Positions 1 through 64,000 of a DNA stretch of 64,000 bases are shown piece after piece. The stretch lies in contig CAMNXA010000009.1 of assembly GCA_946566685.1 (NCBI GenBank), positions 1 to 64,000 on the forward strand, written 5' to 3'. A model generated the notes under the pieces. It was given only the letters and a program-made list of their open reading frames with translations. It searched no databases and was not told the DNA's origin. A program made the position numbers and the translations under genes. Source of the DNA: an uncultured Lachnospiraceae bacterium. Its GTDB lineage: Bacteria > Bacillota > Clostridia > Lachnospirales > Lachnospiraceae. The number at the start of each line of letters is the position of its first letter. Position 1 is the first letter of the stretch.

Positions 1-130
1 TTTTTTTTTTTTTTTTTTTTTTTTTTCTTTTTTATATTTTATTTTTATTACCACAACTATTTTTGTTTTTACTAAATTTTTTTTTTTCTTCGGGCCCCCC
101 CCACACCCTGTTATATCCACACAATTCTTT
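1..130. other. T-rich low-complexity start of window
   Basis: The first 26 bases are an unbroken T run, followed by more T-rich sequence, another run of about 11 Ts near 77-87 and a run of 8 Cs near 95-102. No gene, promoter or hairpin is convincing here. The composition differs from every other intergenic region in the window and resembles a contig edge or poorly resolved sequence rather than normal chromosome. Treat base-level reading of this stretch with caution. Confidence 0.6.
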
Positions 131-132
131 TC

Positions 133-170
133 AATCGACCATCAATCGACTACAATCGACCGAATCGACC
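133..170 (+). repeat. Four AATCGACC direct repeats
   Basis: Octamers AATCGACC start at 133, 154 and 163, with a 7/8 copy at 144. They are separated by 2-3 bases and sit just upstream of the paired TACC boxes of the first giant gene. The equivalent regions of giant genes 2 and 3 lack them. They could be a regulator-binding cluster or slippage-derived sequence next to the low-quality start of the window. Confidence 0.6.
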
Positions 171-188
171 GAAATTCTCACCTAATAA

Positions 189-258
189 TGCAATCCATAC
201 CGTCAAAATTGCGTTCTGTACCAAATCTATTTAAACATTTTAGCGGTTCTGCTACATT
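189..258 (+). promoter_or_regulatory. Paired 21-bp-spaced boxes and promoter of giant gene 1
   Basis: Two copies of a TGC-N7-TACC motif have TACC at 198-201 and 219-222, exactly 21 bp (two helical turns) apart. A -10-like TACATT lies at 253-258, 34 bp after the second TACC. The same arrangement precedes giant genes 2 and 3. Direct repeats with this period just upstream of a weak -35 are typical of LytTR-family response regulators; that assignment is inference. The start codon follows 92 bp after the second box. Confidence 0.55.
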
Positions 259-313
259 ACACTTACATTGTAATCGTAAATTGTGTCAACAGTTTATGCG
301 GGAGGAATTGACG

Positions 314-3300
314 ATGAATATGTGTTGTAATTGGAAGAAGCAGAAGAGGAAACCCTATCTGCGCATGTTGGCAGCAGGACTAAGTTTATGTATACTGCTT
401 ACGGCTTGTCCGAGCATACCGGCAGTGTTTTCTGTTATAGCGGCGGAGAATCAGGCGGAGAGTATGGAGATCACCGCTTTTAAGAAACTGCCTGACAGAG
501 TACGCAGGCAGACGGTTTCCCTGGGGACAGAGATAGAAGAACTGACACTGCCGGATACTCTGGAAGTATCTGTCAGCCTGAAAGACGATGAAAATTCAAG
601 GGGGGGGGCAGAAAGTTCTGAAGGTTCAGGCTCTAAGGACGATGAGAAAACCCCGGATGGAGATGATGATACAGGTGCGGACAAAGAAGGAACATCCGGC
701 GATGGCACAGGCGAGGATGTAGAAGGAAAACCCGGCGAAAACGGCGATGGCACGGATGAAGACGATGACAAGACATCCGGTGAGGACGGTGACGGCGCGG
801 GTGAGAAGGACGATGGTACATCCGGCGAAGGAAGCGGCGATGGCAGCACGGGTGGCAACGGTGAAGAGACATCCGGTGACGGAAGCGGCGATGGCGGCAC
901 AGACGACAACGGTGATGGGGCATCCAGCGAAGGAAGCGGCGATGACAGCACGGATGGCAATGGTGAAGAGACATCCGGTGACGGAAACGGCAACGGCGCG
1001 GACAAAGACACTGCCGCTGTTGACGAAGCGCGTATCAATTACAGTACACAGGGAGCACCTGGCTTTGGTATCAAGACCGGTTCTTTTGCCATGCCTGCGT
1101 ATTTTGGGGAAAACGGACAGGGGGAACTGACCGTAGAGACACTGACAAGCGGCGCACAGCAGGATAAGGAGGCGCAGAGACAGAAAGAGGAATCGTCAGA
1201 ACGAAGCGATATTGAGGAGGTCGCGACAGAGGACATCATCATAGAAGATATCACCTGGGAGTCTGAGCCGGACTATGACAGTAAGACGGAGGGTGTCTAC
1301 ATTTTCACGCCTGTCCTGCCGGAGGATTATACGTTGGCAGAGGATGTCAGTCTGCCTGAGATTGAAGTGACGGTACAGGCGGACATGGAAGAGCAGGTGC
1401 TGACAGCCGCAGGAGAACTTTTGCAGGAGATTCTGGAAAACTATTTTAATGGCATATCTGAGGATGGGATTTACAGAGCTATCCTTTCCATGGACGAGGA
1501 TACGCGTCTGGATCTGACAGCGGACTATGAGGAAGTGCTGGCTGCCATGACCGAGGAAGACGAAGCGGATGAGAGACTGCAATCCATTATGGATGAGATC
1601 CAACGCGGGATCGGGGACGCGGCGGCAAAGATGCCGCTTAGGAAACCTGCGTTTTTAAAAGCCCGCGCCGCCGCGCTGCAGGCAGCTGGCACAATTCCTT
1701 TGAGAAGAATTTCCGGGAGCGGCAATGCGTTCGTATATCATAGCTTCAATGAGACCAAGTCGTTTACTCCGGGAAAGTCTTATGCTTTTTTGAATGGTGT
1801 GTATGGCTACGATGATGCGGTTTCTTCCCTGGGCTCAGGGGCGATTCTGAAAGCCACAGATAGGAGCAATAATTCCATTTTTTATATGCAATGGATATAT
1901 GGATCGTCTGCGGCCGTTAAGGTATATGTGGACGTAGAGACCAGAGGCAGTGATTTTGATGGTTGTGTGATTGGCGGCCTGTATCAGGTACCTGATTCCG
2001 GGACACCTACCGAATACCGATATTTCTGCGGATATGGCGGTGCGCGAAACTGTGGTCCCTACTATGCCTATGATTATGTAAAAGAGAAACTGACCTATAC
2101 AGATGTATCGGCTTCCTTAAATGATATAGAGAAACAGGGATCTACGAATCCGAGTGATTATACTGTTAAAGTTACTTTCGGCGGAAGCCGGAGTATGGTG
2201 CTGGATACCGGAAGTTATACCGTGAGTGTCCCGAATCCTGATTCGGATGAAGTCGATATTATCGTATCGGATAGTGAGAAAAATCAGATCAGGACGAAAT
2301 TTCGGATGCCGCTTGTCGTGAACTATGACGGCAACGGAACAGGCGTGAGTAATGTTCCCACCATACAGCCGGCCTGGAAAGGGGAAAGATTTACGGTCAG
2401 CAGTATGCTGCCTGTACGAAGAGGTTACAGTTTTCTTGGCTGGGAAGACGCACAGACGGGAACAGCTTATATGAAAGGCCAGATAATTTCTTCTTTTGGA
2501 TCAACATCTCTGTGGCTGAAAGCGCAATGGAAGGACATACAGGCTCCGGATGTCGGTTACACGCCAACCCAGGTCATGACGCGTGCCACGGATGCGGAGG
2601 TAAAGGCGGCGGTGGAAGAGGCGCTTACGATCACGGACAATGAACCGGTGGAGGAATGTACTGTTGAGATAACGGTGCCGCCAAACTTTACAGCGACCGC
2701 AGGCGATAAAGACGTTACCGTGAAAGTGACGGATAAGGCGGGCAATGTCACCACAAAAACCTGTACCGTAAGCGTGATGTCTTATGTGGAATTTTCCAAG
2801 CCGGTATTTACGGCGGATACGAAGAACCTGTCCGTGATTCTGCGCAACCCGGGTACGGATCCTGTCACAGAGAGCGGTTTTGTGTGGGGAATCATGAATG
2901 CGCCCAGCATTACCATCAATAACGGGAAAAAGAAAACGGCTTCCCCTGTTGTAAAAGCGGATGGGACAATATCCATCACCGCGGATAATCTGCAAAAGGG
3001 TGTTACTTATTATGCCAGAGCCTATATCATTGCAGACGGCGTGGCTTATTACAGCGATGAGATAGAGATCGGAATCGGATTGCCTGCGTATGGAACCTTT
3101 ACCATTAAGAATAACAGTGATAATACTTTTACGGTTACAAGAAGCGGCGGAAGCGAGGGGGTGCAGACGGTCTATTACCGGACAGTCAATGGATCCGCGG
3201 TGGGCGGTACCCATTTTACCCATCAGGCGGACTCTCTGACTTTTGCGGCAGGGGAGACCGCAAAGACGATTACGGTTACGGAGCAGGGAGTAAATAGGGT

Positions 3301-6300
3301 GTATGGCGGCAAGGCCACTACCGCTTATACCAATGCTGACCGTGTCTATTCCGTAGAATTGTACCGTGTCACGGGAGGCGGTACATTGGGAACCGATGCC
3401 CAGGCGCAGCGGACGATGCAAAAGGGCAGCAGCTATACGGTGGACAGGAATGTCTATCAGGAAAAGGAGAGAAGTGTTTCCACGACTAACGATAATAATA
3501 TTGTTGCAGACAGATCGAGTTCGAACAGACACCAGACTTTTTTTACAAATAACAGGGGCTATAACATGAGCCATCCGCATTTGTATGGCTGTTATGAGAA
3601 TTTTAATGTCAACAGAACGATGGAGGAGTGGAGCGCCAACACGAATGCCTATCTCAAGGCGACAGCAGAGGGGTATTATTATCGGTTGAAATTCACATGC
3701 AGGGAAGATGATGATGGTTATGAACATATCTGGATTGCGGACCATGAGCCCAATAATTTTAACAGTGCAAATGAGCATGATGGCCCGATTAACATAGATG
3801 ATAATCTTTTTGGCCCGGCAAAATACACTGCCCGATGGGAGACAAATGATGGACAAACCGGAACTGTGACTGTTCCGGGTACAAGTGAGCGGAGTAATGT
3901 GTATAGTTTTAACACCGCAATAAGAAGCGGCGCCACAGAAGGGGATTATGTGCTTTTTGGTGTGGAGGATGAGGCAAACATATGGTTTTCGGCAACGGGA
4001 AAAGATACAGACAAATGGCGTGTGGATTCTTATACGGATTGGATTAAGGTCAAGGACGAGAAGGAGCCTCAGCTCGTGGGTGTGTCTCCCATGGCCGGCG
4101 GCACCTACAAGGCGGGAGATTCCTTTACCGTATCACTTATTTTCGATGAGATTGTGGACAGGCAGAACAGCGGTGACCTGAATGGGATTGTGTTAAACAC
4201 AAGCTGGGGACAGGCTAAGTATGTGGGCGGTGCAGATACCAATGTCCTGTATTTTACGGGGCAGATCGTATCAAACGCAGACAGCAGATTGAAAGTCAAC
4301 AGCTTTACGAATGAGAGTCGTATTAAGGACATGTGCGACAGCATAACGAAAACGGCAACTGCAAGCGGCAGCGGTAATACGACCGCTACGGTGGATACCG
4401 CACAGCCGAATTTTACCCTTACGCCGAAAGGAATCTCAGGCGGAACAGGCACCATCAATGTCCTTGTGAACGCGGATCAGACAAAGACAAACGCTCTGCG
4501 CTATGCGTGGTCAGACTCTGCTTCAGCACCGGCAAACGGCTGGGTAGATATGACTGCCTCGGAATTGTCATCGGCCAAGAGCACGGCAGGATGCGCTCTC
4601 TCCATCCGAAAAGAACCGGGCAGCGGCGCAAGCAACGGCAAATGGTATCTCCATGTGATCGGCACATACAACACTACGGGAGCAACCGACTACAAGAACG
4701 CCTGTGTGGATTTCGGTACAATCAGTGCGCCTGCCGCAGGCAGTGAGAAACCGGTGCTTACTGTCAGCACGGATAATTCCGCGTGGGCAACCCAGAGGGC
4801 GATCACCATACAGACGAAGGGCGGTGAGGCGCTGAAATACCGCAGAAGCGGAGAAACTGCATGGAAGACGTTGGCATTGAGTGCGGGCAGTGTCACCGTG
4901 ACGGCAAACGGATATTATACTTTTATGCTTACGGCGGGAGATGATGTCATTACGCGGACCGTACAGGTGGAGAAGATTGACAGGGTGAATCCCACGGCCG
5001 AAGTCGGAGCACTTATAGAAAGCGGAGCGAATCAGACCACAAAGGCGGGCGTATATACGAAAATCACGCTTCCTGTAACTTTTGCGGACAGCGGTTCCGG
5101 TGTGAAAACGGTGCAGTATAAGTGGACAAATACGCAGACCACACCGACAAGCGGCTGGCAGACGCTTCCGGCGAATCAGGTGCAGGCCGGCACAGCGCAG
5201 CTTCTCTATACGGCTGCGGAAAACAGTGAGACCACCAAATATCTGCATCTGAAGGTGACAGATCAGGTGAACCATACCTGTACGGTAAAATCTGCTGCAT
5301 ACAAAGTGATTTCCCAATCGGCGGTGGCAAACCATGCGCCGAAGATCACTCTTACCGGAGCGCCGACCAAGTGGATAAATGATATGGTTACTCTGCAATG
5401 GTCTTTGACTGATCATACAGGGAAAAATTATGAAGTGATTCTGCCGGACGGCAGGAAGGCAAAAAGCAATACCCATGAAGGAAACGTGTGGGCTTCGCGC
5501 AACGGCACCTATACGGTAAAAGTGGTGGATCTGGATTACGGCGGGGAAAGTACGGCCACAGTAGAAGTTACTTATATTGATACAACTGCGCCGACTGTCA
5601 CGCCCTCGTCAGTCTCCGAGGCCTGGCAGACGGGGCAGACGGTTACCTTTACCGCCAGCGACAGCCAAAGCGGTGTTGGGAAAAAGTACTATAAAATTGT
5701 GAATACAAAGGATGAAAAACCTGTGGAAGGTTTGAAAGAACTTACAGCAGACAGTGTGAGCGTATCCCAGGACGGCGTCTGGTATATCTATTATAAGTAT
5801 TATGACAAAGCAGGCGATGACAGCATTGGCAGGGAAAGCAATAGGACGGAAGGCTTTGTCGGTCCCATTAAGATTGATACGGTATCGCCTGTGGCTTCGG
5901 TGAGTGTAGGCGGCACCCCAAATGAACAGACCGGCTGGTATACGGCCGCTGTGCCGGTAACCCTCAGTTTTGAAGATCAGGCAAAGGCAGAGGGCATAGA
6001 ACCCGGCGGCCTGAAATCCGTAGAATATAAGTGGGTGAATACAAAAGCAAAGCCTGTCTCAGGTCTGTCAGCGCTGACGGCGGCGCAGATGGAGGCAGGA
6101 GAATATGTGAATACACAGACCCAGAACGGGATCTGGTATCTGTATTATAAGGTGACGGATCAGGCAGGAAATATGACGGACGGCTTTTCCGAGGAAATCA
6201 GGCTGGATCAGGCAAAAGCTGCGCTTACCGTGACCGGTCCGGATGTGGGGGCACAGAAAGCCGCGGGTCTTGTTTTAACGGCAGCGTCCGGCAGCTTCGG

Positions 6301-9300
6301 CCCAAGCGGCGGTGTGCTTTCCGTGAAGAAGGACGGACAGTGGACGGAGACAACGCTTCAGGAAAGTACGGGAAGCGGTAGTTTATCGAAGGCATATTCC
6401 GTAACAGAACCGGGAACTTATTATTTTTACAGCCGTACCAATGCTGACAAAGCAGATGGGGCGGCGGTAAGCCAGACCCGGTATGTGCATCAGGTAACTT
6501 TTGAGAGTAATAAGGGCAGCGAGGTGGCGCCTCAGCTTGTGTGGACTTCCCAGGCAGATGAAAACGCGGGAGATATTTCCGGATCTTCGAACAGCCTGGT
6601 CGAGTGTAAGGTGCTAAAGCCGGCGGATCCCAGCCGCAGGGGAATGATCTTTGGAGGCTGGTATACGGACAGGGAATGCGGGGACGCGGATGCCTTTGAT
6701 TTCAACACACAACTCTATGAGGATATCACACTCTATGCCAAGTGGACAGCGGTTTCCTATGGGGTGACATACTATCTGACAAACCCGGACGGCAGTGCTT
6801 ATGAAGCCGAGACGTCCGATAAAAACTATACTTTTGGCGAGGGACTGGCCTTGCCGGAGCCGAAGCAGGAGGGATATCGGTTTGACGGCTGGTATCTGTC
6901 AGATACCTATACAGGAGATACAAAGACGGCAATCGAAGAGGACGAGACGGAAGCGAAGACATACTATGGCCGCTACGTGGATATCATGGATCCTCAGATT
7001 GCGGCACAGCTGTCGGCGGAGAGCGCAGAGAGCGGCTGGTATACCACAAAGCCTGTGATCAACCTGACCTATTCTGATAATCACGGCGTGGAAAAAATCC
7101 TGGTCTGCGTGGACGGGGGAGAATGGCAGGAACTGAGCGGGTTCCCCAAAGGCAGCGGGACGAAAGACGAGACGGTGCGGACATGGGCTTTCACGGCATT
7201 GCAGCAGGGAGACCATACCTATACTTTTCGGGCAGAGGATGCGGCAGGGTTGTCAGCCACGACAGATGAAGTTCGGGTAAAACTGGACACTGTGCAGCCG
7301 GATCTGGGAGCGGTCTCTTATAATGAAGGTTATGTAAACCTGTGGAATTGGATTATCCGCAAGGACAGTCTGCTTGTCAATATCCCGGTGACGGAGGAAG
7401 AAAGCGGGCTTGAGAAGGTGGTCTATACACTGACGCCCGGCAGTATGGGGAATCAGGAGCCGGTCACGAAAGAGGCGAAGATAGAGAAAACAAAGACGGA
7501 TGCCGGAACCATTTATACGGCAGTTATCACTATCGATCCGGATTATAAGGGTGTGATCGGGGATATTCAGGCAGTGGATGCTGCCGGCAATGTGTCGGAG
7601 ACAAAGGATGTCTATGCAAATGGCATCGGGGTGATCGTGGAAGAGGAAAAACCCGTGATCACTGTGACGGCTGACCGTCTTCCCACACAGGACCAGGCTG
7701 GCACAAAGCCGGAGGGAGAAGCGCTTTCTGAGGCTTATTACCAGACAGCACCGGAACTTTTGATAAGGGTGCAGGACGGATCAATTGCTGCTTCCGGCAT
7801 AAAAGAAGTGAAATGGCGGATTGGCAGCGGCAGTGAAAATACGGAGAATGGCGGGTTCGCGGATGCGCTGAAAACGGAATATGGATTCCAGATTGCATTG
7901 AACGGATATTCCGGCACGGCGCAGGTGACAATCCTTGCCGCAGACAACGCGGGTAATAGCGAAACCAAGACGGTGACGATAAAGATCAGGGGAAAAGAGC
8001 AGAAACCGAATGCGAAACCTGACTATCCCACAGAAAAACTGACAGGACTCTTGCCAAACGCTGACTATGTGATTCAGATGCAGGACGGTATGGAACTTTC
8101 AACAAAGGCCGATGCACAGGGACAGATTGTAATAGAGGACGGCTGGTTTGGCACGGAGATTTCCGTGATCAAGAAAGGCGATGGCGTAAATACCGAAGAC
8201 AGTAATCCCCAGACACTTGTGCTGGCGGCACGGCCTGATGCGCCGAGTCTCGGCAAGATGGATGAGACAATTAAGGGAAAGAAAGACGGTCAGGTCACAG
8301 GAGTGACATCCGCCATGGAGTACAGCACAGACAGCGGCAGAACATGGACAAAAGCGGACGGAACTCTTTCTGACACTGCGCCCGGAGAGGTGTGGGTGCG
8401 CGTGGCGGTGACGGCGGCTGCGCCTTATGGCAAGACAGCAAAAGTGACGATCGGGGAAGGCAGGACCCTTACGGTGACTTTCAATTCCCAGGGAGGCAGT
8501 GAGGTCGCTCCTGTGACGGGACTGTCGTGGAAAGAAGCGGTTACCAGGCCGGCTGATCCCACAAAAGAGGGTGACAACACCTTTGTAGGATGGTATAAGG
8601 AATCAGCAGGTAATAATAAATGGCATTTTGCCTCGGAACAGGGAGCGGATTTACTGACGGGCGATGTGACTCTCTTTGCGAAATGGCTTCCGAGGGCGAA
8701 TGCGCCGATCGTTGTGGGAATCTCTTATAGAAACGAGTTGCTGACGGAACTTGAGGCAGGAGCAGCTTATCTGATCGGTGGGAAAGAGGTCACTGCTTCG
8801 GCGGATGGCACTGTGCCGATTGAGGAAGACTGGTTTGGACAAACCATTGGCATAATCCGAAGAGGAGATGAAATAAATACCGGTGACAGCAAGGCGCTGC
8901 TTTTGCCTGTGCCTGACCGTCCGACAGGGCCGGAAAAGGTAGCTGCAAGGGGTGAGAGTGCACAGGGCAGAGGGGATGGTGTATTGACCGGTCTTGACAG
9001 CACGATGCAGTATCGCAGGGCGGGCAGTACGGAATGGCTTTCTGTCACCGTGACAGAACTTTCCAATCTGGAACCGGGTAATTATGAACTGCGTTATGTT
9101 TCAACAGACACGGTATTTTATTCAAAGATTGTGACCAGAACAATTAACTCATACAGTCCCCACAAGGATTCTGGAGGCGGGAAGAAAGAGGAAGACAGCG
9201 ATGGTTTCATCGAGGAAACGCCGGAAGGAGATGGCACAGAGCCGGAAATGGCTGTAAAACCCGGTGAAGGTGAAAATCCCAAAAATAATCAATTATCCGA

Positions 9301-10288
9301 AGATGATAAACAGCCGGATGCCCGTGACAATGTGATACAGTCGGTAAAGGCGGACAGGGATTTGAAACCGGGAGATGGAAAGAAACCGGGAAATGGAAAG
9401 AAACCGACAGCCGGGACAGGGTCAGCCGGCGGTGTGGGATCAACAGCCGGCGGTATTACAGGCAGCGGACATACCGTAGTGGATGACAGGATTGTGTTAA
9501 AGTCCGAGACTGATGCCGGTGCGGCAGGACAAAATGATACAGGAAGTACTGCGGACAGTATCGGCCGGGATGGGTATCCTTATGCGGTGGGCAAGACAGT
9601 GGAGACTCTGAACATTCCCGTGGATCAGGGTGCGGTGGTTGTGACCGTCAACAATAAGAATAAAAATTTATGTACGGCCCAGGCGGCAGATGCTGTGGCC
9701 GTGGCAAACGCGGTCTTGTCGAAAGAGGAAATAAACCTGGTGTCCAAGGGGGAGACCATAGAGATCCGTATTGATGTGGAGCGGATTGACGAGTTGGTGG
9801 ATGAGGACGAAAAGGCACTGATCGAGAGGGAGACAGCAGGTACCGGTAAGGAAGATTCCGGTCTGATCATAGGCATGTATGTGGATATTTCCATGTTTAT
9901 ACGGCAGGGAGAAGGCGAGTGGAATGCTGTCCATGAGACCAACGAACCGGTGGAGATCATTATCGATGTGCCGGAGGAACTGCGGACACTTAGCGCGGAG
10001 TTTTACATAGTGCGGGCCCATGAGGGAGAGTGCAGCCTGCTTCCGGATCTGGACGAGACGGCAGAGACCATCACCATTATGACAGAGCGTTTTTCGACTT
10101 ATGCGATTGCGTATCGATTGACGGAAGGTGCGGACGGCGGTGGTAAGTGCAGTTTATGCCATATCTGCCCGACTTTCCTTGGAATCTGTTACTTTGTCTG
10201 GCTGGCGGTGATTTTGGCCATTGGTTTTGTGGTAATCATTCTTCTGCGCAGGAAAGAGGAAGAGAAGACGCAGGAGGAAGGGAAGTAA
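314..10288 (+). CDS. Giant multidomain surface protein 1 (InlB-like repeats, C-terminal Cys motif and membrane anchor)
   Basis: This is a predicted secreted, membrane-anchored protein of 3,324 residues. I chose ATG 314 because GGAGG at 301-305 is well placed and a signal peptide follows directly (basic start, hydrophobic core, likely cleavage near residue 44 after IAA). Residues 94-232 are an Asp/Gly/Ser/Glu-rich linker of degenerate repeats. InlB B-repeat-like units (GWY, AKW endings) lie near residues 669-740, 2061-2220 and 2718-2792. A Calx-beta-like segment is near 925-995, and many Ig-like modules with VDT/IDT-x-x-P starts lie between. The last about 190 residues match giant protein 2 and end in CSLCHICPTFLGIC (Cys 3279 onward), a hydrophobic helix and a KEEEK-type basic/acidic tail. 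There is no LPXTG signal. A 9-G tract at 600-608 is in frame. The role is probably adhesion or a surface stalk; the ligand is unknown. Confidence 0.85.
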   Translation: MNMCCNWKKQKRKPYLRMLAAGLSLCILLTACPSIPAVFSVIAAENQAESMEITAFKKLPDRVRRQTVSLGTEIEELTLPDTLEVSVSLKDDENSRGGAESSEGSGSKDDEKTPDGDDDTGADKEGTSGDGTGEDVEGKPGENGDGTDEDDDKTSGEDGDGAGEKDDGTSGEGSGDGSTGGNGEETSGDGSGDGGTDDNGDGASSEGSGDDSTDGNGEETSGDGNGNGADKDTAAVDEARINYSTQGAPGFGIKTGSFAMPAYFGENGQGELTVETLTSGAQQDKEAQRQKEESSERSDIEEVATEDIIIEDITWESEPDYDSKTEGVYIFTPVLPEDYTLAEDVSLPEIEVTVQADMEEQVLTAAGELLQEILENYFNGISEDGIYRAILSMDEDTRLDLTADYEEVLAAMTEEDEADERLQSIMDEIQRGIGDAAAKMPLRKPAFLKARAAALQAAGTIPLRRISGSGNAFVYHSFNETKSFTPGKSYAFLNGVYGYDDAVSSLGSGAILKATDRSNNSIFYMQWIYGSSAAVKVYVDVETRGSDFDGCVIGGLYQVPDSGTPTEYRYFCGYGGARNCGPYYAYDYVKEKLTYTDVSASLNDIEKQGSTNPSDYTVKVTFGGSRSMVLDTGSYTVSVPNPDSDEVDIIVSDSEKNQIRTKFRMPLVVNYDGNGTGVSNVPTIQPAWKGERFTVSSMLPVRRGYSFLGWEDAQTGTAYMKGQIISSFGSTSLWLKAQWKDIQAPDVGYTPTQVMTRATDAEVKAAVEEALTITDNEPVEECTVEITVPPNFTATAGDKDVTVKVTDKAGNVTTKTCTVSVMSYVEFSKPVFTADTKNLSVILRNPGTDPVTESGFVWGIMNAPSITINNGKKKTASPVVKADGTISITADNLQKGVTYYARAYIIADGVAYYSDEIEIGIGLPAYGTFTIKNNSDNTFTVTRSGGSEGVQTVYYRTVNGSAVGGTHFTHQADSLTFAAGETAKTITVTEQGVNRVYGGKATTAYTNADRVYSVELYRVTGGGTLGTDAQAQRTMQKGSSYTVDRNVYQEKERSVSTTNDNNIVADRSSSNRHQTFFTNNRGYNMSHPHLYGCYENFNVNRTMEEWSANTNAYLKATAEGYYYRLKFTCREDDDGYEHIWIADHEPNNFNSANEHDGPINIDDNLFGPAKYTARWETNDGQTGTVTVPGTSERSNVYSFNTAIRSGATEGDYVLFGVEDEANIWFSATGKDTDKWRVDSYTDWIKVKDEKEPQLVGVSPMAGGTYKAGDSFTVSLIFDEIVDRQNSGDLNGIVLNTSWGQAKYVGGADTNVLYFTGQIVSNADSRLKVNSFTNESRIKDMCDSITKTATASGSGNTTATVDTAQPNFTLTPKGISGGTGTINVLVNADQTKTNALRYAWSDSASAPANGWVDMTASELSSAKSTAGCALSIRKEPGSGASNGKWYLHVIGTYNTTGATDYKNACVDFGTISAPAAGSEKPVLTVSTDNSAWATQRAITIQTKGGEALKYRRSGETAWKTLALSAGSVTVTANGYYTFMLTAGDDVITRTVQVEKIDRVNPTAEVGALIESGANQTTKAGVYTKITLPVTFADSGSGVKTVQYKWTNTQTTPTSGWQTLPANQVQAGTAQLLYTAAENSETTKYLHLKVTDQVNHTCTVKSAAYKVISQSAVANHAPKITLTGAPTKWINDMVTLQWSLTDHTGKNYEVILPDGRKAKSNTHEGNVWASRNGTYTVKVVDLDYGGESTATVEVTYIDTTAPTVTPSSVSEAWQTGQTVTFTASDSQSGVGKKYYKIVNTKDEKPVEGLKELTADSVSVSQDGVWYIYYKYYDKAGDDSIGRESNRTEGFVGPIKIDTVSPVASVSVGGTPNEQTGWYTAAVPVTLSFEDQAKAEGIEPGGLKSVEYKWVNTKAKPVSGLSALTAAQMEAGEYVNTQTQNGIWYLYYKVTDQAGNMTDGFSEEIRLDQAKAALTVTGPDVGAQKAAGLVLTAASGSFGPSGGVLSVKKDGQWTETTLQESTGSGSLSKAYSVTEPGTYYFYSRTNADKADGAAVSQTRYVHQVTFESNKGSEVAPQLVWTSQADENAGDISGSSNSLVECKVLKPADPSRRGMIFGGWYTDRECGDADAFDFNTQLYEDITLYAKWTAVSYGVTYYLTNPDGSAYEAETSDKNYTFGEGLALPEPKQEGYRFDGWYLSDTYTGDTKTAIEEDETEAKTYYGRYVDIMDPQIAAQLSAESAESGWYTTKPVINLTYSDNHGVEKILVCVDGGEWQELSGFPKGSGTKDETVRTWAFTALQQGDHTYTFRAEDAAGLSATTDEVRVKLDTVQPDLGAVSYNEGYVNLWNWIIRKDSLLVNIPVTEEESGLEKVVYTLTPGSMGNQEPVTKEAKIEKTKTDAGTIYTAVITIDPDYKGVIGDIQAVDAAGNVSETKDVYANGIGVIVEEEKPVITVTADRLPTQDQAGTKPEGEALSEAYYQTAPELLIRVQDGSIAASGIKEVKWRIGSGSENTENGGFADALKTEYGFQIALNGYSGTAQVTILAADNAGNSETKTVTIKIRGKEQKPNAKPDYPTEKLTGLLPNADYVIQMQDGMELSTKADAQGQIVIEDGWFGTEISVIKKGDGVNTEDSNPQTLVLAARPDAPSLGKMDETIKGKKDGQVTGVTSAMEYSTDSGRTWTKADGTLSDTAPGEVWVRVAVTAAAPYGKTAKVTIGEGRTLTVTFNSQGGSEVAPVTGLSWKEAVTRPADPTKEGDNTFVGWYKESAGNNKWHFASEQGADLLTGDVTLFAKWLPRANAPIVVGISYRNELLTELEAGAAYLIGGKEVTASADGTVPIEEDWFGQTIGIIRRGDEINTGDSKALLLPVPDRPTGPEKVAARGESAQGRGDGVLTGLDSTMQYRRAGSTEWLSVTVTELSNLEPGNYELRYVSTDTVFYSKIVTRTINSYSPHKDSGGGKKEEDSDGFIEETPEGDGTEPEMAVKPGEGENPKNNQLSEDDKQPDARDNVIQSVKADRDLKPGDGKKPGNGKKPTAGTGSAGGVGSTAGGITGSGHTVVDDRIVLKSETDAGAAGQNDTGSTADSIGRDGYPYAVGKTVETLNIPVDQGAVVVTVNNKNKNLCTAQAADAVAVANAVLSKEEINLVSKGETIEIRIDVERIDELVDEDEKALIERETAGTGKEDSGLIIGMYVDISMFIRQGEGEWNAVHETNEPVEIIIDVPEELRTLSAEFYIVRAHEGECSLLPDLDETAETITIMTERFSTYAIAYRLTEGADGGGKCSLCHICPTFLGICYFVWLAVILAIGFVVIILLRRKEEEKTQEEGK
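600..608 (+). repeat. In-frame poly-G tract (9 Gs) in giant gene 1
   Basis: Nine consecutive Gs form codons AGG GGG GGG G(CA) around residues 96-99, just before the acidic linker. The tract is in frame here, so the gene reads as ON. Loss or gain of one G would shift the frame; one shifted frame closes at 1130. Such tracts are classic slipped-strand contingency sites, but variation cannot be seen from a single sequence. Confidence 0.7.
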
Positions 10289-10313
10289 TCATAAAGGCAG
10301 TAAGATTCATAAC

Positions 10314-10342
10314 GGCAGGGCAGTCATGGAGGCTGCCCTGCC
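10314..10342. terminator. Terminator-like hairpin between convergent genes
   Basis: A perfect 10-bp stem (GGCAGGGCAG / CTGCCCTGCC) encloses a 9-base loop, 26 bases after the giant gene 1 stop and 6 bases from the stop of the opposing ATPase gene. The plus-strand tail (gtttcct) is only moderately T-rich. It probably serves both convergent genes. Confidence 0.6.
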
Positions 10343-10347
10343 GTTTC

Positions 10348-11550
10348 CTATCGGGTCTTTTGGGGATCATCCAGATTCTCCATAAGCAGAAAATCTTTCA
10401 GCAGGATATGACGTACCGTACTTGTGGAGTAATCAATATCATCATTGGTTATCAGGATTTTTTGGGATAAATTGTCGATGTTCTTAAATGCTTCAAATTC
10501 TCTCGTGTATGCCTTATCATCCGCTACGCTGTAAGCGGCCTGGATGAAATATTTTTTGCTGCCGCATGTGGCCAGAAAATCAATTTCTTTTCCGTTATTA
10601 TTATATACCTGGATATCGTATCCCATATAAAGCAATTCAAGATAAATGATATTTTCCAGATTGTGTGTAAGGTCAAACCGGTTGTCCGGGCAGCGGAGCG
10701 AATTAAAGGAGACATCGGCATTGTATATTTTGCGATAGAAACTCAATGTTCTTTTAGTTTTGGTGGAATACTGTCCGACCGATTCAATGATATATGCTTC
10801 TTCAAGGTAATCGAGATACTTCATTATAGTATTCACGGAACAGGGCTCGTGCTCCTTTTTGATATAGTCGTGAATGGATTTCGCGGAAAATATTCTGCTG
10901 TTGGAACGCAATACATAGTTTGTCAGTTTTTTAAATAAATTTTCTTTGCGGATTCTATAACGGTGTATCAGGTCATTGATGATAATCGTATCATCCAAAT
11001 CGTTCAGGTATCTGCTTTGGGCTTGGGAATTGTCAAACTCAAACCGTTTAGGAAATCCTCCCCAGATCAGATAATCCGTGACAGAAACTTCCTTTTTGAG
11101 TTCTTGGGCATATTCTATGATTTCTTTGTAAACAAATGGCCGAACACGGAAAGCAACATATCTGCCGCTGAGTTCTTTTGTAAATTCTCCGGAGAGCAGC
11201 TTGGAGTTGGAACCCGTAATAAACAGGGAATAGTCGTAAAGACGCAGCGTTTTGCATACATTCTGCCAGCCCTCCAACATCTGTATTTCGTCAAAAAATA
11301 AATAACATCTTCCAGTTTTACGATGACTTTCCACATAGGACATCAGAGAGAACTCGTCTGTTATGTTGGCGGAAATACGCCTGTCTTCAAAATTCAGATA
11401 AATGATATTATCAGTTTTCTCTTTTATTTCTTGCATAATTTGTTCCAGAATAACAGATTTGCCACAGCGGCGTATTCCTGTGATGATTTTGATCAGGTCT
11501 GATTCATAAAAGTCCCGGACAGGTTTAATATAATGTTCCCTGTAGATCAT
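10348..11550 (-). CDS. AAA ATPase with DUF4143 domain
   Basis: A 400-residue protein of the widespread AAA_14/DUF4143 family. Walker A GIRRCGKS lies near residues 25-32 and a Walker B-like LFFDEIQ near 84-90, followed by a sensor-like ITGSNS. A winged-helix-like middle and a C-terminal part with GKEIDFLA resembling a PD-(D/E)XK nuclease fold complete it. The ATG at 11550 has GAGG 7 bases upstream. Family members are common, often near mobile or defence genes, and have no settled function. The gene is convergent with giant gene 1 and is preceded by an elaborate operator array, so tight or self-regulated expression is likely. Confidence 0.85.
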   Translation of the reverse strand: MIYREHYIKPVRDFYESDLIKIITGIRRCGKSVILEQIMQEIKEKTDNIIYLNFEDRRISANITDEFSLMSYVESHRKTGRCYLFFDEIQMLEGWQNVCKTLRLYDYSLFITGSNSKLLSGEFTKELSGRYVAFRVRPFVYKEIIEYAQELKKEVSVTDYLIWGGFPKRFEFDNSQAQSRYLNDLDDTIIINDLIHRYRIRKENLFKKLTNYVLRSNSRIFSAKSIHDYIKKEHEPCSVNTIMKYLDYLEEAYIIESVGQYSTKTKRTLSFYRKIYNADVSFNSLRCPDNRFDLTHNLENIIYLELLYMGYDIQVYNNNGKEIDFLATCGSKKYFIQAAYSVADDKAYTREFEAFKNIDNLSQKILITNDDIDYSTSTVRHILLKDFLLMENLDDPQKTR

Positions 11551-11601
11551 GGCAATACCTCGTTTTATTCGATAGATGTAAGCGACTGTTTCGGTAAAAA
11601 A

Positions 11602-11683
11602 ATTATACTGAAAACTTTATCATATGTCAAACAAAGTTTTCAATTATACTGAAAACTTTTGCAATATGGAGAAAAAGTTTTCA
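11602..11683 (-). promoter_or_regulatory. Consensus promoter and four-copy operator array of the DUF4143 gene
   Basis: Read on the minus strand, TTGACA (11625-11630) and TATAAT (11602-11607) are separated by exactly 17 bp, a perfect sigma-A promoter. The decamer TGAAAACTTT occurs four times in alternating orientation at 11609-11618, 11633-11642 (reverse), 11650-11659 and 11674-11683 (reverse). The spacings are 14, 7 and 14 bp, giving two copies of a 41-bp unit. One decamer lies inside the promoter spacer, so binding there would repress. The second unit has a TATAAT (11643-11648) but no matching -35. Confidence 0.7.
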
Positions 11684-11842
11684 CTAGCATACTATGATCT
11701 GGCAGGAATTGGTAACTTGAAGAAGGGTTTCGAAGACTATTGACGGGAAAACATATTTATTATACGCTTAATTTGTAAAAAATTGGCGTATGGCAGGGAA
11801 TCACTTTAAAATTTACGCCTTGGACTTGATAGAAGAGGGGAT

Positions 11843-14500
11843 ATGAAAAAAATTTTTTATTCTATAAGAAAGTGCTTAGCTTATCCGAGGCCGCGAAGCG
11901 GATCTCGCAATCGAGCCTTGCTCGATTTTTTATTGGCAATGGGAATAGTGGCATATGTTCTGACAGGCTGTGGAAGTGGTTCAGCCCAAAAGCAGGCGCA
12001 GACAGATACCGCAAAAGAGGTACCCAGGCTGCCCGATACAGGCAGACAGCTTGCGGATTTCGTACCGGAGGGCTGGGAGATCCTGGACAGTGTCATGCTG
12101 GATTTCAATGAGGACGGTGTGTCTGATTATGTGGGTGTTTTGCAGGAGACAGAGTTGTATATGACTGACTATAACATAAACCCTGCGGACTATCCGCGCA
12201 TCCTGTTTGCCATAGCGGGCGATGGGGCAAAGGGGTATCGTCTGGATTTTCAGAACAGCAGTTTAGTATATGGCCGCGGAGGAGCACTGACCGCGGAAGG
12301 AACGTCTTTTACCGTGCACACTACATATGGAAGTTTATTGAGATGGTCCCCGGATGATCCGGCTTCCCGTGGTACGCATGATGATACGTATACCTTTTGC
12401 GATGGGAACTGGCGGCGTACCGCATCGGTGGCAACTTATGGATATGGCGATTATATCACCGATTACAGCGAGGATGACTGGGAAAACGGTGTGGGAATCA
12501 GGAAAAGGAGAAGTTCTGAGTTTGCTGAGATAGAGAAAAACTATCGAGTGGAAGAGTATGAGGACTGGGAGTCTATAAAATATGATGTGGTGTATGAATT
12601 ATCCCTGGATGAGGGGCCGCTGACGCTGGAACAGATAGAAAAACGCAGCGCGCTTTCCCCTTATCTTGTGAAGGACTGGGAAGTGAAGGAAATTATATCT
12701 GCGGCGGATGTGGGACTATTGGAGGAGAAGGTGAAGCTTCCGGATGAGGCGGAGGCCTCCAGTCTGTATGCCTGGGATGAAAATTATGTGCTATACGCGT
12801 TTCAAAACGATACGGATACGGACAAGGGAGGCTGGTATCTTGCCATGTATAGCCGGCAGGACAAAGTATTGTCTGTACTGAGCCGGGAAACGTCTGAAAT
12901 TGACAGGCTGGAACTTTATAAAGGGAAGGCTTATTTTACCACAGAACTTGTGGAAAACACGACATACAGTATGATAGAGGATGGAACAGAACAGATAGCG
13001 GAAGAGGAGGCTGTTGTTGGCGTCAGGCTCAACAGAATGGATTTGGATGGAACAGGAAAAGAGACAATCTTTGAGTTCCGTCATCAGGAGGCGGCGCAGA
13101 AAAACACGAAGAATAAAATCCCTTATCTGGGTCTGGGTTATGAGATCAGCGGGGACGAGATTGTTGCGGAGATATACATAGAGGGCGAACCCCATCCCGT
13201 TTACCGGATGAAGACCGATGGCAGTGGGCGGGAGCAGATTGGATTGATACCGAGTCAAAGTGTATCCGCCAAGAAAGCAGATGATACCGTAAAAGAGGTA
13301 CCCAGGCTGCCCGACACAGGCAGACAGCTTGCGGATTTCGTACCGGAGGGCTGGGAGATCCTGGACAGTGTCATGCTGGATTTCAATGAGGACGGTGTGT
13401 CTGACTATGTGGGTGTCCTGGGAGTGACGCCCATAGATATGGAAGGATACAAAATGTGCCCTGATTACCCTAAGATTCTGTTTGCCGTGACAGGTGACAA
13501 GACAGCCGGATATCGACTGGATTTTCAGGATATAAATCTGATACGCAAAGGGGAACTGTACGGTGAAGGCAATAACTGGCCGTTGACTGCGGCGGGAACG
13601 TCTTTCACCACCCATGCGACCGGCGGCAAAGGCTGGAATTGGTCAGAGGATTATACATACACGTATAACGAGGGGATTTGGCAGCTTACTTTATCGGAGG
13701 AAACTTATGGAACCGGAGAGTATATTGGGGAATATATAACGTCCTACAGTCAGAATGATTGGGAAAGTGGTGTGGGAATCAGGAAAAAGAGAGGGTCTAT
13801 ATCTGGCGATATGGAGGAAGAATGGGATGCGGAAAAATATGATCTGGTGTACGAACTGTCTTTGGATGAGCCGCTGACACTGGAACAGGCAGGGAAACGG
13901 TCATCGCGTGCCACAGAGCAGGTGACAGACTGGGAAGTGAAAGAAATTAAATTTGCGGCGGATGTGGAACTTTCAGAGGATGCGGTAAGGCGTCCCGATG
14001 AGGTATATCTGGATTATTGTGATGAGAATTGTGTGCTTTACGTGTTTCAGGACGGACAGGATATGGACAGGAGAATCTGGTATCTTGCCATGTATAGCTG
14101 GCAGGACAAGATATTGTCCGTGCTGGAAGGGGAAGCGTCCGAGATTGCCAGTCCTCAATTATATAAGGGGAAAATCTATTTTACTACGAAACTGATGGAG
14201 AATGTCACATACAAAACAATAGAGAATGGGAAAGAACAGATAACGGAAGCAGAGGGTATAGTTGGCGTCAGTCTCAACAGAATGGATTTGGATGGAGCGG
14301 GAGAAGAGACAATCTTTGAGTTCCGTTACCAGGAGCCGGCAGAAAAAAACCTGGAGAATAAAATCCCGTACCTGGCGCTGAGTTATGAGATCAGCGGGGA
14401 TGAGATTGTTGCGGAGGTGTCAATAGAGGGCGAGCCCCATCCCGTTTACCGGATAAAGACCGATGGCAGCGGGCAGGAGAAGATTGGACAGATAGAATAG
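11843..14500 (+). CDS. Duplicated secreted lipoprotein with EF-hand-like motifs
   Basis: An 885-residue protein whose start ATG 11843 follows GAGGGG. A lipobox-like VLTGC (Cys near residue 43) predicts a lipoprotein. The stretch before the hydrophobic core is unusually long because a hairpin repeat element (11868-11931) lies inside the reading frame and encodes roughly residues 9-30. The mature part is two tandem copies of one domain of about 426 residues: the nucleotide segment beginning aaaagagg at 12013 recurs at 13291, a 1,278-bp period, with very high identity at the start. Each copy carries DFNEDGVSDYVG, an EF-hand/FG-GAP-like calcium-binding loop, and ends with a module beginning LNRMDLDG. 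Function unknown; a cell-surface sensor or binding protein is plausible. The LPDTG in each copy is internal and not a sortase signal. Confidence 0.75.
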   Translation: MKKIFYSIRKCLAYPRPRSGSRNRALLDFLLAMGIVAYVLTGCGSGSAQKQAQTDTAKEVPRLPDTGRQLADFVPEGWEILDSVMLDFNEDGVSDYVGVLQETELYMTDYNINPADYPRILFAIAGDGAKGYRLDFQNSSLVYGRGGALTAEGTSFTVHTTYGSLLRWSPDDPASRGTHDDTYTFCDGNWRRTASVATYGYGDYITDYSEDDWENGVGIRKRRSSEFAEIEKNYRVEEYEDWESIKYDVVYELSLDEGPLTLEQIEKRSALSPYLVKDWEVKEIISAADVGLLEEKVKLPDEAEASSLYAWDENYVLYAFQNDTDTDKGGWYLAMYSRQDKVLSVLSRETSEIDRLELYKGKAYFTTELVENTTYSMIEDGTEQIAEEEAVVGVRLNRMDLDGTGKETIFEFRHQEAAQKNTKNKIPYLGLGYEISGDEIVAEIYIEGEPHPVYRMKTDGSGREQIGLIPSQSVSAKKADDTVKEVPRLPDTGRQLADFVPEGWEILDSVMLDFNEDGVSDYVGVLGVTPIDMEGYKMCPDYPKILFAVTGDKTAGYRLDFQDINLIRKGELYGEGNNWPLTAAGTSFTTHATGGKGWNWSEDYTYTYNEGIWQLTLSEETYGTGEYIGEYITSYSQNDWESGVGIRKKRGSISGDMEEEWDAEKYDLVYELSLDEPLTLEQAGKRSSRATEQVTDWEVKEIKFAADVELSEDAVRRPDEVYLDYCDENCVLYVFQDGQDMDRRIWYLAMYSWQDKILSVLEGEASEIASPQLYKGKIYFTTKLMENVTYKTIENGKEQITEAEGIVGVSLNRMDLDGAGEETIFEFRYQEPAEKNLENKIPYLALSYEISGDEIVAEVSIEGEPHPVYRIKTDGSGQEKIGQIE
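11868..11931 (+). repeat. REP-like hairpin element inside the lipoprotein gene (copy A)
   Basis: The element begins GAAAGTGCTT and has a GAGGCCGC-GAA-GCGGATCTC hairpin. A second stem AATCGAG/CTCGATT (11909-11927) runs into TTTTTT at 11926-11931, which makes an intrinsic-terminator shape inside the coding sequence. Copy D at 49657-49728 shares the GAAAGTGCTT start, the GCGAAGC hairpin core and the TTTTTTATTG end. Related copies lie at 24317-24451. Confidence 0.65.
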
Positions 14501-14527
14501 AAAGACTAATATATTATCTAATTATTG

Positions 14528-14545
14528 CCAAAATATTATATTTGG
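14528..14545 (+). promoter_or_regulatory. Palindromic operator candidate before the hipBA-like pair
   Basis: CCAAA-N8-TTTGG ends 15 bases before the HTH gene start. The half-site plus 8-bp spacer layout resembles HipB operators (TATCC-N8-GGATA in E. coli), with a different half-site sequence. Autoregulation by the HTH protein is the natural reading but is inference. Confidence 0.4.
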
Positions 14546-14560
14546 GATAAAATAATATCT

Positions 14561-14848
14561 ATGAAGACAACATTTTCATTTTTACAAAAAACACCGGGAG
14601 AAATACAGATGCTTATTGCAGGGAGAATCCGTACAGTCCGTAGAAATCGGAAGATATCCCAGAAAAAGCTGAGTGAACTTTCGGGAGTGAGTTTTGGTTC
14701 TGTCAAGCGGTTTGAGCAAAGCGGGGAGATTTCCTTTCTTTCATTGATTAAGATTGCAGCGGCGCTTGGTCTTAATGGGGAACTGGAGCATTTGTTTGAG
14801 AATATACCGCCATCGTCTATAGAGGAGATTATTTGTGGACAGGATTAA
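14561..14848 (+). CDS. HTH XRE-family antitoxin-like regulator (HipB type)
   Basis: A 95-residue protein with one XRE helix-turn-helix, near residues 20-75 (RRNRKISQKKLSELSGVSFG then SVKRFEQSGE). I take ATG 14561 rather than the upstream alternative at 14525 because the HTH begins at the usual distance; neither has a strong ribosome site. It overlaps the following HipA-like gene by 14 bp, the usual hipBA layout. By family it should bind DNA and neutralise HipA. Confidence 0.75.
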   Translation: MKTTFSFLQKTPGEIQMLIAGRIRTVRRNRKISQKKLSELSGVSFGSVKRFEQSGEISFLSLIKIAAALGLNGELEHLFENIPPSSIEEIICGQD

Positions 14849-15971
14849 ACAGCTACAGGTGTTTTATTATCAGAAAAAGGTGGGAACCCTGGCTCTTTAT
14901 CAGGAGCATCTTATTGCATTTGCGTATGATGACGAGTGGATAAAGAGCGGTTTTTCCATCAGTCCTTTTTCTTTGCCATTAGAAAAAAGGGTATTTATTC
15001 CCAGACGGGATCCCTTTGACGGTCTGTTTGGCGTGTTTGCGGATAGTCTGCCGGATGGGTGGGGACGTTTTTTGGTAGATCGCCTGATGCTGCAAAATCA
15101 TACGGATCCGGCTACAGTCGGGAATTTGAACAGGCTTGCCATTGTGGGCAGTTCAGGAATGGGTGCGCTTACGTACCGTCCGGAGATACAGATGGAGAGC
15201 GCAGGTTCTATGATGGAACTGGATCAGATTGCAGTGGAATGTGAAAAGATGATGCAGACAGATTATTCGGATGATTTGGACAAACTTTTTCAGATGGGGG
15301 CATCTTCAGGCGGTGCAAGGCCCAAAATCCTGACAGAAATAGAAGGGGAGCCCTGGATCATCAAGTTCCCGTCCGGTGATGACAGAGAGGATATCGGGCA
15401 ACAGGAGTATGCCTACTCATTATGTGCGAAAGCATGTGGTATCGAGATGGAAGAGACAAGACTTTTTTCATCGAAAAGATGTGCGGGATATTTTGGCACC
15501 AGACGTTTCGACCGCAGGAAAGAGGGAGATAGTTGGTCGAGGGTGCATATGCTTTCTGTCAGCGCTGTTTTGGAAACTTCCCATCGGATTCCCAATCTGG
15601 ATTATCATCTTTTGATGAAGCTTACGCTGGAATTGACAAAAGATTTTACAGAAATCTTGAAATTGTACCGCTTAATGTGTTTTAATGTATTTGCGCACAA
15701 CAGGGATGATCATGCCAAAAATTTTTCCTACTTATATCAGGAAGAAGAAGGCTGGAAGATTTCTCCGGCCTATGATCTTACCTATAGTAATTCTATTGGC
15801 GGAGAACATGCCACGACCATTAATGGAGAAGGGGCTTGCCCCCAAATGGACGATTTGCTGGCTGTGGCAGCGCAGATCGGGATACGGAAGGTACAGGCTG
15901 TAAAAATTGCCTCCGGGATCAAAGAGTGCGTGTATGATATGTTAGGAGAATATCTATCAAAAACGAGGTAG
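14835..15971 (+). CDS. HipA-like serine/threonine kinase toxin
   Basis: A 378-residue HipA-family protein. It has the N-terminal HipA subdomain (FGVFADSLPDGWGR near residues 59-72), an FPSGDD stretch near 177-182 and the catalytic/metal region FNVFAHNRDDHAKNFS near 277-292 followed by SPAYDLTYS. The GTG start at 14835 has GAGGAG upstream and overlaps the HTH gene. HipA toxins phosphorylate glutamyl-tRNA synthetase or related targets and cause growth arrest or persistence. All visible catalytic motifs are present, so an active kinase is plausible. Confidence 0.85.
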   Translation: MDRIKQLQVFYYQKKVGTLALYQEHLIAFAYDDEWIKSGFSISPFSLPLEKRVFIPRRDPFDGLFGVFADSLPDGWGRFLVDRLMLQNHTDPATVGNLNRLAIVGSSGMGALTYRPEIQMESAGSMMELDQIAVECEKMMQTDYSDDLDKLFQMGASSGGARPKILTEIEGEPWIIKFPSGDDREDIGQQEYAYSLCAKACGIEMEETRLFSSKRCAGYFGTRRFDRRKEGDSWSRVHMLSVSAVLETSHRIPNLDYHLLMKLTLELTKDFTEILKLYRLMCFNVFAHNRDDHAKNFSYLYQEEEGWKISPAYDLTYSNSIGGEHATTINGEGACPQMDDLLAVAAQIGIRKVQAVKIASGIKECVYDMLGEYLSKTR

Positions 15972-15976
15972 GCCAG

Positions 15977-16210
15977 ATGCGGGAAATGGAGTTTAAGATG
16001 GAGCGCCCCGGTCTCTTGAAGGAAGGGGACAAGGTCACAGTGACGGAGGGGGTTCTTCCCAGCAATTATTATTACACGATCGATCCGGCGCTTGCCATGT
16101 CCGGCAATTTTCCTTTCCGTGAGAGATTATTGGAACGGGAGGGTGTGGTGACAGAGATCATCGAGAACGCCAGGGGATTTTATGTGAAAGTAAGATTCGG
16201 GGATGTGTAG
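15977..16210 (+). CDS. Small conserved-looking protein, function unknown
   Basis: A 77-residue soluble, charged protein that starts 6 bases after the HipA stop. ATG 15977 follows GAGGTAGG; ATG 15986 is an alternative. The C-terminal half (REGVVTEI, then YVKVRFGD) looks like a small beta-barrel. I do not recognise the family. Tight spacing suggests co-transcription with hipBA-like genes or with RidA downstream, but nothing shows a link to toxin function. Confidence 0.6.
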   Translation: MREMEFKMERPGLLKEGDKVTVTEGVLPSNYYYTIDPALAMSGNFPFRERLLEREGVVTEIIENARGFYVKVRFGDV

Positions 16211-16257
16211 AGGGATTGGTTGTGCAGAGTAAGAAAAAGAAAGAGAGGATAAATATT

Positions 16258-16635
16258 ATGTTAACTAAAATATCGACAAACAAAGCACCGGCGGCCATCG
16301 GCCCTTATTCTCAGGGAATCATGGCAGGGGATTTTCTTTTTGCGTCCGGACAGATTCCGATCGATCCGGCCACTGGAGAGATTACCGGCAAAGATGTGAC
16401 CGAGCAGGCAGAACAGGTCATGAAAAATGTGGGTGCAATCCTGGCAGAGGCGGGGACAGATTATACCAAGGTGGTAAAGACCACCTGTTTCTTAGCGGAG
16501 ATGGCAGATTTTGCGGCTTTTAATGCGGTGTATGAAAAGTATTTTACGGAGAAACCGGCACGCAGCTGCGTGGCAGTCAAACAGCTTCCCAAAGATGTGC
16601 TCTGCGAGGTGGAAGTGATGGCTTATCTGAAATAG
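16258..16635 (+). CDS. ridA: RidA family enamine/imine deaminase
   Basis: A 125-residue protein of standard RidA (YjgF/YER057c/UK114) length. ATG 16258 follows AGAGAGG; the reading frame is open from 16216 but that start has no support. Family motifs are visible: PAAIGPYSQ near the start, FASGQIPIDP, and the C-terminal RSCV with the substrate-binding Arg. It hydrolyses reactive 2-aminoacrylate and other enamines released by PLP enzymes in the cytoplasm. It is 25 bases upstream of the shikimate kinase gene and may share a transcript. Confidence 0.92.
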   Translation: MLTKISTNKAPAAIGPYSQGIMAGDFLFASGQIPIDPATGEITGKDVTEQAEQVMKNVGAILAEAGTDYTKVVKTTCFLAEMADFAAFNAVYEKYFTEKPARSCVAVKQLPKDVLCEVEVMAYLK

Positions 16636-16660
16636 GAAAGGTTATTGGTTTACATAATAT

Positions 16661-17176
16661 ATGCAAAATGTGATTTTGATCGGAATGCCCGGAGCCGGAA
16701 AAAGTACTGTAGGGGTGGTGCTGGCCAAGAAGCTTGGATATGCCTTTATGGATGCGGATTTGGTGATTCAGGGCAGGGAAGGAAAACTTCTGCATGAAAT
16801 AATTGCCGAACGGGGCGTGGAAGGGTTCTGGCGGGTGGAGGAGGAAGTGAACGAATCCATTCGGACAGACCGGACGGTGATCGCCACAGGCGGCAGTGCG
16901 GTCTATGGGGAGCGGGCCATGACGCATTATAAACAGATTGGAACGATCGTGTATCTGTCGCTTCCGCTGAAAGATATCAGGGAACGGTTAGGCGATTTGG
17001 ACGAGCGGGGCGTGACGCTTCGGGAGGGACAGGATCTTGCGGCACTTTATGAAGAGAGGCTTCCTCTCTATGAAAAGTATGCCGATGTCACGGTAGCGTG
17101 TGAAGGGTTATCTATCCGGGAAATCGTGGAGAAGATTGCCGGGGATTATAGCGCTGTTACCTATTACAACAGTTAG
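16661..17176 (+). CDS. aroK: Shikimate kinase
   Basis: A 171-residue P-loop kinase. Walker A GMPGAGKST is at residues 8-16, with FMDADLVIQ for shikimate binding, a TGGSAVY stretch in the substrate site and an LID-like DERGVTLREGQD. It should phosphorylate shikimate at the 3-hydroxyl in aromatic amino acid synthesis. Divergence from well-studied AroK sequences leaves room for a related small-molecule kinase. Its TAG stop (17174-17176) lies within the left terminal repeat of the MITE, so that insertion may have altered or supplied the 3' end. Confidence 0.8.
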   Translation: MQNVILIGMPGAGKSTVGVVLAKKLGYAFMDADLVIQGREGKLLHEIIAERGVEGFWRVEEEVNESIRTDRTVIATGGSAVYGERAMTHYKQIGTIVYLSLPLKDIRERLGDLDERGVTLREGQDLAALYEERLPLYEKYADVTVACEGLSIREIVEKIAGDYSAVTYYNS

Positions 17177-17484
17177 GATTCGGGTGTCAAAAGGTGCAAA
17201 TAATAAATCGGGATGGCAGATTGCACAAAATGTTCACTTGCATCGGGCTTCGTCATATGGATTTTCTAAAATATTCCGGCGAAGCTGTGTCAGCGAACGA
17301 AACCGCCCTCTATTCGCCATCCGGGCTCATAACGGGCTTTTCGGGACATCCATGTCCCGAAATTTCTGACGATGGCACGGAATATTAAGAAAATCACATA
17401 TTCCTGCGCAGGATAACTTCGGGAACATTTTGTGCAATCTGCCAGTTAAATTTTATGAAAGCACCTTTTGACACCCGAATCCTA
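17174..17484. mobile_element. 311-bp MITE-like element with perfect terminal inverted repeats
   Basis: Positions 17174-17197 and 17461-17484 are perfect 24-bp inverted repeats (GGATTCGGGTGTC near the outer ends) bounded by TA on both sides, as expected for TA target duplication by IS630/Tc1-mariner-type transposition. Inner arms also pair: GGCAGATTGCACAAAATG at left and its reverse complement at right, then a TTTTCTnAATATTCCG block. The centre has a GGGACAT/ATGTCCC hairpin. No transposase is encoded; the small ORFs within are shadows. Transcribed, it would fold into one long hairpin between aroK and the rubredoxin gene. Confidence 0.8.
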
Positions 17485-17519
17485 TATTAAAGCAACTATG
17501 GAAAGGAGTAAGATATCAA

Positions 17520-18137
17520 ATGGACAAAAAAGCAATGTATAAGTTATCATACGGCCTGTTTGTACTGACATCCGCAGCGGATGACAGGGACAGCGGATGT
17601 ATCATCAACACGGCGCAGCAGGTGACTTCTGAGCCTAACAGGATCAGTATCGCGGTGAACAAATCCAATTTTACCCATGATCTGGTAAAACAGAGCGGTA
17701 AATTCAATATTTCTATCATCAGTGAGGCAGCAGAGTTTGGCCTGTTTCAGCATTTTGGCTTCCAGTCGGGGCGAGACGTGGATAAATTTGCAGATTATGC
17801 GGCCTGCAAACGCAGTGCCAACGGCCTGTATTATGTGACAGCCGGGATTAACAGTTATATCAGCGCCACGGTGGAGCGGGAAGTGGATCTGGGCAGCCAC
17901 ACGCTGTTTATCGCCTCTGTGGATGACATGGAAGTACTGGCAGATACGCCATCGGCTACTTATGCCTACTATCAGTCGTCCATCAAACCCCAGCCGGCCA
18001 AAGATGCCCAGACAGGTAAGACGGTATGGCGTTGTACGGTCTGTGGTTATGTCTATGAGGGAGAGGAACTGCCGGCGGACTTTATCTGTCCGTTGTGCAA
18101 GCATCCGGCCTCTGATTTTGAGAAAGTGACACAGTAG
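17520..18137 (+). CDS. hrb: High-molecular-weight rubredoxin (flavin reductase-rubredoxin fusion)
   Basis: A 205-residue fusion. Residues 1-150 form an FMN-binding split-barrel flavin reductase domain. Residues about 162-200 are a rubredoxin with WRCTVCGYVY and ICPLCKHP giving the two CxxC iron ligands. The ATG follows GGAGTAAG. Proteins of this type pass electrons from NAD(P)H to flavodiiron proteins for oxygen or nitric oxide reduction in clostridia and acetogens. No flavodiiron gene is adjacent. The gene starts 35 bases after the MITE, so its promoter must lie in or next to that element. Confidence 0.88.
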   Translation: MDKKAMYKLSYGLFVLTSAADDRDSGCIINTAQQVTSEPNRISIAVNKSNFTHDLVKQSGKFNISIISEAAEFGLFQHFGFQSGRDVDKFADYAACKRSANGLYYVTAGINSYISATVEREVDLGSHTLFIASVDDMEVLADTPSATYAYYQSSIKPQPAKDAQTGKTVWRCTVCGYVYEGEELPADFICPLCKHPASDFEKVTQ

Positions 18138-18200
18138 TATAAACATCTTGTCAAATCTGGCGGGATGGACTGCCTGTCCATAGATGGTGTTAAAAATAAT

Positions 18201-18250
18201 AAGGAGTGTGTCCTAAAGGCAGTGGCCCCGATGGTACATTCCTTTTATTA
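18201..18250 (+). terminator. Probable terminator after the rubredoxin gene
   Basis: AAGGAGTGT at 18201-18209 pairs with ACATTCCTT at 18236-18244 (one G-T pair), with a 26-base loop and a TTTTATTA tail. It lies between the rubredoxin stop and spoVAE. Confidence 0.45.
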
Positions 18251-18343
18251 TGTTTGAAATTACCCGTCTTGAATCCTGAAATTGTATAATCTTTTTAAAA
18301 TAACAAAGACTAACAGTAAAAACTGTATGTGGAGGAATGGGAT

Positions 18344-18703
18344 ATGATGGACTATTTCAATGCTTTCTGGGTGGGCGGTGTGATCTGTGCGCTGGTACAG
18401 ATCCTGATGGAAAAGACCAAACTTCTGCCGGGGCGCATTATGGTGCTGTTAGTCTGTACGGGCGCGGTGATCAGTTTCTTCGGCTGGTACGAGCCTTTTA
18501 TGGAATTTGCGGGCGCGGGCGCCAGTGTGCCCTTGCTTGGTTATGGGAATATCCTGATGAAGGGCGTGAGAGAGGCCGTGGATGAGAGCGGTTTTATCGG
18601 GCTGTTCCAGGGCGGTTTCAAGACTGGTGCGGTGGGCTGTTCGGCGGCGCTTGTGTTTGGTTATCTGGCAAGTCTGGTGTTTAAACCCAAGCCAAAAAAA
18701 TAA
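18344..18703 (+). CDS. spoVAE: Stage V sporulation protein AE (SpoVAE-type)
   Basis: A 119-residue membrane protein with the SpoVAE/SpoVAEb pattern: N-terminal FWVGGVICALVQILMEKTKL, a GYGNILMKGVREA segment and a C-terminal helix. I take ATG 18344 because GGAGG at 18331-18335 is ideally placed; an upstream GTG at 18329 overlaps that site. SpoVA proteins form the inner-membrane channel for dipicolinic acid uptake into the forespore and its release in germination. Normally it sits with spoVAC and spoVAD; here it stands alone, so the rest of the operon must be elsewhere. It supports an endospore-forming host. Confidence 0.85.
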   Translation: MMDYFNAFWVGGVICALVQILMEKTKLLPGRIMVLLVCTGAVISFFGWYEPFMEFAGAGASVPLLGYGNILMKGVREAVDESGFIGLFQGGFKTGAVGCSAALVFGYLASLVFKPKPKK

Positions 18704-18780
18704 TTTTATAAAAATTGAAGACAATCGCCAGCCAGGTTCGTTATAGTAGACATAAGACGTGAGGGAAGGAGGTAGATAGT

Positions 18781-19341
18781 ATCGGACGGGAAGAACAATT
18801 ATCAGCGCTGATTGATTCCTATCAACATCTTGTTTTTTCGATATGTTATAAGATGACATCGGACTATTTTGCCTCCGAGGACCTGACGCAGGATACCTTT
18901 CTTTCTGCCTATAAGCATCTTTCAGAGTTTGACGGCAAGTATGAGAAAGCCTGGATTTGCAGGATCGCAACCAACAAATGTCTGGATTATATGCAGAGTG
19001 CGGGAAGACGGAGTATCCCCATGGAGGATGTGGGGATGGAAGAAGTCCGAGGACCGGATCATGGAAGCAGGGTTACGGGACAGAGCATCCGGGAGGAACA
19101 GGCCCTGATGCAGACGCCGGAAAGCATCTGTCTGGAAAAGGAAGTAAGGGAGACATTACTTGCCAGATGCCTGTCGTTAAAACCGCCCTATGATGAGATA
19201 TCCAAGGCATATTACTATGACGAAATGGATATGGCACAGATCGCCAGATCGCGGGGTGTTAAACTAAAAACAGTGCAGACCCAGGTTTATCGGGCAAGAG
19301 GCATGTTACGCAAGATGTATATAAAGGAGAGAGGTGCATGA
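18781..19341 (+). CDS. ECF-type RNA polymerase sigma factor
   Basis: The reading frame encodes sigma region 2 (LVFSICYKMTSD, then EDLTQDTFLSAYKHL) and region 4 with a C-terminal HTH (DMAQIARSRGVKLKTVQTQVYRARG). The first ATG in frame (18853) falls inside region 2.1 and would give a broken protein. AGGAGG at 18767-18772 points to codon 18781, which is ATC, giving 186 residues. So either a rare ATC start is used or one base differs from an ATG. The last bases overlap the next gene by 4 (ATGA), indicating translational coupling with its probable anti-sigma partner. Likely role: envelope stress response. Confidence 0.8.
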   Translation: MGREEQLSALIDSYQHLVFSICYKMTSDYFASEDLTQDTFLSAYKHLSEFDGKYEKAWICRIATNKCLDYMQSAGRRSIPMEDVGMEEVRGPDHGSRVTGQSIREEQALMQTPESICLEKEVRETLLARCLSLKPPYDEISKAYYYDEMDMAQIARSRGVKLKTVQTQVYRARGMLRKMYIKERGA

Positions 19342-19829
19342 TACATAATATAGAAGATAAGCACAAAATGTATGAACGTCAGTCACCTGCCGCCGGAATG
19401 ATAAACGAGGAGGAACTTGCCAGACTGATCGAGCAGGTGGAAGAGCGGGAGATGCTGCACGCTCCGGTTCATCTGAAGGAAAATGTGCTGCTACAGGTAA
19501 GAAAACAGAGACAAAGAACACAGAAAATACAGCTTTTTTCCTATCGGGCCAAAGTATTAGCAGGCATGGCAGCGGCCCTGACGGTGCTGTTTCTGGTGCC
19601 TGTGGGAGAGAGGGAGACGGAACGGACGTCAAACGGTATTTTCGGCCATGTGCTCAGACAGGAGCAGGAGGCTGTGGACGAAGTACAGCAGGGGGCATTG
19701 GAGAGACAGAGGCAGATAGATCAGGCCTGGCAGAAATATCAGGAAGAAAAGGAAAGGGAGAATGCCAGGGAGGCCTATTTTCATGGTATTGAGAACAGGA
19801 TTAAGGATTTCAGAGAGCGTATCTTTTAA
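19338..19829 (+). CDS. Probable anti-sigma factor, single-pass membrane protein
   Basis: A 163-residue protein with a cytoplasmic N-terminal part (EEELARLIEQVEEREML), one membrane helix near residues 75-95 and a highly charged, coiled-coil-like outer part (QRQIDQAWQKYQEEKERE). It overlaps the sigma gene by ATGA. Position and topology fit a membrane anti-sigma that holds the sigma factor inactive; there is no zinc-binding HxxxCxxC motif. Family membership was not recognised from sequence alone. Confidence 0.65.
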   Translation: MIHNIEDKHKMYERQSPAAGMINEEELARLIEQVEEREMLHAPVHLKENVLLQVRKQRQRTQKIQLFSYRAKVLAGMAAALTVLFLVPVGERETERTSNGIFGHVLRQEQEAVDEVQQGALERQRQIDQAWQKYQEEKERENAREAYFHGIENRIKDFRERIF

Positions 19830-19858
19830 CAGGATCATCAAATGGGAGGAATGAGACA

Positions 19859-20455
19859 ATGAAAAAAAAGAAAAACAGATTTTGGTTATTTATCTTATCC
19901 CTGTGGCCGGGAGCAGGACATATGTATATGGGATTCATGAAAATGGGGCTTAGTTTCACGCTCGGTTTTATGGTATCTATCATGCTTGTATCTGTCACAA
20001 ATATCGGGGCCTTTGCCGTCCTGCCGATCACATTGTATATTTATAGCTTTTTCCATGCCAATAATATCGGCGGGATGGATGACGAGAGTTTCATGGCTTT
20101 AGAGGATGTATATCTTTTGGGACTGGATAGGATCGGAGACCAGCAGATTAAGGTAGATCAAAAGAGTAAAAAGATAGTGGCAGCAGCGCTTATCATTATT
20201 GGTCTGTATATGCTGTGGAATCTGGCCTTTGATATACTGCGCGGATTCTTTGGATGGGATAATCCGATGCTGAAAGCGGTGTATTATATTATGCGGGACG
20301 ATTTACCAAGAGCAGTGTTTGCTATCGCCATCATCTGGTTTGGTACGGTGCTGCTTCGTGGAAAAAAGAATAAGATTGAGGCGGCAGACGCTAACCAGAC
20401 GCAGCAGGTCATACAGATTGGGCAGAAGGATGACAATGAGGCTTCCGCAAAATAG
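19859..20455 (+). CDS. TM2-like multi-pass membrane protein
   Basis: A 198-residue protein. The start (FWLFILSLWPGAGHMYMGFMKMG) has the WPGxGHxYxG pattern of TM2-type membrane proteins. Hydrophobic segments lie near residues 8-65, 100-120 and 145-165, and the tail is polar and Gln-rich. GGAGG lies 9 bases before the ATG. It follows the anti-sigma gene by 29 bases and is probably part of the same stress operon. The exact role is unknown. Confidence 0.65.
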   Translation: MKKKKNRFWLFILSLWPGAGHMYMGFMKMGLSFTLGFMVSIMLVSVTNIGAFAVLPITLYIYSFFHANNIGGMDDESFMALEDVYLLGLDRIGDQQIKVDQKSKKIVAAALIIIGLYMLWNLAFDILRGFFGWDNPMLKAVYYIMRDDLPRAVFAIAIIWFGTVLLRGKKNKIEAADANQTQQVIQIGQKDDNEASAK

Positions 20456-20553
20456 AGCGCTGCCTGGAAAATAGAAAATAGGAAAAACAAAAAACAGGCA
20501 CACATGTTTCCTGTGGGAATATGAGGTGGCGCCTGTGTGGGAGGAAAGGGCAT

Positions 20554-20907
20554 ATGGATATGGAAATGCGGACGGAACAAGTAACAGCGGATACAGAGGA
20601 TAAACTAATACAAACCAGACGGGTGGGGTCGGTGACCTTTGGCCTGACACTGATCTGCTTCGGCATCCTGTTTCTGATACATATTATAGTACCGGCGCTT
20701 CGCTATGATATTATATTCCGTCTCTGGCCGATCGTTTTTATCCTGTTGGGGCTGGAGATTCTGGTGGAAAATCACAGGAGCGGCCAGGCGGGTTATAAAT
20801 TAGTGTACGATTTTCCGGCTGTGATCATGCTGGCACTTATGCTATTCTTTGCCATGATGCTGGCGGCAGTCGATTACGCCATGATGCATGGAGGCATCTG
20901 GATATAA
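20554..20907 (+). CDS. Small membrane protein, LiaI/LiaF-like transmembrane region
   Basis: A 117-residue protein with three hydrophobic helices (about residues 26-48, 52-71, 84-105). ATG 20554 is preceded by GGAGGAAAGGG; the open frame from 20521 includes that ribosome site and is not the start. The pattern FGLTLICFGILF then LWPIVFILLGLEIL is typical of the membrane domains near LiaF/DUF5668 envelope-stress proteins. It is last in the sigma/anti-sigma cluster and converges with the next gene. Confidence 0.6.
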   Translation: MDMEMRTEQVTADTEDKLIQTRRVGSVTFGLTLICFGILFLIHIIVPALRYDIIFRLWPIVFILLGLEILVENHRSGQAGYKLVYDFPAVIMLALMLFFAMMLAAVDYAMMHGGIWI

Positions 20908-20915
20908 GAATCTTA

Positions 20916-21419
20916 TCACAGCTGCTCGTAGGAGATTTCCCGCTTCGCAAGAAACTGTCTGACGGCATTGTCCCAGAGGGTGTCCGGCGTTTTATCCATC
21001 AGGAAAGTATGGAAAGAAGTGCCGGTAACCAGCATGAGGGTGGTGCCGTCATATTTTATGTTGAGGACAAAAGCCTTCACTTGCTGTGGTGTTACGGCAG
21101 TATCGCCTCCTTGTAAGATAGAGGCAACGTGGTCTGGGATCAGATGCAGGACGAAGCGGAAGGTTGAGGGAGTATGTTTTCCCTTAATCAGATCAAAGCA
21201 GATGGGCCGCAGTTTCTTCCAGGTGGAGAACTCATAAGGCCGCAGTTCCTTATCTTCCCATTCTTCAGAGGAATAAAAATCCCTGTTCTGGCGACCATCT
21301 ATCATAAAAGTATTGTAGGTGCTGATGGAGGCTTCTTCCAGAAGGAAAGAATCAAAATCCTCACTGCCGAGAAACTTTGCCATGAATTGCTTTACGTTGG
21401 TGATTTTTAATGCGATCAT
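20916..21419 (-). CDS. Cytoplasmic protein of DUF5721 type, function unknown
   Basis: A 167-residue soluble protein starting MIALKITNVKQFMAKFL, with a two-part alpha/beta look and no catalytic motif I can identify. I associate it tentatively with DUF5721, a family seen in Lachnospiraceae. The stop is 9 bases from the end of the convergent membrane-protein gene. The start at 21419 is the only sensible one. No functional context is evident. Confidence 0.6.
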   Translation of the reverse strand: MIALKITNVKQFMAKFLGSEDFDSFLLEEASISTYNTFMIDGRQNRDFYSSEEWEDKELRPYEFSTWKKLRPICFDLIKGKHTPSTFRFVLHLIPDHVASILQGGDTAVTPQQVKAFVLNIKYDGTTLMLVTGTSFHTFLMDKTPDTLWDNAVRQFLAKREISYEQL

Positions 21420-21630
21420 CGGGGACGCCTTTCTTTGGGGATAGTCTGTTATTTGTATTGTATTTTAACGTTACATCTGTTATAACATAATCCCCCACAA
21501 AATCCAATATTTATCTGAGACAGATTGACAAATGGATGAAGGGAAAATATAAAACCCTATTTACAACAAATAGCAATCCATGTTATCATAAGTGGTAATC
21601 AAAACTATGTGGAATGGTTGTGGAGGCTTT

Positions 21631-22467
21631 ATGAGTTATAAAATTGTGGTAGACAGTTGCTGTGAACTGCCGATGCAGTATAAAGAAGATGCGCGTTTCC
21701 AGAGAGTACCGCTGACCCTTGAGATCGGGGATTATGAGATAGCGGATGACGAGACCTTCGATCAGAAAGATTTTTTGCAGAGAGTGGCGGCCTATCCACT
21801 CTGTCCGAAGTCGTCCTGTCCTTCCCCGGAAAAGTACAGAGAGGCCTATCATGATGAAGCCGAGGAAGTCTATGTGGTAACGCTCTCTTCCCATTTAAGT
21901 GGAAGCTATAACAGCGCGGAACTGGGAAAGAGCCTTTATGAAGAAAAATATGGTGCGAAAAAGATTCATGTCATAGATTCCGAATCTGCCAGTTGCGGAG
22001 AGACACAGCTGGCCATGAAGATAGTGGAATATAAGGAAGCAGGACTCACTTTTGAGGAGACGGTGGAAAAGGTGGAGATTTTTAAGAGACAGATGCGCAC
22101 CTATTTTGTGCTGGATAATCTCGAGACACTCCGCAAAAACGGCCGCCTGAGCGGTGTCAAGGCGCTGGTGGCATCCACATTGAACATAAAGCCTGTAATG
22201 ATAGGCAATCTGGGTGTCATCGAACAGAAAGGCCAGGCGATCGGCATCAATAAGGCGCTGGCCAAAATGGCAGACAATATTGTGGCCGATGTGGAGAATC
22301 CCCAGGAAAGAACCTTGATGATCACCCACTGTAACTGCCCGGAACGCGCGCAGTACGTGCGCAGGCTGATGGAGAAGAGAGCTTCTTATCGAGATGTGGT
22401 CATCATGGATACTGCCGGAATCAGCAGCATGTATGCCAATGACGGCGGCGTGATCATGACGCTTTAA
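21631..22467 (+). CDS. DegV family fatty-acid-binding protein
   Basis: A 278-residue DegV protein. ATG 21631 follows GGAGG; the frame opens at 21592 without support. The family start KIVVDSCCELP, the SSHLSGSYNSA motif that contacts the fatty-acid carboxylate, and LRKNGRLSG are present. DegV proteins are FakB-like and present exogenous fatty acids to FakA kinase for phospholipid synthesis. No fakA homologue is adjacent. A strong terminator follows the gene. Confidence 0.9.
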   Translation: MSYKIVVDSCCELPMQYKEDARFQRVPLTLEIGDYEIADDETFDQKDFLQRVAAYPLCPKSSCPSPEKYREAYHDEAEEVYVVTLSSHLSGSYNSAELGKSLYEEKYGAKKIHVIDSESASCGETQLAMKIVEYKEAGLTFEETVEKVEIFKRQMRTYFVLDNLETLRKNGRLSGVKALVASTLNIKPVMIGNLGVIEQKGQAIGINKALAKMADNIVADVENPQERTLMITHCNCPERAQYVRRLMEKRASYRDVVIMDTAGISSMYANDGGVIMTL

Positions 22468-22520
22468 ATGGGTACCGATTTTGCAGACCTGATATCCCGC
22501 GATAATAGATTAAGAAAAGT

Positions 22521-22565
22521 AAAAGCCCTGAAATAATCGATGAGGATTATTTTGGGGCTTTTTAA
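22521..22565 (+). terminator. Terminator of the degV gene
   Basis: The stem AAAGCCC-TG-AAATAATC pairs with GATTATTT-TG-GGGCTTT around a short loop and runs into TTTTT. It is a strong intrinsic terminator and ends where the operator cluster of the next gene begins. Confidence 0.85.
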
Positions 22566-22625
22566 ACGCACGTTAAACGTGCTGTAAACGCACGCGTGCG
22601 TTTACGATTGTTGTATAAACGCACG
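22564..22625 (+). promoter_or_regulatory. AAACGCACG operator cluster with perfect palindrome
   Basis: The nonamer AAACGCACG occurs at 22564, 22586 and 22617 and in reverse at 22595-22603. The middle pair forms a perfect 22-bp palindrome at 22584-22605 (GTAAACGCACG and its complement). A second palindrome, GCACGTT-A-AACGTGC, is at 22568-22582. It lies 40 bases before the start of the AlbA-domain regulator, which suggests autoregulation by that protein. Confidence 0.6.
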
Positions 22626-22664
22626 AAATGTGTTGATGTTATGAATAGAGAAAGGGGTATAAAC

Positions 22665-24311
22665 ATGAGAATGATACCGGATAGAGAAACTCTTACAATA
22701 GAGTTTAAAAGTGATTTGAAAAAATTACGCGACCAGGATTTGGTGGATGCAATTATCGGTATGACCAATACAGAGGGAGGGATTCTGTTTCTGGGCGTGG
22801 AGGATGATGGTCAGATTACAGGTGTACATGTGGAACATGAGGATGAGATTGGTGAAATGGCGTTGATTGCAAATAGGACAATTCCGTCTGTCGCCGTGAG
22901 GGCAGAACTTATAAAAGAAGAGGGGAAGAATATCTTAAGAATTGAGATTCCAATGAGCAGAGCGATAGTTGCTTCCACGGATGGTAAAATCTTGAGAAGA
23001 CGGCTGAAAATTGATGGAACACCGGAAAATATACCGATGTATCCATATGAGATTACCACAAGATTATCAGAACTGAGTTTGCTTGATTTTTCAGCACAGC
23101 GTGTTGTTGATGCGACAATGGAGGATTTGGATTCAAATGAGAGACAACGCTTGCGCAATATTATTAAGATGCGCAAGGGAGACAATTCTTTATTGGGACT
23201 ATCTGATGAAGAATTGGATAAGGCACTGCGGCTGGTCAAAGAGGAAAACGGTGTACTGTATCCGACCGTGACAGGCATGCTTTTGATTGGAAAGGAAGAA
23301 AGACTGTGTGAGTTAATGCCAACCGCAAAGGCCAGTTTTCAGGTTTTGGAAGGTACGGCGGTAAGAGTAAATGAGCAGTTTGCAAAGCCGTTACTAGCAA
23401 TGTTTGAAATATTTGAAAACTATATGAAAGCTTGGAATCCGGAACGGGAGATGGAGTATGGTTTGTTTCGGGTTCCAATTCCGGAGTTTTCAGAAGCTGC
23501 TTTCAGGGAAGGGCTGGTAAATGCTTTTTGTCATAGGGATTACTCTATTTTACAGGTGGTACGGCTTGTAATTGAAGACGAAGGGTTGTCAATTAGTAGT
23601 CCGGGGGGATTTATAGAAGGGATAAATTTAAACAATTTGCTTACAGTGGAACCACATGGGAGAAATCAGACATTAGCTGACGCATTGAAGAGGATAGGAT
23701 TGGCAGAACGTACCGGACGTGGGATTGACCGTATTTATAAAGGATCCATTATTTATGGGCGACCGATCCCTGATTATTCAGAATCGACAGAAAGATATGT
23801 CAAATTATTTATTCAGAGGGCAGAACCAGATCTGGCATTTACGCGTATGATTTCCAATGAAGAAAATCGAATGGGAAGAATGCTGCCAATTAATTCTTTA
23901 CTCATTTTATCAACATTGCAAGCAAAGCGCAGGGCGTCTGTAAGTGAATTGTCAGAAGTAACCCATATAAGCGAAGCACGGATAAAGGCAAATGTAGAGA
24001 GGATGCTTGAAAGTGGATTGATAGAAGCAAGTGGGAATGGGAAAGGCAGATCATATATATTAGGTGCTAAAGTGTACAGAGAGCAGGAAAATTCCATAGG
24101 ATATATAAGGCAGACAGATATTGATAAATTAAGATATGAAAAACTTATCTTGAAACTTGTAGAGCAACAAGGATACGTTAAGCGAGATGATGTAAGAACA
24201 CTGTTGAATATTACTGACAGCCAGGCGTATCGATTATTGAAAAAGCAGGCGGACAAAGGGAATCTAGTCTTAAAAGGAAAAGGCAGATCGGCCAGATATG
24301 AGTTAAAATAA
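22665..24311 (+). CDS. AlbA/Schlafen-type putative transcriptional regulator (RecG-like family)
   Basis: A 548-residue protein. ATG 22665 follows AAAGGGG; the frame is open from 22596 but that would run through the operators. Residues 1-120 form an AlbA_2 (Schlafen-AAA-like) domain (ETLTIEFKSDL, NTEGGILFLGVEDDG). The middle has a GHKL-ATPase-like module (REGLVNAFCHRDY, then ISSPGGF and ERTGRGIDRIY). The C-terminus contains two winged-helix segments (SVSELSEVTHISEARIKANV; VKRDDVRTLLNITDSQAYRL). Such proteins are usually annotated as helicase-related regulators. DNA-binding ends plus the palindromes upstream favour a self-regulating transcription factor. Confidence 0.8.
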   Translation: MRMIPDRETLTIEFKSDLKKLRDQDLVDAIIGMTNTEGGILFLGVEDDGQITGVHVEHEDEIGEMALIANRTIPSVAVRAELIKEEGKNILRIEIPMSRAIVASTDGKILRRRLKIDGTPENIPMYPYEITTRLSELSLLDFSAQRVVDATMEDLDSNERQRLRNIIKMRKGDNSLLGLSDEELDKALRLVKEENGVLYPTVTGMLLIGKEERLCELMPTAKASFQVLEGTAVRVNEQFAKPLLAMFEIFENYMKAWNPEREMEYGLFRVPIPEFSEAAFREGLVNAFCHRDYSILQVVRLVIEDEGLSISSPGGFIEGINLNNLLTVEPHGRNQTLADALKRIGLAERTGRGIDRIYKGSIIYGRPIPDYSESTERYVKLFIQRAEPDLAFTRMISNEENRMGRMLPINSLLILSTLQAKRRASVSELSEVTHISEARIKANVERMLESGLIEASGNGKGRSYILGAKVYREQENSIGYIRQTDIDKLRYEKLILKLVEQQGYVKRDDVRTLLNITDSQAYRLLKKQADKGNLVLKGKGRSARYELK

Positions 24312-24316
24312 TAAAA

Positions 24317-24451
24317 CCGCACATCCGAGGCCACTGATCCGAGGCCGCGAAGCGGTCCTCGAGGCATTAATTCCGTATGAATTTATAATACCAAATCGCA
24401 CATCCGAGGCCGCGAAGCGGTCCTCGAGGCGTTAATTCCGCAGGAATTTAC
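24317..24451. repeat. Two REP-like double-hairpin elements (copies B and C)
   Basis: Two adjacent copies, about 24317-24385 and 24398-24451, share CACATCCGAGGCC, a GAGGCCGC-GAA-GCGGTCCTC hairpin and a second AATTCC/GGAATT-type hairpin. Copy B has an extra partial duplication of TCCGAGGCC and a decayed second stem. They lie between convergent genes and probably act as terminators there. Copies A and D occur at 11868 and 49657. Confidence 0.7.
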
Positions 24452-24456
24452 GCCAC

Positions 24457-24750
24457 TTACATGATCAAAAACTCAATCGGTGAAAAAATGAGTGCCAAAA
24501 TCACCACGATCTGTATGGCCAGAATCGCCGGCATCCCATACAGAAAATACCAGTGCCGTGTCTTATGGTGGAACAGATGCATTCCCGCAATCGACCCGAT
24601 GCTTCCGCCAATGATGGCCAGCACAAACAGGGTGGACTCAGGGATACGCCAGGCGCGTTTTTTGGCCTTGTACTTGTCCACTCCCATGACAACAAAACTT
24701 ATGAAGTTTACGACCGCGAAATATATAATAATTAATGTAATTACGTCCAT
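24457..24750 (-). CDS. DUF1294 family membrane protein
   Basis: A 97-residue membrane protein with the DUF1294 signature: MGVDKYKAKKRAWRIPE near residues 21-37, then GGSIGSIAGMHLFHHKTRH and a final helix. I prefer the start at 24750 because it matches family length; an in-frame start at 24819 exists but is not better supported. Three hydrophobic segments are visible. The function of DUF1294 is unknown. Confidence 0.75.
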   Translation of the reverse strand: MDVITLIIIYFAVVNFISFVVMGVDKYKAKKRAWRIPESTLFVLAIIGGSIGSIAGMHLFHHKTRHWYFLYGMPAILAIQIVVILALIFSPIEFLIM

Positions 24751-24887
24751 ATATAGCAGTATGTCCCTTTGGATGGATAACATGTGTCTTTTGTGAAATA
24801 GATTCTTTCCGTATATCATACCATATTCATTTATGAAAAAAAACCCCGCACTGATAGGAAACAGATAAATACAGCATAGAACATAAG

Positions 24888-24930
24888 AAGAGCATCCATC
24901 CCAAACGACAGATGCTCTTTATTTTTATTA
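24888..24930. terminator. Hairpin in the argG-DUF1294 gap
   Basis: AAGAGCATC (24888-24896) pairs with GATGCTCTT (24911-24919). The T-rich tail is on the plus strand (ttatttttatta), whereas both neighbours are on the minus strand, so its orientation is puzzling. It lies 49 bases past the argG stop and may still end argG transcription. Confidence 0.4.
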
Positions 24931-24978
24931 TATATCTTATACATCCTGCAAATATACTGCTTATGAAACGAAGCTGTC

Positions 24979-26202
24979 TTATATAAGCTTTACACCGTTC
25001 TCCTGCATTTTCAGCGCACGCACTTTGCTGGATAAACCAAACAGGTTGATAAAACCTTCCGCATCGTGATGGTCGTACATATCACCGGTGGTGAAGGAAG
25101 CGATGCTCTCGTTATAGAGAGAGTACGGTGAAGTTGTGCCGGCCTTGATGATGTTCCCCTTATAGAGTTTGAACTTCACTTCGCCTGTCACATATTCCTG
25201 TGTAGATTCGATGAAGGCCTGCACCGCTTTGCGCAGAGGGGTGAACCACTTGCCTTCATAGACGATCTGAGCAAATTTATTGCCCATATCCTGTTTGAGG
25301 GCGTAGGTGTCACGGTCGAGGATCAATTCCTCAAGCTGCTGGTGTGCTTCGTAAAGGATGGTACCGCCGGGAGTCTCGTAAACGCCGCGGGATTTCATGC
25401 CCACCACGCGGTTTTCCACGATATCTACGATACCGATGCCATGCTTGCCGCCCAATTCGTTCAGAGTGGCGATGATATCGGCTACTTTCATCTGCTTGCC
25501 ATTGACGGAGGTGGGGATACCTTTTTCAAAGGTCATGGTCACATATTCTCCCTCTTCCGGCGCCTTCTCAGGTGTGGTGCCAAGGACTAACAGATGCTCA
25601 TAGTTAGGCTCGTTGGCAGGATCCTCAAGTTCCAATCCTTCGTGGCTGATGTGCCATAAGTTACGATCGCGGCTGTAACTGGAATCTGCGGAGAAAGGAA
25701 GATGGATGCCATGCTGACGGCAGTACTCAATCTCTTCTTCACGGGAATTTAAGGTCCATTTCTCATTACGCCATGCAGCGATGATCTTTAAGTCCGGAGC
25801 CAGTGCCTTGATGCCCAGTTCAAAACGGATCTGGTCATTGCCCTTGCCGGTAGCGCCGTGGCAGATGGCGGTAGCGCCTTCCTTACGGGCAATCTCCACC
25901 AGCTTCTTGGCGATGACGGGTCTTGCCATGGAAGTACCAAGCAGATATTTGTTCTCATAGACTGCATGGGCCTGTACGCAGGGCATGATAAAATCATTGC
26001 AGAATTCGTCTGTCAGATCCTCGATATAAAGTTTGGAAGCGCCGCTTGAAAGGGCACGCTCCTCCAGGCCGTCAAGTTCCTCTGCCTGGCCGCAGTTGCC
26101 GCATACGCAGATTACTTCATAGTCAAAATTTTCTTTCAGCCAGGGAATGATAACGGTGGTATCAAGTCCGCCGGAATACGCAAGAACTACTTTTTCTTTC
26201 AT
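24979..26202 (-). CDS. argG: Argininosuccinate synthase
   Basis: A 407-residue enzyme of normal length. ATG 26202 follows GGAGG by 8 bases; the open frame begins at 26217 without support. The ATP PP-loop AYSGGLDT is at residues 7-14, with [10 protein letters not shown] and [11 protein letters not shown] in the citrulline/aspartate site. It joins citrulline and aspartate using ATP to give argininosuccinate in arginine synthesis. argH is not next to it; argC lies 2 kb away on the other strand. It has a consensus-like promoter with ArgR-like palindromes downstream. Confidence 0.97.
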
Positions 26203-26339
26203 TTCAGTTTCCTCCATATAAAATATGTAATAAAAGTGTTATATTGGTTACTCGCCATATGCATACCGCCACCTGAAAAAATCGGCCGCGTTTGCCCTTA
26301 AAACAATATACAACAAGATAACAGAGATTGCAAGTGCAA

Positions 26340-26431
26340 ATTTATGCATATTTATTTGAATATTATAGATATTTATGCATAAATAGAAAAACTTATTGAA
26401 TATTATACACTTTAGGTGTATAGTTATACAA
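26340..26431 (-). promoter_or_regulatory. argG promoter with palindromes, candidate ArgR sites
   Basis: On the minus strand TTGTAT (26426-26431) and TATAAT (26402-26407) are 18 bp apart. A perfect TATACAC-N5-GTGTATA palindrome (26404-26422) fills the spacer. Further downstream in the leader are A/T-rich boxes such as ATTCAAATAAATATGCAT and ATTTATGCATAAAT that resemble ARG boxes. The promoter is well supported; ArgR binding is inference. Confidence 0.5.
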
Positions 26432-26581
26432 TGCGGTAACAAAAAGGCTGTGACAATGGGTAAGTAGGATATATGGCGCGGCAATGATTGTCATGCTGTT
26501 GTGTACGTGGTATATTGGATAGGAATGGGTTATAAGGTTGTCTAAGAATATAGAATTCAAGTTTTCAGAGGGATTGCTTAG

Positions 26582-26912
26582 ATGGATTACAAAATAACGC
26601 GGCTGATTGACAGGCCGGAAATGAAAGAAGAAATGGCAAAGTGGTTTCATGAAAAATGGGATGTCCCATTAGAAGCATATATAGAAAGCATGGATGAATG
26701 CCTGTTGAACAGGAATCCGGTTCCGCAATGGTGTGGCCGGTGTTTTGTTGAATTATGTCTGTGCCGATATGAAAGAAAAGGGAATTGCTGTTCTGTATCT
26801 TGTGACTGACCATACTTCTTTTTATGAGCGATATGGTTGGGAGTTTCTCTGCATGGTGCAGGGAGATGGAGAGCCGGATATGAGTAGAGTGTATATTCAC
26901 AGGGATACCTGA
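26582..26912 (+). pseudogene. GNAT acetyltransferase remnant (internal deletion)
   Basis: The first 49 or so codons (MDYKITRLIDRP to NRNPVPQW) encode a GNAT N-terminus. The frame then jumps; the sequence GVLLNYVCADMKEKGIAVLY with DHTSFYERYGWEF, typical of the GNAT C-terminal half, continues in another frame to a stop at 26910-26912. The acetyl-CoA-binding middle (Q/RxxGxG/A) is missing. A deletion that also shifted the frame explains this. Almost certainly non-functional. Confidence 0.75.
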
Positions 26913-26936
26913 CGTTTGAAAGGAGTGAGACTGTTT

Positions 26937-27381
26937 ATGACAGAGAAGGAAAAGAATGATTTCTTTTATGTTTGTTCCCTGATTGAATTTATTGCCCGTC
27001 AGACGAACAATAAACGCGGCTCCATTGTGGCGGCATTAGGAAAAGCAGGGATAGAGAAACAGCTACATGACGCCGAAGTAAACCATTGCCTTTCCTTTTG
27101 AACAGGTGTGTGATGAAGTAGTAGAGCGATATCATATAGAAACAGGCGATTTTGATACCATCACAGGATGTAAATATACAATCCCCAGTTATCTGGATAT
27201 TGGGAAATTATATAGTATTATGATTGAAGACTGCGCGGAGCCAGGCAGAGAAGTTGAAGAATTGATCAGCATTTTTACATCGTTTATCAGTGACAAGATA
27301 TCGAATTTTCAATCAGATGTATATTACCAGAATCCCAGTTACTTGGAATGTTTCTACAAGGAGGGATATCTGCTGGATTAG
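26937..27381 (+). pseudogene. Small conserved-type gene broken by a single-base frameshift
   Basis: ATG 26937 follows AGGAG. The frame reads to a TGA at 27099-27101; removal of one T from the TTTT run at 27096-27099 would give NHCLSFEQVCDEVVERYHIE and continue to the stop at 27381, about 147 residues. The restored protein has the feel of a conserved hypothetical found in Firmicutes (ending KYTIPSYLDIGKLYSIMI), function unknown. This could be true decay, a phase-variable run or a sequencing error in a homopolymer. Confidence 0.6.
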
Positions 27382-27421
27382 GGATGCTTATACGAAACTT
27401 GAAATGCTGGAGGAAATAGAT

Positions 27422-28198
27422 ATGAAACAATATATTGTGGACGCATTTGCAGATAGGGTATTTGAGGGAAATCCGGCCGCTGTCTGTATTATGGACAAAT
27501 GGCTGCCGGATGATGTTATGCAGAAAATCGCCATAGAAAACAATTTGTCAGAAACGGCATTTGCGGTACAAGAGGATGACGGCTATAAGCTGCGTTGGTT
27601 CACACCGGGTAAAGAAATAGATTTGTGCGGACATGCAACTTTGGGGACGGCGTTTGTTCTTGCCAATTTCTATGACAGGGAGGCCATTCATTTTGTATTT
27701 CATACACGAAGCGGACGCTTAGAGGTGAGAAAGAGCGGTGAACTGTTTGAAATGGATTTTCCAGCACGGATGCCGAAGCGGATAGATGTTACCGAAGAAA
27801 TGCGGGATGCCTTGGGAAAGGAGCCCCAGGAAGCCTATGTAAGCCGTGACTTAATGCTTGTATTTAATGATGAAGAATTTATCAAAGAGTATAAACCGGA
27901 CTGGACGAAATTATGTAATATTCAGGAAGGTTTGGGGGTATTGGTGACTGCGCCTTCCAAAGAATATGATTTCGTATCTCGCTGCTTTTTTCCGAAAATC
28001 AAGGTGAATGAAGACCCGGTATGCGGTTCGGCACACTGCAATTTCATTCCATATTGGGCACAGAAACTGGGCAAAAAAGTCATGGTGGCCCGTCAGGTGT
28101 CCAGCCGCGGCGGAACGATTTTTTGTGAAGATCGAGAAGACCGGGTTTTGATTAAGGGAAAAGCAGTACTGTATAGTGAGTCGGATATTTATATATAA
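27422..28198 (+). CDS. PhzF family isomerase/epimerase
   Basis: A 258-residue PhzF-fold protein. ATG 27422 follows GGAGG; longer open frame upstream overlaps the broken gene. Family motifs: DAFADRVFEGNPAAVC at the start, ENNLSETAF with the catalytic Glu, RWFTPGKEIDLCGHATLG, and EDPVCGSAHC in the second half. PhzF proteins isomerise small substrates; the substrate of this one is unknown. No phenazine genes are near. It is followed after 49 bases by argC. Confidence 0.88.
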   Translation: MKQYIVDAFADRVFEGNPAAVCIMDKWLPDDVMQKIAIENNLSETAFAVQEDDGYKLRWFTPGKEIDLCGHATLGTAFVLANFYDREAIHFVFHTRSGRLEVRKSGELFEMDFPARMPKRIDVTEEMRDALGKEPQEAYVSRDLMLVFNDEEFIKEYKPDWTKLCNIQEGLGVLVTAPSKEYDFVSRCFFPKIKVNEDPVCGSAHCNFIPYWAQKLGKKVMVARQVSSRGGTIFCEDREDRVLIKGKAVLYSESDIYI

Positions 28199-28247
28199 AT
28201 TCTAAATGAATGCGGCGTCTCAAGAGCAGTGCGGAATGGAGGAAAAA

Positions 28248-29315
28248 ATGATAAAAGCAGGAATCATAGGAGCCACAGGATATGCGGGCGGCGAGCTGGT
28301 GAGGATTCTGACGGCCCACAGCAAGGTGGAGGTGGTCTGGTACGGATCGCGCAGTTATATCGAGCAGAAGTATGCGCAGGTGTACCAGAATATGTTTCAG
28401 ATCGTGGATGCAAAGTGCATGGATGATAATATGGAGGAACTGGCAAAGCAGGTGGATGTGATCTTTACGGCCACGCCCCAGGGCTTCTGCGCTTCCATGA
28501 TGAAGGAGGACATTCTCTCCAAGGTAAAGGTGGTGGATTTGAGCGCCGATTTTCGAATCAAGGATGTTTCTACTTATGAAAAATGGTACGGTATTGAACA
28601 TAAGTCACCCCAGTACACAGCAGAAGCAGTCTACGGGCTGTGCGAGATCAACAGGGAGGATGTGAAGGGGGCCCGTCTGGTGGCCAATCCGGGATGTTAT
28701 ACCACCTGTTCCATTCTCACGGCCTATCCGCTGGTAAAAGAGGGATTGATCGATACAGAGACGCTGATCATAGATGCCAAGAGCGGTACTTCCGGGGCGG
28801 GGCGCGGCGCGAAGGTGCCGAATCTCTACTGTGAGGTAAACGAGAACATCAAAGCATATGGCGTGGCGAGTCACAGGCATACGCCGGAGATTGAGGAACA
28901 GCTTGGATATGCGGCGGGGAAGGAGATTGTGCTGAATTTCACGCCCCATCTGGTGCCCATGAACAGAGGCATTCTGGTGACAGAGTACGCCAAACTCCTG
29001 CCGATAACGAAAGCAGATGGACAGACAGCGCTGCCTTCCTATGAGGAAGTGAAGGCCGTGTATGATAAGTATTATCAGAAGGAAAAATTCATCCGTGTTC
29101 TGGAAAAGGGCGTATGCCCGGAGACCAAGTGGGTGGAAGGCAGTAATTATGTGGATATTAACTTTGTAATTGATGAGCGCACGGGCAGAATCATCATGAT
29201 GGGCGCTTTGGACAATCTGGTCAAAGGTGCGGCCGGACAGGCGGTGCAAAATATGAACCTGATGTTTGGACTGGCGGAGAGCGAAGGACTGGAACTGGTG
29301 CCGATGTTTCCGTAA
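28248..29315 (+). CDS. argC: N-acetyl-gamma-glutamyl-phosphate reductase
   Basis: A 355-residue enzyme of usual length. ATG 28248 follows GGAGG; the frame opens at 28206. The NADP-binding GATGYAGGEL is at residues 8-17, the active-site Cys is in ANPGCYTT, and the SGTSGAGRG and SHRHTPEI motifs are present. It reduces N-acetyl-glutamyl phosphate to the semialdehyde in arginine/ornithine synthesis. argJ, argB and argD do not follow; instead a dCMP deaminase gene starts 16 bases later. Confidence 0.96.
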   Translation: MIKAGIIGATGYAGGELVRILTAHSKVEVVWYGSRSYIEQKYAQVYQNMFQIVDAKCMDDNMEELAKQVDVIFTATPQGFCASMMKEDILSKVKVVDLSADFRIKDVSTYEKWYGIEHKSPQYTAEAVYGLCEINREDVKGARLVANPGCYTTCSILTAYPLVKEGLIDTETLIIDAKSGTSGAGRGAKVPNLYCEVNENIKAYGVASHRHTPEIEEQLGYAAGKEIVLNFTPHLVPMNRGILVTEYAKLLPITKADGQTALPSYEEVKAVYDKYYQKEKFIRVLEKGVCPETKWVEGSNYVDINFVIDERTGRIIMMGALDNLVKGAAGQAVQNMNLMFGLAESEGLELVPMFP

Positions 29316-29331
29316 TGGAAGGGAGATAAGG

Positions 29332-29820
29332 ATGGAGAGAAGAGATAAAGTAAACTACTACCTGGACTTGGCGAAGATGGTGGCGCAGCGCTCTACCTGT
29401 CTGCGCAGGCATTATGGGGCGGTTATCGTGAAGAATGACGAGGTGATTGCCACAGGATATGTGGGGGCGCCCAGGGGCAGGAAGAACTGTACTGATGTAG
29501 GGGAGTGTATCCGCACGAAGCTGGCCATTCCCAGAGGGGAGCGATATGAACTGTGCCGCAGTGTCCATGCAGAGACCAATGCGATCATCAGCGCTTCCCG
29601 GGATAAGATGATTGGCAGCGCCATGTATCTGACAGGTGTGGAAGCGGATACCGGGGAATATGTGAAGAACTCATGCAGTTGTTCCATGTGCAAACGCCAG
29701 ATCATCAATGCGGGGATCGAGACCGTGTATGTCAGGGATACGGATACGGAGTATCGGGCGATCCCGGTGCAGCAGTGGATTGATGAGGACGAGTCCCTGG
29801 AGGGGACTTTTGGATACTGA
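29332..29820 (+). CDS. Deoxycytidylate (dCMP) deaminase family protein
   Basis: A 162-residue zinc deaminase. ATG 29332 follows GGGAG. The catalytic HAETNAI and the second zinc motif SCSMCKRQIINAG are intact, with a CTDVGEC insert typical of ComEB/dCMP deaminases. It should convert dCMP to dUMP for thymidylate synthesis, although tRNA- or other-cytidine specificity cannot be excluded. It lies 16 bases after argC, so probably co-transcribed. Confidence 0.88.
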   Translation: MERRDKVNYYLDLAKMVAQRSTCLRRHYGAVIVKNDEVIATGYVGAPRGRKNCTDVGECIRTKLAIPRGERYELCRSVHAETNAIISASRDKMIGSAMYLTGVEADTGEYVKNSCSCSMCKRQIINAGIETVYVRDTDTEYRAIPVQQWIDEDESLEGTFGY

Positions 29821-29890
29821 GATTTTATCAAAGATGATGAATGAAGAATGGATGGGTGTTCCTGGCCAAGATGCAGGAAGGGGCAGATGA

Positions 29891-30481
29891 ATGACAGGAC
29901 GTAAAATTGTATTGTATGGAAATGAGGAACGGGAGATGGCAGTCATGCCAGTTGACACAAAACCCTCACCTAATGGTAGACTTTTGAAAGAAATGGCGGT
30001 ATATGAACTGCTTGAGAAACTGGATATTCCTTATCTGCGCCTGGATCATGGGGTGACGGCCACCGTGGAAGACTGTCATGATGTGGATAGTAAGCTGGGG
30101 ATCCATATCTGTAAGAATCTTTTCCTGTGTAATTCCCAGAAGACGGATTTTTATATGCTGATGATGCCCGGCACGAAAAAGTTTAAGACCAAAGAACTTT
30201 CCAGCCAGATCGGCAGTGCGAGGCTTTCCTTTGCGGGCGCAGAGTATATGGAGGCGTTTCTGGATATCACACCTGGCTCGGTGAGTGTGATGGGCCTGAT
30301 GAATGACAGGGATAACCGGGTGCGGCTTCTGATTGACCGGGATATCCTGGCAGATGAGTTTGTGGGATGCCATCCCTGTGTGAATACTGCCAGCCTGAAG
30401 ATTCGCACTAAGGATATTTTGGAAAAGTTTCTTCCTTATGTGAAGCATGACTATACGCCGGTGACGCTTGTGGGGGAGTGA
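29891..30481 (+). CDS. Prolyl-tRNA editing protein (ProX/PrdX, YbaK-like)
   Basis: Up to 196 residues. The start could be ATG 29891 (after GGAAGGGG) or ATG 29936 (after GAGGAACGGGAG), which would begin MAVMPVDT. The body matches prolyl-tRNA-synthetase-associated domains: LDIPYLRLDH, an ICKNLFLCN segment with the editing-site Lys, LSFAGAEYM and TPGSVSVMGLMND. These free-standing proteins hydrolyse alanyl-tRNA(Pro) mischarged by ProRS. Confidence 0.88.
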   Translation: MTGRKIVLYGNEEREMAVMPVDTKPSPNGRLLKEMAVYELLEKLDIPYLRLDHGVTATVEDCHDVDSKLGIHICKNLFLCNSQKTDFYMLMMPGTKKFKTKELSSQIGSARLSFAGAEYMEAFLDITPGSVSVMGLMNDRDNRVRLLIDRDILADEFVGCHPCVNTASLKIRTKDILEKFLPYVKHDYTPVTLVGE

Positions 30482-30606
30482 GAAGATACGCAGGAGAGAC
30501 GAGGACGGCAGTAGGAATGTGCACGGGAAGCAGGAACCGTTACAGAATGGCAGAGGGATTGGATGCCGGAGTGCGGAAAGGACAGAGATCGGAAAGGTGG
30601 CAGTAT

Positions 30607-31050
30607 ATGATACGCAGGATGACGATAGAAGATTATGACGGGGTGAAGGCGCTGTGGATGTCAATCAGGGGATTTGCCATCCGGAGTCTGGATGATTCCA
30701 GGGAGGGTGTGGCGCGTTTCCTTATGCGCAATCCCGGTACCAGCGTGGTGGCAGTGGAAGACGACAGAATCGTTGGAGCGATTCTCTGCGGACATGATGG
30801 CAGGCGGGGATGCCTGTATCATGTGTGTGTGGCGGAAGAATACCGTATGCGTGGAATTGGCAAGGCGATGGTGGTCTTTTGCATGGAGGCGCTTAAGGCG
30901 GAACAGATCAATAAGGTGTCACTGATTGCCTTTACGAAAAATGATGTGGGGAATGCGTTCTGGAAGCAGATTGGTTGGACGAAGCGTGAAGATTTGAATT
31001 ATTATGACTTTACCCTGAATGAAGCCAATATCACGGCGTTTAACGGATAG
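30607..31050 (+). CDS. GNAT family N-acetyltransferase
   Basis: A 147-residue single-domain GNAT. ATG 30607 has GGAAAGGTGG upstream; the frame open from 30478 overlaps the previous gene. The acetyl-CoA motif EEYRMRGIGKAMV is clear, as are GAILCGHDGRRGCLYHVCV (beta4) and GNAFWKQIGW near the end. The substrate is unknown. It follows the prolyl-tRNA editing gene and may belong to the same transcript. Confidence 0.85.
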   Translation: MIRRMTIEDYDGVKALWMSIRGFAIRSLDDSREGVARFLMRNPGTSVVAVEDDRIVGAILCGHDGRRGCLYHVCVAEEYRMRGIGKAMVVFCMEALKAEQINKVSLIAFTKNDVGNAFWKQIGWTKREDLNYYDFTLNEANITAFNG

Positions 31051-31163
31051 AGCAACTGGCAGGAAAGAGTGATATCCTGGCAAGGGAAGGAGGGATACTG
31101 CCATAGGAATAAGGAATCACTGTGAGGACTTCGGGGGAAGAAACCGATGAGAAAAGGAAAGGA

Positions 31164-32117
31164 ATGGATGAGGAAATGAAAGTATTAGAAACAATCAGTA
31201 ATTTTTTTGGAAAGTTTATGGCGCTTATTGTGCTCGTGATCGCAGCATTGGCATTATTTGCGCCAGTTACGTGTACATGGATTCAGACGAGTTGGGTAAA
31301 TTATCTGCTGATGATCGTTATGTTCGGTATGGGGCTTACTCTCAAACTGGAGGATTTTAAGCTTGTCTTTACCAGACCGAAAGATATTATCATTGGATGT
31401 GTAGCACAGTTTACGATCATGCCGCTTCTGGCATTTGCTTTGGGAAAGGTTTTTGGACTGGATGCGGCACTGCTTGCAGGCGTGATCCTGGTAGGAACCT
31501 GTCCAGGCGGCACATCCAGCAATGTGATCACCTATATGTCCAAGGGTGATGTGGCGTTATCTGTGGGGATGACCAGCGTCAATACGATTTTGGCGCCCCT
31601 GCTTACACCGGCGATTACCTGGCTGTTACTGAGAACAACTGTAACGGTTGATCCCATGAATATGTTTCTTTCTATTATCAAAGTTGTGATCATTCCGATC
31701 GCACTTGGATTTATCATCAATAAGCTGTTTGGAAAAGTTACGGAAAAACTGGTCACGATCCTGCCGACAGTTTCGGTAATCGCAATCTGTATGATCGTTG
31801 CATCCGTGGTATCTCATAATGCAGAGAAGATATTCTCCACAGGAATCGTGGTATTTGCAGTCGTTATCTTACATAACCTGCTTGGCTATGCGTGTGGATT
31901 TGGCCTGGGCAAGCTGTTGAAACTCAATGTGGCAAAGACCAAGGCATTGTCAGTGGAAATCGGTATGCAGAACTCCGGATTGGCTACCAGTCTTGCCGGC
32001 TCAGCATTTCCAGATCTGGCAATGGCTACCGTGCCCGGTGCAATCTTTTCGGTATGGCATAATATATCCGGCGCCATTTTAGCGAACATTTATAACAGGT
32101 GGAGTGACGAAGCATGA
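31164..32117 (+). CDS. BASS-type (bile acid:Na+ symporter family) transporter
   Basis: A membrane protein of about 317 residues with nine or ten helices. The start may be ATG 31164 (after AAAGG) or ATG 31176. Family signatures are GTCPGGTSSNVITYMSKGD and, in the second half, EIGMQNSGLATSLA, which form the crossing sodium/substrate sites. BASS proteins carry bile acids, pantoate, pyruvate or other organic anions. The stop overlaps the next gene by ATGA, a mannitol/fructuronate dehydrogenase, so a sugar acid or keto-acid cargo is more likely than bile acids; this is inference. Confidence 0.85.
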   Translation: MDEEMKVLETISNFFGKFMALIVLVIAALALFAPVTCTWIQTSWVNYLLMIVMFGMGLTLKLEDFKLVFTRPKDIIIGCVAQFTIMPLLAFALGKVFGLDAALLAGVILVGTCPGGTSSNVITYMSKGDVALSVGMTSVNTILAPLLTPAITWLLLRTTVTVDPMNMFLSIIKVVIIPIALGFIINKLFGKVTEKLVTILPTVSVIAICMIVASVVSHNAEKIFSTGIVVFAVVILHNLLGYACGFGLGKLLKLNVAKTKALSVEIGMQNSGLATSLAGSAFPDLAMATVPGAIFSVWHNISGAILANIYNRWSDEA

Positions 32118-33733
32118 AATTGACAGTCGATGGGATCAAAGACCGTGAACCTTGGGAAAAGGCGGGAATCGCACTTCCGGGATATGATGTGGAGGCAGTT
32201 TCCCAAAAGGCGAAAAAGGAGCCGGTATGGGTGCATTTTGGAATCGGTAATATTTTCCGTATCTTTATCGGTGGTATCGCAGATGGCCTTTTGGAAGAGG
32301 GCGCGATGGATCGGGGGATTACCTGTGTCGAGACCTTTGATTATGATGTGGTAGATAAAATTTATGAGCCCTTTGACAACCTGGGACTGAGCGTGCTTTT
32401 GCACGGAGATGGAACCAGGGAGTACAAGGTATTGGGATCCATGGCTGAGGCAGTCAAAGCCCAGTCATCGGTTCCGGGGCAGTGGAACAGGTTAAAAGAA
32501 ATTTTCAGAAGTCCGTCTTTGCAGTTGGTCTCTTTTACGATTACCGAGAAGGGATATGCGTTGCAGAAAGCAGACGGTACCTGGTTCCCTTTTGTGGCGT
32601 CTGACATTCAGAAGGGGCCGGACCAGGCTGTGGGGGCTATGGCAGTGCTGACAGCCATGCTCTATGAACGGTATCAGGCCGGAGCATATCCTCTGGCTCT
32701 GGTTTCCATGGATAACTGTTCCCAGAATGGGGCTAAACTGCGGGAATCCGTGCTGACCATGACACAGGAGTGGCAGAGGGCAGGATTTGTGGAAGAAGGG
32801 TTTGCAGCCTATGTGGGGGATGAAGAAAAGGTTGCTTTTCCCTGGACCATGATCGATAAGATCACACCCCGCCCCAGTGAGCAGATTGCCGATGACCTTG
32901 AGAGGCTGGGCGTGGAAAATATGCAGCCGGTAATTACCAGCAAGCAGACCTATATCGCACCCTTCGTCAATGCCGAAAAACCGCAGTATCTTGTGATAGA
33001 AGACAGTTTTCCGAACGGCAGGCCGGCTCTGGAAAAAGGCTTTGGCGTATATATGGCTGACCGAAAGACCGTGAATCTGTCTGAGCGTATGAAGGTGACC
33101 GTATGTCTGAATCCGGTGCATTCCGCCACCGGGCCTCTGGGGGTGGCACTGGGATATGATCTGTTTGCCCGGATGTTAAATACAGATGCGGATATGATGA
33201 AAATGGCCCGTATGGTAGCTTATGATGAAGGGCTGCCGGTGGTGCCGGATCCGGGGATTCTTTCCCCGCAGAAATTTGTGGATGAACTTTTTCATGACCG
33301 GTTTCCCAATGAATACCTGGGTGACACCAACCTGCGTCTTGCGGTAGATGTGTCCCAGATGGTGGGGATCCGCTTCGGGGAGACCATTAAGGCATATATG
33401 GCAAAGTACGGGGATGCTTCCCGTCTTACGGCGATTCCGCTGGGGATTGCCGGCTGGCTTCGGTATATGCTGGCGGTGGATGATGAGGGCAAAGGATACG
33501 AGCTGGCGCCCGATCCCATGAAGGAGGAGATTCAGGAGCAGTTGAAGGGAATCGTAGTGGGACAGCCTGAGACGTTTACCGACCAGCTTAAAGAGATTCT
33601 CTCAAATGAGCGTATTTTCTACGTAAATATTTATGAAACGGGCTTGGGAGAAAAGATCGAGACGATGTTTCGGGAAATGCTCGCCGGCCCCGGCGCCGTC
33701 AGAGCGACCCTGCATAAGTACATAGATACATAG
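32114..33733 (+). CDS. Mannitol dehydrogenase family oxidoreductase (fructuronate reductase-like)
   Basis: A 539-residue polyol-specific long-chain dehydrogenase. The N-terminal nucleotide-binding part has WVHFGIGNIFR and SMDNCSQNG. The catalytic K-x5-N-x2-H is seen in MKVTVCLNPVHS. Relatives include UxuB (D-mannonate/fructuronate), MtlD-like and tagaturonate reductases; at 539 residues it is longer than UxuB by some 50. Translational overlap (ATGA) with the BASS transporter suggests uptake and oxidation or reduction of one substrate. A terminator follows at 33835. Confidence 0.85.
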   Translation: MKLTVDGIKDREPWEKAGIALPGYDVEAVSQKAKKEPVWVHFGIGNIFRIFIGGIADGLLEEGAMDRGITCVETFDYDVVDKIYEPFDNLGLSVLLHGDGTREYKVLGSMAEAVKAQSSVPGQWNRLKEIFRSPSLQLVSFTITEKGYALQKADGTWFPFVASDIQKGPDQAVGAMAVLTAMLYERYQAGAYPLALVSMDNCSQNGAKLRESVLTMTQEWQRAGFVEEGFAAYVGDEEKVAFPWTMIDKITPRPSEQIADDLERLGVENMQPVITSKQTYIAPFVNAEKPQYLVIEDSFPNGRPALEKGFGVYMADRKTVNLSERMKVTVCLNPVHSATGPLGVALGYDLFARMLNTDADMMKMARMVAYDEGLPVVPDPGILSPQKFVDELFHDRFPNEYLGDTNLRLAVDVSQMVGIRFGETIKAYMAKYGDASRLTAIPLGIAGWLRYMLAVDDEGKGYELAPDPMKEEIQEQLKGIVVGQPETFTDQLKEILSNERIFYVNIYETGLGEKIETMFREMLAGPGAVRATLHKYIDT

Positions 33734-33834
33734 GGAGGTTGATGGAGTACATAGTGACGGAAACAACATATGCCTTTTATGCATGATAAGTGATGCAACA
33801 TAGGTATTAGACATTATCAATAAGTGAATTTACA

Positions 33835-33873
33835 ATATAGATGTTCCGGTATGGGGCATCTATATTTTTTTTT
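33835..33873 (+). terminator. Terminator of the BASS-dehydrogenase operon
   Basis: ATATAGATG pairs with CATCTATAT around a 13-base loop that can itself pair partly (CC/GG), followed by a run of Ts ending at 33873. A strong intrinsic terminator. Confidence 0.85.
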
Positions 33874-33954
33874 GCGGGCCATGGGTGTGCTTTAATGGGA
33901 TGACGGGATTGGAATATTGTGAGAAAAAAATAATATCCGGAGGATAGGTCTGAT

Positions 33955-34686
33955 ATGCAGAACAGTAAATGGCATGAAGTATGGGAGAAAAGAAACGAGA
34001 AGGAAGAAGCTTTGCTAAGCGAAAACCCCAGAGAAGTCTTTTTGGAGATGAAACGGATCAATGGCTGGGATGCTACCGGCAGTATGCTGGAATATGATCA
34101 GTTTTATGACCAATATGTGCAGACAAGAAATGAACTGGAGTTTAGTCCGCGATGCAAGTCCAATGCGCTTTCCAGTGTGTTTGAAGTAGGATGCGGATGT
34201 GGTGCAAATCTTTTTCTCTTTCAGAAGGAAGGGTATCAGATCGGAGGGATGGATTACTCGAAGAAACTGATTGGTATTGCAGGCAGGGTTTTGAAGAATC
34301 CGGTGGAACTTATCTGTGAGGAAGCGGCCAACTTATCATGGGATGTCAAATATGATGCGATCCTGGCAAATAGTGTGTTTTCTTATTTTGACAGTTACGA
34401 GTATGCAGAAAATGTTTTGGAGGCAATGTATCATAAGACGAATCAGTCCATAGGGATCATTGATATCCATGACATTGAGAAGAAAGAGGACTTTATACGG
34501 TTCAGGTCAGGGCTGTATGAGGACTACGAGAAGAGATATCAGGGGTTGCAGAAATTTTTTTATGATAAATCATTTTTTCTGAACTTTGCAGAAAAGCATG
34601 ATATGAGCATTAGGTTTACAAAGCCGGATATGAAAGAGTATTGGAATAATGAGTTTGTATTTAACTGTTTTATGACAAAAAGATGA
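33955..34686 (+). CDS. SAM-dependent methyltransferase, class I
   Basis: A 243-residue protein with motif I VFEVGCGCGANLF near residues 74-86, an acidic motif II (IGGMDYSKK) and motif IV-like YDAILANSVFSYF. ATG 33955 follows GGAGG. The substrate is not evident. The unusual N-terminus (WHEVWEKRNEKEEALL) resembles small sugar- or peptide-modifying methyltransferases. It stands alone between a terminator and the redox cluster. Confidence 0.8.
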   Translation: MQNSKWHEVWEKRNEKEEALLSENPREVFLEMKRINGWDATGSMLEYDQFYDQYVQTRNELEFSPRCKSNALSSVFEVGCGCGANLFLFQKEGYQIGGMDYSKKLIGIAGRVLKNPVELICEEAANLSWDVKYDAILANSVFSYFDSYEYAENVLEAMYHKTNQSIGIIDIHDIEKKEDFIRFRSGLYEDYEKRYQGLQKFFYDKSFFLNFAEKHDMSIRFTKPDMKEYWNNEFVFNCFMTKR

Positions 34687-34751
34687 GGGTGATGAATACT
34701 GTAAGGAATGGTGTAATCCGCCTGCACGCTTAAACTTTTGATTAAAACGAT

Positions 34752-34850
34752 TTTACCACTTTGGAAATTCCACGTCAAGCTGTAGGATTGTAAAATACAA
34801 TTAGCAGCAGTGGTAAATGTTCTCTCACCATATTTGGATTTGGTGAGAGA
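34752..34850 (+). promoter_or_regulatory. Two nested inverted repeats upstream of the redox cluster
   Basis: TTTACCACT (34752-34760) pairs with AGTGGTAAA (34809-34817), and a perfect 10-bp repeat TCTCTCACCA-N10-TGGTGAGAGA spans 34821-34850, ending 22 bases before the aldo/keto reductase start. The second repeat would form a stable leader hairpin just upstream of the ribosome site. Operator or attenuator roles are both possible; no regulator gene is adjacent. Confidence 0.5.
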
Positions 34851-34872
34851 TAGGGAGAAAGGAGTGGTACAA

Positions 34873-35835
34873 ATGAATACACGTTTTTTAAGGAATCTGG
34901 AAGTGTCAGCTATTGGCTATGGCTGTATGGGATTGTCTCATGGTTATGGTGCGGTGCCGGAAAGAGGCGAATCTATCAGGCTGATTCAGAAAGCCTTTGA
35001 TATGGGCTGTACTTTTTTTGATACGGCAGAGGCGTATGGTGCAGGGGATAATGAAAGACTTGTGGGGGAGGCGGTAAAGCCTTTTCGAAACAGAATTGTG
35101 CTGGCCACGAAGCTTCACCTGAATAAAAAGGATGGAGATACGGCCACTTTAATCAGAAGGCATTTGGAGGCTTCCATGAAACGCCTCCACACGGATTATG
35201 TGGACTTATACTATCATCATAGGATTGAGGATGATGATAAAGTGGAAGAAGTGGCGGCAGTCATGGGTGATTTGATCAAAGAAGGGAAAATACGCGGATG
35301 GGGCCAGTCGCAGGCATCGGAGGAACAGGTGCGCCGGGCAAATGCGGTTACGCCGCTTACAGCAGTGCAAAGTGAGTTTTCCATGATGGAGAGAAGATTT
35401 GAGCAGGATGTGATACCGGCCTGTGAAGAACTGGGGATTGGGTTTGTTCCCTTTTCGCCCCTGGCAAGTGGATTCTTAAGCGGAAAATATACAAAGACAC
35501 AACAATATACTGGTGATGATGTGAGGAGGGTAATCACAAGATTTGCGCCGGAAAATGTGGAACGTAACCGGCCGCTTCTGGATGTATTGTCCGATATGGC
35601 AATGAGGAAAGGCGCTTCCATGGCACAGATTTCGCTTGCGTGGATGCTGCATAAAAAGAAATTCATTGTACCGATTCCCGGCATGAGGAAGGTGGAGCGT
35701 ATGGAGGAAAATTTGGGGGCAGCCGAAGTTACATTGACACAGGAGGAGTATGAAAATCTGGAAGCTAAACTTGCAGAGATTCCTGTTTATGGGAATAGAA
35801 CGGATGAGGATATTGCAAAGCTGCGCAATATCTAA
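34873..35835 (+). CDS. Aldo/keto reductase
   Basis: A 320-residue AKR with the catalytic set visible: Asp and Tyr in FFDTAEAYGAGDNE, Lys in LATKLH, His in DLYYHHRIED, and C-terminal IPIPGMRK for NADPH. ATG 34873 follows GGAGTGG. Close relatives act on quinones or small aldehydes. It is first in a cluster with flavodoxin, ABM monooxygenase and CMD proteins, which suggests detoxification of reactive carbonyls or quinones. Confidence 0.92.
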   Translation: MNTRFLRNLEVSAIGYGCMGLSHGYGAVPERGESIRLIQKAFDMGCTFFDTAEAYGAGDNERLVGEAVKPFRNRIVLATKLHLNKKDGDTATLIRRHLEASMKRLHTDYVDLYYHHRIEDDDKVEEVAAVMGDLIKEGKIRGWGQSQASEEQVRRANAVTPLTAVQSEFSMMERRFEQDVIPACEELGIGFVPFSPLASGFLSGKYTKTQQYTGDDVRRVITRFAPENVERNRPLLDVLSDMAMRKGASMAQISLAWMLHKKKFIVPIPGMRKVERMEENLGAAEVTLTQEEYENLEAKLAEIPVYGNRTDEDIAKLRNI

Positions 35836-35852
35836 AATGGGAGGGAAGATCG

Positions 35853-37391
35853 ATGGACCAAAAGAAAAAAGCGAAGCTGGTTGTATTGATGGTTTCTGTA
35901 GCTGTTATAGCTGTTGCAGCCGGTGGGATTTACTATTTGACGAAAAAGCCGCAATCCCCGGCAGAATTAGTGGGATCTGCGGCGGAACAGCCGGAATCCT
36001 TCAAGCGGGAAGAGACCACGTCCGATTTGACAGGCAGCGCGGATACATCTGAGACAGAGGAGAGGGAGGGGGAAAGAGAGACTGTGAAGGACAATTTGAT
36101 TCTATTGGAGGGCGGTACCTTCGTCATGGGCAGTCCTGTCAGTGAGCGCCAGCGCGGTGAGGATGAAACACAGCACGAGGTGACGGTCAGCCCATTCTAC
36201 GTGGATCCCTTTGAGGTCACACAGGCTGATTATGAATCAATTATGGGAGAAAACCCCAGCCATTTCAGCGGTGATAATCTGCCGGTGGAATCCGTGACAT
36301 GGTATGACGCGGTGGAATACTGCAACCGTCTCAGCGAAAACCGCGGCTTGACGCCGGCCTATATCATTGAGGAAAATACGCTAAGCTGGAATCGGAGCGC
36401 TGACGGCTACCGCCTGCTGACTGAGGCGGAATGGGAATATGCTGCCAGAGCCGGTACAACGACCGTTTTCCATGACGGGGACCAGATTACCAGTGATAAC
36501 GCCAACTTCGAGGGAAGCTATCCTTATCTGATTGAGGAAAACTACGTGACCCGGCGCGACCCATCGGTGGTCACCAGCGCAAACCGCGGTGAGACCATTG
36601 CGGTGGACAGCCTTTCGGCCAACGGATTTGGACTTTACAATATGTACGGCAATGTGTCCGAATGGTGCTTTGATTATTATGGAACATATGATACGGTTTA
36701 CCATGTAGATCCTGCCGGTGCTGCCAGCGGCTCCCTGCGGGTAAACCGGGGCGGAGGATACGATGATTTTGCCAAGCAGCTGCGCAGCGCTTACCGCTCG
36801 GCGGCCACGCCGGATACTGCCGACCAGAATCTGGGTTTCCGTATTGCCAGAAATGCACAGGCTGGTGAAGGTGTTGTGGAGACTGTCTATGCGCTGGATA
36901 TTGAGATGCCGGAAAGTCCCCGCATTCTGGTGGCTTATTTCTCTCATACCGGAAACACCCAAAATGGTGCGGAAATTATAGCGCAGCGGCTGGGTGCCGA
37001 CCTGTTTGAAATTCGGATGGAACATCCTTACAGCGGCAATATCTATGAGGTTTCACAGGCTGACTTGAATAATCATGTCTTTCCGGCGCTGGCTGCCCAT
37101 GTGGAAAATATGGAGCAGTATGATGTCGTTATATTGGGATATCCGACCTGGTGGAGTACCATGCCCATGCCGGTGTTTACCTTCCTGTCGGAGTATGATT
37201 TTTCCGGCAAGATGATTCTTCCTTTCAGCAGTAACGGCGGCACCCGTTTTGGGGACAGCATCTCCGACCTGTCCAAAATGGTGCAGGGAGCCTATGTGGG
37301 ACAGGGATTTCAGTATTTCTATTCCGGTGGCGGAACTCTTGGGGAAGAGTTGATTGGATGGCTGGCTGAGAACGGCATTGAGGCAAGGTGA
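35853..37391 (+). CDS. Membrane-anchored SUMF1-like domain fused to flavodoxin
   Basis: A 512-residue protein with an unusual architecture. Residues 8-29 are a membrane helix with a Lys-rich start, so the rest is predicted outside. Residues about 80-330 are a formylglycine-generating-enzyme/SUMF1 domain (GGTFVMGSPVSERQ; ESVTWYDAVEYCNRLS; YRLLTEAEWEYAARAG; NMYGNVSEWC; LGFRIAR). Residues about 350-510 are a flavodoxin (ILVAYFSHTGNTQ FMN loop; GYPTWWSTMPMP). The flavodoxin normally works in the cytoplasm, so an extracytoplasmic one is notable. It starts 17 bases after the aldo/keto reductase and is followed by a DUF4405 membrane protein. Confidence 0.85.
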   Translation: MDQKKKAKLVVLMVSVAVIAVAAGGIYYLTKKPQSPAELVGSAAEQPESFKREETTSDLTGSADTSETEEREGERETVKDNLILLEGGTFVMGSPVSERQRGEDETQHEVTVSPFYVDPFEVTQADYESIMGENPSHFSGDNLPVESVTWYDAVEYCNRLSENRGLTPAYIIEENTLSWNRSADGYRLLTEAEWEYAARAGTTTVFHDGDQITSDNANFEGSYPYLIEENYVTRRDPSVVTSANRGETIAVDSLSANGFGLYNMYGNVSEWCFDYYGTYDTVYHVDPAGAASGSLRVNRGGGYDDFAKQLRSAYRSAATPDTADQNLGFRIARNAQAGEGVVETVYALDIEMPESPRILVAYFSHTGNTQNGAEIIAQRLGADLFEIRMEHPYSGNIYEVSQADLNNHVFPALAAHVENMEQYDVVILGYPTWWSTMPMPVFTFLSEYDFSGKMILPFSSNGGTRFGDSISDLSKMVQGAYVGQGFQYFYSGGGTLGEELIGWLAENGIEAR

Positions 37392-37395
37392 GACC

Positions 37396-38061
37396 ATGAA
37401 GAGGAAGTGCAAACTGTTTATTGATGTGGTGATGTATTTCTGCTTTCTCTATCTGATGAGTTATCGGGCAGGACGGGGCTTGTTGCTGCATGGTGTACTC
37501 GGGTGCGGCCTGTTGTTCCTGTTTCTGCTCCATCACATATTGAACCTGCGCTGGTATGGAAGTCTGTGGAAAGGGAAATACAGCCTCACAAGAGCAGCGT
37601 TTGTCATAATAGATGGTTTCCTTTTGGCGGCTATGCTGGGAATGGCGGCGAGTTCCTTGATGCTCTCCGGTGATATTTTCAGTTTTTCCCCGTTTCTGGC
37701 CAACCGGACAGCGAGGGTATTACACACATTTTCAACAGCCTGGGGATTTATGCTGACGGTTTTTCACGTGGGGCTGCATACCCATGCACCAATGGAGAAG
37801 TTACGCAAAAAGGCAGATGCCTCAATCTTTGGCTATGCCTATTACCTGTTCTTTGCCCTGTTGCTGCTGGCCGGCTTATATTGCCTGGGGCAGAGCAGCT
37901 TGTGGAAAAACATGATGCTGTTACCGAAAGGGAATGCCGCATTTGAGGTCTCTGTATTCTATATACAGTATGGAATGATCACGCTGGCAGGCTGTCAGCT
38001 TATCTATTTGTTGATGCGGTTGTTTCAAAGGATTAGAAAGATAAAGAATACGGAAATGTGA
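37396..38061 (+). CDS. DUF4405-type cytochrome b-like membrane protein
   Basis: A 221-residue multi-pass membrane protein. ATG 37396 lies 4 bases after the flavodoxin stop. Helices carry His residues placed for haem ligation (LLHHILN, VLHTFSTAWGF, FHVGLHTH), as in DUF4405/cytochrome b561-like proteins. It could move electrons across the membrane to the flavodoxin domain encoded just upstream; this pairing is inference from the tight linkage. Confidence 0.7.
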   Translation: MKRKCKLFIDVVMYFCFLYLMSYRAGRGLLLHGVLGCGLLFLFLLHHILNLRWYGSLWKGKYSLTRAAFVIIDGFLLAAMLGMAASSLMLSGDIFSFSPFLANRTARVLHTFSTAWGFMLTVFHVGLHTHAPMEKLRKKADASIFGYAYYLFFALLLLAGLYCLGQSSLWKNMMLLPKGNAAFEVSVFYIQYGMITLAGCQLIYLLMRLFQRIRKIKNTEM

Positions 38062-38220
38062 TACAGGTGTCACTTGTGCTGTAAGATGAGGATATGACAG
38101 TTGCATTTGCCGGGAACTGTGGATTAAGCTATATTCTATATTATAGAAAAAACAGATGGTTAATTCCTTACTGGCTGTAAGGGGTATTAACCATAAATAC
38201 ATTGTAGGAGGAGAATAACC

Positions 38221-38550
38221 ATGAGCATAGTTGTGAACATCTATTATACCGGAAAGGACGGCAATGCCCGGAAATTTGCCCAGGAAATGGAGAGCAGCGG
38301 GACGGCTGTCAAAATCCGTGAGGAGGAGGGAAATCTGAGGTATGAATATTTCATCCCCATGGAGGACCCGGAGACCGTGCTTTTGATTGACTGCTGGAAA
38401 GACCAAGCGGCCATTGACAGGCATCATGCCTCCCCGATGATGGAGAAGATCATAGAACTTCGGGAAAAGTATGACCTGCATATGAAAGTGGAGCGATATG
38501 TGTCCGATGAGGGCGGGATACCCGAGGCTGACAGAGAATTTATCGTATAA
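38221..38550 (+). CDS. Antibiotic biosynthesis monooxygenase (ABM) domain protein
   Basis: A 109-residue protein of the ABM/YgiN quinol monooxygenase type. GGAGG lies before the ATG. The pattern NLRYEYFIPMEDPETVLLID then AIDRHHASPMM is typical of this dimeric alpha-beta barrel. These enzymes act on quinols or bind small oxidised compounds without cofactors. It fits the carbonyl/quinone detoxification theme of the cluster. Confidence 0.85.
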   Translation: MSIVVNIYYTGKDGNARKFAQEMESSGTAVKIREEEGNLRYEYFIPMEDPETVLLIDCWKDQAAIDRHHASPMMEKIIELREKYDLHMKVERYVSDEGGIPEADREFIV

Positions 38551-38652
38551 AAATTAACTGCATGTTAAACACAAAAAGTTTCATTTGAGAGAGGGATTAT
38601 TGGATTGTAAGTAGAAGTAAGGATATTACAAGAATTTTGGGAGGGTACAAGG

Positions 38653-39342
38653 ATGATGGATTACAGGGAAACAGATCCGGAATTTGTAGAACGTGCGGAG
38701 CATTTTATATTGGAAGAAGTATTGAAGGAACCGGGACAGAATCTGCCGGATGAGATACGTTATCTGGCAATCCTTGCGACTCTGTTGGGGTGTCAGGGAA
38801 AGGAAATCTATCAGGAGATACTGCCCAGGGCTTTGGACGGCGGCCTGACATCTGTTATGGTCAAAGAGGTGGTCTATCAGGCAGTAGATTACCTTGGAAT
38901 CGGCAGGGTAATGCCCTTTCTGACTATTACCAATGATGTCCTGACTGCCAGAGGCATCTCACTGCCGCTGCCGGCACAGGCGGTAACAACCCTGGAAGAC
39001 AGACTGGAAAAAGGGGCAGAGGCGCAGGCGGAGATTTTTGGGGAACATATGAAGGAAGCGTGGAAAGCAGGGCATATCAACCGCTGGCTGGCGGCCAACT
39101 GCTTTGGCGATTATTATACGAGGGGCGGTCTGGACTTGAAACAGCGGGAACTGATCACGTTCTGCTTTCTGGCGGCGCAGGGCGGATGCGAACCCCAGCT
39201 TACAGCCCATGCAAAGGGGAACATGAACCTTGGAAACGATAAGGAGTTTCTGATCAGGGTGGTGTCGCAGTGTCTGCCTTATATCGGATATCCCCGCAGC
39301 TTGAATGCGATTAATTGTGTGAAGAAAGCGGCGGAAACTTAA
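38653..39342 (+). CDS. Carboxymuconolactone decarboxylase family protein, double domain
   Basis: A 229-residue protein with two CMD/AhpD-like helical domains, near residues 25-100 and 130-220. The second has a single Cys-based GGCEPQLTAHAKGNMN region rather than a CxxC pair, so peroxidase chemistry of the AhpD kind is doubtful. GGGAGG precedes the ATG. It closes the redox cluster. Relatives are common beside aldo/keto reductases and flavodoxins in Firmicutes. Confidence 0.85.
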   Translation: MMDYRETDPEFVERAEHFILEEVLKEPGQNLPDEIRYLAILATLLGCQGKEIYQEILPRALDGGLTSVMVKEVVYQAVDYLGIGRVMPFLTITNDVLTARGISLPLPAQAVTTLEDRLEKGAEAQAEIFGEHMKEAWKAGHINRWLAANCFGDYYTRGGLDLKQRELITFCFLAAQGGCEPQLTAHAKGNMNLGNDKEFLIRVVSQCLPYIGYPRSLNAINCVKKAAET

Positions 39343-39595
39343 GGGGCAATAGATATAGCGTGCCAGTTATAGGTACATAATAAAATCAAAAAAATATGGG
39401 GTAGGGACACACTATTTGACCTATGAACAACGCCGACAATGGGAGGACTTAGACGAGAGTGTTTAAGTCTTTTTTCTTGCAGTTATAGACGGGCAAAACG
39501 AAGTGAAAAGGTGTCAGCAGTAAAATAAGCACTCAAGGCTTTAAATGCGAAATTTGACCGCCACAGAGTGTTATAACGGTATCATATTGAGTGGA

Positions 39596-39844
39596 TTATT
39601 CTTGAATGTCCAATCCCTCAAAGAAATCATCATAGGTGCAGTTATATATTTTGCGTAACTCTATGAGGACGCTAATCTTGATATTCAATTCGCCGTTTTC
39701 ATATTTAGCGTAAGTAGAGCGACCAATATCACAGCCGCGGCGTTGCAATAAAGCACAGAGGTTCTCTTGTGAAATATTGTGCGTTTCTCGGAGGACTTTT
39801 AAATTGCTGCCGATATTTCTATCTCTCCGTAGTTTCTGTTCCAT
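39596..39844 (-). CDS. XRE-family HTH regulator
   Basis: An 82-residue single-domain regulator. The start at 39844 has AAAGGAAG upstream; the frame is open to 39886. The HTH spans about residues 10-65 (LKVLRETHNISQENLCALLQ, STYAKYENGELNIKISVL). It stands alone beside gene debris and may be a leftover of an integrated element, where it would have acted as repressor. Confidence 0.8.
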   Translation of the reverse strand: MEQKLRRDRNIGSNLKVLRETHNISQENLCALLQRRGCDIGRSTYAKYENGELNIKISVLIELRKIYNCTYDDFFEGLDIQE

Positions 39845-39998
39845 TTGAATCTTCCTTTCACAGACCAATATTGAGGACAACACCATTGTATGAATTTTTT
39901 ACAAAAAACATTGTCCGCGATACTGGTCAAAACAAAGATGAACGATAGAATATCATTTACAAAAAAATTGAAAACGTAGCAGAGAATTAGGAGAAAAT

Positions 39999-40336
39999 AT
40001 GGAGTTGGTCAGAACAGGAGACAGAGAAGTTAAATTTTTTATATAGATTTCCTTTCTCAATATGAACTTGATTTTGAAACATTTGAAAAGAGAAAACCAT
40101 TTAAAGTAAAAATTGTTGATGATTTACTGAACTTAGCAAATGAGAAATACGGATTAGATTTTGATGAATCGAACACACCCAAAGCAATCTATTTTGTAGA
40201 GGATTGCGTGGTAATGGTTTTTGAAAAAAGAAATCAGAATTATTTGGAGTCAGAGGAAAAAAGAAAGTTGTTAGAAGAAATAGGAAATGATGATAATATG
40301 ACCTACATCAAAGAAAATTTCATTATGTGCGATTGA
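39999..40336 (+). pseudogene. Frameshifted small gene, function unknown
   Basis: ATG 39999 follows AGGAG and reads MELVRTGDREVKFFI to a TAG at about 40044. In another frame the sequence continues as YIDFLSQYELDFETFEKRKP through to a stop at 40334-40336. Deleting two bases of the TATATA stretch near 40040-40045 would restore one ORF of about 112 residues. No family recognised. The neighbouring sequence is also broken, so a decayed element is likely. Confidence 0.5.
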
Positions 40337-40351
40337 AAAGGAGGCAGGGGA

Positions 40352-40522
40352 ATGGATGTTGTTGCTAATGTTTTTGGGTGGCTTGTAGTAGCTTATTTTG
40401 TATCAATTCCGTTTATATGGATATGGGTGTTCTTGTGGCGAAGTATCTGCCGGAAAGAACTGGAAACAATTGAAGCAGGACTTCGCGGAAGGGGAACGGT
40501 TGAACTTTCTTGGAACCTTTGA
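40352..40522 (+). CDS. Small single-pass membrane peptide
   Basis: A 56-residue ORF with an excellent ribosome site (AAGGAGG, 10 bases before the ATG) and one strong helix (VVANVFGWLVVAYFVSIPFI). After about residue 35 the reading becomes basic and unstructured, and from 40443 another frame holds recognisable protein sequence. So the membrane gene is probably truncated and joined to a foreign fragment. Expression as a small peptide is possible. Confidence 0.4.
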   Translation: MDVVANVFGWLVVAYFVSIPFIWIWVFLWRSICRKELETIEAGLRGRGTVELSWNL

Positions 40523-40709
40523 GATTATGGCTGCGGATTACAATCAGGATAGCTGTCCTGATTGTACGATCGGAAGTTATGGAGCTTCCGCGGTCAATCT
40601 GTATGCCCTGTACACCGTGAAAGAGGGCGGGGAACTTGCGTTGCTGGGGGAAGAAATCCCTGTTGTCTATGTGTGGAAGGAAGGGCAGGAGAAATATGAT
40701 CCTATATAG
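40443..40709 (+). pseudogene. C-terminal fragment of a secreted/lipoprotein-like gene
   Basis: From 40443 one frame reads VSAGKNWKQLKQDFAEGERL, then FLGTFEIMAADYNQDSCPDC with a DYNQDSCPD calcium-loop-like motif, and ends VVYVWKEGQEKYDPI at 40709. It has no start codon or signal of its own and looks like the tail of a longer exported protein with FG-GAP-like character, similar in style to the lipoprotein at 11843. A deletion probably fused it to the small membrane gene. Confidence 0.45.
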
Positions 40710-40786
40710 AAAAAGATATATTTGTATGTTATAATATACATAAAAATTGGGAAATGATTACGAAAGTAGAATGAGAGGGTAAAAGT

Positions 40787-41065
40787 TTGAAATTCGAGTG
40801 GGATGAGGAAAAGAATGTGTTAAATCAGAAGAAGCACGGTATCTCATTTGAAACAGCCGCATATGTATTTGAAGATGAGAATTATATAGAAATGTATGAT
40901 TTTGAGCATAGTATAGAAGAAGATAGATATATTGCAATAGGTTGTGTTGGGGATGTGTTGTTTGTGGTATTTACAGAAAGAAAAGAAAATATCAGATTAA
41001 TTTCTGCAAGATTAGCGAATGAAGTAGAGAGGAGGTTATATTATGACCAGAACATACACTATTAG
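40787..41065 (+). CDS. brnT: BrnT family toxin (RelE-like ribonuclease)
   Basis: A 92-residue BrnT protein. The start is TTG 40787 preceded by GAGAGGG. Motifs FEWDEEKNVLNQKKHGISFE and RLISARLANEVERRLY match the family, including the conserved C-terminal Arg/His-type catalytic region (RxISxR). BrnT cleaves RNA and stops growth. It overlaps its antitoxin gene by 23 bp and comes first, the usual brnTA order. Confidence 0.88.
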   Translation: MKFEWDEEKNVLNQKKHGISFETAAYVFEDENYIEMYDFEHSIEEDRYIAIGCVGDVLFVVFTERKENIRLISARLANEVERRLYYDQNIHY

Positions 41066-41222
41066 TAAAGGACAAAAACCGACAGAAGAGCAGTTACGGG
41101 AAGTAATGGAAGCAAAGAAAAGACCGATTGTGTTTGATGAGGATTCTCCGGAATTATCGCCTGCAATGTATAAGGCATTTAAGTGTTCCGTTATACAACG
41201 AAACAGAAAGCAAAATGCATAA
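41043..41222 (+). CDS. brnA: BrnA-like antitoxin
   Basis: A 59-residue protein starting MTRTYTISKGQKPTEEQLRE, with EAKKRPIVFDEDSPELSPAM typical of BrnA-type antitoxins. It overlaps brnT by 23 bp and would bind both toxin and operator DNA. It is shorter than many BrnA proteins and lacks a clear ribbon-helix-helix C-terminus, so DNA binding is uncertain. A terminator follows at 41238. Confidence 0.75.
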   Translation: MTRTYTISKGQKPTEEQLREVMEAKKRPIVFDEDSPELSPAMYKAFKCSVIQRNRKQNA

Positions 41223-41237
41223 AACCCCAATATTTCA

Positions 41238-41270
41238 GGGCAGTCTACAATTCGTAGATTGCTCTTTTTA
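41238..41270 (+). terminator. Terminator of the brnTA pair
   Basis: GGGCAGTCTA pairs with TAGATTGCTC (wobbles allowed) around a short loop and runs into TTTTTATTT. A good intrinsic terminator 16 bases after the antitoxin stop. Confidence 0.8.
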
Positions 41271-41369
41271 TTTGATTGGCGTATAAAAGAAAGTACAGGC
41301 AGAAACGGTCTTGATCTGCTTTGATATGGAGAATTTGAGATTCCCCAAAACGGAATCATGGGGGTTAGC

Positions 41370-43121
41370 ATGGATAACATTAAATTCGGCAGATTCATAC
41401 GGGAGGCCAGGCAGGGCAAGGGGCTGACGCAGAAACAGCTTGCGGAGCAGATCCATGTTTCAGACAAAGCCGTTTCCAAATGGGAAAACGGCGCGGGCTT
41501 TCCGGACATTAAAATATTGGAACCGCTGGCTGAGTCTCTGGGGGTGAGTCTCTTAGAGTTGATGCAGAGTGAAAGAATCGAGGAACCGGAGATAGACAGG
41601 CAGGAGGCGGAACAGATTGTGGCGCAGACTATCTCCCAGTCCAGGCAGGAAGAGGAGTGGAAGCGGCAGATGTGGAAGGTTAAAGTGCTCTTAGGTGCCT
41701 GTGCCTGCGGCATTTTCTACTTGATCTGTGTGGGCATACGATATCTGGCCGGACAAGAAAGCGGAACAGTTCCAGAGAACTTTTGGAAAAGCCCGAACGG
41801 AGCCTGGTATGAAAACCCGGTATTTTTCTATGTGTGGGCCGGAATCCTCGTCATCTTATGCGGTGCCGGGGCAGTCTGTCTTTTGTGGAAAAATGAGACC
41901 ATACGGGAAGTGAAGATTGGCCGGCATAAGGTGAAGAGCCTTTTAACGATTCTCATGGATATGCTGGTGGTGTTTCTGCTCCACACGTATCTGTCCAATA
42001 TTGCCAATAACGAGCAACAGCTTTCCATGCTGCCGGAAGCGATTCCGGTGAACGCCTATATCACCACGGCGGATGGCAGCAGGCAGACCGGTATTTTCAT
42101 CGAAGACCAATTGGTGCAGGGGCTTCTGGATTCTGTTTATGTGGATCAACTGCAAATGGATGTACGGCTAAAAGCGGGAGTCGATAAAGTGATTCCCGGC
42201 GAGTGGAATACGCTGAATTTATTTCTGGAAGGGGTTAACTGCATCGAGGCTCTGGGAGGCATCGAGGAGAGTGATATCGTGTGGAATACGGGGGAGGATG
42301 CGTCCATCCTGGAGGGCACTGCGGCGAAGTGTATCGTGTCCAAACGGCTTTTTGAGAAGAAAGGCTGGAAGCTGGGGGATAAAATTACACTCTGCCAATG
42401 GTACTACTATCGGGAGAATGAGCGTTACGCTGAACTTTTTATGAATCCCTTGCGGACGGTGGAATACGAGATTGCTGGATATGTGGATATGGGGAGCGGA
42501 TGGAATGACCAGTTTGTGGTGCCGCCGGACGTGATCGTGCCCTTTCATACGGTCAGGAATGCTTATGCCGAAGAGGGGATACCTTTCTTTGCGAGTTCGG
42601 CTTCCTTTGTACTGGCAGATGCGCTGTCTATGAATGAATTTAAACAGGAAATGAAGGAACTGGGACTTCGGAGTGTGTCGCCCACCGTCCCGGACAATTC
42701 CTTGAATGGTGTGGCGTTAAATGTCAACGATGCGGCTTTTATCAGAACGGCGGAACATCTGCGCCAGGTGATTGACACAGTAAGGGCATTTTTCCCGTTC
42801 CTGCTCATATTGATTGTGGGAGTAGGATACCTGGTCACGCTCCTTCTGTTGCAGAGCAGGAAAAATGAGATGGCGCTGCTTCGCTCCATCGGCTTGAACC
42901 GGCATAAGTGCTTCCGGATCTTTTGGGTGGATCAGCTTACGTTAGTGATTACAGGCGTTGTGGCGGGGAGCGTACTTTCGGTACTGATTCAGGGGAATTA
43001 CGGAGGCAGTTCCGCACTGGCCGGTGGTCTGGTGGGGATATGCTATATGGCGGGCAACAGTCTGGCCTTGTGGAAACTGATGGATGTGAGTGTGATGGAG
43101 GCGTTGTTTGTGGAAGGATAA
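41370..43121 (+). CDS. HTH XRE regulator fused to an FtsX/MacB-like ABC permease
   Basis: A 583-residue fusion. Residues 1-66 are an XRE HTH (FGRFIREARQGKGLTQKQLA, HVSDKAVSKWENG). Residues about 95-180 hold three membrane helices. A large extracytoplasmic part follows (about 200-460), then the FtsX-type C-terminal helices with LLLLQSRKNEMALLRSIGL near residue 500 and two more helices. ATG 41370 is preceded by GGGGG. FtsX permeases normally lack DNA-binding domains, so this may be a membrane-bound transcription factor that senses transport. The matching ATPase and a second permease gene follow, giving a heterodimeric export system. Confidence 0.85.
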   Translation: MDNIKFGRFIREARQGKGLTQKQLAEQIHVSDKAVSKWENGAGFPDIKILEPLAESLGVSLLELMQSERIEEPEIDRQEAEQIVAQTISQSRQEEEWKRQMWKVKVLLGACACGIFYLICVGIRYLAGQESGTVPENFWKSPNGAWYENPVFFYVWAGILVILCGAGAVCLLWKNETIREVKIGRHKVKSLLTILMDMLVVFLLHTYLSNIANNEQQLSMLPEAIPVNAYITTADGSRQTGIFIEDQLVQGLLDSVYVDQLQMDVRLKAGVDKVIPGEWNTLNLFLEGVNCIEALGGIEESDIVWNTGEDASILEGTAAKCIVSKRLFEKKGWKLGDKITLCQWYYYRENERYAELFMNPLRTVEYEIAGYVDMGSGWNDQFVVPPDVIVPFHTVRNAYAEEGIPFFASSASFVLADALSMNEFKQEMKELGLRSVSPTVPDNSLNGVALNVNDAAFIRTAEHLRQVIDTVRAFFPFLLILIVGVGYLVTLLLLQSRKNEMALLRSIGLNRHKCFRIFWVDQLTLVITGVVAGSVLSVLIQGNYGGSSALAGGLVGICYMAGNSLALWKLMDVSVMEALFVEG

Positions 43122-43128
43122 CAGAACA

Positions 43129-43209
43129 TTAAGTAACTCTAAGGCAGCGAAAGACGCAGCCTAAGAGTTGCTAAATGTTCCAGAGAATGCCCAAAGGACG
43201 GGCATTCTC
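43129..43209 (+). other. Two tandem RNA hairpins between permease and ATPase genes
   Basis: The first hairpin is a 21-bp imperfect stem, about 43125-43145 pairing with 43159-43179 (AACTCTaAGGC against GCCTaAGAGTT). The second is a perfect 10-bp stem GAGAATGCCC-N7-GGGCATTCTC at 43183-43209. No T run follows, so they are more likely processing, stability or attenuation elements than terminators. Confidence 0.55.
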
Positions 43210-43252
43210 CGCATGGAACTAAGTAAGCAAGTGGAAAAGGAGATAAGGGAAA

Positions 43253-43924
43253 ATGGAGATATTGCGTGCGGAACATGTATCTTACAGTTATCGGAGCAAA
43301 TATCAGAAGGTGGATGCGGTAAAGGATGTCAGCTGCGCTTTTGAGAAAGGAAAGTTTTATGCGATTGTGGGAGAATCGGGCAGCGGCAAGAGTACGTTCC
43401 TCTCCCTGCTGGCAGGATTGGATCAGCCCTGTGAGGGGACCATCTATGTGCAGGGCGAGGCTTTAAGCGGCATGGACAGGGATGCTTACCGATTAAACCG
43501 GGCGGCGGTGGTATATCAGGCCTTTCATCTGTTCCCGCTTCTGACAGCCCAGGAGAATGTGATGCTGCCACTGGAATTTAAGAAGATGCGTAAAAAGGAT
43601 GCGGCCAGGCAGGCCCAGAGGCTCTTGCAGCGGGTGGGACTGGAATCCAGGATATACAGGCAGTTCCCGAAGATGATGAGCGGCGGGGAACAGCAGCGGG
43701 TGGCTATCGCGCGGGCGGCGGCCGCAGGCGGGGAGATTATCCTGGCGGATGAACCGACTGGCAATCTGGATTCCGGAAATGAAGAAAATGTGGTGGCGCT
43801 TTTGAAGGAGCTGGCCCATGGGGACGGTTACACGGTGATCGTCATTACTCATAACCAGAAGGTGGCGGATGAGACTGACCATGTATTCCGTATGAAGGAC
43901 GGAAGGATGGAGCAGGTACGTTAG
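43253..43924 (+). CDS. ABC transporter ATP-binding protein (MacB/LolD type)
   Basis: A 223-residue ATPase. Walker A GESGSGKST, Q-loop VYQAFHLFPLL, signature MSGGEQQRVAIARA, Walker B IILADEPTGNLD and the switch His in VITHNQK are all intact. GGAGATAAGGG precedes the ATG. It should power the two FtsX-type permeases encoded on either side (41370 and 43958) for export or peptide resistance. Confidence 0.93.
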   Translation: MEILRAEHVSYSYRSKYQKVDAVKDVSCAFEKGKFYAIVGESGSGKSTFLSLLAGLDQPCEGTIYVQGEALSGMDRDAYRLNRAAVVYQAFHLFPLLTAQENVMLPLEFKKMRKKDAARQAQRLLQRVGLESRIYRQFPKMMSGGEQQRVAIARAAAAGGEIILADEPTGNLDSGNEENVVALLKELAHGDGYTVIVITHNQKVADETDHVFRMKDGRMEQVR

Positions 43925-43957
43925 TAACCTGTACACTGTGTAAGGAAGGAGTTTGGT

Positions 43958-45799
43958 ATGCTGCTTTTAAGGAATAGTATCCGTCAGCTTTTGCGTATGA
44001 AGGGCAGGGCAGTCCTGTTTTTGCTGCTGCTTACTTTTGCTTCCGGGCTGTGCAGTATCGGCAGGGGATTTTTGATCATGAATCAGGAAAAGATGGAGGC
44101 CTATGAGGATTCCTTTATGACCATCGGCACGGTGGAGCAGAAGGCAGATAAGGTAAAGGAACGGATGATATGGGATGCGGAGACCAGGGACTATCATATC
44201 TTTAATAACTCTGTTTACAATTCCTATGTACCGTTGTCCGTGCTGGATTTTGAGGGCGCGGATTATCTGTCCGGGCCGGAGCGGCGGTGCTTTTATGGCT
44301 CCTATATGCCCCAATATGAGATGTACGGTGCGGGTATGGCGATGAATATGGGTGAGATTGTGGAAGGATCGCCGGTGGAGGATGCGGTGCCTGATCATCC
44401 GATCAAGTTTCAGGTGACCAGGGTTCTTGCCGGAAGGGGGATTATGGAGGGGAATGTCATCAACTTCTGTGATCACCGCAATCCGAAGCCGGAGATGCTT
44501 TATAAGGATAAGACCTATGTCATGTCCCTGCAGTATTATCCGGGACATGAGGACCAGAAATCATTTGAAGGGGAGTATGTTTCGGAATATATCCCGTATC
44601 CCGTGGTGGAATCCGATCAGGTCGATATAGACGGAAACGAGGTGCCGGATGAAGTGGAGGACGGGCATTTTTGTGATGAGGTGACGGAAGGGTTTTATGA
44701 ATCGGAAAGAGGACAGCGGTGGTTAAATGTGATTGCTTCCCTGGATTATACGCTGCATATATTTCCGGTAACAGGCACAAATGATATTTATCTGATGATG
44801 GCATTCTACAATGGCAGCGCCCATATCAGCCAGGGCAGGGAGTTTACAAAAGAAGAGTATGCGCGTGGGGACAGGGTATGTCTGGTGTCAGAACTTTTTG
44901 CCCAGCGTGCAGGACTTGGGATTGGAGATGAACTGCCTCTTGCGCTTCTGTATGCGAATTACGGACGGACGCCGGGGAGAGCATTCGGAACAAATTCGGC
45001 CGCCGCATTTTCGATGGTCAACGCCAAAGGGGAGATTTATCCTGTATTTGAGGAGGGTGATTATAAGATCATAGGGATGTACGGCGGGCAGTCGGGCTTA
45101 AAAGACGATTACGGGCTGGGTTATAACGAGATCATCATTCCCAGCCGCTCCGTGAAGAACAGCGATGCGGACAATATCCTGGAAAGCGGGCCCATGACCG
45201 GCAGCAACACGTCTTTTTGTATTGCAAACGGCACCATAGACGAGTATATGGAGAAATGGGGCATGCTACAGATTCCCAATGTAGAGATTACCTTTTACGA
45301 CAGGGGGTATTCGGAACTGGAAGCAAATATCAATAATATGAAGTATATTGCCAGACTGTTGATCGTTATGGGCGTATCCATGGTGCTGATGGTACTCGGC
45401 TACTTTTCCTGGCTTTTTATCTTAAAGCAAAAAGAACGGACTGCCGTGGAACGCTGTTTGGGTTTTCGAAAATGGCACAGCTTTGTGTCTCTGTTTTCGG
45501 GTATTTTCCTGTTGATCCTGGTGGGAAGCGTATGCGGTGCGGCGGCGGGCAGCTGCCTGTCGGGAGCGATTGCGGATAGGGCTGTAAAGGAAGATTATTA
45601 CGATAAGACGTTTGGCAACAGTATGGTGACGGATGCGGAGAATATGGAAGAGATGTCCTATGAGCAGGCTGAACCCTGGAAAGCGGCGGCAGAGTGTGCC
45701 CTGGCGGTTATGGCGGCGGGGGCGGTGATCGCATCGGCAGGGATTTATGGGAATCTGCGAAAAGAACCTATGAAGATGCTGGCGGGGAGGGACGAGTGA
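43958..45799 (+). CDS. FtsX-like ABC transporter permease
   Basis: A 613-residue permease with one N-terminal helix (AVLFLLLLTFASGLCSIG), a large extracytoplasmic region of roughly 440 residues and C-terminal helices with the FtsX coupling motif LKQKERTAVERCLGFRK. GGAAGGAG precedes the ATG. It likely pairs with the HTH-permease fusion and the ATPase upstream. Its last 32 bp overlap the end of the convergent FMN-binding gene. Confidence 0.88.
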   Translation: MLLLRNSIRQLLRMKGRAVLFLLLLTFASGLCSIGRGFLIMNQEKMEAYEDSFMTIGTVEQKADKVKERMIWDAETRDYHIFNNSVYNSYVPLSVLDFEGADYLSGPERRCFYGSYMPQYEMYGAGMAMNMGEIVEGSPVEDAVPDHPIKFQVTRVLAGRGIMEGNVINFCDHRNPKPEMLYKDKTYVMSLQYYPGHEDQKSFEGEYVSEYIPYPVVESDQVDIDGNEVPDEVEDGHFCDEVTEGFYESERGQRWLNVIASLDYTLHIFPVTGTNDIYLMMAFYNGSAHISQGREFTKEEYARGDRVCLVSELFAQRAGLGIGDELPLALLYANYGRTPGRAFGTNSAAAFSMVNAKGEIYPVFEEGDYKIIGMYGGQSGLKDDYGLGYNEIIIPSRSVKNSDADNILESGPMTGSNTSFCIANGTIDEYMEKWGMLQIPNVEITFYDRGYSELEANINNMKYIARLLIVMGVSMVLMVLGYFSWLFILKQKERTAVERCLGFRKWHSFVSLFSGIFLLILVGSVCGAAAGSCLSGAIADRAVKEDYYDKTFGNSMVTDAENMEEMSYEQAEPWKAAAECALAVMAAGAVIASAGIYGNLRKEPMKMLAGRDE

Positions 45800-46187
45800 G
45801 TGCATTTTCAACAGCTTTCTCGATGACAATGCTGGAATTGGTTGCACCTGATACCGCGTCAACTTCTATCTGCTGTTTTTCGATGATTCTGTCCGTGACT
45901 ATCTCTGCTGATTTTCCGCGACCGTTTTTATGTTCCAGAATATCAATGGCTGTGATGGCACCGTTTCGTACCGTCACTTCCACTTTGACATAAATAAAAT
46001 CTACATCATATTCTCCGACATAGATTCCATCGGGAACATCGGAAATGTTTATGTCGTTTAAAGTTGTTTCTCTTACAGCCTTTTTATAATCGGCTACACT
46101 TTTGAGATAAATCGCCGTGGAGCCCATGCCGATAAGGAAAAGAAAGAGTACTATGGATAAAAGGATTCTGTTTCGTGATACTTTCAT
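45768..46187 (-). CDS. Membrane-anchored FMN-binding domain protein
   Basis: A 139-residue protein. The start at 46187 has GAGG upstream and overlaps the tetR stop (ATGA). A membrane helix spans residues 8-28; the rest is an FMN_bind domain with DAVSGATNSS, the Thr being the usual site for covalent FMN attachment by ApbE. It should be an extracytoplasmic flavin electron carrier or reductase subunit. No apbE gene is in view. Confidence 0.85.
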   Translation of the reverse strand: MKVSRNRILLSIVLFLFLIGMGSTAIYLKSVADYKKAVRETTLNDINISDVPDGIYVGEYDVDFIYVKVEVTVRNGAITAIDILEHKNGRGKSAEIVTDRIIEKQQIEVDAVSGATNSSIVIEKAVENALTRPSPPASS

Positions 46188-46822
46188 ATCGGATACCTCG
46201 CAATCGAATGGTAAACCAGGGAAAATCCATATTCCAGGAACTGTTTCCTGGATAATCCCATGGATTTGTTGATATATTCTTCTTTGTTTGCGGCAAGTTG
46301 TATGATACCGGAGAGCATGCCCCAAAAGTTGAATATGGCAGGCATGATTTCCAGATCATCCCGCAGATCGCCTTTTTCCATGCCAGATAGCAAGAAGAGT
46401 TTTAGCTTGTCATTTATTGCTTCCCCGACCTGATAGGTTTCCTTTTCTTCCGGCAGATAGTCCTGGTTCTCAAAATCAATGTTGATCTTATCCAGCACCA
46501 TTTTGAAATAGAAAGGGAACTCTTCCTGATACTGTACCAGGCCGTTACAGATCAGATCGTATCTTGTCCTTGTGGTTTCCTGTTGCTCCAGGGCCGAGGA
46601 TATATAGTCATAGAGCTTTTTCATACTGTTCAATACTAAAATACAGACAATCTCCTCTTTGTTCTCAAAATACACGTATAAGGTTGCTTTGCTGTAGCCG
46701 GCAGCCTTTGCGATATCATCCATGGAAGTTGCGGAGATTCCTTTTTCCGTAAACAGCAGGGATGCAGCAGATTCGATATGTTCCCGGTGTGCACTTCTTG
46801 GTTCTTTTTTTCTTCGTCCCAT
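46184..46822 (-). CDS. TetR family transcriptional regulator
   Basis: A 212-residue repressor with a typical N-terminal HTH (ASLLFTEKGISATSMDDIAK, AAGYSKATLYVYFENKEEI) and a helical ligand domain. It is translationally coupled to the FMN-binding gene. It has a perfect TTGACA-17-TATAAT promoter with an inverted repeat overlapping the -10, as expected for self-repression. The ligand is unknown. Confidence 0.92.
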   Translation of the reverse strand: MGRRKKEPRSAHREHIESAASLLFTEKGISATSMDDIAKAAGYSKATLYVYFENKEEIVCILVLNSMKKLYDYISSALEQQETTRTRYDLICNGLVQYQEEFPFYFKMVLDKINIDFENQDYLPEEKETYQVGEAINDKLKLFLLSGMEKGDLRDDLEIMPAIFNFWGMLSGIIQLAANKEEYINKSMGLSRKQFLEYGFSLVYHSIARYPI

Positions 46823-46841
46823 AATTTTCTCTTTTTAAAAT

Positions 46842-46888
46842 AATTGAACTCACGGTTTAATTATATGGATAACTGTTTTGGTTGTCAA
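46842..46888 (-). promoter_or_regulatory. tetR promoter and operator
   Basis: On the minus strand TTGACA (46883-46888) and TATAAT (46860-46865) are 17 bp apart. The inverted repeat AATTGAAC-N5-GTTTAATT (46842-46862) touches the -10 and extends over the start site. The promoter is consensus; binding by the TetR protein is inference from position. Confidence 0.75.
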
Positions 46889-46931
46889 GGATATTCTTAG
46901 AGTTATGGATGAAACGTCAGAAAAAGGGATG

Positions 46932-46960
46932 TTGTAATTTGACAGGGATGAAGTTATACT
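46932..46960 (+). promoter_or_regulatory. Promoter of the response regulator gene
   Basis: TTGTAA (46932-46937) and TATACT (46955-46960) are 17 bp apart, with the response regulator ATG 29 bases further on behind GGAGG. A misleading TTGACA nearby has no matching -10. Confidence 0.6.
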
Positions 46961-46988
46961 TGGGAAGAATGGAGGAATCGGGGATACA

Positions 46989-47687
46989 ATGTACAGAATA
47001 CTTGTGGTGGAAGATGACGCAGTCATTGCGGGACAGATTGCTAAATACCTGGAGAAGTGGGGCTATGAGGTGGAGACGGTCAAAGATTTTGCGGATGTGA
47101 TAGGTCAGTTTGCAGCATATGAGCCCCAGCTTGTGCTGATGGATATCGGTCTGCCTTTTTATAATGGGTATTACTGGTGCGGTGAGATCCGGAAGATATC
47201 ACAGGTGCCAATTATTTTTATTTCCTCCGCGTCAGACAATATGAACGTGGTGATGGCGGTCAATATGGGCGGCGATGACTTTGTGACGAAGCCTTTTGAT
47301 TTAGAGATTTTGCAGGCCAAGGTGCAGGCGCTTTTAAGACGAGCCTATGCCTTTACGGCGCCGGGGACCGTGCTGGAGTATCACGGCGTTCTGTTAAATA
47401 TGACGGATATGTCGCTTTCTTATCATAAAACTAATTGCCGGATAGAACTGACCAAAAATGAGTTTCGCATCTTACAGACGCTCTTTGAAGCGGCGGGAGG
47501 CGTGGTCAGCCGGGATATACTGATGAAAAAACTGTGGGATGATGAATGTTTCGTGGATGATAATACCCTTACGGTGAATATGAACCGCCTGCGCAGGAAG
47601 CTGGCCGAAATAGGGCTTTCGCAGTTGATTCAGACCAGGAAGGGCGCGGGGTATTTTCTGGGAGAGAGTTCTAACCATAGTTCGTAA
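46989..47687 (+). CDS. OmpR-family response regulator (BceR-like)
   Basis: A 232-residue regulator. The receiver domain has the acidic pair EDD at residues 8-10, the phosphoacceptor Asp in LVLMDIGLP and the Lys in FVTKPFD. The C-terminal winged helix (ELTKNEFRILQTLFEAAGGV, then TVNMNRLRRKL) matches BceR/OmpR regulators. Its kinase gene begins at 48535; between them lies a toxin-antitoxin remnant. It likely controls the Bce-type transporter at 49756-52528 in response to cell-wall-active peptides. Confidence 0.92.
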   Translation: MYRILVVEDDAVIAGQIAKYLEKWGYEVETVKDFADVIGQFAAYEPQLVLMDIGLPFYNGYYWCGEIRKISQVPIIFISSASDNMNVVMAVNMGGDDFVTKPFDLEILQAKVQALLRRAYAFTAPGTVLEYHGVLLNMTDMSLSYHKTNCRIELTKNEFRILQTLFEAAGGVVSRDILMKKLWDDECFVDDNTLTVNMNRLRRKLAEIGLSQLIQTRKGAGYFLGESSNHSS

Positions 47688-47884
47688 TTCTGTTTGAAAA
47701 AAGCGTATCTTATTGGCAGTTGTGCACTAAAAACTGCGGGGGTAGATGGATGGTTGCCTATTGGACAGAGTTTATAAGAAAGGGGAATCTAAACCATGTG
47801 GGATTGCCGAAATGGTATCCTTGTTGTTTGCCGGAACAATTCGTGATGAAATTGGATGTTGAAATAAAAAGTTTGTAAAACAGG

Positions 47885-47913
47885 TTGATTATTTCTCATA
47901 ATCTGTATATACT
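47885..47913 (+). promoter_or_regulatory. Promoter of the type III antitoxin RNA
   Basis: TTGATT (47885-47890) and TATACT (47908-47913) are 17 bp apart. The expected start site, about 47920, falls just before the first RNA repeat at 47924, as in known type III toxin-antitoxin loci. Confidence 0.6.
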
Positions 47914-47923
47914 ATAGTTAAAA

Positions 47924-48060
47924 GTAAATGTTTGCCGCTTGCTGATGGTGCGGGGTATAAATGATTCAGTTTGTAAATGATGCCACTTGCTATACAGGTG
48001 GGATATAAATGGTATAGTGCGTAAATGTTCCCCATCGACTGATGTCGGTGGGGAATTTGC
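47924..48060 (+). ncRNA. CptI-like type III antitoxin repeat RNA
   Basis: Three imperfect direct repeats start with GTAAATG at 47924, 47973 and 48021 (49- and 48-bp periods). The first two have CCGC/GCGG- or CCACTTG/CAGGTGG-type stems followed by TATAAATG. The third forms a strong hairpin (TTCCCCA paired with TGGGGAA, plus CGAC/GTCG) that ends the array 38 bases before the toxin gene. Tandem RNA repeats plus a hairpin ahead of a ToxN-fold gene define type III systems; a unit length in the 40-48 range is typical of the CptIN group. Confidence 0.65.
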
Positions 48061-48097
48061 ATAAAATGGAGTCTGATAAAGGAGCATAGCACAGTAT

Positions 48098-48507
48098 ATG
48101 GAGATACAACAGGGATATTCTTATCATATTAAAGATGATTTTTTTGATATGGTCCAGGATAAGTATTTGATGAGCAATAAGGAAAATGGGAATTACCGTC
48201 CGCATTTTTATGCAATACAGGACAAGAAGAATGATTCTCTTTATTGGATGATTCCCATAAGTTCGCAAGTAGATAAATACAAGGTAATTGTAGAAAAAAA
48301 GAAAAAGAAATTATTGCAAAATTTTTTGATCATATACACACGGTTGAAAATAAACCGATAAAAGTACATAATGAATTGAACAGGATTCTTACAGCAAATT
48401 TAAGGGAAGTACTTGCAATGTATAACCGTGGAATTAATTTGATATATACAGATATTACTAAAATTAGAGCGATTATGGAACAAGAATTAGAAGGTATAGA
48501 ACATTAA
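48098..48507 (+). pseudogene. CptN/ToxN-like type III toxin, broken
   Basis: ATG 48098 opens MEIQQGYSYHIKDDFFDMVQ and continues with NYRPHFYAIQDKK and YWMIPISSQVDKYK, which fit the N-terminal half of ToxN/CptN-type endoribonucleases. After VEKKKKK the frame changes; the tail FDHIHTVENKPIKVHNELNR, then REVLAMYNRGINLIYTD, runs to the stop at 48505-48507 in another frame. A central deletion plus frameshift is likely. The CptIN call rests on architecture and remembered family resemblance, not on a search. The gene lies between a response regulator and its kinase. Confidence 0.6.
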
Positions 48508-48534
48508 TGATTCTATTGCTTGTAGAGGTGTAAC

Positions 48535-49593
48535 ATGAACCAGAAGACTTGTATACCGGCAGCGTATCTGCGGGAGCGGATAGTCCCGGTTTTCTTATAT
48601 ATAGCAGAGGCGCTCATTTTTATGATGATAGCCGCCTTGTACGGGTATGAAGGCGTACTTAAAAACATGATGTATGCACTGGGGCTTGTGGCCTTTTTCG
48701 GCGGCTGTTATCTTTTGTGGGATTATGGGAGATACCGGGAAAAGTACAGGACGTTGCAAAAACTCCTTTCGGCGGAGGAACGCAGTGAAGAACTGCCACA
48801 GACGGTATCCGGCATAGAACAGATCTATCAGCAGATCATCACGGCCCAGGAATCGGAGAAAAAAGCGCTGATCACACAGCTGGATGAGCGACAGCAGAAC
48901 ATGGCGGATTATTACACCATGTGGACGCATCAGATCAAGATACCGCTTTCGGCCATGGATCTGCTTTTACAAAACGGATACAAAGGAGCGGGTGAAGCGG
49001 AAGATTTACTGACGGCCAGACAGCTTCGGGAGGAAGTGTTTAAAACAGGACAGTATGTGGATATGGCCCTGCACTATGCCAGAATGGAAAGTATTTCCGC
49101 AGACCTTTCTTTTACCAGAGTGGATGTGGGAGAACTGGTGAAAGGCGCTCTTAAGAAGTACTGGATCCTCTTTAGCGGGGCAGGACTGAATTTGTTCCTG
49201 GAAGAGTGTCACGCGCAGGTGGTAACGGATGGCAAGTGGTTTGCCTTTGTAATCGAGCAGGTGTTATCCAATGCCCTCAAGTATACGAAAGAAGGAGCTA
49301 TCTCCATCTACGGGGCGGATGAGGCGGGCGCACATGTGAAAGAGGGGTGCCGATATCTTGTGATTGAAGACACGGGAATTGGCATCGAAGCGGGAGACCT
49401 GCCCAGAATCTTTGAGAGGGGATTTACCGGTTACAACGGCCGTATGGGGAACAAATCCACGGGCATTGGACTGTATCTGTGCAGACAGATCATGGACAGA
49501 CTGGGCTTATCCATCCGTGTGGAGTCTAAGCGGAATGAGGGCACGAAGGTGTTTCTGGGCATTGCCCAGGAGGAGATCCTTACAAAAATGTAA
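48535..49593 (+). CDS. BceS-like sensor histidine kinase
   Basis: A 352-residue intramembrane-sensing kinase. There are two helices near residues 15-60 with almost no outer loop, typical of BceS, which senses through its ABC transporter. The H-box is MWTHQIKIPLSAM, and the N, G1 and G2 boxes (EQVLSNALKYTKEG, VIEDTGIGIEAGDL, GIGLYLCRQIMD) are intact. It should phosphorylate the regulator encoded at 46989. The toxin remnant separates the two genes, so kinase expression may now depend on read-through or another promoter. Confidence 0.9.
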   Translation: MNQKTCIPAAYLRERIVPVFLYIAEALIFMMIAALYGYEGVLKNMMYALGLVAFFGGCYLLWDYGRYREKYRTLQKLLSAEERSEELPQTVSGIEQIYQQIITAQESEKKALITQLDERQQNMADYYTMWTHQIKIPLSAMDLLLQNGYKGAGEAEDLLTARQLREEVFKTGQYVDMALHYARMESISADLSFTRVDVGELVKGALKKYWILFSGAGLNLFLEECHAQVVTDGKWFAFVIEQVLSNALKYTKEGAISIYGADEAGAHVKEGCRYLVIEDTGIGIEAGDLPRIFERGFTGYNGRMGNKSTGIGLYLCRQIMDRLGLSIRVESKRNEGTKVFLGIAQEEILTKM

Positions 49594-49656
49594 GTTACGA
49601 CAGGGAAATGTAAGCCAGATGCATGGCAGGACATTTCCTTTTTATTTATGATATAG

Positions 49657-49728
49657 GAAAGTGCTTCGGATTTACGAGGCTGCGAAGCAGATCTCGCAAG
49701 GTTAATTCCGAAGGAATTTACCTTTTTT
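49657..49728 (+). repeat. REP-like double-hairpin element (copy D)
   Basis: The element starts GAAAGTGCTT, has a GAGGCTGC-GAA-GCAGATCTC hairpin with compensating changes relative to other copies (CTGC/GCAG against CCGC/GCGG), then an AATTCC-GAA-GGAATT hairpin and TTTTTTT. Compensating stem changes show the folded form is maintained. It lies between the kinase and ATPase genes and could attenuate transcription. Confidence 0.7.
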
Positions 49729-49755
49729 TATTGATTTCATCAGAAGGAGGATTTT

Positions 49756-50529
49756 ATGTCATTGCTGACAGTGAAAAACGTTAAGAAAATATATACCACC
49801 CGCTTTGGTGCTGTTAAGGTACAGGCTTTAAACGATGTGAATTTTTCCGTGGAGGAAGGGGAGTATGTGGCCATCATGGGCGAGTCTGGTTCCGGTAAGA
49901 CCACCCTCTTAAATATTCTGGCCTCCCTGGATGCGGCTACCAGCGGACAGGTACTGCTAAACGGCCAGGAACTTTCCAGAGTCAGTCAGAAAGACCTGTG
50001 CGCGTTCAGACGAGATCACCTGGGCTTTGTATTCCAGGACTTTAATCTGCTGGATACCATGTCCCTGCGGGATAACATTTTCCTGCCTCTGGTGTTGGCG
50101 GGCGTACCTTACCGGGAGATGGAGGAGCGGCTTGCACCCCTTGCCCGTAAATTAGCGATCAACGACCTGCTGGATAAATATCCCTACGAAGTGTCCGGCG
50201 GGCAGAAACAGCGGGCGGCAGTATGCAGGGCTTTGATTACGAGGCCGGATATTGTGCTGGCGGACGAGCCCACAGGAGCGCTGGACTCCAGGGCCTCCGG
50301 AAAACTTCTGGGACTATTTGGGGAGATCAATGCAGAAGGCCAGACCATTCTCATGGTGACCCATAGCATTCAGGCGGCGGCTCATGCGGGACGGGTGCTC
50401 TTTATCAAAGATGGCTGTGTGTTCCATCAGATTTACAGGGGCGACCATGACCGGGATGAGATGTATCGGATGATATCAGATGCGCTGACCGTGATGCAGG
50501 CACAGCAGAATGGAGGCGAGCATGAATAA
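49756..50529 (+). CDS. BceA-like ABC transporter ATP-binding protein
   Basis: A 257-residue ATPase with Walker A GESGSGKTT, Q-loop FVFQDFNLLD, signature VSGGQKQRAAVCRA, Walker B IVLADEPTGALDS and His switch MVTHS. GGAGG precedes the ATG. Its last 8 bases overlap the permease start. By family and context it energises a Bce-type transporter that frees lipid II-cycle intermediates from bacitracin-like or lantibiotic peptides. Confidence 0.93.
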   Translation: MSLLTVKNVKKIYTTRFGAVKVQALNDVNFSVEEGEYVAIMGESGSGKTTLLNILASLDAATSGQVLLNGQELSRVSQKDLCAFRRDHLGFVFQDFNLLDTMSLRDNIFLPLVLAGVPYREMEERLAPLARKLAINDLLDKYPYEVSGGQKQRAAVCRALITRPDIVLADEPTGALDSRASGKLLGLFGEINAEGQTILMVTHSIQAAAHAGRVLFIKDGCVFHQIYRGDHDRDEMYRMISDALTVMQAQQNGGEHE

Positions 50530-52528
50530 GATGAAATTACTGCCCGTCATGGCATATAGAGGAGTCAGGCAGAATCAGCTGGTCTACAGGCCGTACCTGC
50601 TGACCTGTTTCTTTTCCGTATTCAGTTACTATCTTTTTTCCTCCCTTCTGCACAATGACCTGATGGAGAGACTGCCAAAGGCGGCCTATGCATGGATAAT
50701 GTTAGATCTCGGCAAGGGACTGCTTTCCATCATTCTGCTGTTGTTCCTGCTCTATGCGGGCAGTTTCTTACAGAAGAGAAGGAAGCGGGAACTGGGACTC
50801 TACAGCCTGCTGGGATTGGAGAGAAAACATATCGGCATCATGCTTTTCTGGGAAAATGCCGGACTCTATCTGGTCAGTGTCTCTACGGGTATCATACTGG
50901 GATTTGTGCTGAACAAACTGATGTTCCTGCTGTTACTACGTATGTCGCGGCTCGATGTGGAGGTGGCATTTTACTTTTCCATGGAGGCGGTCATGGAGAC
51001 GCTCCGGTATTTTGCGCTGGTGTTTGTGTGTGTTTATGGTAAAAGTCTCTGGGGATTTTATCGGCTGAAGCCCACCGAACTGATGGCAGAGAGCAAGAAG
51101 GGGGAACGGGAAGTAAAGCATATCTGGCTGTGGGCTGTGATCGGAGTGATGACGCTGGTGTGGGGTTACTATATCTCTGTCACCAGCAAACTGGACAGTA
51201 TGATCTTTACGGACTTTTTCCTGGCGGTATTTCTGGTGATACTGGGGACTTACTTCCTGTTCACTTCCGGAAGCGTGGCTTTCTTAAGATTTTTAAAAGC
51301 AAGAAAAGGCATTTACTATAGGCCGGCCAACCAGGTGACAATCTCCGGCATGTTGTACCGCATGAAAAAGAACGCAGCGGGACTGTCTAATATCTGTATC
51401 TTTTCTACCATGCTTCTGATCACATTGACTTGTACGGTCACTTTGTGGGTGGGGATGGATCAGATTGCTGATTATGATTATCCCTATGATTTGCAGGCGG
51501 CTTATTCGGAGCACAGTGATGTGACCGATAAGGCCGGGAAGAAGGCGGAGGAACTTTCGGCAAAATATGGGCAGGGGATAGACAGACTGGACTATTACAA
51601 TGTTCTGGAACTTGTCTGTGGTAAGCCGGAGGGAAGCAATACCTTTATGTCAGCTGGGGATTTTGCCTTTGCCGACCAGTACGGTGTCAATCTGATGACG
51701 CTTGCTGACTATAACCGTCTGGAAGGACAGCATCAGAGTTTAGAAGAGGGAGAAGTGCTCCTATATACTACGGGAACAGTGTTTGGTTTTGATAAGGTGG
51801 ATTTTATGGGGATAGAAGCATCCATCAAAGAGGAACCGGAGAGTATCTATCCTTATCCTCAGGCCAAGAATCGGATGTTTGATTTTACTTCGCAGTATGT
51901 GTTGGTGGTAAAGGACGAAGAGGCATTGACCAGGTTTGCAACGGCCTGGGCACAGACCAACGGCGTCACGGATTTAGAGGACTTTCTGCACAGAGGGGTG
52001 CGGTATCTGTGTCTGCGGCTTACGGGGGAGGAATCCGAGAGGGATGCCTTTATAGAAGAATGGTCAGAGTGGTGCCAGGGGCAGCAGGATTTCCAGCGTC
52101 TGGAAAATGGACTGGAGGGAAGGGATGAGGACCGCTCCATGAACGGCGGCCTGCTCTTTATCGGCCTGGTCTTCGGTATCCTGTTCTTTATGTGCCTGCT
52201 GCTCATCATGTATTTCCGGCAGGTGTCGGAAGGATATGAGGATCAGAACAGTTTTGAGATTATGCAGAAGGTGGGCATGAGTGACAGTGAGATCAGAAGT
52301 ACCATCCACAGGCAGATCCTGCTGGTGTTCTTCCTGCCTCTTGCGGGCGCGCTTTTGCACACGGCCGCCGGGCTGGTGATGGTCAATGGCCTGCTGGCGG
52401 TTCTGCGGTTCTTTGATACCGGGCTATTGATTCGTTGCTGTCTGGGTGTGGCGGCAGTTGTGGCAATTCTGTATGCGGGCAGTTATCTGATGACGGCGCA
52501 GACTTATTATCGGATTGTGAGGAAGTGA
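50522..52528 (+). CDS. BceB-like FtsX-family ABC permease
   Basis: A 668-residue permease with the BceB layout: an N-terminal helix group (about ten helices in all), KRRKRELGLYSLLGLERKHI as the coupling motif near residue 83, and a large outer domain between later helices (about residues 310-540). ATG 50522 overlaps the ATPase stop. With the kinase it should form the sensory complex for peptide antibiotics. Confidence 0.9.
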   Translation: MNKMKLLPVMAYRGVRQNQLVYRPYLLTCFFSVFSYYLFSSLLHNDLMERLPKAAYAWIMLDLGKGLLSIILLLFLLYAGSFLQKRRKRELGLYSLLGLERKHIGIMLFWENAGLYLVSVSTGIILGFVLNKLMFLLLLRMSRLDVEVAFYFSMEAVMETLRYFALVFVCVYGKSLWGFYRLKPTELMAESKKGEREVKHIWLWAVIGVMTLVWGYYISVTSKLDSMIFTDFFLAVFLVILGTYFLFTSGSVAFLRFLKARKGIYYRPANQVTISGMLYRMKKNAAGLSNICIFSTMLLITLTCTVTLWVGMDQIADYDYPYDLQAAYSEHSDVTDKAGKKAEELSAKYGQGIDRLDYYNVLELVCGKPEGSNTFMSAGDFAFADQYGVNLMTLADYNRLEGQHQSLEEGEVLLYTTGTVFGFDKVDFMGIEASIKEEPESIYPYPQAKNRMFDFTSQYVLVVKDEEALTRFATAWAQTNGVTDLEDFLHRGVRYLCLRLTGEESERDAFIEEWSEWCQGQQDFQRLENGLEGRDEDRSMNGGLLFIGLVFGILFFMCLLLIMYFRQVSEGYEDQNSFEIMQKVGMSDSEIRSTIHRQILLVFFLPLAGALLHTAAGLVMVNGLLAVLRFFDTGLLIRCCLGVAAVVAILYAGSYLMTAQTYYRIVRK

Positions 52529-52556
52529 ATCGGATAGAGAGCAGGTAGATTTAAAA

Positions 52557-52590
52557 TGCTAAGCTACAGAGTTTTCCCTGTGGCTTAGCA
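52557..52590. terminator. Bidirectional hairpin between bceB-like and peptidase genes
   Basis: TGCTAAGC-t-ACAG pairs with CTGT-g-GCTTAGCA around a short loop. The minus-strand side runs into TTTTAAA, better for ending the opposing peptidase gene; the plus side has little T content. Confidence 0.6.
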
Positions 52591-52644
52591 CTGATTGTAT
52601 AAATGTATTTAAATAAACCACCTGCCAAGCAGGCAATGCTGATT

Positions 52645-53385
52645 TTAGTATCTGGTAATTATGTTGTTGCCGGATTCCAGCAGACGAGCCCTTGATATCG
52701 TTCTTCCCCAATGAACGGAAGAATTATAATTACCCTCAGCTACAGTAATGGTATCCGCGTTTACCTCCAACACGATTACGGAATGGGTATCATTGTCCAT
52801 CCGCACGATATCCCCAACCCTGATATTATTAAAGTCTGAATGCATCTTGGCGGAGGCGTTTCCGAAAGCCGCATCGCTCAAAGCAAACGCAAATCCTGCA
52901 CAGCCATAACCGCCGGAGTAAATCCCGCCATTCCATGGCACAAAATTTTCATTTGTCCAACTCATTCCTTCTGGAAATACATCTTTCTGCGCAATCAGCG
53001 CGTTATAGATATTAGGATTTACGTCTGCCGCAGGCACCGCTTCGGGAACAGCAGGTGCAGTCGGTGCAGGAGCAGGCGAGGGTGCGGACTGTGCCGCAGA
53101 AGACGGCTGGCTTAAGCCAATTCCCGGGATATAGAGTACTTGACCAGCCAAGTCAATTCTAAAATACCCATTATCAGTGACACCCGTAACCAGAATCGGA
53201 AGTCCCGGATCCACTTTCGGAAGCAGCAGTGTCTGCCCATCAGCATCTGTATAAACTGCGGTGGCATTATTGGTATAGAGTACACCACTCACATCGGTAA
53301 CCTTATGTTCTGCCGCCGATACAGGCAGTCCCATAACAATTACGCCCAACAGGACTCCCGCAAGATATTTAATAGATTTTCTCAT
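52645..53385 (-). CDS. Secreted SH3-like plus papain-fold cysteine hydrolase-like protein
   Basis: A 246-residue exported protein. Residues 1-24 are a signal peptide ending VSAAE. Residues about 30-95 look like an SH3-type domain, followed by a Pro/Ala/Ser linker (about 92-122). The C-terminal domain has GGYGCAGFAFALSD with a likely nucleophile Cys, THSVIVLEV with a His, and AEGNYN, the layout of CHAP/NlpC-type amidases. A cell-wall or muropeptide hydrolase role is plausible. It has no close partner; the Rpn gene upstream is on the same strand but about 95 bases away. Confidence 0.7.
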   Translation of the reverse strand: MRKSIKYLAGVLLGVIVMGLPVSAAEHKVTDVSGVLYTNNATAVYTDADGQTLLLPKVDPGLPILVTGVTDNGYFRIDLAGQVLYIPGIGLSQPSSAAQSAPSPAPAPTAPAVPEAVPAADVNPNIYNALIAQKDVFPEGMSWTNENFVPWNGGIYSGGYGCAGFAFALSDAAFGNASAKMHSDFNNIRVGDIVRMDNDTHSVIVLEVNADTITVAEGNYNSSVHWGRTISRARLLESGNNIITRY

Positions 53386-53479
53386 TTTTTAGTTCCCCCA
53401 TCTTTTTAATTTTTGTATAAGAAAGTACTCTATATTTTAAGATTAAGAATAAAATATTTCAATAAGTTTCGCAATTTAA

Positions 53480-54454
53480 TCAGGAAATTTCCGAATATTT
53501 TTTGATTAACTTTTGGCGATAGTCACGGTCATTGAGGACGCGGGTGACCTCCTCGGTTTTTCCGGCTTCGGTCAGGGATTGAAGTAGTTTGGCAAGATTA
53601 TCACTGCCTGTTTCGATCCCTTCCTCGCGTCCAGCAGCAATTCCTTCCTCACGTCCAATAGCAATTCCTTCCTCATGTCCTTCCCGATAACCAATCTTGT
53701 GCCATTCCTTCCGTTCACTCCTCATATGTTTCTCTTCATCATATTCAAAAATACTCACCGCTATCGCCTCCGCCCGATTCTTTGTCAAAAAATCTGAAAG
53801 GATACCATTTTTGATACAATCATCCACCGCTTTTTCAACGGCTTCCGACAAGGGTAATTCTTCTGCAAAAGTCCTGACCAGTGCTACATACTGTGCGTAT
53901 TCTTTTAACAGGTGGCATGCTTCCAACAGCCCATGATTATGTCCAAGATTGATATTATACACAATCACTGACAGTTCCAGGGAAGGTTCATCCTGTTTCT
54001 TTTCAAAAGCGTCCGAGAGATATAATATCTGCTGTTCAGGTTGAAAGTCCGTTCCATTAAAGAATACGACAAATCTGGGTGCCGGAATTTTGATGAGAGA
54101 TTTACTGTAGAGATTTTCATCCTTAACCCGGTTCTGCAACACCCTGGTCACATAGAGCAGGTCACGCAATGGCATGTTAGGATTGCATGTGGACTGGTGT
54201 TCATAGAGCATCAGTTCAAAATCAAATACAAAGGAAATGTCATTCTTATAATTCATATAGACTGCATTTTCCAGTGTGGTAATCTCTAGTTTGTCTGTCT
54301 CTTCGTAAACAGTGCCGTTCAGTGCATTGTACAGACTCAGCAGATTGTCTTTTTCCCGGAAGAGCATCCTAAATACGGTATCTTTGTAGTTGCGCTGTAC
54401 CTTGATTTGGTTCTGGTTTGATTCATTAGTTTCGATTGTTTTTGTCTCGTTCAT
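53480..54454 (-). CDS. Rpn family recombination-promoting nuclease/putative transposase, copy 1
   Basis: A 324-residue PD-(D/E)XK nuclease of the Rpn/DUF4351-like group. The N-terminal motif KDTVFRMLFREKDNLLSLYN is typical; catalytic-type residues lie in FVFDFELMLYEHQS and in PRFVVFFNGTD. The C-terminus has three 8-residue repeats (GHEEGIAI, GREEGIAA, GREEGIET) before a coiled tail. AAGGAGG precedes the ATG at 54454. It is nearly identical to the copy at 62482 apart from repeat number. Rpn proteins cut DNA and promote RecA-independent recombination in E. coli; a link to defence has been reported for some. It is divergent from giant gene 2. Confidence 0.88.
   Translation of the reverse strand: MNETKTIETNESNQNQIKVQRNYKDTVFRMLFREKDNLLSLYNALNGTVYEETDKLEITTLENAVYMNYKNDISFVFDFELMLYEHQSTCNPNMPLRDLLYVTRVLQNRVKDENLYSKSLIKIPAPRFVVFFNGTDFQPEQQILYLSDAFEKKQDEPSLELSVIVYNINLGHNHGLLEACHLLKEYAQYVALVRTFAEELPLSEAVEKAVDDCIKNGILSDFLTKNRAEAIAVSIFEYDEEKHMRSERKEWHKIGYREGHEEGIAIGREEGIAAGREEGIETGSDNLAKLLQSLTEAGKTEEVTRVLNDRDYRQKLIKKYSEIS
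53615..53686 (-). repeat. 24-bp tandem repeats in Rpn copy 1
   Basis: Three 24-bp units encode GHEEGIAI-GREEGIAA-GREEGIET. The paralogue at 62482 has only one such unit (around 62620-62645). The difference points to slippage or recombination in this short region. Confidence 0.75.
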
Positions 54455-54627
54455 TTGTGTCCTCCTTAATGATACCCAGCAGACATTCCATATAAGAGGC
54501 TGACTGCCGCTACAGGAGAACCGCTCCAGATCCTCCTGCCTTTACAATGGTTAATGGGATGCAAAGCATGGATTTTCTGAAACTTAGAATAAAAATAGAG
54601 AATATTGATTTGTTAATTGTTAAGTAG

Positions 54628-54674
54628 AAAATATGCTTTTTCATACTATAGCATATTTTAAACGGAATTGTAAA
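54628..54674 (-). promoter_or_regulatory. Promoter of Rpn copy 1 with inverted repeat
   Basis: On the minus strand TTTACA (54669-54674) and TATAGT (54645-54650) are 18 bp apart. AAAATATGC (54628-54636) pairs with GCATATTTT (54651-54659) so the -10 lies in the loop, suited to an operator. The same array occurs at 63584-63630. Confidence 0.6.
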
Positions 54675-54803
54675 TATATTTTGTGCAATTTTTAAATATA
54701 ATATTTTTTGTACCATGTATATTAACGATTCCATAAAAACGACAGCGCAGAAAACCATATAAACCAAATAGACCCAAAGCATACAAAGTTATTTAAACTA
54801 AAA

Positions 54804-54872
54804 ATGCAAAGTATACCGTTAAAAATGCAATCTGTACCATTTCAATAGTAAAATGACATATTTCAATATAAA
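54804..54872 (+). promoter_or_regulatory. Paired 21-bp-spaced boxes and promoter of giant gene 2
   Basis: TGCAA-N4-TACC motifs have TACC at 54814-54817 and 54835-54838, 21 bp apart. A -10-like TATAAA is at 54867-54872, 32 bp after the second TACC. The downstream leader has a 20-bp-period repeat (TTTCAATA then AAAATGAC) at 54840-54880 and two 15-bp tandem units AAAGATTTCGAAAGA at 54903-54932. The ATG follows at 55005. Confidence 0.55.
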
Positions 54873-55004
54873 ATGACCATTACATACATAATTTTATTTT
54901 CTAAAGATTTCGAAAGAAAAGATTTCGAAAGAAAAAAGAGAGAAAGATTGACATAAAATGCACAGCGACCGCCAAAACAGACGGCGGCTTATGGGAGGAA
55001 CAGG

Positions 55005-58000
55005 ATGACTGAACAACGTGTATGGTTAAAATCAAGAAAAAAGAGTTATCTGCGTGTATTGGCGGGAATGCTCAGTTTGGGTGTGCTGCTCACAGCAAAT
55101 CCCAACATTGTGGCAGCACTATCTGTCTTTGCGGCGGAAGAATCAGAAGGGGAAAGCAGACAGTATGTATCAGGTTTTGCCGTACTGCCGGAGGATATCA
55201 GGGAACAGTCGGTATCGCTTGGGGGGGGGGTGGACGAGTTGTCCCTGCCGGATACGCTGGAGGCGGTCGTTACCAGAAAGGGCAATGAGGATATACCCGA
55301 AGAGGATGACGACCAGGCAGATGATGCCCAAAAGGATGACGGCGGCTTAAACACCGGAGAGATAACGGATGAGGATAAAGCCGGTTTGGACAAAAATAAC
55401 GGTGAAAATGGCGGGGATGGGAGCGACAGTTCTGACGAAACTGACGGTGAAAACGGCAGAGGTGAGAACGACAATACGGACGAGGCCGGAAATCAAACCG
55501 GCGATGATGATAACGGCAGTATGGACGAGGCCGGGGATCAAAAGGGCAAAGATGATAACGATAGTACGGACGAAGCCAGAGACGAGAACGACAAAGATAA
55601 GAATCATAGCACCAATGAAAATGATGATGAAAACAGCCAGGATGAAAATAATAACCCTGGCGAAATTGCAGTTGAGCAGAGTCAAGTTAAGGAAGCAGTT
55701 TCAGATGCCACAGGGTGGAATGAAATCAATGCCACAGACAGCATAAAAATAAAATCGGAAAAAACAGGACTCAGACAGGAAACCCATACCGTTACCATTC
55801 CGGAATATCAGGCGGAAAACATTGTGACGGTAGAAGAGAAGGTTTACGCAAAAGATGACGAAGAGACGATTCTCATAGAAGGTGTCACCTGGCACAGCGA
55901 ACCGGACTATGATGAAAATACGGTAGGAGTTTATCTTTTTACAGCGTCTCTGCCGGAAGAGTACGACCTGGCGGAGGGCGTCAGCCTGCCCAAAATCCGG
56001 GTGACGGTGGGAGAGAACATCCTGCTCTTTATAGAACGCGCCGAAGCCCTGCCGGCTCTGGAGGCTATGCTGGATGACGCTCCAGGCGAGGAGGAAGAAG
56101 GGTACGAAGCGTGGGAAGAGCGCTTTTTGGAAGCGGTCTCTGAGGCGGAGGCTTTAAGGAAAGAGTATGACGCTTTTACGGAGGCGGAACAGGCACAGAT
56201 ACCGGAAGAAATCTATACGAATCTTGTGGCATGGTGGGAGTATGCCCGGATGATGGAGGAGACGGATTTATATGCGGAGCCACCCGCATGGGGCGGAACC
56301 GGCTATGCGCCTGTCAGGGGGTGGGGAAATGAGTTGCATAATAAAAACGCAGTTTATGCGCTGGGAAACAATCTTACCCTTAAGGCAGGAGAGGGGGATA
56401 AAACGAAGGTATTTTATACCGGCTCTGCTACGCCTATTGATCTGGCCAATTTAGGGGAGATTAGTAGTAAGTCCGGTATCAACTATTCCTTTCAGGGAGA
56501 CGGAGATGTAGACAGCGGTTTTGATTTGACAGATTCCGGTGTGGTTGCCACATGGTCGGGAGACTATTACGGCTATCAGGATGAAGAAACGGGAACTGGA
56601 GACTATGGAGAATTAGTAGATGTTTTTAAAAATATGGATGTAAAAATTCATATAGAAGGGGGAACACTGTTAGGATTATCTAATGTATCCCCACGAAAGA
56701 ATAATCCTAACAGCGCTACTCTTTATATGACAGGCGGAACGTGGCTTGGAGGCGATGGGGTAGACAATGCTATTAGGGCAAACGCAGCATATGTATCCGG
56801 CGGATGTATGAAGGGTCCCATCAAGATTTGGTTTGGGCTTTATCTCTCCGGTTCCCCAATCATCGGTGAGGAAGGCGGAGGACTATGGATGAGCAGCGGG
56901 AGTAAGTTCTATCTGGACGGACCGCTCTCGTCCGGTGCAGAGATTTACATCAATCCGCAGGCGGATTTTGCCGATGGTTCGGTGGTCGCGGAGGGCTCCG
57001 GCTATACGATAACGGAGTCAGATTTGGCGTATCTTCATCTGACAGGAGATAACATAGGGAACAGAGAACTAAAACTCGTAAATAATCAGATTCTCCTGGT
57101 CGCCCATACCCATACCTTATCCTATGCCGCAAGCGGGGCGGTCATCACGGAGACATGTGCGGATAACTGCGGCCACTCCGCCACAGCCACCCTTTCTGTC
57201 AAGAGCGGTGAGGATCTGACCTACACCGGGAGCGCGCTCAAACCGGCCACCGTTACTTACAGTGACAACTGGGCGGGAACCGGTACGGATCGGCCGGACG
57301 ATACAAAGATTCAGTATACCGATAACACCAATGCCGGAACCGCCACGGCCAAACTGACCATCGGCGGCAGGACGGCGGCTGTCACCTTTGAAATTACGAA
57401 GGCGGATATGGCGGGCGTAACGGCGAGTGGTTACACAGGCACTTATGATGCGGCGGCCCATGGGATTACGGTGAATGCTCCCGCAGGAGCGACCGTGAAA
57501 TACAGGGAAACGGCATCCGGGAACTATACGCTGACTGCCAATCCTGGCTATACCAATATCGGCACGTATACCGTGTATTATCAAATAACAAGAGAGAATT
57601 ATAATACCGTGACGGGATCTGCACAGGTAAAGATTGATGCCCGTAACATAAGCGGTGCAACGGTCACCCTGGATGGCACGGCTTTGACCTACACAGGGTT
57701 AGAACAGACAAAGGGAATAAACAGTGTCACCATTACGGCGGGCGCAAAGACACTGACCCTGGCCGAAGGAACGGATTACGCCATAAGCGGCAACAAGGGG
57801 ACAGCCGCCGGAACTTATACAATGACCCTTACGGGAAAGGGCAACTATACCGGCATCAGGACGGCAGCTTTTCAGATTGTACCCAAAACGCTGACAGACA
57901 GCATGGTAGTCGTACCTGCCGGGCCGCACTATTATACCGGCAGTGTCATCACACCTGCTGTGACGGTCAAAGACGGTATTTATACTCTGACCAAAGACAC

Positions 58001-61000
58001 AGATTATACAGTTACCTATCAAAATAACACCAATGCGGGCACAGCCACAGTTACAGTGGAAGGAAAAGGCAATTACAAGGGCACAGCCGGTCAGGCGTTT
58101 ACAATCCAATACAGACCGCTTCCCGCTGACAAGAGCCTGGCGGATTATGTTACGGTCAGTCCTGCGCCCGTGGAAGAGTGGTATAGTTCCGACATCACCC
58201 TTAGTCCCAAGGGAGGCAGCAGTGTGGGTGAGACGCCCGCGGGGATAGGGAATACTGCTGTTATCATTGCGGATGAAACAGGAACGGATGGCAGTACAAA
58301 GACCATTTATGTCAAAGACGAAAACGGAAATATCTATCAGACGGCATTTCCTTATAAGCTGGATAAAACGCCGCCGGTGATCGATCTTACCAACATGACG
58401 GTGACAGATGGCTCAAAAAACGTCTGGCACTGGATTATTGGCAAGAAGAGTATGATAATCCGAATACCAGAAAATGATATAACAGATACCGGCTCTGGGG
58501 TGGGGGAAGTGACTTATACGGCAGTTCCTGACAGCGGTGAACCGCAGACTCAGACGATTCAGTCGAAGAGCGGTTATTACGAGATTGCCCTGAACAGGGA
58601 GTTTACCGGTACGATTCGGCTGACGGCGAAGGACAGGGCCGGCAATACCACGCAGGTAAGTCTTACAGCGGACGGCGGTAAGGTCATCGCGGAAGATTAT
58701 GCGCCTGTAGTGACCATCAGCCTGCCCGATACGCCGACACCAAATGAAAACGGCTGGTACAACGCGGCGATTCCTGTCACAGTGACCGTGACGGATGATA
58801 AAGATGACAAGAATACGGCCGTTCTGTCCGGCGGCCTTGCCCGGATCGTCTGGAAAGACGGAGAAAACGGCGCAGAGCAGACGGTGTCAGGATTGCCTGG
58901 TGCTTCTCCTGTGTATGAAAAAACGTTTATCATATCCGTAGATACCGATGGTACACACACCTATTATGTAAAAGCGGCGGATAATGCGGGTAATGAGAGC
59001 GGGTGGCAGACAGTTACGGTAAAATGCGATACCGGGCGGCCTGTTTTCAACCAGGGCCCTGCGGCTATAAATCACACGCAGGAGGGTGCGGATATCACCT
59101 TTATTCCCTCAGAGGGTGGTAAAGTGTATTGGCTTGTGGATCCGGCGGCAGTTCCCAATGCACAGGAAGTAGCGGAGAAGGGCGCCCAAAATGGCAATGT
59201 AAAAGAAAATATCATAGGCGGTTCGTCCAATGCCTTTTCCTTAACAGGGCTTACATCCGGAGAAAACCATAAGGTCTATGTAGTATTGGAAGATGCCGCC
59301 GGGAATCTGTCTGATGTGAAGGAGGTCAGCTTCATCTCTCTGCAAAAGGCGCCTGAGGTGACGGCGGACGATATCGTCATAGACCCTGGGAACGAGACCG
59401 TGAAACTGCCTGACCGTATCGGGGAAGTAGAGGTTTACACAGATTCCGCGGATCCGGCAGGAAGCGGGATACGGCCTGATGCGGACGGCTGTCTGCCCGT
59501 GGAGCCGGGAACCACCATTTATATCCGCTATCCGGAAAAGACGCAGGACGGCGAGACCACGCCTGCCAGTGACAGCGTGACCATCAATATTCCTGCCAGA
59601 CCTGCTGTGCCTTCGCCCAAACAGGTGACTGTGACAGACACTACGATTACGGTTGCCAATCCGGTCAGGGGAGAGGAATATATCCTTGTGCCTAAGGGCA
59701 GCGTTCCAGCGGGACAGGAGCCTGACTGGAGCGGCGCAGTGGATACGGGCACATTTACTGGTCTGAATCCGAATCAGGAGTATGAACTCTGGGTACGCAA
59801 AAAGGCAACGGAGAAGGATTTTGCATCAGACCCTGTCAGGACAGAGCTCTGCACAAAGATTACGGTCAGGCCCCCTGTAGTGGAGGGAGAAGGCGCAGGA
59901 AAGCCGGGTAATACGGCCAAACCGCCGGTCTCTGCGACCGATGAAGATACGGTGCCCTTTACGGGAACCTACGGGGAAGAATATACTCCCATCATCAAGG
60001 TGGACGGCCAGGAATATCTGCCTGAAATGACATGGAGCGGCACAAAAGGAGAGTGGGAGTACACCCATGAAATACCGGATGGTGCCTCTGAGGTGGAAGT
60101 CACGGTGGAATTTCGCAAACGGACTCTGAGCGAGATCACGGTGACGCCGGATGTCCTGAAGCTATATGCCGACCACGAAGCCAATCGTAATGCGGCAGCG
60201 GCCGGGAACCTGGCACCGCTCACAGATTGGCTGCGGGAACAATGCAGGCTCAAAGCGGCTTATGACAATGGTACGAAAGAGACAGTGCAGGAAGTGTCCT
60301 ATGCCACCACAGGACAGCTTACACCAAAGGGCGGCATTTACGACTATTCTGTCTCGGCGGAAGGAAAGACAACAAATGTTACCCTGACAGTGGAGCCTGT
60401 CAACGCGGCAGTCACAGTGCCGTCCAAGGTCATGCAGAGGCAGAAGGACGGCGGCTATACACAGGCGGAAGTGACGACATGGCTTCCCGCACAGGCTGCG
60501 GTCACCTACACGAGAACAGGCTATGCGGCCAGAAAGGAAAACAGAGCGGTCACCTGGAATACAGCCGCCATAGGCGCAGATTTTGGCGGAACGCTGGGGG
60601 AGCAGACCATAAGCGGGACCGTGGATTTGCCAGTGTGGGCGACAGGACAGGCACAGACCCATATCAGCATTGAATTTGTAGATAAAGTGGTGTTGACGGA
60701 TGCCCAGATGACACTTGCCGTCTCCGGCTGGACATACGGCGCGCAGGAAAAACCTGCTCCCCGCGGAAGTGTCAGTGTGACAGATACCAATCCGGTCATC
60801 ACATATCTTTACAGCGCTGACGCTGGGGTTACATGGCAGACGGCGGATCAACTTCCCAGATCCGGAAGCGGACATATCATTCCCGGGGAATATCAGGTTA
60901 ACATGCGCTATACAAGCGACAGTTACACCGGGACGAAGACCACATCCTTTACCGTGGGGAAACGGCCGCTTACAGTCTTGAAAGGGACACTTGAGGCGGA

Positions 61001-62441
61001 GAATAAGAATTATGACGGCACATTGACAGCTACTCTGAAAGCAGGAGGCACACCTGTGCTCTCCGGTGTAATTACAGGGGATATGGTCTCCGTTGGCGGC
61101 AGCCTGCGGGCGGTGTTTGCCGAGGCGGGACCCAAAAAGAATATTGCGGTAACGGTGACAGGATTCACACTGGAAGGCAGAGATGCCGATTATTATAATT
61201 TGGGAAATACCTCTCTGGCCTTACAGGCCACCATCAACCATGCGGATGGGACGCCGCCTGCTGACAGCCAGAAGCCGGGAAGCAGCGGAAATAAAGATAA
61301 GGATAAAGAACATAACGGCAACGGTGACGATGGCGAAAATAGTGACATCGAAGGTGATAATGGGAATGATGATAATAGCGGCAGCGTCAATAGTGGAAAT
61401 GGGAACAGCAAAGTCCCAGGAAGCTTATTCGGAACTCCTGCCCCTGAAAAAACACAGCCGCCGGCAGAGGCAGTGAACCATCCGGGCCAGACAGACACCT
61501 CAGCGCGCAGAACTGGGGAATCGTCAACCCAGGAGCAGACATCACAGGAATCAGCAGAAAAGCAGGGAAACCGGGAAGTGAAGATAGATTCTGCGGCAGA
61601 AAGGCAAGCCGGAAAAGAGACAGACGGGACAGATAATGCCGGACAGCCGGAAAGTGAAACGGTAAAACGTGTGATGGCAACGGTAGATGAGGGCAGGATT
61701 GTTGTATCCGGAGAGACCCTTTCCGCGGGTAATGTGCCAGGGATGGAGCACACAGGTACAGCGATAAAACTGGGAGAGGGAACGGTTTTGGTCACGGTAG
61801 TCTGTGCACAACAGGAATGTACGGCAGGCGTGGCAGATACCGCGGCGGTTGCAAATGCAGTCCTGACACCCGAACAGCAGGAACTTGTGAACGGCGGAGA
61901 GACCATAGAGGTCAGGATAGATGTGACGGATATTTCCAAACAGGTGCCGGCACAGGATCAGAAGGTGATAGCGAGCGGCATTGAGGCATATGAAAAAGAA
62001 GTGCCGGGGCTTGTGCTTGGCATGTATGTTGACATCTCCATGTTTATTAAGATTGGAGAGGAAGACTGGAACCCTATTACCGAGGCAGATGAACCGATAG
62101 AAGTGGTGATCGGTATTCCCGAAAGACTGCTGCAAAGTGATGGCAGGGAATTTTACATCATCCGCGCCCATGAAGGGGAATATACCTTTATGAGTGACAT
62201 GGATGATACACCGGATACCATCACGATCAGTACGGATAGGTTCTCAAGCTATGCCATCGCGTATACGGAAATAGATACAACAAGAGCAGGCGGCAGGCCC
62301 AAATGCGGACTCTGCCATATCTGCCCCACATTCCTTGGAATCTGCTGCTTTATATGGCTGGTTTTGATAGCGGTAGGGATTGCAGTGATTGTGATTTGGT
62401 GGCGCAGGATTAAGAAAGAGCCGCGGGATGCAGAAAAATAA
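55005..62441 (+). CDS. Giant multidomain surface protein 2
   Basis: A 2,478-residue paralogue of giant protein 1. ATG 55005 follows GGGAGGAACAGG. A signal peptide covers residues 1-44 (cut near FAA). An acidic Asn/Asp/Gly linker spans about 100-220 with loose DNxSTDEA repeats. Residues about 549-682 look beta-helix-like. MBG/Ig-like modules (YTGSALKPATVTY; GTAAGTYTMTLTGKGNYTG; TNAGTATVTVEGKGNYKG) fill 715-1040, and Ig-like domains follow to about 2080. A second linker comes next, then the shared C-terminal domain (GLVLGMYVDISMFIKIGEED; EFYIIRAHEGEYTFMSDMDD), CGLCHICPTFLGIC from Cys 2434, a membrane helix and a basic tail. A 10-G tract at codons 73-76 is in frame. Likely an adhesin or stalk; ligand unknown. 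Confidence 0.85.
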   Translation: MTEQRVWLKSRKKSYLRVLAGMLSLGVLLTANPNIVAALSVFAAEESEGESRQYVSGFAVLPEDIREQSVSLGGGVDELSLPDTLEAVVTRKGNEDIPEEDDDQADDAQKDDGGLNTGEITDEDKAGLDKNNGENGGDGSDSSDETDGENGRGENDNTDEAGNQTGDDDNGSMDEAGDQKGKDDNDSTDEARDENDKDKNHSTNENDDENSQDENNNPGEIAVEQSQVKEAVSDATGWNEINATDSIKIKSEKTGLRQETHTVTIPEYQAENIVTVEEKVYAKDDEETILIEGVTWHSEPDYDENTVGVYLFTASLPEEYDLAEGVSLPKIRVTVGENILLFIERAEALPALEAMLDDAPGEEEEGYEAWEERFLEAVSEAEALRKEYDAFTEAEQAQIPEEIYTNLVAWWEYARMMEETDLYAEPPAWGGTGYAPVRGWGNELHNKNAVYALGNNLTLKAGEGDKTKVFYTGSATPIDLANLGEISSKSGINYSFQGDGDVDSGFDLTDSGVVATWSGDYYGYQDEETGTGDYGELVDVFKNMDVKIHIEGGTLLGLSNVSPRKNNPNSATLYMTGGTWLGGDGVDNAIRANAAYVSGGCMKGPIKIWFGLYLSGSPIIGEEGGGLWMSSGSKFYLDGPLSSGAEIYINPQADFADGSVVAEGSGYTITESDLAYLHLTGDNIGNRELKLVNNQILLVAHTHTLSYAASGAVITETCADNCGHSATATLSVKSGEDLTYTGSALKPATVTYSDNWAGTGTDRPDDTKIQYTDNTNAGTATAKLTIGGRTAAVTFEITKADMAGVTASGYTGTYDAAAHGITVNAPAGATVKYRETASGNYTLTANPGYTNIGTYTVYYQITRENYNTVTGSAQVKIDARNISGATVTLDGTALTYTGLEQTKGINSVTITAGAKTLTLAEGTDYAISGNKGTAAGTYTMTLTGKGNYTGIRTAAFQIVPKTLTDSMVVVPAGPHYYTGSVITPAVTVKDGIYTLTKDTDYTVTYQNNTNAGTATVTVEGKGNYKGTAGQAFTIQYRPLPADKSLADYVTVSPAPVEEWYSSDITLSPKGGSSVGETPAGIGNTAVIIADETGTDGSTKTIYVKDENGNIYQTAFPYKLDKTPPVIDLTNMTVTDGSKNVWHWIIGKKSMIIRIPENDITDTGSGVGEVTYTAVPDSGEPQTQTIQSKSGYYEIALNREFTGTIRLTAKDRAGNTTQVSLTADGGKVIAEDYAPVVTISLPDTPTPNENGWYNAAIPVTVTVTDDKDDKNTAVLSGGLARIVWKDGENGAEQTVSGLPGASPVYEKTFIISVDTDGTHTYYVKAADNAGNESGWQTVTVKCDTGRPVFNQGPAAINHTQEGADITFIPSEGGKVYWLVDPAAVPNAQEVAEKGAQNGNVKENIIGGSSNAFSLTGLTSGENHKVYVVLEDAAGNLSDVKEVSFISLQKAPEVTADDIVIDPGNETVKLPDRIGEVEVYTDSADPAGSGIRPDADGCLPVEPGTTIYIRYPEKTQDGETTPASDSVTINIPARPAVPSPKQVTVTDTTITVANPVRGEEYILVPKGSVPAGQEPDWSGAVDTGTFTGLNPNQEYELWVRKKATEKDFASDPVRTELCTKITVRPPVVEGEGAGKPGNTAKPPVSATDEDTVPFTGTYGEEYTPIIKVDGQEYLPEMTWSGTKGEWEYTHEIPDGASEVEVTVEFRKRTLSEITVTPDVLKLYADHEANRNAAAAGNLAPLTDWLREQCRLKAAYDNGTKETVQEVSYATTGQLTPKGGIYDYSVSAEGKTTNVTLTVEPVNAAVTVPSKVMQRQKDGGYTQAEVTTWLPAQAAVTYTRTGYAARKENRAVTWNTAAIGADFGGTLGEQTISGTVDLPVWATGQAQTHISIEFVDKVVLTDAQMTLAVSGWTYGAQEKPAPRGSVSVTDTNPVITYLYSADAGVTWQTADQLPRSGSGHIIPGEYQVNMRYTSDSYTGTKTTSFTVGKRPLTVLKGTLEAENKNYDGTLTATLKAGGTPVLSGVITGDMVSVGGSLRAVFAEAGPKKNIAVTVTGFTLEGRDADYYNLGNTSLALQATINHADGTPPADSQKPGSSGNKDKDKEHNGNGDDGENSDIEGDNGNDDNSGSVNSGNGNSKVPGSLFGTPAPEKTQPPAEAVNHPGQTDTSARRTGESSTQEQTSQESAEKQGNREVKIDSAAERQAGKETDGTDNAGQPESETVKRVMATVDEGRIVVSGETLSAGNVPGMEHTGTAIKLGEGTVLVTVVCAQQECTAGVADTAAVANAVLTPEQQELVNGGETIEVRIDVTDISKQVPAQDQKVIASGIEAYEKEVPGLVLGMYVDISMFIKIGEEDWNPITEADEPIEVVIGIPERLLQSDGREFYIIRAHEGEYTFMSDMDDTPDTITISTDRFSSYAIAYTEIDTTRAGGRPKCGLCHICPTFLGICCFIWLVLIAVGIAVIVIWWRRIKKEPRDAEK
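55221..55230 (+). repeat. In-frame poly-G tract (10 Gs) in giant gene 2
   Basis: Ten Gs encode GlyGlyGly and start a Val codon at residues 73-76. In the present length the gene is open. The two alternative frames stop at 55288 and 55350, so loss or gain of one G would truncate the protein to about 95-115 residues. Giant gene 1 has only GGGG at the corresponding place but a 9-G tract some 60 bases further on. Confidence 0.75.
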
Positions 62442-62481
62442 TTGATATTGTTATATTTAGAAGAGAAGCCAGTGTTTTGAA

Positions 62482-63420
62482 TTAATTGGTTTCTGATAAA
62501 TATTCCCGGCATAGTTGTTTTCTATAGTCACGGTCATTGAGGACGCGGGTGACTTCCTCGGTTTTTCCGGCTTCTGTCAGGGATTGGAGCAGTTTGGCAA
62601 GATTGTCGCTGCCTGTTTCGATCCCTTCTTCGCGACCTTCCCGGTAACCAATCTCGCGCCATTCCTTCCGTTCGCTTCTCATATGTTTCTCTTCGTCATA
62701 TTCAAAAATACTCACCGCTATCGCCTCCGCACGATTCTTTGCTAAAAAGTCTGAAAGGATCCCGTTTCTGATACAGTCATCTACCGCCTTTTCAACGGCT
62801 TCCGATAAGGGCAGTTCTTCTGCATAAGTCCTGACTAATGCTACATACTGCGCGTACTCCTTTAACAGGTGGCATGCTTCCAACAGTTCCTGATTATGTC
62901 CAAGGTTGATGTTATATACGATTACAGACAGTTCCAGAGAAGGGTTATCCTGCTTCTTCTCAAAAGCGTCCGACAGATACAATATCTGCTGTTCCGGATG
63001 AATATCTGTTCCGTTAAAGAATACGATAAACCGCGGTGCAGGAATTCTGATGAGGGACTTACTGTAGAGATTTTCATTCTGAATCCTATTCTGCAACACT
63101 CTGGTCACATAGAGCAAATCCCGCAATGGCATGTTAGGATTGCATGTGGACTGGTGTTCATAGAGCATCAGTTCAAAATCAAATACAAAGGAAATGTCAT
63201 TCTTATAATTCATATAGACTGCATTTTCCAGTGTGGTAATCTCTAGTTTGTCTGTCTCTTCGTAAACAGTGCCGTTCAGTGCATTGTACAGACTCAGCAG
63301 ATTGTCTTTTTCCCGGAAGAGCATCCTAAATACGGTATCCTTATAGTTGCGCTGTACCTTAGTTTGGTTTTGGGTTGATTCGTTAATTTTGTTTGTTGCA
63401 TTTACTTTTGTCTCGTTCAT
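62482..63420 (-). CDS. Rpn family nuclease/putative transposase, copy 2
   Basis: A 312-residue near-copy of the protein at 53480, with the same KDTVFRMLFREKD start, FVFDFELMLYEHQS and PRFIVFFNGTD motifs. The C-terminal Glu/Gly repeat has one unit instead of three, and the N-terminus is slightly longer (MNETKVNATNKINESTQ). The start at 63420 has AAGGAGG; the frame is open to 63459. Its stop lies 40 bases past the giant gene 2 stop, convergent, and it is divergent from giant gene 3. Confidence 0.88.
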   Translation of the reverse strand: MNETKVNATNKINESTQNQTKVQRNYKDTVFRMLFREKDNLLSLYNALNGTVYEETDKLEITTLENAVYMNYKNDISFVFDFELMLYEHQSTCNPNMPLRDLLYVTRVLQNRIQNENLYSKSLIRIPAPRFIVFFNGTDIHPEQQILYLSDAFEKKQDNPSLELSVIVYNINLGHNQELLEACHLLKEYAQYVALVRTYAEELPLSEAVEKAVDDCIRNGILSDFLAKNRAEAIAVSIFEYDEEKHMRSERKEWREIGYREGREEGIETGSDNLAKLLQSLTEAGKTEEVTRVLNDRDYRKQLCREYLSETN

Positions 63421-63583
63421 TTGTGTCCTCCTTAATGATACCCGGCAGTCATTCCACATAGATTGAATGCCGGTACAGGAGAACCGTTCCAGACCCTCCT
63501 GCTTCTACAATGGTTAATTGGATGCAAAGCATGGATTTTCTGAAACTTAGAATAAAAATAGAGAATATTGATTTGTTAAGTAG

Positions 63584-63630
63584 AAAATATGCTTTTACAT
63601 ACTATAGCATATTTTGATCGGAATTGTAAA
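63584..63630 (-). promoter_or_regulatory. Promoter of Rpn copy 2 with inverted repeat
   Basis: TTTACA (63625-63630) and TATAGT (63601-63606) on the minus strand are 18 bp apart, inside the same AAAATATGC/GCATATTTT repeat (63584-63592 and 63607-63615) as in copy 1. Confidence 0.6.
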
Positions 63631-63750
63631 TATATTTTGTACAGTTTTAAATGAAATTATTAAAGCTTAGATGTTACGTTTTACTATATTAAAAAAGGCA
63701 GGGTACTTATATACTGAGTCATTATACTGTAAGTTATGTAAACTAATATT

Positions 63751-63821
63751 TGCAAAGCATACCACTAAAAATGCAATCCATGCCGATGAGGTAGCAAGAA
63801 TAGTTTTTTCGTGCCTATAAT
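63751..63821 (+). promoter_or_regulatory. Paired 21-bp-spaced boxes and promoter of giant gene 3
   Basis: TGCAA-N4-TACC at 63751-63763 and TGCAATCCATGCC at 63772-63784 place TACC/TGCC exactly 21 bp apart. A consensus TATAAT is at 63816-63821, 35 bp after the second box start. No -35 consensus is present, in keeping with activator dependence. Confidence 0.6.
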
Positions 63822-63889
63822 ATCATAACCGCTGATTCATGGCCTAAATTAGCGGATTAGGATAATAAACGGCTTACAGGAGGTACATG

Positions 63890-64000
63890 ATGGATGAACA
63901 ATGCGCGTGGGTAAAAGCAGGAAGGAAAAGGCATCTGCGCATATTGGCAGTAATACTCTGCATTTGTGTTATGTTTACGGCCATTCCTGATATTATGACG
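63890..64000 (+). CDS. Giant surface protein 3, 5' end only
   Basis: The first 37 codons (MDEQCAWVKAGRKRHLRILA, then VILCICVMFTAIPDIMT) align with the signal peptide of giant protein 2 (MTEQRVWLKSRKKSYLRVLA). AGGAGG at 63880-63883 region favours ATG 63890; ATG 63887 is adjacent in frame. The gene continues past the window end. Promoter boxes and the preceding Rpn gene repeat the arrangement of giant gene 2, so a third family member is expected. Confidence 0.8.
   Translation, partial: MDEQCAWVKAGRKRHLRILAVILCICVMFTAIPDIMT

Follow-up and report, generated by a model that had tools for sequence, protein, structure and literature searches.

Random switching of genes as a form of bet-hedging is best known from pathogens, and contingency loci built on poly-G tracts are one recognized type of such switch. 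One report gives 29 phase-variable loci with poly-G or poly-C tracts of at least 7 bases in Campylobacter jejuni NCTC11168 (PMC4965091), and another gives 29 annotated regions with homopolymeric tracts in Helicobacter canadensis (PMC2823697). In Akkermansia, capsule switching by invertible DNA has been described, and the same paper raises the possibility of a second mechanism, based on long mononucleotide repeats at an acyltransferase gene (PMC13343947). A search of the literature found no description of poly-G contingency loci in Lachnospiraceae.

The window (the whole stretch of DNA that was analysed, 64,000 nucleotides) comes from an uncultured Lachnospiraceae bacterium of the gut and contains two complete giant genes, each with a long G tract, and the start of a third giant gene. 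From comparisons of sequence, we judge it probable (roughly 0.83) that the tracts of both complete giant genes act as contingency loci and bring about ON/OFF phase variation. The features are as follows:

314..10288, + strand: giant gene 1 (3324 aa), an open reading frame that begins with the ATG at 314 and closes at 10288; ON at the present tract length
600..608, + strand: the G9 of gene 1; LPDTLE lies 10-11 residues before it
619..621, + strand: first stop past the tract in one alternative frame of gene 1
720..722, + strand: first stop past the tract in the other alternative frame of gene 1
55005..62441, + strand: giant gene 2, an open reading frame; 2478 aa; ON at the present tract length
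55221..55230, + strand: G10 tract of gene 2, within SLG-GG-V, where relatives have LGT-x-L
55286..55288, + strand: first stop past the tract in one alternative frame of gene 2
55348..55350, + strand: first stop past the tract in the other alternative frame of gene 2
63887..64000, + strand: beginning of giant gene 3, whose 1190-aa reading frame continues past the end of the window

The gene 1 product has List_Bact/Flg_new, Calx-beta and Ig-like domains (Pfam) and a C-terminal transmembrane segment. Gene 2 encodes a YDG domain (Pfam), and an alignment of the N-termini places both products in one N-terminal family. The 9 and 10 Gs claimed by the earlier note are indeed present, in frame and within long open reading frames, and each tract, as it stated, follows a signal-peptide-like N-terminus and precedes an acidic linker. 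Gene 3, followed beyond the window as that note had proposed, also has a tract in frame (G10, contig position 64525-64534) and encodes a sortase domain at its C-terminus. The closure of the other frames of gene 2 at 55288 and 55350 was likewise borne out. The closure of one gene 1 frame at 1130 was an error, as the frames close at 619-621 and 720-722, and the stop at 1130 comes further along one of the two. In both genes each alternative frame reaches a stop at most 39 codons past the tract, so that a change in length would abolish the product.

The whole genome, read on both strands, contains 161 G runs of exactly 6, 5 of 7 and 6 of 8, followed by 27 runs of at least 9 (4 of 9, 16 of 10 and 7 longer). 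The distribution is two-humped with a second peak at 10. Extrapolated geometrically, the 161 runs of 6 predict 0.8-3.7 runs of at least 10, depending on the step that is assumed, and 23 are observed; the G homopolymers of this genome are longer than chance predicts. Loss of mismatch repair was considered as the cause of the tracts and set aside, as mutS and mutL are both present and intact.

It could be argued that the tracts are merely the GGG codons of flexible glycine linkers with no regulatory role. Several of them do lie in low-complexity linkers behind signal peptides (those of genes 1 and 2 and of solute-binding lipoproteins), and the nearest ortholog of gene 2 has no tract and carries GGGGACAGGG at the site, the same length as the tract region of gene 2. 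However, free use of GGG, which the earlier note had raised as a way for such runs to be common, does not account for them, because GGG is a minority glycine codon (49/339 in gene 1, 54/257 in gene 2 and 30/121 in gene 3) and no G run outside the tract exceeds 5 in any of the three genes. The genome also has fewer runs of 7-8 than of 10, and tracts split enzyme genes as well. A neutral linker is therefore highly improbable.

Classing of the genome's own tracts by rule placed 11 of 26 within one open frame and found 6 that split a gene between two frames; the rule is rough, since inspection by eye shows C12:39983, one of the 11, to be a split lipoprotein-like gene. Beyond these 26, the tract at 600 also lies in frame. 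About 7 genes are out of frame exactly at the tract. Giant surface (3), FkbM (4), MBOAT (2), solute-binding (2) and CotH (1) genes account for 12 of the 27 tracts, and the rest lie in other genes, in unnamed genes or between genes. FkbM and MBOAT proteins likely act on surface glycans. Within genes, most tracts read as G on the coding strand.

Long G tracts recur in related genomes. Exact G10 and exact G7 runs number 162 and 256 in 37 genomes of the genus, as compared with 41 and 548 in 24 genomes of other families, where 29 of the 41 come from one genome. Poly-G tracts thus seem to be a trait of the genus. Many of its genomes seem to have several poly-G loci each, with up to 27 in the genome studied here. 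Within the giant family of the genus, 13 of 61 genes have an in-gene tract of at least 9, of which 9 are in frame and 4 out. The earlier note held that the tracts are not at homologous positions, which is true of genes 1, 2 and 3 relative to each other and not of the gene 1 site in other species, as this site is common to G033 (G9), G003 (G11) and G025 (G10). Its argument that separate origins point to selection is weakened by that shared site and agrees with the lack of a tract in the nearest ortholog of gene 2.

At matching sites the length and the frame differ. G028:C19 has G10 in frame and G084:C24 has G11 out of frame; G062:C23 has G10 in frame and G083:C20 has G12 out of frame; G003:C67 has G11 in frame up to the contig edge and G025:C14 has G10 out of frame. 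A radical SAM gene is out of frame at a G10 in the present genome, and in G092 (93% identical) the site reads GAG9 and is in frame. Related alleles therefore differ in length with ON and OFF frames, a comparison that covers differences between species only. In three pairs of genes, dN/dS beyond the frameshift is 0.18 (2186 codons), 0.086 (299) and 0.117 (422). These ratios indicate that the sequence beyond the frameshift is under purifying selection and that the OFF alleles are not decaying pseudogenes.

Some observations count against contingency loci. Two of the six giant genes compared at matching sites (G025:C14 and G062:C23) have a nonsense codon ~300 codons further on, the 48 members of the giant family that lack a tract include at least 4 that are also short (205, 48, 267 and 274 codons), and dN/dS is 0.53 over 79 codons for the upstream pieces of MBOAT genes. 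The MBOAT relatives with a tract were chosen for short frames, so their OFF states give no frequency. The absence of the gene 2 tract from its nearest ortholog was counted on the same side.

Miscalled homopolymers in draft assemblies could create apparent tracts and frameshifts. Most of the relatives compared are MAGs, the G21 in truA of the present genome and the G15 that adjoins an N gap in one relative resemble artefacts, and some tracts, such as C24:42, sit near contig ends. Single-G errors are possible in some of the called lengths. However, the same sites recur in independent assemblies whose flanks have diverged, there is no rise in runs of 7-8, and G034, putatively an isolate genome, has 16 tracts of exactly G10 (4 in frame and 3 that split genes). 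We accordingly give artefact a very small probability as the general explanation.

The tracts also share a directional flank. In the genus, G9-TARAA occurs 178 times and its mirror 4 times. A stop triplet directly follows the tract in 24 of 46 curated coding tracts, some of which are homologous to one another and hence non-independent. In the same set an A is found at +4 in 37 of 46 and an A block precedes the tract. L148, L173, L175 and L179, ON by rule, were taken as 5' regions in compiling this set, a reassignment made by eye after the flanks had already been viewed. Selection for stop codons as the whole cause fails for the A at +4 and the preceding A block. The flank is not a property of any G run, as 308 control runs of 5-6 are biased at -2, -1 and +1 only, nor of long G runs in every clade, as it is missing from the 20 tracts of G053, a genome of another family, when these are taken together (T at +1 in 4/20), although G9-TARAA occurs there 7 times and its mirror 0 times. 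In viral contigs at least 120 stretches of G10-TAAAA were found, against 74 of the mirror. A hairpin formed by the flanks was rejected, pairing across 78 tracts being at the shuffled level (z -1.2 to 1.6, eight offsets). A general role as promoter spacer was also rejected, as TTGACA is not enriched ahead of the tracts within the genus (46 coding, 31 noncoding). L439, L440 and L445, from other genera of the family and fetched for TARAA, resemble TTGACA-spacer-TARAAT promoters. A promoter scan of positions 1-620 gave 2 promoter-like sites as compared with 1.3 expected.

A tentative and rather doubtful reading of these data is that the tract belongs to a short directional DNA element, consisting of an AT-rich block ~3-10 bases before, G9-12 and then TARAA. 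Across one Lachnospiraceae genus, such an element would serve alike in intergenic DNA and inside genes, where its codon phase varies. If so, a dedicated context or factor would make or maintain hypermutable runs despite mismatch repair. The conserved flank is not explained by simple DNA slippage, a point that could be taken to favor slippage of the polymerase or ribosome, by which one DNA length gives mixed products and the DNA frame does not decide expression. Polymerase slippage on poly-A tracts is mentioned for Buchnera in PMC2831843. Matching sites differ in length at the DNA level, however, and this explanation has a very small probability; it could coexist with phase variation.

The claim of ON/OFF phase variation is supported by the two-humped lengths, the out-of-frame genes of this genome, the opposite frames in sister species and the purifying selection past the frameshift. 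In this view the homopolymers would be hypermutable and would gain or lose Gs through slipped-strand mispairing during replication. Unless the change were a multiple of three, the ribosome would enter a frame that closes about 3-39 codons on and would make the N-terminus alone (some 94-135 residues, as calculated from the stop positions). The surface protein, 2500-3300 residues long, would not be made until a later slip restored it. The mutational step (slippage), its reversal within a clone and its rate are extrapolated from the sequences; single-base slips may be rare because mutS and mutL are intact. With up to 27 such runs in this genome, many of them in genes for surface proteins or likely glycan-modifying enzymes, the cells of a population would differ in surface type. 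The benefit may be escape from phage or host antibody, or altered adhesion. If this is confirmed, present/absent scoring of such genes in gut Firmicutes would miss a random ON/OFF layer that spans surface proteins and glycan-modifying enzymes and that could be read from existing metagenome reads.

The proposed system resembles that of C. jejuni in having many G9-11 tracts per genome, some of them in probable surface-structure genes, and in the proposed ON/OFF control by frame. It differs in that the bacterium is a Lachnospiraceae with intact mutS and mutL, and in the giant multidomain surface proteins. The shared directional flank was scored in the present set of tracts. As in H. canadensis, the homopolymers form a genome-wide set to which translational and possibly transcriptional switching is ascribed, while in the present bacterium, which belongs to another phylum, the in-gene tracts are mostly G on the coding strand. 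Akkermansia offers a similar case of surface-structure phase variation in a gut commensal; there inversion is the demonstrated switch, whereas homopolymer length is the proposed switch in these Lachnospiraceae.

The source genome is a draft assembly of 3.9 Mb in 115 contigs, and the window covers positions 1-64000 of its contig C9. On both strands together it contains 161 G runs of exactly six bases, 5 of seven and 6 of eight, followed by 27 runs of nine or more (4 of 9, 16 of 10, 4 of 11, and single runs of 12, 14, and 21), which are referred to here as tracts. The fall to 5 at length 7 and the rise to 16 at length 10 is unlike random sequence, and extrapolation from the runs of length 6 predicts 0.8-3.7 runs of at least ten bases where 23 are observed.

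Three of these tracts lie in the giant genes. The tracts that had been placed at 600-608 and 55221-55230 were found at those positions, each in frame within a long open reading frame, and the alternative frames of gene 2 end at 55288 and 55350 as claimed in the earlier note. For gene 1 the claim that one alternative frame closes at 1130 has to be revised; the first stops are at 619-621 and 720-722, and 1130 is a real but later stop in one of these two frames. A change in tract length in gene 1 or gene 2 would leave a product of about 94-135 residues. GGG accounts for 49 of 339 glycine codons in gene 1, 54 of 257 in gene 2, and 30 of 121 in gene 3. Of the source genome's five giant-family genes, three carry a tract when 0.23 would be expected, in a test that was made post hoc. 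Pfam families found among the other tract genes are listed below.

Tract-bearing genes of the source genome (domains from Pfam) and two examples of the tract flank
314..10288, forward strand: giant gene 1, G9 at 600-608
55005..62441, forward strand: giant gene 2, G10 at 55221-55230
63887 to beyond the window, forward strand: giant gene 3, G10 at contig positions 64525-64534, Big_2 and C-terminal sortase domain
FkbM methyltransferase: four tract genes
MBOAT: two tract genes
Radical SAM: one tract gene
Solute-binding protein: two tract genes
CotH: one tract gene
LytTR response regulator: tract at the end of the gene
Window 589-614, and 9514-9540 of L010 (an extracted stretch): long G tracts with their flanks

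Gene 3 is a single reading frame (L010:8887-12459) that also encodes InlB-type repeats, and a full-length relative (62% identical) occurs in genome G028 on contig C5. The proteins of genes 1 and 2 share a similar C-terminal end (to 10288 and 62441) consisting of a Cys-rich C-x2-C-x2-CPTFLGIC motif, a hydrophobic helix and a basic tail, and LPXTG is absent from their last 220 residues. Upstream of gene 1, the contig begins with a T run and has a C8 run at 95-102; this stretch (1-102) is possibly an assembly edge or an upstream tract.

A fixed rule was applied to the 26 tracts other than the in-frame tract at 600. Eleven lie in one open frame, six split a gene between two frames, three are at the 3' end of a gene, and six are outside any gene on the G strand. 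By eye, one tract classed as in frame (contig C12, 39983) lies in a lipoprotein-like gene, which has no Pfam match, with the signal peptide in the other frame, and because this case adds to the six split genes, about seven genes are OFF in the source genome. The G21 run lies in frame within truA, a housekeeping tRNA pseudouridine synthase gene (C46:13455-13475; L017:7456), and is probably an artefact.

A profile built from the N-termini of genes 1, 2, and 3 was run on 77 genomes of the genus and matched 40 of them, with 62 matches representing 61 genes, one gene being hit in two pieces. Thirteen of the 61 genes, including genes 1-3, carry an in-gene tract of at least nine Gs, nine in frame and four out of frame at the tract. 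Matching sites were found in both states. G028:C19 has G10 with 2205 codons open beyond it, whereas G084:C24 has G11 and is OFF with 2270 codons open in another frame. Likewise, G062:C23 is in frame with G10 and G083:C20 is OFF with G12 (1615 codons open in another frame), and G003:C67 is in frame to the contig edge with G11 and G025:C14 is OFF with G10, the bases after the tract being nearly the same in this pair. In both G025:C14 and G062:C23 a nonsense codon lies about 300 codons further along, and therefore these genes may be dying or contain errors. Among the 48 tract-less family members, at least four are also short (205, 48, 267, and 274 codons).

The tract lies 10-11 residues past the landmark motif LPDTLE in gene 1, G033:C4, G003:C67, and G025:C14; in G093:C18, a close relative of G033:C4, this site is one Gly codon shorter. 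The gene 2 tract sits earlier, where relatives have LGT, and in the nearest ortholog of gene 2, G084:C4 (81% over 1911 aligned residues), its place is taken by GGGGACAGGG of equal length. The gene 3 tract occupies a third, distinct site. In G025:C31 and G062:C2, both long relatives of gene 1, a G run lies upstream of the gene instead, and the one in G025 adjoins an N gap. Gene 2 and G084:C4 are nearly identical just behind the tract (60, 60, and 57 of 60; 55221-55430), and ahead of it they agree at only 47-55 of 60, a pattern that recombination near the tract might leave.

In the source genome the radical SAM gene is OFF (G10). Its counterpart in G092, 93% identical, is in frame with GAG9 at the site; the two sites differ beyond the G count. 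Tract-bearing MBOAT genes are OFF in G000 (two genes), G092, G017, G020, and G005, the last four having been chosen for short frames out of 18 MBOAT relatives. Beyond the frameshift, dN/dS was 0.18 for a giant pair, 0.086 for radical SAM, and 0.117 for MBOAT (both copies OFF); before the frameshift the values were 0.115, 0.053, and 0.53. As averages, these values show the OFF state to be of no great age, but not that it reverts. The 41 tracts of exactly ten Gs in six relatives comprise 11 ON, 9 OFF, 3 with a long frame downstream only, 3 at a gene end, and 15 without a gene; the corresponding numbers for the 16 in G034 are 4, 3, 1, 1, and 7. The best reading of the sequences is that slippage occurs at the G tracts and switches the frame. 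Both mutS and mutL are full-length in the source genome, and therefore slippage rates may be modest.

The tracts also have a directional flank. In 84 tracts picked irrespective of flank (27 from the source genome and 57 from seven relatives) the next five bases were T (64), A (61), A or G (64), A (55), and A (45), and the tracts are preceded by an AT-rich block spanning roughly -3 to -10; T follows 17 of the 27 source-genome tracts. In 78 of the 84 tracts, analysed together, the bias was above the 99% null over most of the stretch from -8 to +6 and at some more distant positions, whereas 308 control G runs of 5-6 bases were biased only at -2, -1, and +1. It is present in both curated coding (46) and noncoding (31) tracts. 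A profile built from the same tracts gave median scores of 5.4 for tracts and -5.2 for controls; gene 1 scored 5.2, gene 3 6.2, and gene 2, a weak fit, 0.75. G9-TARAA was found 178 times (once in the source genome) in 62 of the 77 genus genomes versus 4 for its mirror, compared with 15 versus 2 across 54 further genera of the family, and 14 versus 8 in 83 genomes of other families, where G053 alone provides 7 of the 14. Stop triplets, promoter -10 boxes, and a slippage-prone context may each contribute to this flank. In two species (extracted stretches L148 from G033:C21 and L179 from G034:C34) a G10 run is followed at once by TATAAT and a ribosome-binding-like site ahead of a GntR regulator gene, an order that a promoter-spacer tract might show. 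In another stretch (L170 from G015:C2), G10 lies just upstream of a gene with a flagellin N-terminal domain.

Across taxa, 37 genomes of the genus contain 162 runs of exactly ten Gs and 256 of exactly seven, compared with 41 and 548 in 24 genomes from other families of the order, where G053 alone has 29 of the 41. G10 runs are at least as numerous as G7 runs in 14 of the 37 genus genomes versus 1 of the 24, and G10 is absent from 8 of the 37. Among the open-access papers listed in searches on phase variation, none reported poly-G or homopolymer phase-variable loci in Lachnospiraceae. In a survey of homopolymers in 99 genomes, runs of 3-7 bases were overrepresented in most genomes for poly-A and poly-T, and not for poly-G or poly-C (PMC2831843).
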